64,000 nt of DNA. Source: Branchiostoma floridae (taxonomy: Eukaryota; Chordata; Leptocardii; Amphioxiformes; Branchiostomatidae). How positions within the stretch are numbered: the first letter of the stretch is position 1; each line of letters begins with the position of its first letter. A program made the position numbers and the translations under genes. Shown here piece by piece: positions 1 to 64,000 of this stretch. Location of the stretch: NCBI RefSeq assembly GCF_000003815.2, contig NC_049986.1:566864-630863 (forward strand), read 5' to 3'. The notes beneath the pieces are model-generated. The model ran no database searches. It saw only the letters and a list, made by a program, of their open reading frames with translations, and was not told the origin of the DNA.

Positions 1-207
1 CCTGTTGGTGACCACTTTCTCCTCTATTGTTGATGAGAATGTAGTCAATTTGGTTCCTGTACCTTCCCCCGGGCGCCTGCCAGGTGTACCGTCTTCTTAC
101 ATGGTGCTTAAAACCAGTGTTTGTAATGAACAGACCGTTGTCCTGGCAGAATTCCACTAGACGTTCTCCGCGCTCGTTGGCTGTACCAAGGCCAAAAGGA
201 CCGCACT
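1..207 (-). mobile_element. LINE endonuclease-domain fragment
   Basis: The minus strand is open for about 66 codons running off the window edge. It reads FGLGTANERGERLVEF, then an NTGF block, YTWQAPGGR and QIDYILI. This order (NERG..L..F, then NT.F, then TW.xPxG, then QIDYI) is characteristic of the endonuclease/exonuclease/phosphatase domain of non-LTR retrotransposons. It is a piece only; no reverse transcriptase is visible. By analogy with gene B it would lie in the last intron of gene A. Confidence 0.8.
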
Positions 208-323
208 GAAACGATCAAATGGACTCAAAATCTCAAAATTCCGGTGGGTACTGGGTAGCACCCTAATGGTACCCTATCATATTACTATACTTGCGATGTT
301 GTCAAATATGTTTAAAGTCTTAC

Positions 324-1702
324 TTTCGTGGTTGCCCAAGATAACCTCGGCCTGTTGTTTCTTCTTCCGGAGACAAACCGCCCAGACCACAGCTCCCACC
401 ACCACGACAAGCAGTATACCCAGGCATACCGCCACAATCCACACGGGAACCCACACAGTTTGCTCGGTTGGTGTTATGTCTGAAAATGACAGTACAGTCT
501 TGTATCATAATCTCCAAGCATATGATAGGTAGATGGCCACCAATTCCTAGCTGCCCTTTTCTGTACGTGTCAAAATAACTCCTCAAATGAAAAAGACAGC
601 TAGAAAAATGTAACGAGTTAGCCCCCTACATCTGCTTGTAGATCAATAGTCATGCGCACTTTAACTTAAATGGCAACATGATTATGAGCATTTTGAACAT
701 TTCATGCACCCTATAGCTGGTAAATCGATATCGTAAGTCTAGCGCGACAGCTTCAACCGTAGTACAAGCAAATAAAAGGTTTTGTAAGACTCTTGCTTGC
801 TTCCGCTCTCAGCTTTTGTAACCGTGCGACATCAAGGTCGGGGAAAGTTTGGACGAACAATTGACATGCACTCGAGCAAACTTCCTCTTTATACCACACC
901 CTGTAGGTACACGGGGACAAGCGTGATTCAACACTTATTAGAGTAATGACTGTAAAAGTTATGGCACCTGGTAGAAGAATCGAATAGATTTCTCCTTTTT
1001 TTAGGATCCACACTTAGCTACTGAATTTATTTTAGAGTGACGGATCGAGGGAATTTACTTCCGAAAGTTGTTGCAGCATGACAAATTTCAAGTCGCTAGT
1101 CTGGATCGAGCGGGCCCGTGTACGGTTCGCTGAGTGCTTGATTGGCAGTTCACTTAGGCCTTACTCTCACATACTCTCACCACCGTACAGACCAGAGGCC
1201 AAGGGGGAAACAGTCTGCGGGGCATGAGCAAATGATCTTTATCTGAACAGATGGTTGCACGGGGCGGGCTTCATCACGCGCAATGTAAAATCCCACAGAG
1301 AAAAATCACGGCTTGCCTCCAGATTTCACTTCTCATGGGCACTGCTAGTTACTTTACGCATTGGTACATGGATAATGACAGAAAAATAGTATAATGAATA
1401 ATTACCTGTGATCCATTTCTGAGTAGATGATTGTAGCGCTTCCGTCACTGGTTTTCGCAGAAAATCTATAAAACATGAACATATTTTTTTCAAAGAAACG
1501 ATCAGTTAACATAACAGGCATATCAAATACTTTTCCTTCATTCAAATGATAACACGATAGAAGTTTCCTTACCTATGCATTTCTGTGTAGAACATATCCC
1601 TGTGTTAGGAAACTGCACACACAGACCACACGACATACAGTCGGACACAGGGTCTGGTTCAAACGCCATCCCCTCGGGACAGGTGGGAACGATGGTCGGC
1701 AT
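324..1702 (-). CDS. Gene A: small single-CRD TNF-receptor-like membrane protein (3' end outside window)
   Basis: Three exons are visible on the minus strand: 1573-1702 (ATG at 1700-1702), 1406-1465 and 324-479. All have AG/GT borders and continuous phase 1. The product starts MPTIVPTC without a signal peptide. It carries one six-cysteine CRD (C-x13-C-x2-C-x2-C-x8-C-x4-C), a stalk of about 20 residues, and then a hydrophobic helix (VPVWIVAVCLGILLVVVV...) followed by LRKKK, so the C-terminus should be cytoplasmic. This is the layout of type III receptors of the TNFR superfamily such as BCMA or Fn14, which signal through TRAF adaptors. The last exon, expected about 410 bp beyond position 324 by comparison with gene B, falls before position 1. 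The gene is a close tandem duplicate of gene B. Family assignment rests on cysteine spacing and layout, not on a database search. Confidence 0.72.
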
Positions 1703-4619
1703 CTTGGTGGAGCGGTGGGTTAAAATTAACTGATCCTAACTCGATGCTGTAGTATTGTGCAAGTTGGCGACGGCTACGATTCAGAGCCACAAATAATTGA
1801 TCTTCTGGACTTTCTTTTACCGCAAGCCACAAATCGTATTGTCTGCCTTGTACATTTTCCCCACCATGCCAGGCCAGTACTCGAGTACGTGTGTCCTCTG
1901 TAACAAACAGTGGCTAGAGTGGTTTTCCAGGTGATGTACTGTACAGTAGTATGACTGGAAAGCCTGACAACCAATCAGGCTTCGTCCCTTCTACTCTGGC
2001 ATCCGGCGCACCCATCTTTACTTTTGTGCACAGAGAACAAAAAGAGCAGCGGTTAGATACACATCATACAGGTGTAGAAAACATGTGCGTGTATGTGTGA
2101 ACTACTTCACACTTCCTGTCACCTGTGCAGTATCGTATATCATGTGAAAGGGTTGAACATACCACTGACATAATAGCATTCTGTTTGTTATCTACAAAAT
2201 GGATGTACGGGTACAAGAAAATCTATCGTGCTATTGTGACACCGTGGTTCATTTAATTTCCCTTAGAATGAGATCAGGGGGACAGAACATCACTGTAGTA
2301 TAAGTAGCGTATTTGGATTTCAAGTCTCTTCTATAGAAAAAAAACTTAATTCTGTCAGTTCAAAGCTCTGTCATCGGGTGAAAACTTTCATAACACCAAG
2401 ACTACATTTTACTTCTCACAAACATTCATTCTGTCTCTTTGAAGTTTTAGCCAAATATACTGGTAGTGTGTGTTGAGAACATATGATTAATATCATAAAC
2501 AAAGAAGCAATTTTTGTGCGTTCTAACCGTTTGTTTACATGTCGACATTCATAAAAAAACGCAGTACACATAGGCTGTTAGTGTTAAAGGTGTGCCTACC
2601 TCGTTAAGCGCACAAACATTGCCAATATTTGGCTGTCGCAAATGCCATATACATCCACATGTATGCACTTGTGGTTGTAATCGATCCCCTTAACCCCCAC
2701 ACGGAGTTGTTTGTCTTGGGCGACTTGACTGGGGTGGAGGAATGACATACGCAGTTCACACAGCAACATGTACAGTCGGTAAAAATACAACAATCGCAAA
2801 GTTCGGGGAGTTCGTTTCGTGAGATCAATGTCGCATCATTCCGCGTTTCAGTGGTTCGTCTTCCGCTCCACAAGAACGCGTGAACAAAATAACCTCGACC
2901 GCTTCATCTGCTTGGGAACTAATGACGCTGCAAAAGTCAGTTTATGTTGCGTTACTCAATGTAATGCGAAGCATTCTATTTACCTATGTCTTGTAAATAA
3001 TATTGAGGTATAATTTATCAAAGTTTGGTAAATGGAAGGCAGGGTTTGATTTTCGCCCGGTATACAACGATGTAAATAATGTTCCTTTCCAGAGGCCCGA
3101 ATCGTCTTAAATGTGTCTAATTTGTCTTTGTCATTCTCATTGGTCAATCGACACCTCAAATTGCTTCCCAAAGAACACTACCGCGTGTGTGATACGTGTA
3201 TTTAAATATAACCTCCTTGGACAGTACACGATACAGTATCCGCTCTCAGCATGTCCGAGTATTCAGAAATAAATACCAGACGCTGGAGTATTGATCTATT
3301 GCACCGGAGATCACCTGCATATGTAATAGATAAATGATGGGCGTGGCTTGATTATGTGAAAATAGGGGTTGCCCCACCCACAAGGGGGTTCCTTTAACAC
3401 CCGAGGCGAATCACCTGATAACCCCATGGCCAGCCCACAGCCCTTGTCAACCTCCCCCACTCCACACTATGTACACTGTTGTGTCTACCGTGTTGAGCTG
3501 TGACCTTAGGCTCAGGGGTCACATGAAGGTGTGGCGAGCTGATGTGCGGAAGGGCTCTGATTACTTCCGCTGGCCCTCAAACCTTTACAATACAATAGTC
3601 TAAATATAGAGACCCCCCTCGCTGTTGCCAGGTGTTTTTTAAATGTTCACCAAGAGGGGAGGGGTTGAAGTCACAGTCATACTCACGGCGGTCGACCAAT
3701 CGTCACTGGCTTCTTAATGACTGTTAGTAAAACTCCTTAGTCTATCGAATGTCTAATCGTACTTCATCTAATCGTACTTTCAATGGGCGGCAAGTGTCAA
3801 CAAACATATAATGCCTTTCATCACCAATGTTGACGCCAGACACTTGCCCTATGTGAAAGTTACGTGTTCAAAGGCGAGACAGCGATAACATTGTCTGGAT
3901 TTGAGTAACAGGGCAGGTTGTAACGCTACCCTTCCTCAAAACATAAACTTGTTCTTTTATTTTTCATATGGCGAGAATGCAAATATAGCAATGGAAAGAA
4001 ATGTATAGCAACAAGTAGTAAACTTCGGGACGGAGTGTGTCAGTATGTAGTTCAAGTGTGGATATGTACACACGAGTGGCTTATCAGAATGTCACCCTAA
4101 AACTGACTGCACAAAGTTTCAACATTTCCCACCACCCCCATTAGCTGCATGTGGTCTTGTTGTTGTGTTAACATATCAGCTCAGCTTTTGTAATAGACTA
4201 CTTATAACTTCAAAGGTTTGTATAGACTAATGATTGTATGACCTCCCCCCTTGATGTTGCAACAATTGCCATATTTGCCTTCTTTGTTAAACAACGATAC
4301 ATTTCAAAGCACACTTCAAAGGTTTGCGACAATATAGCTTATCTTGCAAACATATTGTTCCAAGGTATATAGACAGCATCGGAGCAATGCTCCAACTTCT
4401 AAACAAAACCGACGACCATCATTTACGAGTATCACATATAGACTCTTATACCCCCCCCCCCCCTAACCAATCCCTTTTCTATGATACTACATTCTTTCGC
4501 CGATATACGCAAAGAAACAGCAGGTGGACGTTTGTAGTTATTGCATCTAGTTCAAGTTCGTGACGTCGCCTTCATATTCGTCGTAGGCCGCAAGAGAACT
4601 AGTATAAGCAGCCGACAAC
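1703..4619. other. 5' flank of gene A, partly duplicated upstream of gene B
   Basis: No convincing coding exon is seen. Several stretches recur in the same order upstream of gene B: around 1960-2020 with 6670-6722, 2695-2750 with 7770-7835, and 3590-3650 with 8440-8500. This shows the duplication unit includes at least 2 kb of promoter-side DNA. A short hairpin with arms GGCAAGTGTC/GACACTTGCC sits at about 3790-3846. A C13 run lies near 4450. Confidence 0.6.
3600..3609 (+). promoter_or_regulatory. MEF2-like A/T box upstream of gene A
   Basis: CTAAATATAG fits the MEF2 consensus YTA(A/T)4TAR. The same 10-mer in the same sequence context occurs upstream of gene B at 8448-8457. It could equally serve as a TATA-like element. 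Function is inferred from motif and duplication only. Confidence 0.3.
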
Positions 4620-4737
4620 GTAGCCTGGATGCCAGACTGCTTCCAGGGCAACTCCTAGGCTCTAGGCCAACATGCCCTAAAGAAAGTTCTACAACAGCCA
4701 GAGCTTGTTGAGATCGGCGGTCTGGCACCAAGGCTAC
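4620..4737. mobile_element. Short MITE with imperfect terminal inverted repeats
   Basis: The ends read GTAGCCTGGATGCCAGAC and, on the opposite strand, GTAGCCTTGGTGCCAGACC, giving inverted repeats of about 18 bp around an 80-bp core. There is no coding capacity. The element sits just beyond the 3' end of gene B. No target duplication is certain. Confidence 0.65.
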
Positions 4738-4848
4738 CTATAACAACCTGAGCCAGATTCTTCCATAAGAAAAAAACAGGCTTTTGTACTACATATGATG
4801 ATGATAATTTACTACAGGAATGCCTCAGTTTGCGAATGTGACCTCAGT

Positions 4849-6427
4849 TCAGTGTTCGTCACCGGACAGTGAAACGTTGGGAGGTGAAGCCATAGCTGGC
4901 TGTAAGTCCAGTGTGTCTGAGGACGGCGGTTCTGTATTTTCCACTGGGAAATTCAATTTTTCCAGTGCCATGTCAGGAAGGGGCACTGGTTGGACGTCCC
5001 TCTTTTCTGAAAGTTTGAAAAAAAATCTGTTCAAATCAACTATACAAGTTACAAAATCAACTAGAAAAGTTACAACAGCCATTAAATTGGTACAGTATAC
5101 CCACAGCCACATGATAAGTAAATTATACACAGTCTTTGCAGTGTACATATATCATAACACCNTTAGTTGGGCATGTTTTAGCATGTTAACCAGGTACATC
5201 CGTTCTTGTAACAGGTGTCAATATAAATGGCTCATAGGACTTTGATCTCTTCCGCCCTATTTAATCTTTTGACGCCAGCTAGGCACACCTTTGTTGAATC
5301 AAACGGCGTACCTACAGGTATCATACACGTGTAGTTAGTTCTAACACGCGTAAACAAGCCTTCATTGAGAGGTCTAGACTTTGTATTAGATAAAATGTTG
5401 ATGACTCGCCAAACTTACCTTCGCGGTTACCCTTGATACTCCTCTTCTTTCGGAGTATAACCACTGTGACCGCAGTTCCCACCGCGACGACCAAGAGAAC
5501 GAGACACACGACCACAATCCACACCCATGCGGTTAGCTCGACTGGTGACTTGTCTGAAAAAAGCAACAGCACGGATTTGTTCTTATTGTCACTTTACATT
5601 GGTAAAGTCCTTTTAGGAGTTTTTCCTACCCCCGAAGGCCCCCTAATTAACGATGGTGAATTGTGAGTTTAGCGCGACAAGCAAATAAACTGTTGTGTAA
5701 GACTTCCGCTCTCGAGATCTCAAACGTTTACAACCGTGTGATATATCAGGTTCGGGGGGTTTTTGGACGAACAATTGACAAGCACTCGAGCAAACTTTCT
5801 TTCCACACCACATCCTGTAGGTAGACTACACGGGGGCAGGCGTGATTCAGCACTTATTAGAGTAAAGACTGTAAACATTATGGCAATTGCTAAAATATCG
5901 TAAATGCATCATGTAGGTTTCTTCTTCCTTTTTAATCCAACTGAGATTATTTATTATTTATTTATTTAATTTTTTATTTGGAGATTAGTGAAATCTCGCT
6001 GAGGACATCACGGCTGGCCCCCAGACATACCAGAGTTCACTCTCGATTGCGGGGTAAAATATAACGGAAGTACAGTAGCTGTAGTACTAGTGGCGCATGG
6101 ATTATGGCAGAAAAAAAGGTTTATGAATAATTACCTGTGATCTCTTCCTGGGCTGAGAATTGAAGTGCTTCCGTCACTGGTTTGGGCAGAAAATCTATAA
6201 AACATAAAACATTTTTTAAACCAATGATCCTGTACCATGACAGTTATATCAAACATTCTCCTTCATTCAAGTGATAAAACTATCGAAGTTTCCTTACCTA
6301 TACACTTCTGTGTTAAGCATATCCCTGTGTTAGGAAACTGCACACACAGACCACACGCCATACAGTCGGACACAGGGTCTGGTTCAAACGCCATCCCGTC
6401 AGGACAGGTAGGAACGACGGTCGGCAT
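4849..6427 (-). CDS. Gene B: small single-CRD TNF-receptor-like membrane protein, complete
   Basis: Four exons: 6298-6427, 6135-6194, 5419-5553 and 4849-5006 (stop 4849-4851). Together they give 483 nt and 160 residues with perfect phase continuity. The order is MPTVVPTC start without signal peptide; CRD at about residues 8-42 (CPDGMAFEPDPVSDC, then CxxCxxC, then C...C); stalk; membrane helix at about residues 74-96 followed by RKKR; cytoplasmic tail of about 60 residues. The tail contains PVENTE, which matches the TRAF6-type pattern PxExx(aromatic/acidic), although such a short match can be chance. The single CRD and N-out orientation suggest a receptor for a TNF-family ligand. It is a near duplicate of gene A, with the stalk exon 60 bp in both. 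A single ambiguous base (N) lies at 5162 in its last intron. Structure is well supported; ligand and function are unknown. Confidence 0.78.
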
Positions 6428-6735
6428 CTTGGAGCGATGGAGAAAAAAATTAACTCGACGTTGCAGTGCACTTGGTGACGACTACGTATACTTTGTCGAA
6501 AGATCCTACGATCCACTCATTAAGACAGAAATTTCTTCACTGTAGACTGGGATCTAAACCGGAATGAGACTCTATCAAACGTATACGTAAACTCCACATT
6601 ATATGAGCTCCCGTGACTGCGGGTTGTCATCTGTGGTGAAGTCAGCTAGCTCTTATTGTTCTCAAGAGCCTGGCAGCCAATCAGAATCAGAGTCGTGTTC
6701 TTGTTTGCCTTCTGGCGCACCCATCGATATCCCTA

Positions 6736-6965
6736 GACTCCCTTGCAGTCCTCGAACGGGGCTAGTTTTTATTGGGGCGATGGTTCGCGATTTCCAACGT
6801 TGGCTGGGTTCTCTTGTGCCGGGAAAGGGAGTTTGCCGAGGAAGGGAGTTTGCTGTGAAAGGGAGTTTGCCGTGATAGCGAGGACGGGGCAGACGTTGAA
6901 AATCGCGAACCAACGCCCCCCACCCCCAATAAAAACCAGCCCCGTTCGAAGACTGCAAGGGAGTC
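6736..6965. mobile_element. 230-bp TA-flanked MITE (Tc1/mariner type) in the gene B 5' flank
   Basis: Long inverted repeats of roughly 60-70 bp start GACTCCCTTGCAGTC at the left and end with its complement at the right. TA dinucleotides at 6734-6735 and 6966-6967 flank the element, the usual Tc1/mariner target duplication. The middle holds three direct copies of a GGGAGTTTGC-type motif. It is absent from the corresponding position upstream of gene A (around 2015), so it inserted after the A/B duplication. Confidence 0.78.
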
Positions 6966-6967
6966 TA

Positions 6968-8701
6968 CGAGATCACTACCTACGTGTCTACCATCCTTGC
7001 TCAGTCAATACTGTTCACCCTACTGTTGCCGACAAACGAAACATAGGGTCAATGTCAACAAATCCTGGCCCTTCCTTTTTCATCTGAAGTGTTGCTCAAG
7101 AGCTCACAAAACACAAGGTGTACACAAAGAACGATCCCAGCAATGAATGGTCACTTTTGAAGTATTTTCTAACGCATTTTGAAAGGATTACCAAGTATAT
7201 GTATTTTGAATGATTGTTTTGCCCGCTACCTCGTTGAGGTGTACATTTCGGTAGGGCGATGGGAAGGGACCCCACGTCACACCAAGATGACGCGTTGAAT
7301 ATAGGATCAATTAGCGGAAACTTGAAGATCAAAGTTCACAACAGAACCACTTTTGACACTCGATTATTCAAGTGTATACGTACATGAAGTAAACCAAGCA
7401 ATGTCACTGACAAGTTGATCCATGATCACGGGTTATAACTGTAACAATTAATTGCAAAGTAATGAATTCAGGTCGGTTTTCACAGTATTCACAAAATTTC
7501 TGTAGAACTCCTTTTTTAAACACAATTCAAAAATTAACATCAACCAACATCCCAACGAAAGTAAATGGTAGGTGAGTCAATTTTCACCTAAAATTCATGA
7601 GTACTAGTAAATATTTTTGTCAGACAAGAAACATAACTTGCTTGTTCGAACGTTCACAACAGCCAAGCTACAACCGCCACACTTTGTTTCCGTACAAACA
7701 TTGTCATTATTTTGTTGTTACATAGTTCATCTAGCACACACTTCCGATAGTACCCATTCCTACTTCACCCGGACTCCCACACAGGGGTGTTTGTTCTCGG
7801 ACGACTTTGTCAGTTCAAAGGAATGGCGCTCGGTAACAGCGGGTAAAAATACCAACATCACATGGTAGTTATGGGACTTCTTATCTTTAGATCGAAATCA
7901 GGCGATATGTGTCGGCAAACACCCTGGCGGCCACAGAAGTCAAGACTGTTGCCATGCATGATAGTTTACATTTGTAACAACATCTAATATCCTATTAGAA
8001 CCACATACACACAACACACGTACACACAAACACTGACCTGAACCAACATTTCAAATTGTAAATGGATTGAGAGATGTCATAAAACGTTACCAATTGCAGA
8101 AATAACGTCCAAGAAGAGCCCACGAATTGTTTGCCGCGATTGTAGGTCAAATGGTACTTCAGATTGGCAAACATTACTGTCACAGAACTGATTGACACGC
8201 ACTTAACTTTTCAACGTGTGTACGCGTAGTTATCATGTGACATATTAGAGGTGGCTTGTTTCGTCCCGTGTATTCACCTATCCCCCTCCCCATCTGAGGA
8301 GTATTTTTTCTGGGACGACTTTGGGAGCACAAAGTCATAACTCATATCTCGCCTGGTCCTGTATGACCCAAGTTGTCACTTTACCTCCGGATCACACACG
8401 GGACAATACAGCGGATGTTTCCTGTGCGGTGCGAGGAGTCAAATAGTCTAAATATAGAACTCTGCCCTCCTGTTGCCAGGTATGTCTTCTGTAGAATCAT
8501 GGACCACGGGTTGAAATCAGGGTCACCTTAACCTTGTGGTTGACTACAGAATGTCTCTGTTTTGATACCATATTTCCAATGTCATTGTACAGGTGCCACT
8601 GACTGGCACTAAAGATTTTCAGGTTAATGAAAATCAAACTTAATTTTTTTTTTTTTTCAAAATCAAAATCAGTCTCAATGTGCTCAAAAATCTTAATCAG
8701 T
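6968..8701. other. Distal 5' flank of gene B
   Basis: No coding exon is recognised. The segment carries the paralogous counterparts of the gene A flank, interspersed with unique AT-rich DNA, and ends near a long T run at about 8644-8657. Confidence 0.5.
8448..8457 (+). promoter_or_regulatory. MEF2-like A/T box upstream of gene B
   Basis: CTAAATATAG is identical to the motif at 3600-3609, and both are followed shortly by a conserved CTGTTGCCAGGT or GCTGTTGCCAGGT stretch. Its survival in both duplicates may reflect constraint or simply recency. Confidence 0.3.
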
Positions 8702-8876
8702 TAATCTCCAAGCAGATCTTGCGGTGGCATAAGATAGCATCATAAGCTTGGGAATGAGTTTAGCCAGCACATGAGTTTCATCGGTGGCCAGTGAAACTCC
8801 TCTGTCGTCTAAACTCCTTTCCAAGCTTATGATACTACTTGTGTCTTATGCCTCCGCAAGATCTGCTTGGAGATTA
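8702..8876. mobile_element. Hairpin MITE of the TCTCCAAGCAG family
   Basis: The terminal inverted repeats begin TAATCTCCAAGCAGATCTTG and end with the near-perfect complement. The arms extend about 50 bp to AGCTTGGGAATG/TTTCCAAGCTTATG. There are no coding frames. Relatives or remnants occur at 10367-10490, 12330-12465, 34380-34698 and 42181-42381. Confidence 0.7.
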
Positions 8877-9649
8877 CTAGTATCAATCAGTATGGCCATT
8901 GGCCAACCTCAGCGGTACGGAGCATCAGGAAGTTGAAGCGGCCGCTTACCCAATTTATCAATCAAGGGCCTCCCCAGAGCCTCTAACGGGACGCGTGAAG
9001 ACAAATTCATTTGTGACTACGAGAGCCGATGTCTACCCGGCTTCAGAGCCCGGCCGGGGCCTAGATAGATTCATCACCGCGCGGGCCCCCTAGGTAATGT
9101 GACGTAGGCTTTACATGCGCCCTTGAAAAATTCACTCTTACCGCGCGCGCATGTTTGTGTGTTCACTACTAGTATGTGGAAGTTCGGTGTATGTAAAACA
9201 CCCGTACTCAAAAGACATAATTAAGGGTTAATGATCGTTAATGACCCGCCCGAGGTGTATATGGTGGCATAACGCCTGGTCCTTTGCTATAACGACCGAA
9301 TAAAACCACCGAGTGAGCGGGTAGTCAGCATTCACTGGATGTTTCGACCTTGTCCCGATACATCCTCGTGCTGACCGGTCAGCAGTGGTGGCCACTCACT
9401 GCTCGTCTCGCCCCTCTGGTCTCCAATTCTGCTCGTCTCGCCACTCGAGTATATATCAGGAGAAAGAACTCATGTCACTTAAGTCTAGTCTTCGTGTTCG
9501 GCTTCATTTCGTGCCGGTGCATGTAATTATTTCCATTGTCGCCCCCATATCTTAGTACAGCACTCGGACAATACTATTATTAACAGTATCAACCCTGCCC
9601 ATGTTTCCATGTTCCAGTGCAGTGGCTGTAACTATATCTGATGTACCAG

Positions 9650-9925
9650 GCATTTTATGCAGCCCCCACTTGTTTTGAAGTTCGAGTTTATTTAATAGAT
9701 CTGAGTGGTAACACAAACACATTAGAGACCGAGTGAAAGTACCCAAACAATTGACACTTTGTCCAGTTTGCTGTAATGCCGGTGATAAGAAGTGTTTGCG
9801 GGGGCGTCGTTAGCGGTCTATTCAAAGTGCCTGCGGCAAACTTTAAAGTTGTTCAGATCTCTCCAGAGATCATTTGTCACTTGTCATGAGTTACAAGTCT
9901 GGCCACCTGTGTGATTTCAGAGCAA
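9650..9925. repeat. Intergenic block, copy 1 of 3
   Basis: About 270 bp are shared with 17650-18000 and 35970-36260. Landmarks are a GTGTTTGC run, GTTAGCGGTCTATT, AAGTGCCTGCGGC, GAGATCATTTGTC and TGGCCACCTGTGTGATTTC, all in the same order. No open frame is conserved. It probably marks an ancestral duplication unit of the receptor cluster. Confidence 0.6.
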
Positions 9926-10366
9926 AGCCTGTGGCAGTTAGCTATAGAGGAAAATTTTTTGGACACCTTCCAAGGTCGAACGCATAGCATACCGGAGACA
10001 GAAGCAAACAAAAAGGTTACAAAAGGGTTAGTGATTTTCACTTCCAGCACTGTTGTGATGTCACTCAGTTTAGTAAAATAATAGTACATAGTACTGTCAC
10101 AAACATGCAAACGAGTACGGCAATGATGTGTTTTCCGTAGCATAACCATGAGACTAAAGGAATTCAAACAGTCTGCAACGAAATCCACTTTATATCTTAT
10201 CAGTCTTCAAAATGGGACAAAAGACAAGACAAAAGAAACCTTAGATTTTCTTCAGTGTTATCAGAAAGCAAGCTAGCTGCCGATGAGAAACATTTCGACG
10301 CACAATCTATTATAAAGACAACGAAAACGCAGCGTGTTTTATCATCTAATTAATAACATCTTATAC

Positions 10367-10690
10367 TAGTCTCCAAGCAGACGTGTCGGCTGGATGAAAG
10401 AAAGAGAAGAATTTGCTCAAATAGGGACAAAAAAGTTGCCATGGGATTTTAGTCAGTCTTTTGCAGTCTATCCAGCCCGACAGTTCACTCCTAGCCATTT
10501 AACTTCTACTCATAGCTAGGATTTTATTCCTAACTTGGCCAGACCGGAGTCTGGTAGAGACTAAGCTTATACACTGATTAGAGGGAGTACTACTTTTGTA
10601 CTAGTCTCTAACTCTAGACTCCGGCTTGGACGAATAGTAATAGGGGACTTTGGCCAAGTTAGGAATAAAAGCCTAGTAGGAGTTAATTGG
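10367..10690. repeat. MITE remnant followed by a second hairpin repeat
   Basis: The first part (10367-10490) has ends GTCTCCAAGCAGACGTGTCGGCTGGAT and a facing ATCCAGCCCGACAG. The second part (about 10507-10680) is a large inverted repeat. Both arms carry TTTTATTCCTAACTTGGCC next to CGGAGTCT and AGAGACTA. A related single arm occurs at about 37410-37500. Confidence 0.6.
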
Positions 10691-10820
10691 GAAATAACTC
10701 CTCTGACTGACCGACTCCCCTATAGCCTAGCGTACTATTGACTCTATTTGTCCAACTTCTACTATTTAGACCACCGAACCGCGGAGCCTGGTAGAGGCTA
10801 GAGTACTACGTCTAAGAAGT

Positions 10821-12955
10821 CTATTCCGTGACCACTCTTTCAGACGACCCCCGTTGGTCCTCTTGTACAGGCAGTTTCAGCTCCTCTTCTGCAGTGTTCT
10901 CAGCTCTTTCTGGTGCGTTTCCTGTCACGTCATTGGGAAATATATGTACACGGTAAGAAGGGTGGTATCCTTTCAATGCCATAGGCAGCTTGCAATCTTG
11001 AATGTTTTGTGCATGACAGGTACATCTAATGTCTGTTGAAATACAGAAAGGTTGATGTATCTAGAATATTGTAGTTACCTTGTATAAAAGTCTTGTATAA
11101 AATGTAGATGACGCCGCCAATGACCACAGAAGCCAGGATGGACCCCAACACAATCAAGGCCACGATGCCTCCAGACACACCTTGCACTGATACAACAAAG
11201 GGTAGGAATTGCAATTCAAACAAAATAAAAACTTTTAGAAAGTATAGTCTGTGTGGTATGTGTGAACCTCAAACAAGACAGATAATGAGTTTATTGCAAA
11301 TACATGGCCGAGGGTTATAGCTAATTACTGGTACATGTGCATAAGATATCGAAAAATACAATGATATTCAGGGCGACTTCCAATGTTATGCTTGGTGATA
11401 GTTTGGTTGGGTTTTACTTCTTGTCCTCAGGCACAGTGGAAGACGAAATTACCCTCTATAACATGTGGGTTTTCTCGTGGTCAGAAGTAGTGGGAAAGTA
11501 GGTGTGTATTTTAGATAACAGAAGTATTCAGGACTGAATGATACTCACCTGTAGGTGCATCATGTGTGTGTGGGAGAGTTTGGCTACCTGTGGGACCGGG
11601 AGGGGTGGGCCCTATAAGGGGAACAAAGGAGTTTAATGGTGAGCCAGTGTGCGCTTGACTAAACACATGATATTTCAGTTAGGGACGTCAGAGCGTTTGC
11701 CAAATCAAAGTTCTGTTGCACACCTGTGCAGCAGAAATAGATAAAAGGCCGCCCAGGTGACAGTATGCCTCAAGCTATAACTCGGAACAAGTTATTCAGA
11801 TAAAATCTACGAGCCCTTGAAGCCAGACAAGTCGCGCTTCGTGTAATGTTGTTTGTCAGGTAATTTAGAGACAGTCTGTCTAGCTAGACAAACTAGCTTA
11901 TGAAATCCCCCCATTTCTAGATAGGGCTCAGCACAAGCACAAGTTATCATTAAGCTTGTACCAAATCTGTCGTATTTGACTGTACTGCATTTTACACAAT
12001 GTACACTCAGTCTAGATCTGTCTTCCCATGATTTCCCATATCAATAAGGGTAGCCTTTGGAAACCAGAGTACCCAGCGTGGTTTCTGAAGTCCCTACTCG
12101 GAACAGCGAGCTGTTTCCTCCCCCTCCAACTTGCTAACCGTAAGGCTGTTGGGGGTACTCTGTTTCTTTACCCCTACCTAGCCTGGTATAGTGGTCTATA
12201 ACATCGGGACCGGAGCCCGTCGTGCTGGGAGAGCAGACCGCCCGCCCTGTCTATTAGCCCTCGACGGGGGATCTTTACGGGGTTGGGTTTAGTTACCATT
12301 AAGTTAACCCCTACCTGGCCCGACTTAGACTTGATAATGGCAAAAATGAAGGGGCGTGGGGAGAGGACTTGGCGGTGGCCAATTTTACTCCTCTGCCGGC
12401 TAAACTCCTTCCCCAGCTTATGTTACTGTTTTATGACACGGAGGTATCTGCTTGGAGATTATTGTGACCGGTAAACTGACTGAAAGGGTAGCGATAACTC
12501 CCTCGGACATGGAGCGCTAATAATATAAGAGATCGGCGGGTTGACTGCCTTGGGTCCCCGAATAAAACTCGCGCTAGCTACCCGATCCTGTCTGTGGGTA
12601 CGCTCTATATAACTACACTGACTTCTAACGTATGCTTAAGCTGCCAACCGCTTATAAATCTACAATCTCCCACCGATAAAATACTACTGTGCATGTGTTT
12701 CAGCCCCTTACCTGGACAAGCGTTATTCTGGCACATCTCCATGGCTGGATTTTCGTAACATATATTACACGATGGGCAGTCCTCGTTTATCGGATCCCAC
12801 ACGCGGCCTGGCGGGCATGTGTACGGCACCTCCCGAGGAGACCTCGTGGGCGATGCGGTAACTCTCAGCCACGGAGTCAGGAAGCATATATGGACGATCA
12901 CGATGAACATGATGAAGGAAACACGTGGAGTATGTACTAGCATGTCCAGATGCAC
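10821..12955 (-). CDS. Gene C: secretory-signal, single-CRD TNF-receptor-like protein
   Basis: Four exons: 12712-12955, 11549-11611, 11079-11186 and 10821-10921 (stop TAG 10821-10823). They total 516 nt and 171 residues in perfect phase. Unlike genes A, B, E and G, the first exon encodes a hydrophobic signal segment (SFIMFIVIVHICFLTPWL, about residues 13-30) before the CRD. The CRD starts CPPGRVWDPINEDC and has spacing C-x12-C-x2-C-x2-C-x8-C-x4-C. The 63-bp exon adds a Pro/Thr-rich stalk. The 108-bp exon is the membrane helix (GGIVALIVLGSILASVVIGG). The tail is acidic and contains LPVQEDQ. PVQE fits the major TRAF2-class motif (P/S/A/T)x(Q/E)E and resembles the CD40 tail. A type I receptor coupled to TRAFs is the likely role. 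A palindromic kappaB-type site lies 460 bp upstream. Confidence 0.78.
12180..12470. repeat. Repeat block plus MITE remnant in gene C intron 1
   Basis: The part near 12230-12300 (CCGCCCGCCCTGTC, then GGGGATCTTTACGGGGTTGG) recurs at about 16120-16175 and, diverged, at 23945-23995. The part ending ATCTGCTTGGAGATTATT at 12447-12464 is one terminus of the TCTCCAAGCAG MITE family. Both lie inside the first intron of gene C. Confidence 0.5.
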
Positions 12956-13416
12956 AAAAACGTTTCTATCACGTATCAGAATAGTCCAAAGCCCGGTCCT
13001 ATCGCTACTTCAGTTTTGTAGTCAAAATCACGCCCGTTGACACACCGGCACAGGTACGGTACAGCGCCCGTACAGGTACAGTACTGCACTTTCCAAGGCA
13101 ACAACCAACCAATGTCCGTCATTGATCTGTTCACGTGGTCGCTGGAAATTATGAATGTGGCCCTGGAATGGGGCGTATCCTTGAAATGTTTCAAGTTGGT
13201 TCAGGGGTAGAAAGGTAACACATTCGGTAAAAACACCACGTATTCAATCTAACGATTTCATACATGGACTAACGATTCTATTAAGGATAATTTGTTTATC
13301 AGAGATCTAATAATTTCTGCGTATTTAAACGCCATTTGCGCTAACTAGGAAGGTAGAACTGACACGTACTCATTTAAACACCCCTTTGATATAATGGGAC
13401 GTTCCCGAGTGAGTCA

Positions 13417-13427
13417 GGGGATTCCCC
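13417..13427. promoter_or_regulatory. Palindromic NF-kappaB/Rel-type site upstream of gene C
   Basis: GGGGATTCCCC is a perfect 11-bp palindrome fitting the Rel consensus GGGRNWYYCC. It lies 462 bp upstream of the gene C start codon. A TACGTCAC (CRE/ATF-like) motif follows at 13445-13452. The same pair, in the context GTCAGGGGATTCCCCG, recurs at 37246-37274. Binding is inferred from the motif. Confidence 0.45.
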
Positions 13428-13452
13428 GGCACGCCAGTAACTCTTACGTCAC

Positions 13453-15077
13453 ACGTGACGTAGCAAGAGGGACGCGATCCTGCTAATAATGGCGACCACA
13501 TGGTGCCTACATTTTTAATCATTTCGGGGTGGAAAACTTTTCACATTATCTAATCTCAGATTACGGGACTGGTCCGGCAACAATATAATCCAGTCTCACC
13601 ACTCGCAGTTAATTCCAGACTGGCCGTGATCTTTGACTTCTACTGTGCACTTGCTACCGTGAGAAACAACCACCTGTCTTCATGTACCCACGCCATGGGA
13701 GGGCAAACAAAAGCCAGATTGTTTGAATATAGTGTTACAGGTACAGTTGCGCCTGGCCTGAAAAGATAACATCTCTGTGAACCATACACCACTTTTGTAG
13801 TGAGTAACACCGCCGTGACTAATGAGGTTTAAAACGTAATCTACTGAGTTCAGTGGTCGGTAACATTAACCATGCATGTTTAAGTGAGGCTAGAAGTCAG
13901 CTGCGTGGATATCTACATACTAGTAATCTCCTTGATTGAACAATACAGAGGCTGTCTTACTTTGATCAGTGGCATTGAAGTTGAACCAACCTCGGTAAGT
14001 CAAACAAACAAAAGACAATGACAAATTGGATTATTATAGTAAACGTGTCACGTGGAAATCATCTGCACAGATGGTTTATTTAATTATTCTGAAGATCTGG
14101 TAATACTGTAAGCAAATTATGAGGAGAAAACCTACTACGCGCAAAAATGGTCCGTCCCCGTCAATGCCTTGTTTGGGGGTGTTAATGACTTTGCCATGTC
14201 CCAAATACTAGTTCAACTTGAGCAATTGGAATGTTGACCTATGCTTTTGTTCTCTAACTTAATGTCTAGACTCTATGGGTCTAGCGTGCTAAACAGTCTA
14301 TATTAACACAACACACACTTTCCTTCAAAGTTGAAAGGGAGACAAAAACTTACCACATTTTAAACATTTTTATGAGGATAGTCAAACGTTTATGCTATCC
14401 CTTCAAATGTTATAAATGTTCTGAAAACAGGAAAGGTAAAATGGTGTTAAGGTACTGCAGTGTTTATTTCAAAATCGCTGGCAAAAGTAAGCAATACAAC
14501 CGTAAGTGTAACATATTAGTATGTTGCCGAAAAGAATGTGCCCTCATTGACCTGTGGTATTTTAACTTGCCACAATACCGGCGCCAAACGAACGTGACAC
14601 AAAACCGTACGATATTCATGATAATTTTAGAGCTTATAGTGTTAACATATCCACTTATATACATATCCACTAATATACTGCAGTAAATGGGTAGATAAGC
14701 TAGCGTAGGCCCTTAAATCGTTTGTTGAGACAAAAGCTGGCCCGGCAAGAAACCCGATGCTAGTAGGGGTGTGGCCGGGAAATTCCGTCACGTCACACAC
14801 GCGTACGGAGACAGACATGCCGGCCATGTCGGCCCCTTTGATGTCCGCGGCCGGGAGTGTTTCCTCTCCTTTGGAATCTAAAAGTCTATTACTACTTTCT
14901 TGCAAGGAATAGATAAAACTAGCACGCACTCCAGATCTGTTCTTTCTAACGATTCTAGTAGGACGTTGTTGGTCCGTCGTCAAATTTGTACAACTGTTAG
15001 CTTACTTAGGATAGGGTTTTAATAGCGTATTTGCCTAAGCTCCACCTTTTGTTCCTACATCGTTTGTCTATGTAACC
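13453..15077. other. Intergenic, no feature recognised
   Basis: Short open frames here (for example 14372-14686 plus) lack domain features, splice-phase partners or composition that would support coding. No repeat family was recognised. Confidence 0.4.
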
Positions 15078-16475
15078 CTACACAACTAGCCTCTGGGTCT
15101 CAGGGTCGGCTTCTGGGTCAGTAGTAGCGACCTGAACAGGCCGTGTCGTCACACCTGAAACAAATAAACATGTAGTCACTCAAAACAACTTTTTTTATAC
15201 CGTCGGATTTTCTTACTATAACTATCTCCTACGGTCAATGCCTTAAGTGGACAAATTCAATAAAAAATAGTTGCTGAAATGAAAAAAAATGTTTCACGAT
15301 TCAGACATATCAGTGTCGACCTTAAAACACAGCAGTTCCAATTTTTTCATACAAGTATGATGTTACGTAGAACTTTTACGTATGCTATTGATTTTTGACG
15401 ATCCTAATGCCACTACATCGAACATTTCCAGTGTCCCGGTGTAGACTTTTATCGTATCACAAACAGTATGTCCTTGAAGAACTCGAATCAAAATTGGTAA
15501 ATATGGACACGATGCATACGAGTTATGTTACACTAGTGAAATGATTTTACCTCTGTCCCTCCAGCATCTACGGTACCGGTAGACAATGAACAAGACAGCC
15601 GCCATTACCACCACACAGGAGACAACTATGCCAATTACAGCACCGGTAGAGAGGGTTCCTGAACAACAAGACCGTACTGTCACATAAAAACTCACTGGCG
15701 TCCCTTAAATATATTTAAAGCTACTAATTCAGAATAGACAAAATAATACACAGTTCTGATATCAGTGGATGGGGCAGGCCTGAGTTGTGGAAACATTCAT
15801 CTCGAGGGCTTAATCGGTGGGAGTGGTCGGGATATTATAAACAACAAATATTCAAGTGTTTTGTGTTGACCGTTGGTCATCGAGGTACGTCACGTTGGTA
15901 CAGTATTGACGTTTGTGCAAACACACTTTTTTTTATTATTTAAAAAAAGTAACTTACCAATTCCTAGATTGCCCCCTGGTGTGTCACTGGAAGAAAGTTA
16001 ATCGTATAGGTAAGAATTATAATATCACACCCGTGTTGTCTATATTATATATATATATCATCATGGTATCTATACCATCGGGAGCTCCCCTAATACTCTA
16101 CGGTGTTAGGTGTGTTGTCCGCCCGCCCTGTCGATTGGCGCACACCCGGGGATTTTTACGAAGTTGGTTTCAATTACAAAATGTACTTCGAATTCGCAAC
16201 TACAATTATGGAAATAGAGGAGATAAGTCGGTCGTAAACTTAAGAATTTCGAACAAAAGGGAATCTAAAAGACCGGTTTGTGATCAAGAAGAGAAGAAAG
16301 TTCCAGAACCGTGCGTGGCATGTAACACGTGGAGGGACCTGTAGTAGTTGACGATCAATGCTTAAGGGCATTTACCTGCATTTCTGGCATATCGCGGTCT
16401 CAGGAAAATCCTTACACAGGCTGCACGGCAGACAGTCTTGTCCCACGCGAATCCTGACGGACAGGTATCACTCAT
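15078..16475 (-). pseudogene. Gene D: single-CRD TNF-receptor-like gene with a 10-bp frameshift deletion
   Basis: Four exons match gene E one to one: 16376-16475, 15958-15986 (29 bp), 15551-15658 (108 bp, membrane helix GAVIGIVVSCVVVMAAVLFIVY) and 15078-15154 (tail with TTRPVQV, stop TAG 15078-15080). Exon 1 is 100 bp against 110 bp in gene E. Ten bases are missing just after the codons for FAWDK, so the CRD goes out of frame after its first cysteine. Splicing into exon 2 then meets a TAG after about 40 residues. The splice sites, helix and tail remain intact, so the lesion is young, or it is a haplotype variant or a sequencing error. Without the deletion the gene would encode about 107 residues. 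The tail motif PVQV lies where related receptors carry TRAF-binding sites. Confidence 0.72.
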
Positions 16476-17649
16476 GGTCTCTTACAGAGATAGAAAACCA
16501 CGCAAGGTGCACACACTTTCGTCGTTTAGTGTGAAAGCCCGAGCTTAGTTAGATATAGCCCTACTCCTCCCGTTCAATTCACAGCCCACGTAATGCAATG
16601 CGAGCTACATCGATTCCTCCCGTACCTGTCGCGCACATACTCGGCGTTTTGACCCCTGACCCCCTGACCCCCAACAAACAAAACGTTTACTTTCGAACGG
16701 AAAAAAACATCCGATAGGAAAGAAATTTGAGGAACCGACGTACTCGTATACTAGTACTAGTATTTTCTGGATTCAATTCAAGCTGTTCAGTTTTAACGCA
16801 GAGTTTCAACGTGTCTTGGTAAACCGGTATTGTTTCCAAAGATATGTGCGTTCTACTCGTGATCATGAGGTCCGTCCAAGAACTTGAGTGGTGTATCAAG
16901 TTACAAACATGAAGTCTGATACTAGTATTTGCACAACACCTATGGTCTATCTCTATGGGTCGCGAGAACCTTTGTGTGGCGGTCTACCACAGGGGCAAAT
17001 GTAGACAGGCACGCGTTACTTTACACGTGCAGTGTGGTTTGTCGGGACTGGCAACGCAAACTTTGTGCGATTGGATATGTTATACATTATAACATGATGG
17101 GACGATCATGGCATGTATGTCTGGAACACCAATGGACTGAAAATAATCGTGCAACCAGCCAAGAAAGACGAACAATTTACACTTGATTATTCAAATACGT
17201 ATACGTTAGTGTTTAGATTCATGTATTCAAGATATAATTGTTTGGGACAACTTATCCCACATGGAAGAGAATAAACGAAGTTTACATTCAAAACTATCAT
17301 TGGTGTTGGTTTTACACAGCTGGTGATGTACAACGACACACCTCCTGTATGACTCATGAGTCAAACCGTTGGCCGTGTGGGGCATTCCTTTATGTGCCAC
17401 ACCCGTTCTGAAAATCTGCCCAGCAACAAGGTGCTTTATATATAACCGTATGTAGTGGGTCTTGCAGGGGGCCTTGAATGGAGATTTGTAATTCATTTAA
17501 GATACCAGTATATGAGGCGAAATCAGCTATTCACCAAACATAAGTAGTAAAACTAGCATAAGATACCCTGAGCCAAAGTGCGTGAACCGTTCTCTTCGAG
17601 ATAGACTGTTCAATACCAATTTCGCAAAACAAACGCCCCAACTTGATTG
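16476..17649. other. 5' flank of gene D
   Basis: No exon, RNA gene or clear repeat was recognised. Two short ORFs (16687-16899 and 17227-17496, minus) have no supporting features. Confidence 0.4.
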
Positions 17650-18000
17650 TTAACCTTAACCTTGTCAACAACTGGGCCGTGTTTCAAGTTCACGGGCTTA
17701 TAATTAATTAGTGTAACAATATCTGATATACTCGTACCAACCACCACGAGACATTTCCCATTCAGTCAACACAAATATAGCATGGGTAAAAGTTAATAAG
17801 ATAAACAATTCACACGCTTTTTTTACAGTCTGGTGTTATGCCAGTGCACGTGACAATTATGTCACCAAAGTGTTTTGCAAAGTCGTTAGCGGTCTATTAA
17901 AAGTGACTGTGGCGAAGTTGGTCTGCCCAAGGAGGTTTAGAGATTATTTGTCAAAGTTCTGTCTGGCCCCCTGTGTAGCCACCTGTGTGATTTCTGTGTA
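17650..18000. repeat. Intergenic block, copy 2 of 3
   Basis: It shares the ordered landmarks GGGCCGTGTTTC, GTTAGCGGTCTATTA, AAGTGACTGTGGCGAAG, GAGATTATTTGTC and CCACCTGTGTGATTTCTGTG with 35970-36260, and most of them with 9650-9925. Confidence 0.6.
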
Positions 18001-18158
18001 AACTTGTGGTTGGGTTGGAAACCGCAATGGTGCACACAAAGTAAGCAAACTTTCATAATGAATGAAAGACCTTTATTGTACATTCATGCCTCGACGGGCT
18101 AGGTACAGGTCACTGATAACAGACATAACAGAAATATGCAGGGACAACAAGATACAAT

Positions 18159-19468
18159 TTAACTAATTGAAGGTACTAAGCTAACATTATGGTCGACATC
18201 TTCTCGCTTCTTTGTACAGGTGTAGATATAGGACAAAATAATGTTTAATATACAGGGTTTATCTAGGCGCATCAAAAATGGAAATTTATCCGTTACATTA
18301 AGATGTTCAAAATATGGAAACTCTTTTCTGATATATTCATAAAGCACAATCCGTTCCTTATGGTACAATTTAGAGTCCATTCCAAGACACCATGCGGATG
18401 TTTGTTGCCATTGTTTAGAATTGATTTTAAAGTTTTGTAATTATATGTCTAGGACATTTGATACTTCAGAAATATTTCTAACACTGTTTCAACTTTATAA
18501 ATATTTCCCTGGTCCTGTAAAGCTTTGGAAATATTCATGGTGTGGAATTGGATACTTCTAATGGTTTCTAAATAATAATAACAGCATTCTACCATTATTT
18601 ACCATTTTCTACCATTTTCTACCATTTTTTTGTAAATGGTTCGGTAGGCTGGGAAGATAGCAATTCACACATCCTTGCAAAGTATGGTTGGGTGGCATGC
18701 AACAATGGCCCATCACAAAGGATCCACCAGTACCCAGCAGTGAAATCTAAAAATATACAGATGCAACAATAGGACACTTTTATGGGGGCAATAAACTTAT
18801 TTTACCATTTGGCCAGGTTTACCATTTTTTGTAAATATTTGTAAATGTGAAATAATCACAGAGAGGTTTCACAATTATTCTAAATAAAGATATTTTTGTA
18901 CAGTTACTTTCAAAATGTTTCTAAAATATTCAAAGAAATTCAAATAAATGAGTATTTTCTTAGTCACTTTTTTGAAAATAATTTAATTATTGTGGCTCAG
19001 ATATTCTTTTATTCAAAATAATTCAGACTAATTATAAATATTGCCTAAAAACCCTCATGGTGTCTTGGAATGGACTCTACAGTGTAAAATAAAATGTTGT
19101 TCATCTTCTACCTGTTGTAGATCACAAAATTTGCAGACTCTATGCTGCAGAGGAGTGCGGTTGTGCCTTCCAGTTTCGATATGTAACTTGTGGCAACTTA
19201 TCCGGAGTTTAGTTACAGCCACTCTGTGTTGTATGTTGTTAACCATCAGATATTCTTCTTCTTTATAAATAGGCTTGAATAATCTATAGGTCCGTAATTT
19301 GTTACCGAAAGATTTGTCCCGGTTGTCGTTGTGTATTTCGGCTTTAAATGTTTGAATGTAAATATCCTTTAATCGTTGGCTGATGGCGTTAGTTAATGGT
19401 GATAGGTTTGTTCCAAGAGATACTTGAGATCTCCATATGTAGGCAAAACCGCATGATAGCGCCGACAC
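18159..19468 (-). mobile_element. LINE reverse-transcriptase C-terminal fragment, split by a MITE
   Basis: The minus strand encodes NKLRTYRLFK, a KLRISCHKL block and an R.C.FC...EDEQHFILHC zinc-ribbon-like ending (19080-19468). This is followed, beyond the nested element at 18373-19077, by KLYHKERIVLYEYI and a further 50 or so residues to about 18159. Removing the nested element and one TA joins HFILHC directly to KLYHK in frame. This C-terminal pattern is typical of non-LTR retrotransposon ORF2 proteins. The 5' part is missing. Confidence 0.75.
18373..19077. mobile_element. 705-bp TA-flanked MITE nested in the LINE fragment
   Basis: The terminal inverted repeats are 22 bp (GAGTCCATTCCAAGACACCATG at the left, exact complement at the right), with TA at 18371-18372 and 19078-19079. 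The interior is AT-rich with repeated ACCATTTTCT motifs and has no transposase, so it is a non-autonomous Tc1/mariner-type element. Confidence 0.85.
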
Positions 19469-20520
19469 GGGTTTTCTATATCACAACAAAACCTTGAACG
19501 TGAAAACATTAACAACCTACGCTACACCAATAAGAGATACAGAATGAATCTACTCTAAAATCGAATCTTATAGATAACAATATTCCTGCTGCCCAAACGA
19601 AGGCAAGTAACAGGTAACAAAACATGGAAGAACAAGATAACATATGAGTAATATGATTGGTACAAAGTTGACACTAAAAACATACGGTTTTAATTTCAGA
19701 AGAATTTGTGGTCAATGTAATGTATTTGGCAAATTTGGGTAGTGCTGGTGAACCTGGTGTAAGACACAGTCAGGCATGATTTCTCTGACACTCTGCTCTG
19801 TTGGACTGTGTCTACCAGGAACCCAGCATTTGTTTGTATCTAATCCATCCAGGTATATTTGCCACATTCTATTCTTCTTGCCTATATATCTGGGGTCGCA
19901 CCAGGCCAGTCGGTGACTTAGGACTTTCCAGTACTTTCTGTACAAAGTTTTCCGAAGAGCAGAGTTTCCTTGGCCTGAGTGGTTTCCCCTCCCCAGCCAT
20001 TTCTGTGGTCTTGATGTCACGCAGGGGTCACAAAAACAACTGAGACACTCTTTGTTGGAATGGCTGGAGGTTGTTGGCTGGCGCTGGGAGAGGAAAGTAT
20101 CATTTTGACTCTAAAACATTTCTTCTTCTTTTGTTGTACGAGCTCTCAGACACTATGCTGTTTGTTTGTTTTATTAGAATCTCCATTAGCTGTTCCAGAT
20201 GAAGAAAAAAATCAATAAAGAAACAAATTTCTATTACTGGTAAGCCAATGTTTACACGCACTGTTGTACTGTTTCTGGCAAACTGGAAACCGGCGCTTGA
20301 CACACTTGTACCCACATCCCCAAAGGGTCAGCCAAGGGGTAGGGCTGGCAGGCCAGGTTGAGGTCTCTGACAGGACTACAGGGTAGCAACTACTATGCCT
20401 CTCAATCAAATATTTTGTCTGGGGACGAACGCCTGGACTCGGCTTCCGTGTTTGAGGAGAGCTACGCAATTCCTTATAGTTATACAGAAGGCTGTCATTT
20501 TATAAACAAGGGTTTATCTC
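19469..20520. other. Unassigned repeat-like stretch
   Basis: Minus-strand ORFs at 19712-20020 and 20212-20469 are weakly protein-like (rich in W, K, C, R) but match no family I recognise. They may be decayed transposon sequence adjoining the LINE pieces. Confidence 0.3.
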
Positions 20521-20790
20521 AATGGACCTGAAGTGCAAATTCAAATACATCATCACATGTGACAATCCCTGCATGGCAGATATAAGAAAATATATCAAAG
20601 AAGGTTTAGACATTAGAAATTCCTCCAGGCAAATGATTGTAAGCCTCCAATGATTGTAAGAAATTTATCCCATACTACAACTCCTGTATTAGGTAGATAA
20701 GCCTTAAGTTAAGCTATAGAACTGCAGTTATGTAGATGCCATACTTTGTATCTCGTACAATTGTTGTGCAATAAAGTTATATATGTCTCA
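20521..20790 (+). mobile_element. LINE 3' end (plus strand)
   Basis: A short frame reading CKFKYIITC...IRKYIKEGLDIR resembles the extreme C-terminus of L2/CR1-like ORF2 proteins. It is followed by a tail with TACAATTGTTGTGCAATAAAG at about 20757-20777. The tail motif is the reverse complement of the TTTATTGCACAACGATTGCA tail at 46383-46402. Confidence 0.5.
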
Positions 20791-21201
20791 AGCACGTTAA
20801 AGGTGCTCTAGGTAAGATTAGGACAATACAAAAAGTAAATTTTCCTACCGTTGCTTTACAAAGTAAGTTACATAAACCCTGTAGCATTGCATGTCATAAT
20901 TCAGGGAGAGAAGTTGCATCATCATTGCATCATACAAACATGTTTAAAAACTGTGATCTTCCAACAGAATTTTGACATGTCAACATATGACCGATCACTG
21001 TCTTGTGTGACAGCTCATATCAACAATAGTGGTGATCAATTTTACCTATCATTGTCAGTCTGAAGTCTCAGTTTCGCACTTTCGGTACAAAATTGGTGTG
21101 TTATGGATACAAGTTGATACCTGTGATGCGAAACAAACCAACTTAAGGTGGATCAAACCTATTTTCAATCTGCAAATGATACCGAAACATCTCACTGTCT
21201 T
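20791..21201. other. Intergenic, no feature recognised
   Basis: The stretch is AT-rich with no supported exon. It is the 3' flank of gene F. Confidence 0.4.
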
Positions 21202-21812
21202 CTAGCACCACATTCCCCCTACCCTACAGTTGTTCGTCACAGTTTCTGCTACAGTGTTTGGCTCCTCCTCTTGGACGGCACATTTCACTTTGTTTGTCTC
21301 CTGAACACCAACTTTGGTTGGAGTGTTGTAATGACCCGTTTGTAGTGGCTCATATGGTGGTACTTCCGTCTCCCCTGAGTGACCCTTATCTGTCCTTACC
21401 AGGTTCACGGTCACTGTGGGGAGGAGAAATAGACGGAAGTTTGTCATGAATATTAATTGTATAAAGATCACAATCTGTAAAGCTAGCACTAAAGTTAGAC
21501 ATTCCTAGTAAACACGAACATATACTAAAGCAATCAGACGTTGCTATTGATACCGCAGTTTAGAAGAAAGTTTAATTTGTTTGGCTCCCTCTACGTTTTT
21601 CTCTCAACTTGTGGTTTAAATTTCATGCAGCTTAAATTTCGAAGAAAACAAATTGTATTTTTTTATGTCTATGCTACATTATTCGGAATTCCTATAATAT
21701 ATCTAAAGAGGCCATTAATATAGCGCTGAATATTTTCTTATTTTATTTGTGTTCATATCATTGTACCCACCTTGGAGTTTTCTTCTGCAGTACCACACCA
21801 GGAGAACAAGGG

Positions 21813-23033
21813 GGCCCCCAAAGCCCTTTTCCGTAGAGCGTAATCGGCGGTTTTAATTCTACGTACTACGTAGCAGGACCGCTCGAATTCAACGTAGAGC
21901 GTAATAGGTGCATTTTGCGTCGAGCGATATTGGCCCCTTTAATTTAACGTATTACGTAGAAGCTAACGGGATTTTACCGTAAAACGTAATTCATCTTACT
22001 TGTTTGAAAAGCATAATCAAAATTCCATTTAACTAGTCTACCGGCAAATTTTAACCGCGAAAATGCAGGAAATTGCGTTTCAAAGAGTCCAGATTTCAAA
22101 ATTTCGCTGGACCTTCCTTGCAGTGGCTCACCTCAGCGGCTTTGGACATGGTGAAAATATGTTGCGGGAGCGTCGCCTCCCAACAAGTAGAAATTTCTTT
22201 ACCAAACCAAGCTTAGTTAACAAGCAAAATGTGCCCCTTAAATGCAAGAAACTGCATGTCAGAGGGTCAAGATTTCATATTTTCTCCGAGCGGACCTTGG
22301 GCTTGCGATGGCTTAGGCCTCTGGCGCTCACGACTCTCCAGTGCTCGTCGCCCTCAAAAACGTTTCTCTGACAGAAATGTCATTACATTGAGCACATAGT
22401 CTGCCAGCAAAACGTGTCCCCCCAAAATGCAGGAAATGGTGTTTCAGAGATACAAATTTCCAAATTTTCCCGTACCTACCTTGCAACAGTTCATGCTTTC
22501 AGCAGTCGAAATCTAAAAATGTTGTTTGGGGGCGTTGCCCTCAATATATATTTATAATAACTTTAAGCTAAAACCATGTGAATTTCTAATTGAAATGCCA
22601 TTTAACTTAGCTTAGTCTGTTTGCCCTTCAAAATGCATAAAATGGTGTTTCAGAGGATCAAGATTTCACAATATTCCCGGGGGAACATGCCCCTGGACGC
22701 CCCTATGATTATCGTGCCTCCGCTTTTGGTGCTACAAGTGCTGAAAATTACGTCACATCAGAAATTTGCTGTCGCCACCTTTGGCCAGCAAGACGGGCGC
22801 TTTTATATCGTCTAAGTTAAGTTTGAATCTTGTTGATGGAATCATAAGTTCAAGTTGTTAGATCTCCTCTTCACGGAGTTCAGCCAAAAGACGATTAAGA
22901 TTTGGATAATGCATTGTGAAACTTCGTAATTTAGCGTAGAGCGTAATAAAGCGTCCATAATTTAGCGTTTTACGTAGCCGGCCCTTACGAATTTAGTGTA
23001 GAGCGTTGTCGGTACTCCCCCTTGGGAGCCCTC
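21813..23033. mobile_element. 1.2-kb terminal-inverted-repeat element inside the gene F membrane exon
   Basis: The ends share G.GGGC.CCCAA as inverted repeats. AACAAGGG occurs at both borders (21805-21812 and 23034-23041); the G run leaves the target duplication at 6-8 bp. Near both ends are several GTAGAGCGTAAT and TTTACGTAG-like motifs. No transposase is visible, so it is non-autonomous. An 8-bp duplication would suit a hAT-type element. Confidence 0.75.
22060..22715. repeat. Internal tandem repeat of the gene F insertion
   Basis: Four diverged units begin with AAAATGCAGGAAAT-like sequence followed by GTTTCAGAG..TCAAGATTTC, near 22061, 22240, 22425 and 22630. Spacing is about 180-200 bp. 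Confidence 0.6.
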
Positions 23034-23339
23034 AACAAGGGCTGCGACAGTTAAGGCCACGACAGTGGAGATCTTAACTATCAGAGACACAGGGCCTGGA
23101 ACACCTGTACCCAGTATACAACACATCAACACATAAGATTTCCAAGAAAACTAACTATATCGTGCAATGATTTAATGAAAAAAAAACCGCCAGGAAACAA
23201 GTTCTACATGCGAAATTGGCAATCGTCATTCGATAGGATCTTCCCATATATACCTGTCTTAGCCCTCAGATAGGGCAATGCAACTGTGATTATTGCATAT
23301 TTATTATACATAAACACGAAAATGACAAACACAGAAGGG

Positions 23340-24775
23340 AGAACAATATATACTGCTGTACATAGAATTGTGCGCTTGGGTGTCATCGCTCATGATCTAC
23401 ATGTATTGTATGTGTACAATGTCATAAGATTTCTCATAAGGATCTTTAATCTTGAACAGCTAGATTTTTTCGTGTCGACATGTCCTACCGTCGTACCGTG
23501 GGATTTTTACTTCAAAGGTAAATGCTGTTGAGGTTTGGATACACTTGTTGTCACCCCGGTTAATCCATAAATACCTCGGCCGTCTTTTACAAACGCGATA
23601 CACCGCGCAAGTCATTAATCTCCATTTGAAGCAAGAATCGGACGCAGCGCGCTAGCGCACGTACCCTGACCCGCACGCCTATCTGTCAGACCAAGTGGTT
23701 GTTTCACAACATCCCAACAGATATATCACTCGTCAGCTGCGACGCTCTTAATCAAATGCCAATCAACGAGACAAAGGCCCGGTTCTTCATGGACCTCACC
23801 ACCGCGCCTGGCAAGCTGCCCAGCGCAAGCGGCTTTGAAGTGTGAGGCGAGAGTTGATATACTTGGAATCCAGTCTCCTTGTGGCTCGGCCTTCCGAAGT
23901 TAGTGAAGGCTTTGTACGGGCCTAATGCAGTTCTCTCCCGCCGGGGTAATCGTTCACACCCGGTAGGATTTTTACGCGGTCGGACTTTTGCCCAATGGGA
24001 TAATTATTCAACTTTAGTTCGTGGGCATGAAATTTTGTTCCGTCGACAATCTGTTTTGGTTTTGATAGCGCGCCTCACGTGGATAGATTGCAATGATATC
24101 TGGCACTACAATTTTAGACACGAGAAATAAAGATAGCCCAGCAGGCCACCTGCCATACATCGACATCGTGGGTCAAGCATGGCATCCAGTCTACCGTGGT
24201 TCGGCAGATCCCTCTTCGGGACATACCGGTACAGAAGCCGCCACAGTAATATGTGACACTCGGTAGTAGTTTTACTCGGCAGGAGTTCAATCGTGAGACT
24301 GAGCCTGCCGTAAGAGTAAGGCTTCCTTTTATACGTGCCTTGCAGTCACATATTGTTTGTCATTACATCCCAGCCTAAATTAAGTCCACTGTGTTCTGTC
24401 AATTCCAGTTCTATTCAGTTTATTCAGAAGAAAAAAAATCAGCATCGCAGTCAGTAAAAAACAAACTGAATATCACTGATTTTACAAAATGTTACCGATG
24501 GTGAATTAAACACCACAACACCCACGCTGCTGCACATAGAATTGTACGCTTGGATTTCATCGTTCATGATGTACATGTACATATTGTATGTCCTACAATT
24601 TCATAAACAGCTAGATTTTTCCTTGTTGACATGTCCTACTTAACAACAAGTCGTACCGTGGGATTCTTATTTCAAAGCGCTGTTTGGATAAACTTATTGT
24701 CATTTGAAGCAAGGATCTGAGGGCGCGCGGGTCCTGACCCCTAGTGGATGTGTCACGCAATCCCAACACGAGGAT
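23340..24775. repeat. Duplicated segment within gene F intron 1
   Basis: Two diverged copies (about 23355-23720 and 24535-24775) share ATAGAATTGT.CGCTTGG, CATGATNTACATGTA, CAGCTAGATTTTT, GACATGTCCTAC, GTCGTACCGTGGGATT and ATTTGAAGCAAG in order. The interval also holds a diverged copy (23945-23995) of the block in gene C intron 1. Confidence 0.55.
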
Positions 24776-25354
24776 GCGTGTTTTTGGTGTTTTTAGCGGT
24801 GAGAAATTCCCCTTTAGCCAGCCGAACTGATCTCAAAAGTTAGATTGGTGAAAGTTTGTTTGTAACTGAAGAAATTAGCAGGTAAAGTTTGGTACACCCG
24901 TGGTGCTTGGAATGTAGCCGTGAGAAAGGGCCAGTTCACACGAGGAAAATTTCTGGTCGTCCGACAATGACATACTAGTACTAGTACTTCAAAGTCGTCC
25001 GTCTTTGACATACAACGGGGTTTCTGCTTCGTTGAAACAAACAACATGTTAGAATCACGAATGTAGTTTTCATAGCCCGATTTGACCAATCGGCAATCAA
25101 TGTTGTAAGAAATGGTTTCTTCTGTGCCATATCCCAAGGCCGCTCAGCGACGCGAAACTGTCATAATATGTCAAATCGTGTACCTATGATTTTTCTGATT
25201 AATGCTAATTGGCCTGAACACAGATCAGCATTCGTCGGGGCACAAATTAAGTATGCTCCGGAAAACTAAGCGTTTAGACTAGAATAGACACTTGCAATAT
25301 TGTTATACATCGTTTGTAGCCTACAATTAGTTGGGTCATTTTAAAATGACTCAC
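24776..25354. other. Gene F intron 1, remaining part
   Basis: The ORF at 24814-25137 (minus) has no recognisable domain or splice-phase support. Nothing else was identified. Confidence 0.4.
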
Positions 25355-25772
25355 CTTGACAGGACGTGCATACTGCCCTGATCGGTAGGTTGTAAAGCTT
25401 GCAGTATCCGTGAACAGCGTCCAAGACATATCCAGGTGGACACGTGAACTCACGGCCGGGAAAAGCCGTGCTGAAGCCCGAAAAAGACAGAAAATAGATC
25501 ATCGTAAACATCTTCATCTTGTCCACCATGGGTAGGAAAGATTTCTGCAGGTGAAACTGAGGTGCAAGTAAAAGAACGCGCGGTACGATACGCCTGGCTA
25601 AATACGAGAGGTTTTTTCTAGCATTGCACTACAGGGAAAAGAAAACACGTCGTTCTTCGTTTGGAGTCTGAGGTAGAATGGCCGGCTCAGACCGGCTGGG
25701 AAGACAGGGAAGCCTTCTGCAGCTGCGACCGATCCGCACATTATTTACCACAGGGGTGTGCCTACTATACGA

Positions 25773-25800
25773 TTTTTTTTGCCTTGCCGCCAGGCAAGGC
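25773..25800 (-). other. LINE 3'-terminal hairpin and poly(A)
   Basis: A perfect 8-bp stem (GCCTTGCC/GGCAAGGC) with a 4-nt loop sits immediately before eight A residues on the minus strand. A 3' stem-loop of this kind is the template-recognition signal in stringent-type LINEs, so it likely marks the true element end. Confidence 0.65.
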
Positions 25801-26197
25801 TTTACGCCAGCTTTTTTCCATGGATCAATGGACGGACCTTTTAACCCAGCCCTTCCAAAGCCCCTTCCAAAGGCCCTTCGTTATTTTGGGTATACAAACA
25901 GTTTTAGTAATACAGACAGAGACCAAACTGAAAACCATCATAATATAAGAAGAAACAACTCATGAATGGAAACAAAGAAAAAGAATGTGCCATTCCACCC
26001 GAGGCAGACTTGCACCCGCCCACCCTTCTGCCAAGAAACGACACATCAAAGCAAACTGGAAATTATAAAGAGGACTAGAGAGTAGAAGGAGAACACCATA
26101 GTGAAGGACTGACCACACATACTGAACATCTAACAGACAATCCACCAATAGCAAAGACAGACTGTAGCACCAAACAAAGACTACTACGACAAGGACT

Positions 26198-26580
26198 CTA
26201 AAAACGTAGAACCAAAACTCCCGTCCGCACACTTGCCCATCTAACAGATTGGCACCACTCAGCCAAGAAACTTTCAGAACCAAGTCGAACAAACTCCATC
26301 TTGAGTTTAAACCTAAGAGCCTCCTTGATTAGAGACACCAGCTCAATGTGAGATACGAAATTATTGTCAAAGAGAGCCTGACACCTGGACCACCAAATCT
26401 TAGACCGAGCGACGGCCAAAATGTAGGTGCAGACATCTCTCTTACACTTCTTCAGGGTAGACGACATAACACCATAGAGAGCGACCGCGCGAGAAACACG
26501 AAAACTAGAGACCACCCATCGCCTAATGAACCCTTCGACCCAAGTCCAGGTCAGGAGCACCTCGCCACAAGACCAGATGC
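26198..26580 (-). CDS. LINE ORF2 C-terminal region
   Basis: About 125 codons reach from the gap to a stop at 26198. They include a cysteine-containing WWSRCQALFDNN segment, then a helical stretch ELVSLIKEALRFKLKMEF and FLAEWCQS. This style is seen downstream of the reverse transcriptase in L1/Tx1-like ORF2 proteins. The catalytic reverse-transcriptase core would lie in the gap. Confidence 0.55.
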
Positions 26581-26581
26581 A

Positions 26582-27502
26582 NNNNNNNNNNNNNNNNNNN
26601 NNNNNNNNNNNNNNNNNNNNNNNNNNNNNNNNNNNNNNNNNNNNNNNNNNNNNNNNNNNNNNNNNNNNNNNNNNNNNNNNNNNNNNNNNNNNNNNNNNNN
26701 NNNNNNNNNNNNNNNNNNNNNNNNNNNNNNNNNNNNNNNNNNNNNNNNNNNNNNNNNNNNNNNNNNNNNNNNNNNNNNNNNNNNNNNNNNNNNNNNNNNN
26801 NNNNNNNNNNNNNNNNNNNNNNNNNNNNNNNNNNNNNNNNNNNNNNNNNNNNNNNNNNNNNNNNNNNNNNNNNNNNNNNNNNNNNNNNNNNNNNNNNNNN
26901 NNNNNNNNNNNNNNNNNNNNNNNNNNNNNNNNNNNNNNNNNNNNNNNNNNNNNNNNNNNNNNNNNNNNNNNNNNNNNNNNNNNNNNNNNNNNNNNNNNNN
27001 NNNNNNNNNNNNNNNNNNNNNNNNNNNNNNNNNNNNNNNNNNNNNNNNNNNNNNNNNNNNNNNNNNNNNNNNNNNNNNNNNNNNNNNNNNNNNNNNNNNN
27101 NNNNNNNNNNNNNNNNNNNNNNNNNNNNNNNNNNNNNNNNNNNNNNNNNNNNNNNNNNNNNNNNNNNNNNNNNNNNNNNNNNNNNNNNNNNNNNNNNNNN
27201 NNNNNNNNNNNNNNNNNNNNNNNNNNNNNNNNNNNNNNNNNNNNNNNNNNNNNNNNNNNNNNNNNNNNNNNNNNNNNNNNNNNNNNNNNNNNNNNNNNNN
27301 NNNNNNNNNNNNNNNNNNNNNNNNNNNNNNNNNNNNNNNNNNNNNNNNNNNNNNNNNNNNNNNNNNNNNNNNNNNNNNNNNNNNNNNNNNNNNNNNNNNN
27401 NNNNNNNNNNNNNNNNNNNNNNNNNNNNNNNNNNNNNNNNNNNNNNNNNNNNNNNNNNNNNNNNNNNNNNNNNNNNNNNNNNNNNNNNNNNNNNNNNNNN
27501 NN
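26582..27502. other. Assembly gap (921 N)
   Basis: This is unsequenced. It sits between the endonuclease and C-terminal parts of the LINE ORF2, where the reverse transcriptase should be. Confidence 0.99.
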
Positions 27503-27532
27503 CTAGTATACCTAGGATAATGGGCCGTAAAC

Positions 27533-28528
27533 TCAAGAGGCCCCGTCGTTCATCTTGTTGGTGAGATCGACAAGTTCATTATTCAAGGTAAACATGGACT
27601 CCCGTCTCTCCCTAGCCAGTTCACAAGAAATTCTGATCAGGAGAGAGCGAGTTCTAGCCTTTACATCATCCCACCAGGCTCGCAAAGAAGGAAAACCTGG
27701 TTTCAAAGTCTTCCAATTGTTAAAAGCGAGTTTAAAATCATTTAAAACTTTGTCTCTTTTTAAAATCGAGACATTACATTTCCACAAGCCAGGCTTCTTC
27801 TTCACATCCGGTAAAATTGACAAGGACACACAGTCATGGTCTGTAAAATATGCGGGTAAAAAACAGTAGTTTGAAACGACGAGGCATTTAGACGAATAAA
27901 ATCGGTCCAGCCGACAGGCAATACCTTTGGTCGGCTGTCTCCAAGTGAAGACCTTTTTAGAAGGATTCTCATGTCTCCAAGAGTCATGCACATTAAAATC
28001 GGCGCAAATGTCTTTTAAAACGGTGGAACCGCCACTACCATGAGCCGGGTTCCCGCCCCTCTTATCAATATCAACATCTTCAACACAGTTAAAATCACCG
28101 CACAAAATAAGGGGCTCAGCCCCCGACAGAAACTTATACAAATTTTTAAAAAATCCAGTACGCTCCGCAGAAATGTTAGGAGCATACATGTTACAAACTT
28201 TGAAATTACGCGCACCATCGGACAAGACGACACAGACAACACGCCCACTGTCGTCACAAGACTTTTTAACCACATCAAAATTGAAAGATGGAGAGAGTAA
28301 AATACCCACACCTCTAGATTGGGAGGAGCCCAATGCCCAAAACGCTTGGCCTCCCCATTCCTTCTCCCAGAGCACCGCTTCAGATGTTGACGAAACATGG
28401 CACTCTTGGAGGCAAACAACGTCAAATTTATGTTGACGGCAAAAGCCTCCTCTTCTGCGGACTACGGAGCCCACAGACATTGAGTGTAGCAATAAGAACC
28501 ATGAGGCTACATAGAGAAGGAATGTCAA
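27533..28528 (-). CDS. LINE ORF2 endonuclease domain (frameshifted start)
   Basis: The frame encodes an apurinic-like endonuclease domain with its motifs in order: FDVVCLQECH, WGGQAFW..S.SRGVGIL, NMYAPN, CGDFNC, RLDRFY and TDHDCVSL. These provide the metal-binding and catalytic residues of the endonuclease/exonuclease/phosphatase fold that nicks target DNA. The expected N-terminal motif (IATLNVCGLRSPQKRR) is in another frame at about 28435-28500, so a frameshift lies near 28440. The frame stops at 27533 before the gap. Confidence 0.85.
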   Translation of the reverse strand: MTFLLYVASWFLLLHSMSVGSVVRRRGGFCRQHKFDVVCLQECHVSSTSEAVLWEKEWGGQAFWALGSSQSRGVGILLSPSFNFDVVKKSCDDSGRVVCVVLSDGARNFKVCNMYAPNISAERTGFFKNLYKFLSGAEPLILCGDFNCVEDVDIDKRGGNPAHGSGGSTVLKDICADFNVHDSWRHENPSKKVFTWRQPTKGIACRLDRFYSSKCLVVSNYCFLPAYFTDHDCVSLSILPDVKKKPGLWKCNVSILKRDKVLNDFKLAFNNWKTLKPGFPSLRAWWDDVKARTRSLLIRISCELARERRESMFTLNNELVDLTNKMNDGAS

Positions 28529-28549
28529 ACAACATCAGAATGTGAGGAA

Positions 28550-30443
28550 TTAGTGGTACAGATCATCAATTCCTTCCACACCAATTCGGTTAACAAATTG
28601 GGGGTGGACATTGTAGAGGTGCTTGAGACATAACATGGTGGTTTTAAAAAACCTCGAACAATTACCAACCTTACAAGGCACAACGTCCCCGGAGATGCCA
28701 TGCGCCTTTGCAAGGTGAGATTTCAAAGACCTAAAACTATGCAAGAGTTCGTCACAACCATGAGAAATAAACTGGTTGCACACAAAGACAGCCTTATTCT
28801 TGTACAAGTCAGAGGAGATGACAATGGCTCTCGCCTTTGCTACCAAATCGGGACTTGGAGCCTGAGAGGCATCCGAAGTATCCTCATCAATGATGAGGCT
28901 TCTGGAGCCAACAGTAGAGTCAGACTCGTTACCGTCCACAGAACGAAGACTCTCCGAGGGAAACTCCTCGATAACAAGACTGGAGTCGGAATCCGGCTCC
29001 TTACGAATCTTTTTTCCTTTCGACAAAGTCTTTGCAGAGGCAGAACCCTCACTGGAATCACCCCTACACCTTTTCCTGGAATCTTTGTCAGCAATATCAG
29101 AGTTGCCATCATGGCAGCTCTGACAAAGAAAGAGGCGATTATCGCTTTGACAAACTGGGCCCTCACAGAAAGCAAGGAGAGCAGATTCTGGAGTTATGTC
29201 TGCCTTGCACTGATGACAAGACACCACCTCCAGAGTGATTGTGTAATCCAACTCACAACCCTGACACATGTACCGACGAGTAACAGGTCGGATAGGACTG
29301 GCCGCCTTACGCCTCCTTCTCTGGGACCGGGCGCGAGGGGCCGGTACCGGAGCAGCAGATGTTGAGGGTACCTGCTCGCTAGAAGAGGAAGAAAGGCCAG
29401 GCTTGGCCAGAGAAGGAGCGGCCTCCGACAGCAAGTCCCCAGACGGCTCAACCACCGCGACCGGAGAAAACTTGGTCAGAGAAGGAGCGGCCTCCGACAG
29501 CACGTCCTCAGACGGCTCAACCACCGCGACCGTAGGAGAAACCTCCGGCTCCGCGACCGGAGAAGAAACATCCGACTTCACAGCCGAAGAAGTACCCGGG
29601 TCCACACTGCCAGGGTGACCTGGAGGCGAAACAGGATCAGATACACCAGACTCTGCGTCAGAAACATGGGCCAGTTCCGACCGATCAGTCTTATTTACAG
29701 CCTGAGGAACCCCTCCATCATGATGTTCACGGACCTGACTCACACCTGCCGGGAGCTCTTGGCTCTTAGCCCAACTGGCTCCCATCTTAATCCTGTTTGC
29801 GAAGGACAGGGGACAACGGCGGGCCGTATGTCCCTCTGCCCTGCAACTGAGGCACACAACATCGTTGGTACAATCCATGGCCAAATGCCCAATGGATTGG
29901 CATTTGTTGCAAAATGTTACTGCACAATTTGCCGACTCATGGCCTTCCTGGTTGCATCTCAAGCAGGTACGGGGCTGCCCCACATACCTGAAGAAAACCA
30001 TCCTCCCGTCATACATTTTCCATGCTGATGGGATATTGCATCCCGGCTTTAAAACTACTTTGTATTGCCGGTTCCCATTTTTGATTGTCGGTCTGTCCCG
30101 GTATGTTACCATACGGGACGTGATGACGGCACAGTATTGATTTAACCAGTTCCTGACATAGTTGTCATCGAGCTCATACGGAATTCTTGTGGCCGTGACA
30201 ATTATCTCCGCCGCCGCGTAAGATGACACATGGATCCACGGCGTCTAAACCAGACAGTTTCCCCGCATACAATGTACGCTCGTGTACCGAGGAAAATGAC
30301 ACGTCGAATGAGTTTGGTCCCAGAGACTGAACAGCCTGAATGCTGCTCATGGGAGCCGAAACCTCGCTCAGCAAAGTAAACACTTGTTCATACGTTAACC
30401 GATCACGGTACACGGCAACTTTTATTGAAAGAGGACGCTTCAT
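28550..30443 (-). CDS. LINE ORF1 nucleic-acid-binding protein (frameshifted)
   Basis: The N-terminal 70 or so residues (from ATG at 30441-30443, starting MKRPLSIKVAVY) are in one frame. The rest (about 559 codons to the stop at 28550) continues in another, joined near 30230 by an apparent one-base frameshift. The long frame carries three CCHC zinc knuckles (C-x2-C-x4-H-x4-C) at about residues 89-139 and a Ser/Pro-rich linker with an internal direct repeat (PTVAVVEPSEDVLSEAAPSL and its copy). A cluster of C-x2-C pairs lies at about 305-370, and C2H2-type fingers near the C-terminus (for example C-x4-C-x12-H-x4-H). ORF1 proteins coat LINE RNA. This is not a host gene. Confidence 0.75.
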
Positions 30444-30779
30444 AATGCAGCTTTAACTAGAACCAAATAAAACTAAAAAGGAACCAAAATATGAGCAGAC
30501 AGAGCTGCCAGAGACCCTGAAAAACACTACCTGTAAATCAGACAGCCTCCACGGACTCCACGGGCAGCAAGGGTTGAAAACGTAACGTAACTGAAGGCGT
30601 GTAACCAAACTGACACGCTTAAAGAACAACCAAGTACGAACCAATAAACTAGGCAGCCTCTCCGGGCGCTACTGGTTCTCAAACTAAATTGCTAAATTGC
30701 CAAGGAGCAAGCCCAAGTGGAAATTTCCACTCAGACAAAATGGACACCACTGTCTGTCTCAACCCTTGAAATGCAAAAC

Positions 30780-31135
30780 AGAGCAGCGTCCTACAATGGA
30801 TGACCTCTGCCCCCTCTCAGCCCAGTCTATATAATGGGCGGGGGACAGCAGAAACTACAATGCTGCAACTAGATTTTGCAGATGCGAAACAGGGCGAACG
30901 CCCCACAATGGATGGACCACCTCTGCCCCTCTCAGCCCAGTCAACGCAATGGGCGGGGGGCAGAAGTAAACCACAATGCTGCAACTAGATTCTGCAGTTT
31001 TAGATCAACTCATTAAAGCCCAGAGTTCAACCGACTTGCAAACCATTAGATCAACTCAATAAGCCCAGAGTTCAACCGACTTGCAAACCAATAGATCAAC
31101 TCATCAAAGCCCAGAGTTCGACCGACTTTCGAACC
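30780..31135 (-). repeat. Tandem 5' monomers of the LINE (promoter-like)
   Basis: Two copies of about 116 bp (CTCTCAGCCCAGTC...ATGGGCGGGGG...CAATGCTGCAACTAGATT) are followed by three copies of about 57 bp (TAGATCAACTCAxxAAGCCCAGAGTTC..CCGACTT). They precede ORF1. The monomers contain GC-box-like GGGCGGGG and TATATAA, suggesting repeated promoter units as in monomer-driven LINEs. Confidence 0.6.
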
Positions 31136-31667
31136 ACATACTTACGGGCAAAAACACATTGTCACAATGAAGTGATCAACGTGCCGAGTTTCATGGCTTA
31201 GTTAGACAATGGTACATTCCAGACGAGTATTAAAACGCTCTTCTAGACGCATGTTACTGTATGTGGTCCAGCGTAATAAATCTACGCTTTAACTCACCAT
31301 GTTCATATAAATATATATCACAAATTGCATCAGAAGGAACTTAGTTTGTAATAAAAAATAATGCATATTCATTGTGGGTCAAAAAGTTTTACAAAACCTG
31401 TTTAATGTGCCAATAATTCATCTGACATAAATTATGATAATGAGGGGGAGGGGGGCGACATGTGGAACTCGGGATTTTTAAGCGTAGAATCTAGTCTAAC
31501 TTACCAAAATAACATAAAATACGCGGCAAGGCACAGCTTTTTTAAAAAGATTTCTTGTTACCTTTAGTCCGCGTACTGTATACAGCACACTATCTATATT
31601 TCTACCTTTTCTATGATTATATTTCAGCCATACCATAGGTATGGTGAAATATATTGTATTCGTAATG
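31136..31667. other. Intergenic, no feature recognised
   Basis: AT-rich sequence flanking the LINE 5' end. No exon or element border was defined. Confidence 0.4.
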
Positions 31668-31697
31668 TTTCTTTCTTTCTTTCTTTCTTTCTTTCTC
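31668..31697 (+). repeat. (CTTT)n microsatellite
   Basis: About seven tandem TTTC/CTTT units at the edge of the following tandem-repeat field. Confidence 0.9.
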
Positions 31698-31727
31698 CTG
31701 TCAAATCTTCAGAACACGGTATCTCCA

Positions 31728-32375
31728 TTGTTCCTCAACCGAATGACTTGAAATTTGGCACAAGGGTAGAGTGGGCCAATACCCTCGGACGTTTTTTTCA
31801 TTTTTTCCATATCTGTCTCTTAAATGATTTTATTAAGGTTTTTCGGTCATCTTAAGACCAAAACTGTATATTTGGGCCCCCTGTACCCTGGTATTATAAC
31901 CGAATGAGCTGAAATTTGGTACAGATGTGCCTTGATAGGTCCCCCATATAGATTCAATATCAGTTTTGGTGTACAGTATAACGAAATACTTATTTTTGCG
32001 ATTTTTTGGTGATTTTTTTACCAAAAAAGGACACTTTTGGCTCCTGTACCTTGGTTTTAGAACCGGATGACCTGAAATTTAGTATAGGAGTGCCCTAGAC
32101 ATATGCGCACATGGATTCAATAACACTTGAGGCATACGGTACAATAAAATGCTCAATTTTGCGATTATTTGGCCATTTTATGACCAAAAAGTACACTTTT
32201 GGCTCTTGTGCTCTGGTTTTAAAACCAAATGACCTAAATTTTGGTAAAAGGGTGCACTAGATATTTATTCAAATGACACATGTATAATTTTTGTCATAGA
32301 CTACGTCAAAATGATATATTTGGGGATTTTTTTGTCATTTTCCAATAGCCAGAGGGGTCAATGACCTTAAGGTCG
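31728..32375. repeat. 161-bp tandem repeat field
   Basis: Four diverged units start with ACCGAATGACNTGAAATTTGG-like sequence near 31738, 31899, 32060 and 32223. They carry GATTCAAT, TTTTTGCGATT and GACCAAAA-like motifs at fixed offsets. Spacing is 161-163 bp. The field ends in a short palindrome around GGGGTCAATGACC/GGTCGTTGACCCC at 32354-32384. Confidence 0.75.
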
Positions 32376-32479
32376 TTGACCCCCAGCTGCAGATTGGACC
32401 TACTGGCATATATGTCTATTTAATCTAATTAGATAGGTAACCAATCACTTAGTCTGAATCTATATCCTAAAGAGGGGGG

Positions 32480-33250
32480 GTGGCAGCCAATCAGCGAGCC
32501 CGGTGTTATCTGGAAGAGTCCATTCTTACACGGAGGGGTTCATTTTTTTTTAAATTCATCATTGGACTGGTGAAGTCTTTCAGTGGATGCATTTTTGGAC
32601 AGGTCTATTTTGCAATTTTACAGAATGTGTGCTGGAAGAGTCTATTCTCGCACGGAGGGGGGATTTTTCAAAATTCATATTTTGGACTTTGGTGACTTCT
32701 AGTTTGTCAAAGTCTTTCAGTAGGGTTATTTTTGGACTGGTCTAATTTGCAATTTTACATGGGTGTTCTGGAAGAGTCCATTCTTGCATAGAGGGGGCTT
32801 TTTTTAAATCCATTTTTTGGACTTCAGTGATTATGTCAAAGTCCTATTTTAGCGGATGTATTTTTGGACTGCTCTACTTTACATGGAAGAGTCCATTTTT
32901 TGCACACGGAAGGGGGATTTTTTCAAATTCAGTTTTGAACGGGTGATGATTCAAAATTCAATTTTAGTGGAAGTGTTTTTAGACTGGTCTATTATACCTT
33001 TTTATGCATTGGGACCTTTTTTGCTAAATTCAATTTTGGATTTGGTTTCTTATTCAAAAGGCCAAGGTTTCAGTGGGAGTATTTCTGGACTGGTCTATTG
33101 TGCAAATTCACATAGGGTGCACTGGAGTCCATTCTTGAACGGGGGAATTTTGTAAGACTCATTTTTGGGTTAAACCGTCATTAATAAAAGTGATTTTTCA
33201 AATGGGTGATTTTGAAATAGCCTATTGTTGCATGGGGAGGGAGATGGCTG
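32480..33250. repeat. Approximately 120-bp tandem repeat field
   Basis: About six diverged units share GGAAGAGTCCATTCTTGCAC, GGAGGGGGG, TTTTTCAAATTCA, TTTTGGAC and TTTTTGGACTGGTCTA in the same order, near 32508, 32630, 32765, 32883, 33000 and 33120. They are strongly asymmetric (G/T rich on the plus strand) with no coding frame. Confidence 0.7.
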
Positions 33251-33356
33251 AAATATGCTGTATTTGCTCTCAAGCAAATGTCGGCCTTTCTAGTTTTAAT
33301 CTGGTATTGTGCTTGTAAATTTCAAATGGTTACTATTGCCGTACAATGCCGAAACT

Positions 33357-33839
33357 TTAAAATTCTGTTATGTCTCCCTTTGCATTTGAATGGTCTAGTC
33401 CATTCAAATCAAAAGTGATGTATTGCTCGGAAACTTTCCCGCGAGATCGTTTAACTTGCGGACCCCCGGACAACCTGCCCAGGAGGAAACACATGTAGGG
33501 GTTAACGTTGGCATCCCAGTCTGTCATTCTGTTGAAAAACACCGGCCGATCACAGGCGCGCGGAAAACAACCTGCCTCAGTATTAGGGAACACTGCGAAA
33601 ACAATCTTCTCTGGCAGAAGACATCTTAGCTCATGTTGCCAGCAAACTCCTTGGGATTGCCTGGCTCTGTTATATCCACATAGACTCTCTCTGCCGATCC
33701 TTGAATCATAACATGGTCTTACATGGGAAAGTAGAAACACGATACAGCCGCAGGTGGCCGCGCGGACAGCTCCTGGCTGACAGAGACAGATTATGTACAG
33801 ATAGTCTACCTGACCTATGTCTTTCATGTTGCCCTCCAT
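33357..33839 (-). other. Unassigned 160-codon open frame
   Basis: The frame contains cysteine-rich and hydrophobic stretches and WDANVNPYMCFLLGR near its C-terminal half. A second frame over the same DNA reads VYVDITEPGNPKEFAGN, which looks more protein-like. It could be a frameshifted gene or transposon remnant. No family is assigned. Confidence 0.25.
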
Positions 33840-33952
33840 ACGTTCGTTGCTCCTTCCCTGCCCGGCCAGCCCCGTTTATCAACAAAAATTATGTAGTTTT
33901 CAGGCGTGGCTTCTGGTCGCGCGGATCTCTAAGCAGATCGGGTTTGTTTTGA

Positions 33953-34261
33953 GATTTTGAGACCGTATTTGTCGGTGTTTTTTATTACCTTTTTCTGGAC
34001 CAAGAAGCTACATCATGTATTGGGACAAAAAAGAGCGCTTCTCCAGAAAAACATACAAAATACCGCCAAATACGCTCAAAACAAACCCAGCTTTTACGCA
34101 GACTTGGAGAATACTCTAAGGTGACAGTTTTGTAGATCCTGTCAACAGTCGGGAAAAAGTGCACTGTGAACTTCGTCTCTTCATTCAAGTATCTATAATC
34201 TCCAAGACGCGCAGGTGACCTGAAAGACGCGACCAAGCCTCAGCTGTTATGCAGTCTCTGT
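33953..34261. other. Intergenic, no feature recognised
   Basis: A minus ORF at 33985-34236 lacks supporting features. Confidence 0.35.
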
Positions 34262-35205
34262 AACCAGTAGCTTGGTTACCAAACCCCAGCCCGATCACAA
34301 GTATCTATCGTGCAGGGGTACCAAACCACAGCCCGATCTCAAGTATCTATCGTGCAGGGGTACCAAACCCCAGCCCGATTACTCTCCAAGCAGAGGTTTA
34401 GGCTCCGGCTGTTTTTTAACGTTTTTTTAGTCGTTGTATCGGGCTTTCTATTTTGTCATTTTTTTTTTCGTTGTGTCCGGCTAATCCAGCGCCATAAAAT
34501 CCTTACCCCTAATGACAATTTGATGGTTCCATAGGAGGAGTTCTGGCACCTTTCTTCAATGGAATCAAATAGGTTTGCTCCGCCTATAGGTCAGTGCGGC
34601 CGGACAACGAAAAAAAAATGACAAAATAGAAAGCCCGATAAAAACGACTAAAAAAACGTTAAAAAACAGCCGGAGCCTAAACCTCTGCTTGGAGAGTACA
34701 GCCCGATCTCAAGTATCTATCGCGCAGGGGTATCAAACCCCAGCCCGATCTCAAGTATCTATCGTGCAGGGGTACCAAACCCCAGCCCGATCACAAGTAT
34801 CTATCGTGCAGGGGTATCAAACCCCAGCCCGATCTCAAGTATCTATCGTGCAGGGGTACCAAACCCCAGCCCGATCACAAGTATCTATCGTGCAGGGGTA
34901 CCAAACCCCAGCCCGATCACAAGTATCTATCGTGCAGGGGTACCAAACCCCAGCCCGATCACAAGTATCTATCGTGCAGGGGTATCAAACCCCAGCCCGA
35001 TCTCAAGTATCGATATATTTTGAGGTTGGGTATGGTATCCAGGCTAATATATATATTTTGAGGTTGGGGTATGGTATCCAGGCTAATATATATATTTTGA
35101 GGTTGGGATATGGTATCCAGGCTAATATATATATTTTGAGGTTGGGATATGGTATCCAGGCTAATATATATATTTTGAGGTTGGGATATGGTATCCAGGC
35201 TATGT
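34262..35205. repeat. Fold-back-like element with minisatellite arms
   Basis: The left arm is about ten copies of a 42-bp unit (GGGGTACCAAACCCCAGCCC then GATCTCAAGTATCTATCGTGCA), interrupted at 34380-34698. The right arm (35018-35205) is five copies of a 39-bp unit (TTTTGAGGTTGGGATATGGT then ATCCAGGCTA and an AT run). The reverse complement of the right unit aligns with the left unit (TACCAxAxCCCAxCC, then TCAA.TAT). The outer ends also match in inverse (AGCTTGGTTACC against AGCCTGGATACC). This gives an inverted repeat whose arms are tandem arrays, as in foldback transposons. The open frames through it arise because 42 and 39 are multiples of three. Confidence 0.6.
34380..34698. mobile_element. 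319-bp long-TIR MITE with 9-bp target duplication
   Basis: Arms of about 100 bp begin TACTCTCCAAGCAGAGG and end with the near-perfect complement. CAGCCCGAT flanks both sides (34371-34379 and 34699-34707). Removing the element plus one copy restores an exact 42-bp repeat junction. A 9-bp duplication with long inverted repeats fits Mutator-like elements. Confidence 0.8.
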
Positions 35206-35288
35206 AACCAGGCAATTTCTTGCCTCCTGCCACGCAGCGATGAGAAGGATTTTCGGACACGACCGCTGTCTTTCTCCACAGCACCCCA

Positions 35289-35482
35289 CCGTCAGAGCCC
35301 TACAGGGTGCAGGCCGCCACGGGGGGCGCTCCGTACCCGCTGGATGAATGTCGTGACCCGAGACCTCAGTAGCAGCAACATCTCACTCCCCCAGGAGCAG
35401 CGAGCAGTATTTGAGCAGCCAGAGCATGAGGTGGCGAACCCTTGTACGACTCAACGCAACACGTGCAAGAGGTTCAGTGAGT
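35289..35482 (+). mobile_element. LINE ORF2 C-terminal remnant
   Basis: The frame reads GALRTRWMNVVTRDLSSSNI, then a stretch ending NTCKRFSE. The RTRW...RDL pattern is the usual post-reverse-transcriptase motif of several LINE groups. It is short and isolated, and ends in GAGT repeats at about 35478-35494. Confidence 0.45.
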
Positions 35483-35679
35483 GAGTGAGTGTGAGTTGAC
35501 AAGTCATCCTGTCAACGGTGCAAAGTTTTCAACTGCTGACAGGATCTTCCTGTCAATAGCCGAATTCCTTTGTGCCGCTTGTGGGGATATCATTAACTGG
35601 ACCAGGGAGGGATAGCAATTGCTCCCACTAGAGTGTTTGGTGACTGGGTTATCGCAGGTTCATTCTTATCAAAACAGTA

Positions 35680-35887
35680 CTGTAAATGCAGAAATGTTCG
35701 CGGTGGATTAATGTTCGCGGTTTTCGCGGTGACCACTTCACCGCGAATTTAAAACCACCGCGAAAATTTTTCTATTATGATATTAGATTGCAGTCTATGG
35801 TGTTACCGCGAACTTAAATCCACCGCGAAAAGTCCTTTTTCCCGCTACCGCGAAATTAAATCCCCGCGAACTTAAATACATTTACAG
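35680..35887. mobile_element. 208-bp TA-flanked MITE rich in TTCGCGGT motifs
   Basis: The terminal inverted repeat starts CTGTAAATG on both strands, with TA at 35678-35679 and 35888-35889. Internally, TTCGCGGT/ACCGCGAA occurs many times in both orientations. A degraded relative lies in an EGF-gene intron at about 62338-62515. Confidence 0.8.
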
Positions 35888-35969
35888 TACTTCCAGTTGA
35901 TATCACCTGGTTCACACGATTTGCCTTGCCTGGCTTCCGCGCCTCTCGTGCGGTGCATGTTATCATTAA

Positions 35970-36260
35970 CAACAACAGGGCCGTGTTTCCAGTACACGTG
36001 TTGTAACAAAACATGGTTTGAATCTGTGCTTATTCAATAGGCTAGTATTTAAACACAAACACATTACAAAGCATTGAAATAGGCCAGACGATTCACACTT
36101 TGCTCAGTTTGCAGTTGTATTAAATACCGGTGAAATGATAAGAAAGTCAACAAAGTGTTTGCAGTTAGAGGTCTATTAGAAGTGCCTGCGGCGAAGCTGT
36201 TCCGATAAGAGATCATTTGTCAAGAGCTGGTCTGGCCACCTGTGTGATTTCTGTGTACAG
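35970..36260. repeat. Intergenic block, copy 3 of 3
   Basis: It shares ordered landmarks with 9650-9925 and 17650-18000: GGGCCGTGTTTC, AACACAAACACATTA, TTTGCAGTT, AGAGGTCTATTAGAAGTGCC, GAGATCATTTGTC and CCACCTGTGTGATTTCTGTG. Confidence 0.6.
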
Positions 36261-36309
36261 CTCGCGCTATAGCTAGGGCATAGTACTGGAATGCGGAACC
36301 CAAGCCCTC

Positions 36310-36497
36310 TCCTTCCATCGACTTTGCCTCACCAACCCATGTCAAGTACCCATTTTTACACCTGAATGAAGTGATGTGTTAAGTGCCTTTTCTAACTTAG
36401 AATCTAAGAGCACATGTCCAAGATCGTTAGCATGACAGGATTCGAACCCAGAACCCCTGGCTTCTGGGTCAAACACCCCGCAATTACGCCGTCACAT
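36310..36497 (-). mobile_element. tRNA-derived SINE
   Basis: On the minus strand a tRNA-like head (36430-36497) has a perfect B box GGGTTCGAATCC and a plausible A-box region. It is followed by a body with GGTGTAAAAATGGGTACTTGAC at about 36345-36366. This core is typical of deuterostome tRNA-head SINEs. It is not a functional tRNA, because the acceptor stem does not pair. Confidence 0.65.
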
Positions 36498-36499
36498 AA

Positions 36500-37245
36500 G
36501 GTCAAAAGAGAAAGAGAGCTTGGAGTCTGTCTGCAACAAAGTCCATTCCTGTTCAACCTAACAAAAATACAATACTGAATACATAATATAGGTTTCTTTT
36601 GCCTATCAGGATCCGCGGATCGTCAAATAGTAGAGATCAGTAGAAATTGGACAAATATATGGGATAGTATGTTAGGCATGGTGGGTCGCCTACTGACTCC
36701 TCTGGCCGGTCAACTCCCCTTGAAATGTTCAGACAAACTTTTCTTATATCAGGTAATACTGCCTGGGTGGGTCGCCTGATTTGCAGGCAAAAACAGGTGA
36801 TCAGTTTGCACATGATATCATTCAGATGGCGTGATTTCCACCTCAACCATTGGTGGTATTCCAGGTAATAATGTTTGAGAACAAGCCGAGTAGTTTGTTT
36901 GCTCTTTTGACTAGCCCTTGCGCCCACATCCAATGATGAATGGGAACATACTGGAACGTAAACGAATTAGGTGGAGCCTGTGGTAATGATTAATTATTCT
37001 ATAGATGGAGACCACTAGTTACTTCTCGTACGACATATGGTACCTTTTTGCCTTAATTTAACTTCACTACTGTCAATCGATGGCCACTAAAATGACCCTT
37101 ACAAATGTACACAAACAAACAAACACACACCCGATTTTGACATGCTAGTAGTAACGACCCGACCCGCACTGTAGCCTGAATAAAAGGCCCTACAATCGCC
37201 GCCGCTTACCCGAACTGGTGCACGGGTGACCGCCCGTATTAGTCA
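36500..37245. other. Intergenic, no gene recognised
   Basis: A 98-codon minus ORF (36637-36933) contains two copies of GGCGACCCACC-like sequence and shows no CRD, signal or helix. Nothing else is supported. Confidence 0.35.
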
Positions 37246-37256
37246 GGGGATTCCCC
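37246..37256. promoter_or_regulatory. Second palindromic NF-kappaB/Rel-type site
   Basis: GGGGATTCCCC sits in the context GTCAGGGGATTCCCCG, with TACGTCAC following at 37267-37274. It is the same pair as upstream of gene C. No receptor gene starts within 500 bp on the minus side, so it may be a relic of a lost duplicate promoter. Confidence 0.4.
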
Positions 37257-37409
37257 GTCTCACCCATACGTCACGGTGGGAGGGGGCGTGGTTAAGTGTG
37301 ATACCAGGCTCCACAGGTCGCTGGAAAAATAGTAGAAATTGGCCAAATAAGACAAAAAACATGCAAGAGGAGTTAGATGGTCGACAGGTTGCGACCGGCC
37401 GGCCAACAG

Positions 37410-37500
37410 TCCTAGGCAAATTAACTTCTAATAGGCTTTTATTAACAACTTGGCGGCCAAAGTCCCCTATTCGGACAGATGGGTGTCTGGTAGAGACCAT
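37410..37500. repeat. Solo arm of the hairpin repeat seen at 10.5 kb
   Basis: TAATAGGCTTTTATTAACAA, then CTTGG..GGCCAAAGTCCCCTATT and TCTGGTAGAGACCA, matches one arm of the 10507-10680 inverted repeat. Confidence 0.5.
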
Positions 37501-39003
37501 CTCATCTTGTGACAGGAGAGAAGTACAGTACTTCCCATTTTATGTAGCCAAAATGTCTTGAGATCGAATATCTGGCTGTGTCACTTTGAACCTACCTGCT
37601 ACCCATTAAATGCACTCTAAGTACATAACGTGTTACTATATCAAATATGTCAGTTATAACTTATAGCAATACTACTTGGTACGAGGGCGGGGAAGACAAA
37701 CCGAGGAGGCCGGTGCACGCCTTTGTTCTATTATTAAGTATTTCCACACCTGTAAGAAACCATCAGTTCTGGGGACAGTTTACTATCCCCACCGTTGGCG
37801 GTCGGTAACGTTAGCCACCAAGCGCTCAAACAAATAAAGAGATCCGTGTCAACTTCAAGGCAACATATCGGCGTAACTAGCTTTGATTGGACAAAGGATA
37901 TGTCAAAGTCCCTTTTCATCAGACATGCAAGTGGAGTGTGGGTGGAGTGATAATAAGACAACACAAAAGAACCTCTGTAGAATGTAAGCAGCTCTTTTAG
38001 AGTTTTATTTAATGCTTGAAGCACCGTAAGTCTGTTTTTGACAAACTAGACTTAGGCAGTCCTATCGGGTAACAAAATCCACTTACTGGTATCTTCTCTT
38101 AGGAAAAACATTACCTGTTCAGTTCGAGCAAATACTGGTCAAAGCTCATTGTCATTGGATAAACACTGCCAACATGTGTGTACGTGTTGACAGTTTTGCA
38201 AGACCATGATTGTTGACTCGCTAGAAAAAGAGGATGATAAACCTTTCAACAGACATGTTGGCGGGGAAAGGTAGACAGGTATGAACTTTTGAACCTGCGG
38301 TATGTTAAATTGCCACCTCACCAACCAAACTATGTTACCTATCCCACACCTTCGTGCCTCTACTTACGAACAAGACGCCACACAAATAGCATTTATCCAC
38401 TGGGCCAAAACCGCACGACATTGATAACCGCCCATAGTGTACATTGTTTGCATACTTGAGGTACAGTCAGTGTTGCATAAATGACCCATACATGCGTGGT
38501 ATTACACAAAGGATGAATGTCGTTGTGGTATTTTCAACACTGCTTGTTTCAACATAGCTTGGTCTATGTCGACAAGAAACTTGATACAGGAAAACGAACA
38601 TATTCTGAATCATTGAAACTCGAGACGAGCTGGATCTTTCGTGGAATTCGGGTAAAACAAGTCTTGATGACAAATTTGACGTGACTTTGCGTGACAAATT
38701 TAGCGTCCGAAACGGAGTAACATTCAAAACAGGTAAACTTGTACCCACCCCTAACTCGGACGGGAACTTTTCTTATGTGAAGCTTACTCTTCACTCAGTT
38801 CTACATTCAAATTTACAATCCCTCAAAAGATTAAGCTAGAAGGTAGTTTTCAGTACGTAAACATGTTCAACATGGTCAAAGTTTAACATTGCTTATAACA
38901 ACCTAACAGTAATATATAATATCAAAGTTGCTTTATTTGTTCCAACACCGCCTCTACATGTGTTTCTACAATGTCCATGTAACTGTAGACACTAGATCCC
39001 CCA
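37501..39003. other. 3' flank of gene E, no gene recognised
   Basis: The minus ORFs at 37734-38024 and 38467-38794 have no domain signature or partner exons. Confidence 0.4.
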
Positions 39004-40955
39004 TCACAGCCTCTGGGTCTCAGAGCCGGTTTCTGGGTCAGTATCGACCTGCACAGGCCGTGTCGTCACATCTGAAACAGACAGACGGAACACTTATCAT
39101 CATGATCTTTCCCAAATATTCAAAGTACACTCTATACTGTTTTAGGTCCGTGTCAACCAGGAACTATTTATGTAGATAAAATCTGACTTCAGAGACAGTA
39201 CGTCATATTTTTTTGACAAGGAAAATGCTAACGTAATTTCACTTGATTATAGATCTGCAAAGATTTGCCACTGACATAAATGTTTTTTCTTCACACACTG
39301 CATATTGATCTTATTATATATAAACCTACAGACAACAAACGAACGTGTGGAATACATTGAATATTTGTAGCTTTAACAATAATTTTACCTCGGTCCTTCC
39401 GACACTTGCGGTAGACGAAGAACAAGACAGCCACCAACACCAGCACTATGACACAGGACACCACTATTCCTGCCACTGTACCGGTCGGTAGGGCTCCTAC
39501 ACAAAGAAAATGTTTACGGTATCAAATGGCCACTTACATTTGCCGTGTACCACTTATTTCACTCTCACTGGTCTGAAACATTTACAATGTTCACTGCGAC
39601 TCAATTAAAGTAAATCAATTGCTTGCTACATATGTCCAGTATACCATGCATGCTGAATGATAGATAACCATGATTTACACGGGATGTTTCAGTAACAATA
39701 GAAAAAATAAATTTACACATTTAAAGGGTGCATAGGTGGGGGGATACAATCATTTATCGGCGTTTAACAAATTTGTGGGCGTCATTGTCGGGAATGGTGT
39801 AGCTTTTGTTGTTCGGGTAAATAGTCATGAAGATAGTGTATACAACAACAGCTCAGAATACATACTGGTGGCCGGTATGTGAGAGTTTAGAGATGACGCC
39901 ATTTATGTATTGTTCATTGTCACGCCTCTAGCCTTTCCCTACCGCAAACCTGCCCAGATCCCCATAACACCCCAACAGACAGGTCTATAAGGTAATTATA
40001 CCCAGGTGTGCCACCCGTCATTGTTGCTACCTGACCCATGTAAAAATCTTCCCCACGGGCAAATCCCAGAAATTACAGGAGCTAATCTTTACCCACCCTT
40101 TGATCTCAATGGTTACCTGTCAGAAAGGTATAAATGTCACTAGATAACATTTAACATTTTTCAGGTGGTATTAATATATATTGTTTATGACCGTCCATTG
40201 TCACTATGTGTATACCATGTACTTACAATTAGCCCTCGGGTACGAACTTGCAATTAACTTCTTCTTCACATTAATTTTATTTCTTCAATTCCACTGCCAT
40301 GGATAGAGTGGATATAACACCCGTGGTCATGATTGTGTGGTAGTCAATAATGGGACTCACCATTATCGGGGTTGTTCCCTGGTGTGCCGCTGAAAATAAA
40401 AATAGAATCATACCAGCATCAGAAACTCGTATGCACGGTATGGCAGCATACTTGCATATTTTGTCTCTTCACTCATTTTGCACTCATACTTCAGATAGAC
40501 ATTTCCATTGAGAAGTAACCAGATATCAAACGCATTATATGTAGACTCAGTGAAGGGGCCAGGCACTTTTTTTAGGATACTCGCTCAAGGCCATCCCACA
40601 TCCCACTTGAACTGAAGCCAAGTGTGGCAAAATCCCCAAACATGTACGACACGTATACCACACAGGTTACGCCAAAAAGTGAGAATAAAGTGAAGACATG
40701 GCTATTTAATTTGCATTGGATCAGAGCGGTAGGAAGACGGCACATGTATTTCCAATAGTATAGTTCAACTAGACAACTAGGCTCCACCACATGTACACGT
40801 GGCTACCGGAATGTAGACGTGACCGGCAAATCAATGAACGCTTACCTGCATTTCTGACAGATCGCCGTGGCCGGAAATTCCTGACACAGACTGCACGACA
40901 GACAGGCCTCTACTACCTTGTCCCACGCGAATCCAGACGGGCAGTTGTCACTCAT
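39004..40955 (-). CDS. Gene E: compact single-CRD TNF-receptor-like protein (Fn14-like spacing), complete
   Basis: Four exons: 40846-40955 (ATG 40953-40955), 40361-40389, 39389-39496 and 39004-39071 (stop TGA 39004-39006). They total 315 nt and 104 residues, fully in phase. There is no signal peptide. The CRD starts CPSGFAWDKVVEAC and runs C-x12-C-x2-C-x2-C-x8-C-x2-C, the same spacing as vertebrate Fn14 (TNFRSF12A). A short stalk (SGTPGNNPDN) leads to the helix GIVVSCVIVLVLVAVLFFVY and RKCRKDR. The tail has 22 residues with TTRPVQVDTD, where PVQV stands at the place expected for a TRAF-binding site. Intron 2 contains a solo LINE tail (about 40225-40262) and a 390-bp segment duplicated at 42440-42830. 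It is the intact counterpart of gene D. A TNF-ligand receptor role is inferred. Confidence 0.78.
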
Positions 40956-42180
40956 GGTTACTTTTCAATGGGGGAAAACGCACTTTTTGCTCTTTCTTTG
41001 TGCCCAAGTTGTGGGAGTTCTTTCAGGACACACCTTCATATAAGCGTACACATGCGCAAACGCAAAAGGGGCTTGGGGATGGCCACTCCCATCTCATGCA
41101 CAGTTTACACAACTAAGAAAACAGATTTCTTTGTTCTGCGGCGGCCAAACTTCCGGTGCCTACCAAACTTTGAACTTTGTATTTTAGAACAAAGAGTCAA
41201 CTTACGTGATTCAAGCCAACCCAGTATATCATATAACGTTAATGCCTATTTCATAGCTTTGCAGTTTTTCGGTAGTACATTGAGTTTCATGCCTCGGTCA
41301 CTGACACTGACTCGGAAAGATATCGGATGGTGTCTAAAACACCTGACCGTTTCCAAAACCATATCCAGGTGCTTGAATAAGTGCTTTTTGGCGTATCTTA
41401 TTACCTGCATGTCTAACCGACGTGTATTGTATTTCATGCTTTGCCATTTTCACTGGCGATTACACCATTTAATAGGTATATTCGGTTAGAACAACGCCTT
41501 CGGGGGAAGGGTCTGACAGCGGGTACTCAATTACCGTAACCGTGCTCAAGTATAATTTGCTGACACTTGCTCGCCGCCGAGCTCTTTGTGTCGTAGTATT
41601 CATGTTCAGGCATGTTTAACAGTGGCGGTCTAGACGTCTGTGTAAACTGGAACTGCGGGCAGTCACCCTGGTTCCTTTTAATACACAATACCGATACATA
41701 TACAGCGTGGAAGGTATTAAAAATGATAACGTATTGATCGGAAAATGGATCTTGTTTATCTATTACTATAAAAACGTTTTTCATTTCTGAAGGGATGGAG
41801 GGACAGACCTGTAACAGGATGTTTAACACGTGAGTCCAGTCACGTACACACTCGGTTACTCAAGTTCATCCTCCTACGTACACACTCTTTTTTGTCCCTA
41901 TTTTTGTTTAAAACAGAGACATGGGATAACTACGCAACATACAGTACAAATCAATCCAAACCGTGTACGTGTATTCTGTTGAATAGCCCTGCAAATGAGA
42001 AGGGTGGGAGTAAGCCAGATATAAACCCAAAATAAAACCAAAGTAATAACAAGTGTTATAGCTGAAACAGCTTGTAAGCCAGTGAAATTATTCACAATCA
42101 TATTGACTTTGAACTGGTATTCCACAGGGAAGTGCAAACAAATAAGATATTAAAAAGATGTCTGATTGCACACTGTTCCA
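40956..42180. other. 5' flank of gene E, with a possible decayed receptor membrane exon
   Basis: A minus ORF at 41898-42137 has a strongly hydrophobic run (AITLVITLVLFWVYIWL). It lies where a membrane exon would be expected if the 42440-42830 segment is the intron of a lost gene-E-like copy. Splice sites and phase do not clearly fit. The plus ORF at 40791-41489 is antisense to exon 1 of gene E and is not supported. Confidence 0.3.
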
Positions 42181-42381
42181 CTCATCCAAGCAGATGTTCG
42201 ACTCCGGCTGTTTTTAAAAATATTTTTTGGCGTTTTTGTCGGGCTTTCTATTTTGGACAGTTTTCTTTATGCCTCGCGCCCAATATAGACATGAAGAAAA
42301 CGGTACAAAATAGAATTCCCGATAAAAACGCATAAAATGGTGAAAACACAGCCGGAGCCGATCCTCTGCTTGGAGAGCAGA
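42181..42381. mobile_element. MITE of the TCTCCAAGCAG family
   Basis: The inverted arms TCCAAGCAGATG...CTCCGGCTGTTTT and AACACAGCCGGAGCC...CTCTGCTTGGA share the CGGGCTTTCTATTTT core motif with 34380-34698. It is more diverged than that copy. Confidence 0.7.
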
Positions 42382-42439
42382 TCCTCTGTTCGGGTGACGC
42401 GACCTTTGAGATTTAATTGCAAACTCGTAGCCATGATAG

Positions 42440-42830
42440 GCAGGGTTATGAACTGCTCAGAGTACAGACTAGTGGGAATGTAATGAGTGTTTAGAGTCGA
42501 CGTCATTCATGTATTGTTCACGAGCTGTCACACGTCTCTCCCACCGCAAACGTTAACCTCCCCATATGTCCCTTACACCCCCCACCTGGCAGGTGTAAGG
42601 TAATTATACCCCAGGCGTGTCGCCCGTCATTGTTGCTACCTGACCCATGTACAAATCTTCGCCACAGGCAAATCTAGTAGATAATCATTAGTCATTACCC
42701 ACCCCTGGGCTTAATGCTTACTCGTAATGTAGGTATAAATGTCAGTTGAATTCAACATATTTCAGGTGGTATTCATTTATGTCATGTAGCTTTTTCACAG
42801 TGACCATATGTGCCACACATACAAGTCTAA
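42440..42830. repeat. Duplicate of gene E intron 2 sequence
   Basis: Landmarks in common with 39840-40230 are GTTTAGAG..GACGxCATT.ATGTATTGTTCA, GGTAATTATACCC, CCCGTCATTGTTGCTACC, TGACCCATGTA, GGTATAAATGTCA and TTTCAGGTGGTATT. It implies an additional receptor copy that has since decayed. Confidence 0.65.
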
Positions 42831-43719
42831 TCAAGAAGTTGATTCTGACAGACATTGTTACAAATGGACAAACAGCAGTTTGTATCGTACAAGCTCGACC
42901 TTATTTGTTCAGTTGCTCCCTCTGACGTCTTCTTGCCGAGTTGCATATCCCGTCTTAAAAAGGCCTTAAAACACTGGGTTTTAGTGGTTGTGTGAAAGAT
43001 TATTGAAGAGAATGAGCCATGGCATGCACGCAACTACACAAACATTGAATACTGTAGTATATCTATGACCCAAAGAAATCAGTATCAAAGGCATTGAGAT
43101 TTGCGTTTCATGGTATTAGTAAGAGTGTTGACCATCTTAAAGTTCACTTTCCTGTTGTCAAGAATGTTGTTGGTTCTTGATATTTGTCAACAACATTGTT
43201 TCTATGATTCAACCAAATACTTCATTCGTACTGTACACTAATGTAGTGAACGTTGACCTTGAACGTTGACACTGTGTACATATGACTCAGCATTGGTCAC
43301 GTGGCCCTAAAGGTCTGTTTACGTTACTTGGCAGTAAACAATATGGCGGGCAGCGCAGACCATTACGCACGTCCCACCTTCGCCAATATCCCAAGTTGAC
43401 CAGCGCATCAGGAACATTAAACATCACTGTCAAACTCAAAATGCCGTGTCCAACAAACACAAATCTTCAGATGTTGTCTGGGAATGAGGTATTACGAAGG
43501 TACGTACAGGTCCCAACTGAACAAAGTTGTAAAGGTATGAGTCATACGTATACGATCAACAACTTAAAATAGAGCATGATTCAGACGGACTTTCCACTCT
43601 TACAAATAGTATGCAAGTCCTGTTGGGTTAAGGCGACATTTAGACAATTCGCTGGTGGCTTGCAGACCGTCGGAAGCATTTACCTTTAGTCTAACAAGTG
43701 GCGAACTAAACGAACAGAA
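42831..43719. other. Shared flank between the minus-strand cluster and gene G
   Basis: This is probable 5' flank or untranslated sequence of gene G. The ORF at 43282-43572 (plus) has no domain features. No core promoter element was recognised with confidence. Confidence 0.35.
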
Positions 43720-45140
43720 ATGCCAGCAGTAGTGTGCCCAGCGGGTCAGGTGCCAGATGGACTTCCGGGTTCTTTCAACTGCGTAGATTGCCATACCTGT
43801 ACGGCATACCCAGATTCGCCATGGTGCCCGAGTTGTGAGTTTTCTTTGCCGTAACTCGTTCTGATTAACATGGTATACGTTCTGCACAGCACCTGTGTGT
43901 GTCAGCCACTGTTGATGTAGCAACCTTGTGTTGGAAGGTAAAACACGGTTAGTTCTGTAGTGCGTCATAGTAGATCACGTCGCAATTCAGCGACAGACTA
44001 GTGCCAATGAAAGAAGCTGCTCTTTTGGGCCAAACAGTCCTATTCTGCTCCTTTTAACACTATGTCATCATCTGTTTACAGGTTTACTGGCCACAGAATC
44101 ACCGACGACATTGGGTACGTTTGCTTAATTTAAATACGGTAACCGTTTTAGAAGAATGCAGTCGTACCGACTTGTGTGTATGCACGGTGCGTGTGTGTAC
44201 ATGTATCCGAATGATTTGGTGTGTGTGAGTGTCTGTGTATACATGTGTGTTTAGTATGTGTGTGTACATGTATGTTTAGTGTGTATGTGTATGTGTGTGT
44301 GTGTGTGCGTGTGTGTGTAGGAGTAGGTGTGTGTGTGCAGCCGTATGTGTTCATGACTGTGTGTGTGTGTGAATATGTATGTGCTTGCTTGTATTTGTGC
44401 CTGGTTTATGCGTTGGTAGGCTAGGGGTATCTGTGTGGGCGTGGGTTTGATGTTTGTGTCTGGGTGTACGTTACTCAAGTTGCAAAAATACATTGTACTG
44501 TAACGTGTGCCTTTCAATTATTGTTAACTCTCAGTCGAAGCAGACCTATCCTGGCTGTGGGCGGTAGCTGTCATCATTGTTGCCGTACTTTTAATCACTG
44601 GAATCACCATCTACTGTTGGAGGAGAATTGGGCAAAAATATGGTACTTAAAGAAAGTCACATGTTCTCATTATGTAGTTGAATTGCTAGTCGTCTCGACG
44701 ATTTCATACTACAGTATTGTATCGTACATTGCTATAAATTATTGTACTTACTTGATTCAATATATTTTCTGTTAAATTAATTCCCTAAGTTGATTTCTAT
44801 GTTGATTTAAAGTAATTGCTTCTTCTTCTGTATCAATATTTACTGAATATTTGTTGTATTGGGTTATATTTGTGTCCATACGGCGGCATTGAAAATGTGA
44901 ACTTGACCGCGAACACCTGCATACTTCACCGTACCGTTTACTGTTGTGGAGAAGCATGATAAATAATTACATCTTGGAACTCAGACGCAGGACTAGGGAA
45001 TGGAAACGATGTCGATATAGTCATTTATTGTTTTATTTGCATCTCATCTAGATCCAAATCCAGTCACTGTAAATGCGGTGCCAGCTACTACCACCATGTC
45101 GGCACGTTTGGTTACTGCTGCGGATGGAACACATGTCTAA
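43720..45140 (+). CDS. Gene G: plus-strand single-CRD TNF-receptor-like protein, complete
   Basis: Four exons: 43720-43834, 44082-44114, 44535-44642 and 45052-45140 (stop TAA 45138-45140). They total 345 nt and 114 residues in continuous phase. It begins MPAVVCPAGQVPDG without a signal peptide. The CRD is C-x14-C-x2-C-x2-C-x8-C-x2-C, with the last cysteine codon split across the first intron. The 108-bp membrane exon (same length as in C, D and E) encodes WLWAVAVIIVAVLLITGITIY and WRRIGQK. The short tail (DPNPVTVNAV...) has no clear TRAF motif. Intron 2 holds a TG-rich microsatellite. A donor-like GTATGC about 10 nt after the stop suggests a spliced 3' UTR. Confidence 0.76.
44216..44440 (+). 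repeat. TG-rich microsatellite in gene G intron 2
   Basis: A run of (TG)n with interspersed TATG and CG steps over about 225 bp. It generates spurious open frames on both strands. Confidence 0.9.
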
Positions 45141-45820
45141 GGCCACAGGTATGCACCCTCACACTCAGGGTTGACAATCACGGCAAAGCCTATGATATCA
45201 CCCCTGACAACTCAGCCACAGTATTCGATTATTAGGGGTGCCTTGCTTATGAATATTAATGAGCTTGCTCTTATATGGGCAGTCAGCCGTTGGGGATCGG
45301 GCGTTGGCATGGTGAGCAAACAAAGTCATGGTAATACGTAACATGATTGGCTGATAGCTTCCCAACGGCCTTTGCGAGACAGCTTGCGACAACAACAAGC
45401 CCAAGAAAGGCCTATTCTCTGATTGGTCGACAGCTTGTTTGTGGCGACAATCATAATAGCCACTAATAGGGCATGGGATAGCAGGGCCCCATAAGGTAGT
45501 GCCGTTGGGGACCGGGCGTTAGGAGGATGCAGGTATGTGGTGATTCTTCTATTTTAATATCATGTTCTGTGAATTGTCAGTGGGTTATCATCAGATACAT
45601 GAATGAATTCAATAGAAAAATTAAAAAGGCTGGACAATTTGGGATGAAGTTTAGAAATGTCCTTCAGTTTATATGTATCTACATTTGGAGGGTAGATAAA
45701 ACATACTACCTACATGAACGTAAGCAGAAGACTTAGTATTATATGTATTGTGCTGAAACTATGATTCATCATTTCATGTGCTTATGTAAGCGCCTTATGT
45801 TCGGAACTATTCTGTTTCAG
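45141..45820 (+). other. Probable 3' UTR intron of gene G with repeat fragments
   Basis: It begins about 10 nt after the stop with an AG|GTATGC donor and ends TTTCTGTTTCAG at 45820. Two direct copies of GCCGTTGGGGAxCGGGCGTT (about 45287 and 45501) and an inverted TTCCCAACGGCC (about 45359) suggest a small transposon inside. Confidence 0.45.
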
Positions 45821-46262
45821 GCCGGGTGTCGACAGTACCTATAGATGCAGACAGCTTTGTGAGAACTGCACTGCAAAACTTGCGTGATATGTTGGTTGTA
45901 GATATCATGACGTCAGCGTCATCCAATGGTTAGACAAGAGACCGAAGAAGGTTTCTTTGAACAGAACACTTTGCAACATTTAACTAGGCAACGTCTTTTG
46001 TCCTATAGACAACTTTAACTTTAACTTTATTTAGATTGTAACGAGACAACACAGTATCCTATAGATATGATTTATGATGTAATAATTGTTTGATAGATGA
46101 AAGGATTGTTATATCACTGTTACCGTGTATTAATGTCTACATGACTCGAGAGAATACATTGCCTGTAATACCGTGACAAACGTATATGTAATTGTTGATA
46201 TCTACATGTGTTTTTGTTTACTATGTTGAAGTCTGAAGTGTGAATAAAGCTTAATAAGTCAA
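45821..46262 (+). other. Probable 3' UTR exon and poly(A) signal of gene G
   Basis: The segment follows a good acceptor (TTCTGTTTCAG), has no long frame, and ends shortly after AATAAA at 46243-46248. It would make a terminal exon of about 440 nt. It is inferred from signals only. Confidence 0.45.
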
Positions 46263-46365
46263 AACCTTATCTACAGGTTCATTATTAATTCATGTAAACG
46301 CTACTTCTTGATATGAGTCAGTTCTAATTTGTAATTGTATCCTACAGTAAGACATACACAGATAC

Positions 46366-46935
46366 AAGTCAAGTCAAGTCAAGTTTATTGCACAACGATT
46401 GCAACAGGTACAATGTATGGCAAATTACGTATAACTAACAACTACAAACTACTTACATCAGTATACTAGTCTAGCAAGATAGAAAATATGGCGGCATAGT
46501 GTATTTCACATTGTTAAGGCACTACTTCTCTTTTGCATAGCATTATATATATTTATATAATACATTTTATTTCTAACTGCCTCTCTAACGATCAGGAAAG
46601 AAAGGAGTTATTTGAAGAGGCATGCAAATTCCACAAAAATTTCCAAACGCTTACCGACGAAAACAAAACTATAACGCTGTTAACGTCACATAACCCACGC
46701 ATCATAGAAAAAGTGGGACACTTCGTCTTCCACTGCTTCCAGAAAAGAAGTCAAACCCTAAATACGTAGATTGTAGCTCTCAGCAGTCCATACCATTGAT
46801 AGAATAGTCACTCGTTTACACTTGTCACCATTGTTATCTATACCAAAGTATTTCATTTTATACATGTTTATTATATTCTCTGTATGTTTCATGTTGCAAT
46901 TAGCCCTCGGGCAAGAACTTGCAAAATAAACTTCT
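46366..46935. mobile_element. LINE fragments: TCAAG-repeat tail (minus) and ORF2 C-terminus with 3' tail (plus)
   Basis: At 46366-46402, AGTCAAGTCAAGTCAAGTTT and TATTGCACAA form the reverse complement of a LINE tail with a pentamer repeat. At 46580-46769 the plus strand encodes ERKELFEEACKFHKNFQTL...FVFHCFQKRS, matching the terminal helix region of L2/CR1-like ORF2 proteins. It is followed by a 3' tail with TTAGCCCTCGGGCAAGAACT at about 46900-46919. The same tail motif occurs at 40228-40250. Confidence 0.65.
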
Positions 46936-49337
46936 TCTTATATAAATTGACCTAGGTGCACAGATATGGAGTCAGGACATGATAGAAGTACATCGAATAT
47001 TTCTCTGCTTGTTTTAGGTAATGTTGCATGTACGTACTACTATGTATTTCTGTTGCTGAGCACAAATGATAAAAGTAACTCAGATGTGCAAAACTGAGTA
47101 TCATTCCACTAGGCTCTGAGCTGATCAGTCGTGGGAAAATGGGGACAGCCTAAGCTTTATTTTTTTAACACAATGACGGATATATGAAGGGGAAGAATAA
47201 AATACGACTCTCTATTACACACAACATGACTTCCTTCCTATAAAATAGCATGATTTAGGGATGGTGAAAAGACAAGCAACTGACACTCCCCTTCTCTATG
47301 TTTTTATTGAGCTAGAATGCCAACCCTTCCTACAGTAAGCACAGAATGGAAAACACCCGTCTTCCTTCTCAAAGAGACAGCATAACAAAAAGTAAAAAGG
47401 CTAACAGAATTAGGCCCTTCTTTTTTTGTTCACAAAATTAACATTGGACTATAGACCCCATGCAAAGGCCTCGCTTACAAGTGTAAAGTAAGTCTTAGGT
47501 AAAATGATCACTTCCTTGTCAGTCCACACAAAGAAAACTTCATCTGTAAGTACCTAAAGAGCTGCATGCAATCAGGGTCATTCATTGTGTAACAGCTGAA
47601 CTTACGTTACCTATTGAAGCTAAAAATACCGTGCTTACGGCGGGCACAGTGCGGGGAAGCCCCGGTAGTGTTGAGAGCAGGGATCGTGGGTACAGTGGTC
47701 AAAAGTCGACGGACAACGGGAGTAGAGGACGGTATGTACACTAGCTGAGAGTATAATGTAGAAAACTACAATTTATCATGTTATATTATAACCATGTTGT
47801 AGCGTTAATATCGTTCTATAGTGCGTTGATGTGTTAAACAAATAGCAAAGGTCTCGCCTGAAGTTAGCTTATTTGACAAACTGCGGCAATTGGCCATCTG
47901 GTCATGTTTGACAGGCTCGAATTCTATCGGTCTGGTTACTTATTAACAACAGAGCGAATTTTATCAACAGCGTTAACATAGTAGTCGTCAAAACGTTGGC
48001 TGTGATCTAACGTACGGTTGCTTTGTGTCTTTTTTCATTCGGTATCTCAAAGAACGGGAGGGATATTAATATTCACAGCGAGTGATAGTACAGGTGAGAA
48101 GAAAGTATTTGTATTGCTACAAATTTCTAAGAGAGAAATGATCTGATTATTCATGTTATATTAAAAGTGAATACTAGATCGTTTGACATGTTGAATGAAT
48201 CGTCGTGATATATCCTATAGAGCAGATGGCGTCGCCAAGGCAAACTTGGGTGATTAAGAAAACTATCAGGAGAGAAAGACTGAAGGAAACCACGAAGAAG
48301 GCCTGGTCAACAGGATGCACCCATGTCCTGGACCGAGCAACATTGCTGACAACAACTGGTCACTCTAGATCTCGGCCGAAGACCGCATCACAGAAAGTCG
48401 ACGTAAATTTCCTATCACGTACATCATACAATATCATTTTACAATTATAACAAATTGAGGACATTTTTAGGACAGTCACAGATATGCCGTACAGACATCT
48501 GCTACTTTCTGTCGGAAAATTTAGCCATGAATCGCTTGTCGGCGGTTAGTTCTGTTTTAACTTCGCTAAGAATCTTACATCTTATATGTGACCGAGTTTA
48601 AACGTAACTATACTTTCAGGACAAAGCTAAGTCTTTCTTGAACTAGTTAAGCTGTAATATCCAACTCAAAAATTGGACTCACCCAAATTTTAGGTACAGG
48701 TAAGTCTTAACGTTTCCCACTATATGCTTACACCTTAAACCTTACATATGGTGAACATGACTAGGACATGAAAAGATTTTTGATGTAACAGTTATATTTT
48801 CATGATTGAAATGTGAGCAAATGTTTCCAGTTTTAAATTGGATAATGTGACGAGGAAGTAGCATACAGATCATAGATGATAGTTCTACCTGGTGCAATAC
48901 CCGGAAACGTCCGCTAACTCTAGAAGCACTTTGTGACATCGATCTGTTTGTATTGTTGGGAGGGTCTGTGCGTGCTTTGTTAGGCTGTTATTACTGAGAT
49001 CAGCTTGTTAGCACGTATGTTGACCTAACACGTGGGGCATGCTGTAAGTGACTCACCCCATTCTTTGGTAACAGAGTCTCAAAGAGTAAGGAAAGTCCCT
49101 TTTGTTTCCAAACGAGAAAAGGTGTGCCCAAGTGAAACTGACTTAAGCACACGCCACACTTCCAAACCGGGCCCGGCCGAGCTCTTTGTGGAAACGAAAA
49201 ATAGAAATGTTTACGTAAAAATATACACAAACGATGCCGATGCCTTGGGGCATTTCAATCATTAATTTCAAGTCCTTAGTACACATAGGGTTGTTGAAAA
49301 CTTGTCCCTTTGATTATTTTTTGCTCTTTTGCTCCAG
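46936..49337. other. Region upstream of the sushi/EGF gene; first exon not located
   Basis: The recognised gene begins with an internal-type exon at 49338, so its start exon should lie here or it uses an unrecognised upstream exon. A GC-richer stretch at 47643-47737 is bordered by CAG and GTATGT, and a strong donor GTAAGTC lies at 48703. Neither gives a frame that joins in phase with 49338. Confidence 0.35.
48225..48450 (+). mobile_element. Possible LINE ORF2 C-terminal remnant
   Basis: The frame reads RQTWVIKKTIRRERLKETTK, then KAWSTGCTHVLDRATLL. This resembles the RQTW..T...E.....W.....A.DR..W motif after the reverse transcriptase in several LINE groups. It is short, and other origins are possible. 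Confidence 0.35.
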
Positions 49338-63701
<14,364 letters not shown>

Positions 63702-64000
63702 GTGGGTATCTACGATATTGTAAGATCTCAACAGCAGGTTTAGTTGTAGGAAGTTTTGAATTTGAGGACGGGAGACCTGGCGCATCCCCGTCTTGTAATT
63801 AGCCAGTGAAAGGGTATGTCACCCCGTAAGGGGCGGTATAACCCCGTTGTGTGTAAATATGTGCGAACATATGCCGTCACGTCGACCGATGATGAGTTTT
63901 GAATTATTAACCAAGCGTTTTAAGACCAACCACTTGACTCTTGGCGTTTAAACGAGACCCGTCGATGTCTTTTCTGACCAAAATGTTGTTATATGAATTT
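63702..64000. other. Start of the next intron, window end
   Basis: It follows the donor GTGGGT. The stretch around 63735-63900 (GAATTTGAGGACGGGAGACC, CACCCCGTAAGGGGCGG) looks like repeat sequence, but no element border is visible. Confidence 0.3.

Follow-up and report, generated by a model that had tools for sequence, protein, structure and literature searches.

A tandem cluster of small receptor-like genes lies on contig C8 of the Branchiostoma floridae genome, and our analysis supports the assignment of its loci to TNF receptors of the Fn14/TNFRSF12A type, multiplied in a lineage-specific expansion. The window, meaning the whole stretch of 64,000 nucleotides that was analysed (C8:566864-630863), was read for open reading frames and splice sites and compared by similarity searches; the genome searched comprises 513,431,437 bases in 431 contigs. 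A CRD-type exon is present in seven neighbouring loci between 324 and 45140, and in five of them (A, B, C, F and G) a six-cysteine CRD is joined to an open membrane exon. The cluster probably encodes very small Fn14-type receptors that couple to TRAF adaptors and serve amphioxus TNF ligands. This proposal draws on PxQ motifs in the tails and on a D-x-[VIL] loop motif near the Asp-x-Leu motif used for ligand contact.

Layout of the cluster and state of its loci

The loci are labelled A to G by position, with E at about 25 kb and F at about 40 kb. The outermost exon ends are at 324 (locus A) and 45140 (locus G); the minus strand carries loci A to F, the plus strand locus G. The exons, in window coordinates, are as follows.

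1573..1702, minus: A exon 1, start codon and six-cysteine CRD (MPTIVPTCPEG...), no signal peptide in the exon
1406..1465, minus: A stalk exon, 60 bp, phase 1-1
324..479, minus: A membrane exon, 156 bp
6298..6427, minus: B CRD exon (MPTVVPTCPDG...)
6135..6194, minus: B stalk exon
5419..5553, minus: B membrane exon, 135 bp
4849..5006, minus: B tail exon, with PVENTE
12712..12943, minus: C exon 1, hydrophobic leader and six-cysteine CRD
11549..11611, minus: C stalk exon, 63 bp
11079..11186, minus: C membrane exon, 108 bp
10821..10921, minus: C tail exon, LPVQED
16376..16475, minus: D CRD exon, frameshifted and broken, 100 bp (110 in F)
15958..15986, minus: D stalk exon
15551..15658, minus: D membrane exon, 108 bp
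15078..15154, minus: D tail exon, RPVQV
25355..25529, minus: E leader and degenerate CRD exon, four cysteines
23034..23104, minus: E membrane exon, first half
21813..23033, no strand assigned: insert within the E membrane exon, flanked by 8-bp AACAAGGG
21771..21812, minus: E membrane exon, second half
21202..21413, minus: E tail exon, AVQEEE
40846..40955, minus: F CRD exon (MSDNCPSG...), cysteine spacing of human Fn14
40361..40389, minus: F stalk exon, 29 bp, entered in phase 2
39389..39496, minus: F membrane exon, 108 bp
39004..39071, minus: F tail exon, RPVQVD
43720..43834, plus: G CRD exon (MPAVVCPAG...)
44082..44114, plus: G stalk exon, 33 bp
44535..44642, plus: G membrane exon, 108 bp
45052..45140, plus: G tail exon, NAVPATT

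Open four-exon models with AG/GT splice sites were obtained for B (160 residues), C (167), F (104) and G (114). The model of A comprises three exons and 115 residues, with no stop before the last donor, and a similarity search with the tail of B found no tail exon for A. Positions 1-210, beyond the A membrane exon, read like what we take to be a LINE endonuclease. A preliminary description of this DNA had given all seven loci one four-exon plan; the seven CRD-exon loci and the small one-CRD products are borne out, and the full plan is found in B, C, F and G, A having three exons, D being frameshifted and E degenerate and split. Exon joins in the A, B, C, F and G models are in phase 1, the sole exception being the phase-2 CRD-stalk join of F. 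That agrees with the phase-1 rule proposed earlier, for which phase-2 joins in D and E had been named as the exceptions. C, D, F and G each have a membrane exon of exactly 108 bp, which upholds the claim of such an exon in four loci once position labels are used; judged by the phase and 108-bp statements, locus E of the preliminary description is most likely our F, and its F our E.

The membrane segments of A, B, C, F and G reach a best 19-residue hydropathy of 2.7-3.3. By hydropathy these models have a single membrane helix and a short tail, the A model ending before the tail; tail lengths are about 20-70 residues. Among the five, only C has a strongly hydrophobic N-terminus, and the first exon of E is also leader-like. 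The start codons of A, B, F and G lie 4-7 residues ahead of the first cysteine, with no leader seen in these models, and D-F homology stops 3 bases before the start codon. As read from the models, A, B, F and G may be type III proteins that, like BCMA, have no signal peptide, with an upstream exon also possible; C has a leader.

The CRD exon of D, ten bases shorter than the 110-bp exon of F, shifts frame and runs into a stop, and D encodes no whole CRD in this assembly. At E, the CRD exon has four cysteines only, and the membrane exon is interrupted by the 1.2-kb insert, with identical 8-bp copies of AACAAGGG at both sides (21805-21812 and 23034-23041). The ends of the insert are inverted only weakly, and the 8-bp repeat forms a target-site duplication; insert and flanking copies are as a DNA transposon would leave. 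E is only tentatively placed in the family, by a weak match to the CRD of C (34% identity, E 0.002) and a low score of 6.7 bits in an HMM of our own. D and E are both decayed in this assembly, and because of the frameshift in one and the cysteine loss and insert in the other, the count of seven receptor genes is better given as five with two decayed loci.

A and B match at 83.9% over 367 bases spanning CRD, intron and stalk, and D and F at 79% in the CRD, 69% in the membrane exon and 88% in the tail exon (the last over 75 bases). Between A and B, 26.3 of 78.9 synonymous sites differ versus 35.7 of 245.1 nonsynonymous sites (pS 0.33, pN 0.15). The synonymous excess has a one-sided P of 0.0005 (0.011 for the CRD alone), and the A-B protein is constrained. 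The D-F membrane exon shows such an excess too, with a dN/dS of 0.28 over 35 codons; the tail does not. About 2 kb upstream of the start codons of A and B, a conserved stretch containing CTATATTTAGA (3594-3633 and 8442-8481) is a possible promoter. An intron stretch (764-966 in A, 5677-5885 in B) is 79% conserved, with indels; 764-966 is less likely to be an extra exon, since the A and B frames fall out of step.

Elsewhere in the window, remains of a non-LTR retrotransposon occupy 27533-30244, where zinc-knuckle and endonuclease frames adjoin 921 bp of N. On the plus strand, 54234-63800 carries exons that encode Sushi domains (at 54-56 kb) and calcium-binding EGF domains (at 60-64 kb); they probably belong to one or two other genes.

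Family assignment and relatives in the genome

The full F model, which includes the membrane segment, scored 32.8 bits against Pfam PF12191 (stn_TNFRSF12A) and passes its cut-off of 24.9. The CRD of F alone scored 12.9 bits, and single CRDs were all below the cut-off, as were full G (19.4 bits) and A (12.6 bits), the best stretch of A beginning at residue 41, past most of the CRD; full B and C gave no PF12191 match. When a CRD profile was searched against 177,635 PDB sequences, Fn14 came top and TACI second, with BAFF-R also matched, and the Fn14 alignments span all six cysteines. Control profiles were made by shuffling columns with the cysteines kept (three sets made, two searched); neither of the two searched matches Fn14, so cysteine spacing alone was rejected as the source of the match. 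The Cys-to-Cys spacing of F is identical to that of human Fn14, and A, B, C and G differ from it by 1-2 residues in one or two gaps. The CRD of F is predicted to fold into a beta-hairpin and two short helices (pLDDT 78, pTM 0.40). Among its fold matches, 13 of the 13 entries listed are BCMA, Fn14, TACI or BAFF-R, at low Z and in a listing from which the absence of other folds is uninformative. The TNFR-type family name proposed earlier from cysteine spacing is thereby supported and sharpened to Fn14/TNFRSF12A, the profile search suggested as its check having placed Fn14, then TACI, first in the PDB and full F above the PF12191 cut-off.

No window locus passes the Pfam cut-offs for TACI-CRD2, BCMA or BAFF-R, and no Death domain match was found in A, B, C, F or G, A being searched without its tail. 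The generic TNFR_c6 model (PF00020) matched none of the window locus models and, at E up to 1, two of 15 single CRDs (best 0.013). In a genome search with PF00020, for which 150 of 209 first-look candidates were scored, 0 of the 25 matches listed fell at these loci or at Fn14-type paralogs; a generic TNFR_c6 search would probably miss these loci. A CRD tree resolved nothing except A+B, the CRD being too short to tell kinship with Fn14 itself from kinship with the wider Fn14/TACI/BCMA/BAFF-R group.

Three further contigs (C17, C378 and C5) carry related genes that encode from one to three Fn14-type CRDs. A genome search with the CRD of C gave 12 matches (E up to 10), on C8 (four, all in the window), C378 (four) and C5 (four); the F protein, at the same threshold, gave 32, of which several lie outside the CRD. 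On C5 there are two genes in which a single exon encodes three Fn14-type CRDs in tandem (L028:5588-6202 and 8776-9621), which score 41.3 (first) and 38.7 bits (second) against PF12191. The second also passes TACI-CRD2 (25.3 against a cut-off of 22.9), and the first passes CBM_14, the peritrophin domain (24.6 against 22.1). C378 carries two genes that read as two-CRD, the first scoring 11.4 bits for PF12191; one paralog has a 108-bp phase 1-1 membrane exon as one of two candidates, and that of the other gene is 114 or 120 bp. A first CRD on C378 (L031:3838-3933) has lost its third and sixth cysteines, a bonded pair in Fn14. On C17 (L032:4904-9592), a leader and one Fn14-type CRD (14.8 bits for PF12191) are followed downstream by a membrane stretch and by a frame of 840 codons that matches ZU5 (65 bits) and Death (44 bits); if these form one gene, it may encode a receptor that pairs an Fn14-type CRD with a death domain.

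In the flanks of the window, covered to 20 kb on one side and to 10 kb on the opposite side, our HMM found no more CRD loci at E up to 1, and short tblastn matches there had a best E of 0.013. C3:26.09-26.11 Mb was rejected as a CRD locus, F matching there mainly outside the CRD and the HMM finding no CRD; C3:5.2 Mb has one match, below cut-off.

Tail motifs, proposed signalling and alternative readings

A PxQ core is common to the tails of C (LPVQED), D and F (RPVQV) and a C378 paralog (YPVQTT), and the longer PxQx(T/S/D) occurs as PVQED in C, PVQVD in F and PVQTT in the C378 paralog. PxQx[TSD] is absent from B, G and the two C5 tails, B having PVENTE and G NAVPATT. With D and F counted once, three of six tails have the pattern where shuffles predict 0.26 (P 0.0016); adding the two C5 tails gives 3 of 8 against 0.35 (P 0.004), and the window tails by themselves give 2 of 5 against 0.20 (P 0.014). 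These patterns were picked after the tails had been seen, with the second C378 gene and the C17 tail left out. The stricter [PSTA]x[QE]E, in 2 of 6 tails against 0.98 expected (P 0.25), is not above chance. In the C1-C2 loop, D-x-[VIL] is present in all six window loci that have the loop, against 1.15 expected (0 of 20,000 shuffles), and in 3 of 11 paralog CRDs against 2.18 expected. According to PMC8024323, the hairpin by which Fn14, BCMA and TACI contact their ligands has Asp-x-Leu or Ser-x-Asp-Leu.

In the proposed mechanism, the one CRD would bind one edge of a trimeric TNF-family ligand, and would be followed by a short stalk and a single membrane helix. PxQ-type motifs in the short tail, which lacks a death domain, would serve to recruit TRAF adaptors, and ligand-driven trimerisation would then lead to NF-kB/JNK-type signalling. 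We infer from the genes that they would be transcribed, bind ligand, recruit TRAFs and act in immunity or repair.

We consider it very unlikely that the loci belong to another CxxCxxC family, of small membrane proteins rich in cysteine that have convergent spacing and no relation to TNF receptors. Such an origin could explain the weak Fer4 (ferredoxin-type) Pfam matches in 3 of 15 CRDs, the ferredoxin-type PDB matches to F alone and the C5 paralog above the CBM_14 cut-off; however, that paralog scores more for PF12191, and in the PDB alignments shown Fn14 comes first and covers all six cysteines, the iron-sulfur matches covering part of the domain. The loss of the Fn14 match in cysteine-only controls and the Fn14/BCMA/TACI/BAFF-R identity of every fold match listed also argue against it. 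Ferredoxin, LIM and peritrophin-type cysteine families were rejected as candidates, their matches being mostly partial or weaker.

Two other readings differ in what is left of function. The loci could be receptors by descent whose products now serve as decoys or regulators, short and membrane-bound, able to bind TNF ligands but sending no signal, and free to decay, which we regard as improbable. Very short tails, the missing tail of A and the two broken loci of seven would suit this, as would B and G without PxQ motifs and the D-F tail, whose dN/dS of 0.94 (over few codons, 21) gives no sign of protein-level constraint; yet PxQx[TSD] is common to C, F and the C378 paralog, and in DNA the tail is the most similar part of the D-F pair. 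There is likewise a small chance that the cluster is mostly decaying, with one or two loci expressed and the rest pseudogenes. The frameshift of D, the interruption and lost cysteines of E and the absent A tail point that way; against it stand the open frames and proper splice sites of B, C, F and G and the constraint on A-B. Signalling-competent, TRAF-coupled receptors remain our preferred reading of the cluster.

Ligands, known receptors and the origin of the class

The preliminary description had suggested looking for a linked TNF-ligand expansion. A genome search for TNF domains, with 49 candidates scored, gave 28 stretches, on C12 (15), C18 (5), C13 (3), C1 (2), C228 (2) and C7 (1). None of the 28 is on C8, C5, C378 or C17, and no linked ligand expansion was found. 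A candidate ligand does exist, since a TNFSF12 (TWEAK)-like B. floridae protein roots a TWEAK tree in PMC8517431.

Like Fn14, the window proteins combine one CRD, a short stalk, one membrane helix and a short tail without a death domain, and F shares its cysteine spacing and PF12191 match. Fn14 has a signal peptide and a PIEET tail motif. Unlike it, A, B, F and G show no signal peptide, the tail motifs differ, being of the PVQ type, and seven loci stand in tandem. BCMA (TNFRSF17), TACI and BAFF-R are type III receptors of very small size whose CRD lies at the N-terminus, and the cysteine spacing of BCMA differs from the Fn14-type spacing of the window CRDs. The cluster resembles these three in its structural matches, in the TACI and BAFF-R matches of the profile search and in the D-x-hydrophobic motif of the first hairpin, and differs in that their Pfam cut-offs are not passed. 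For Drosophila Grindelwald, a TNF receptor with a single CRD in an invertebrate, PMC8024323 describes a fold like that of Fn14, BCMA and TACI, a Cys-x3-Cys C2 module and no Asp-x-Leu motif. Compared with Grindelwald, the window CRDs retain the Fn14-type CxxCxxC core.

A large amphioxus TNF/TNFR repertoire has been reported. Table 1 of PMC4979521 gives 10 TNFRs for B. floridae, and PMC7674686 cites 24 ligand genes, one group being closest to TNFSF13 and EDA. The list of Huang et al. 2008 may already hold some genes of the cluster. In literature outside subscription papers, our search found nothing on amphioxus Fn14-type receptors. The present loci suggest that surveys which rely on the generic TNFR_c6 model count too few TNF receptors in invertebrates.

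Our findings suggest that the amphioxus lineage multiplied a receptor class best known from vertebrate immunity and repair. Fn14, BCMA, TACI and BAFF-R control tissue repair and B-cell survival in vertebrates. With an amphioxus family beside them by profile and fold, the question of their origin becomes testable: one can ask which TNF ligands a lone Fn14-type CRD binds in an animal that lacks B cells of the vertebrate type. Tentatively, and with more doubt than confidence, we raise the idea that amphioxus keeps an ancestral pool of Fn14/TACI/BCMA/BAFF-R: one family with one to three Fn14-type CRDs, perhaps with a death-domain version, in which Fn14 spacing is mixed with BCMA-like features (no leader, a D-x-hydrophobic hairpin, a PVQ TRAF motif). 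If this were true, vertebrate BAFF/APRIL and TWEAK signalling would derive from a common, already diversified chordate receptor system of innate immunity.
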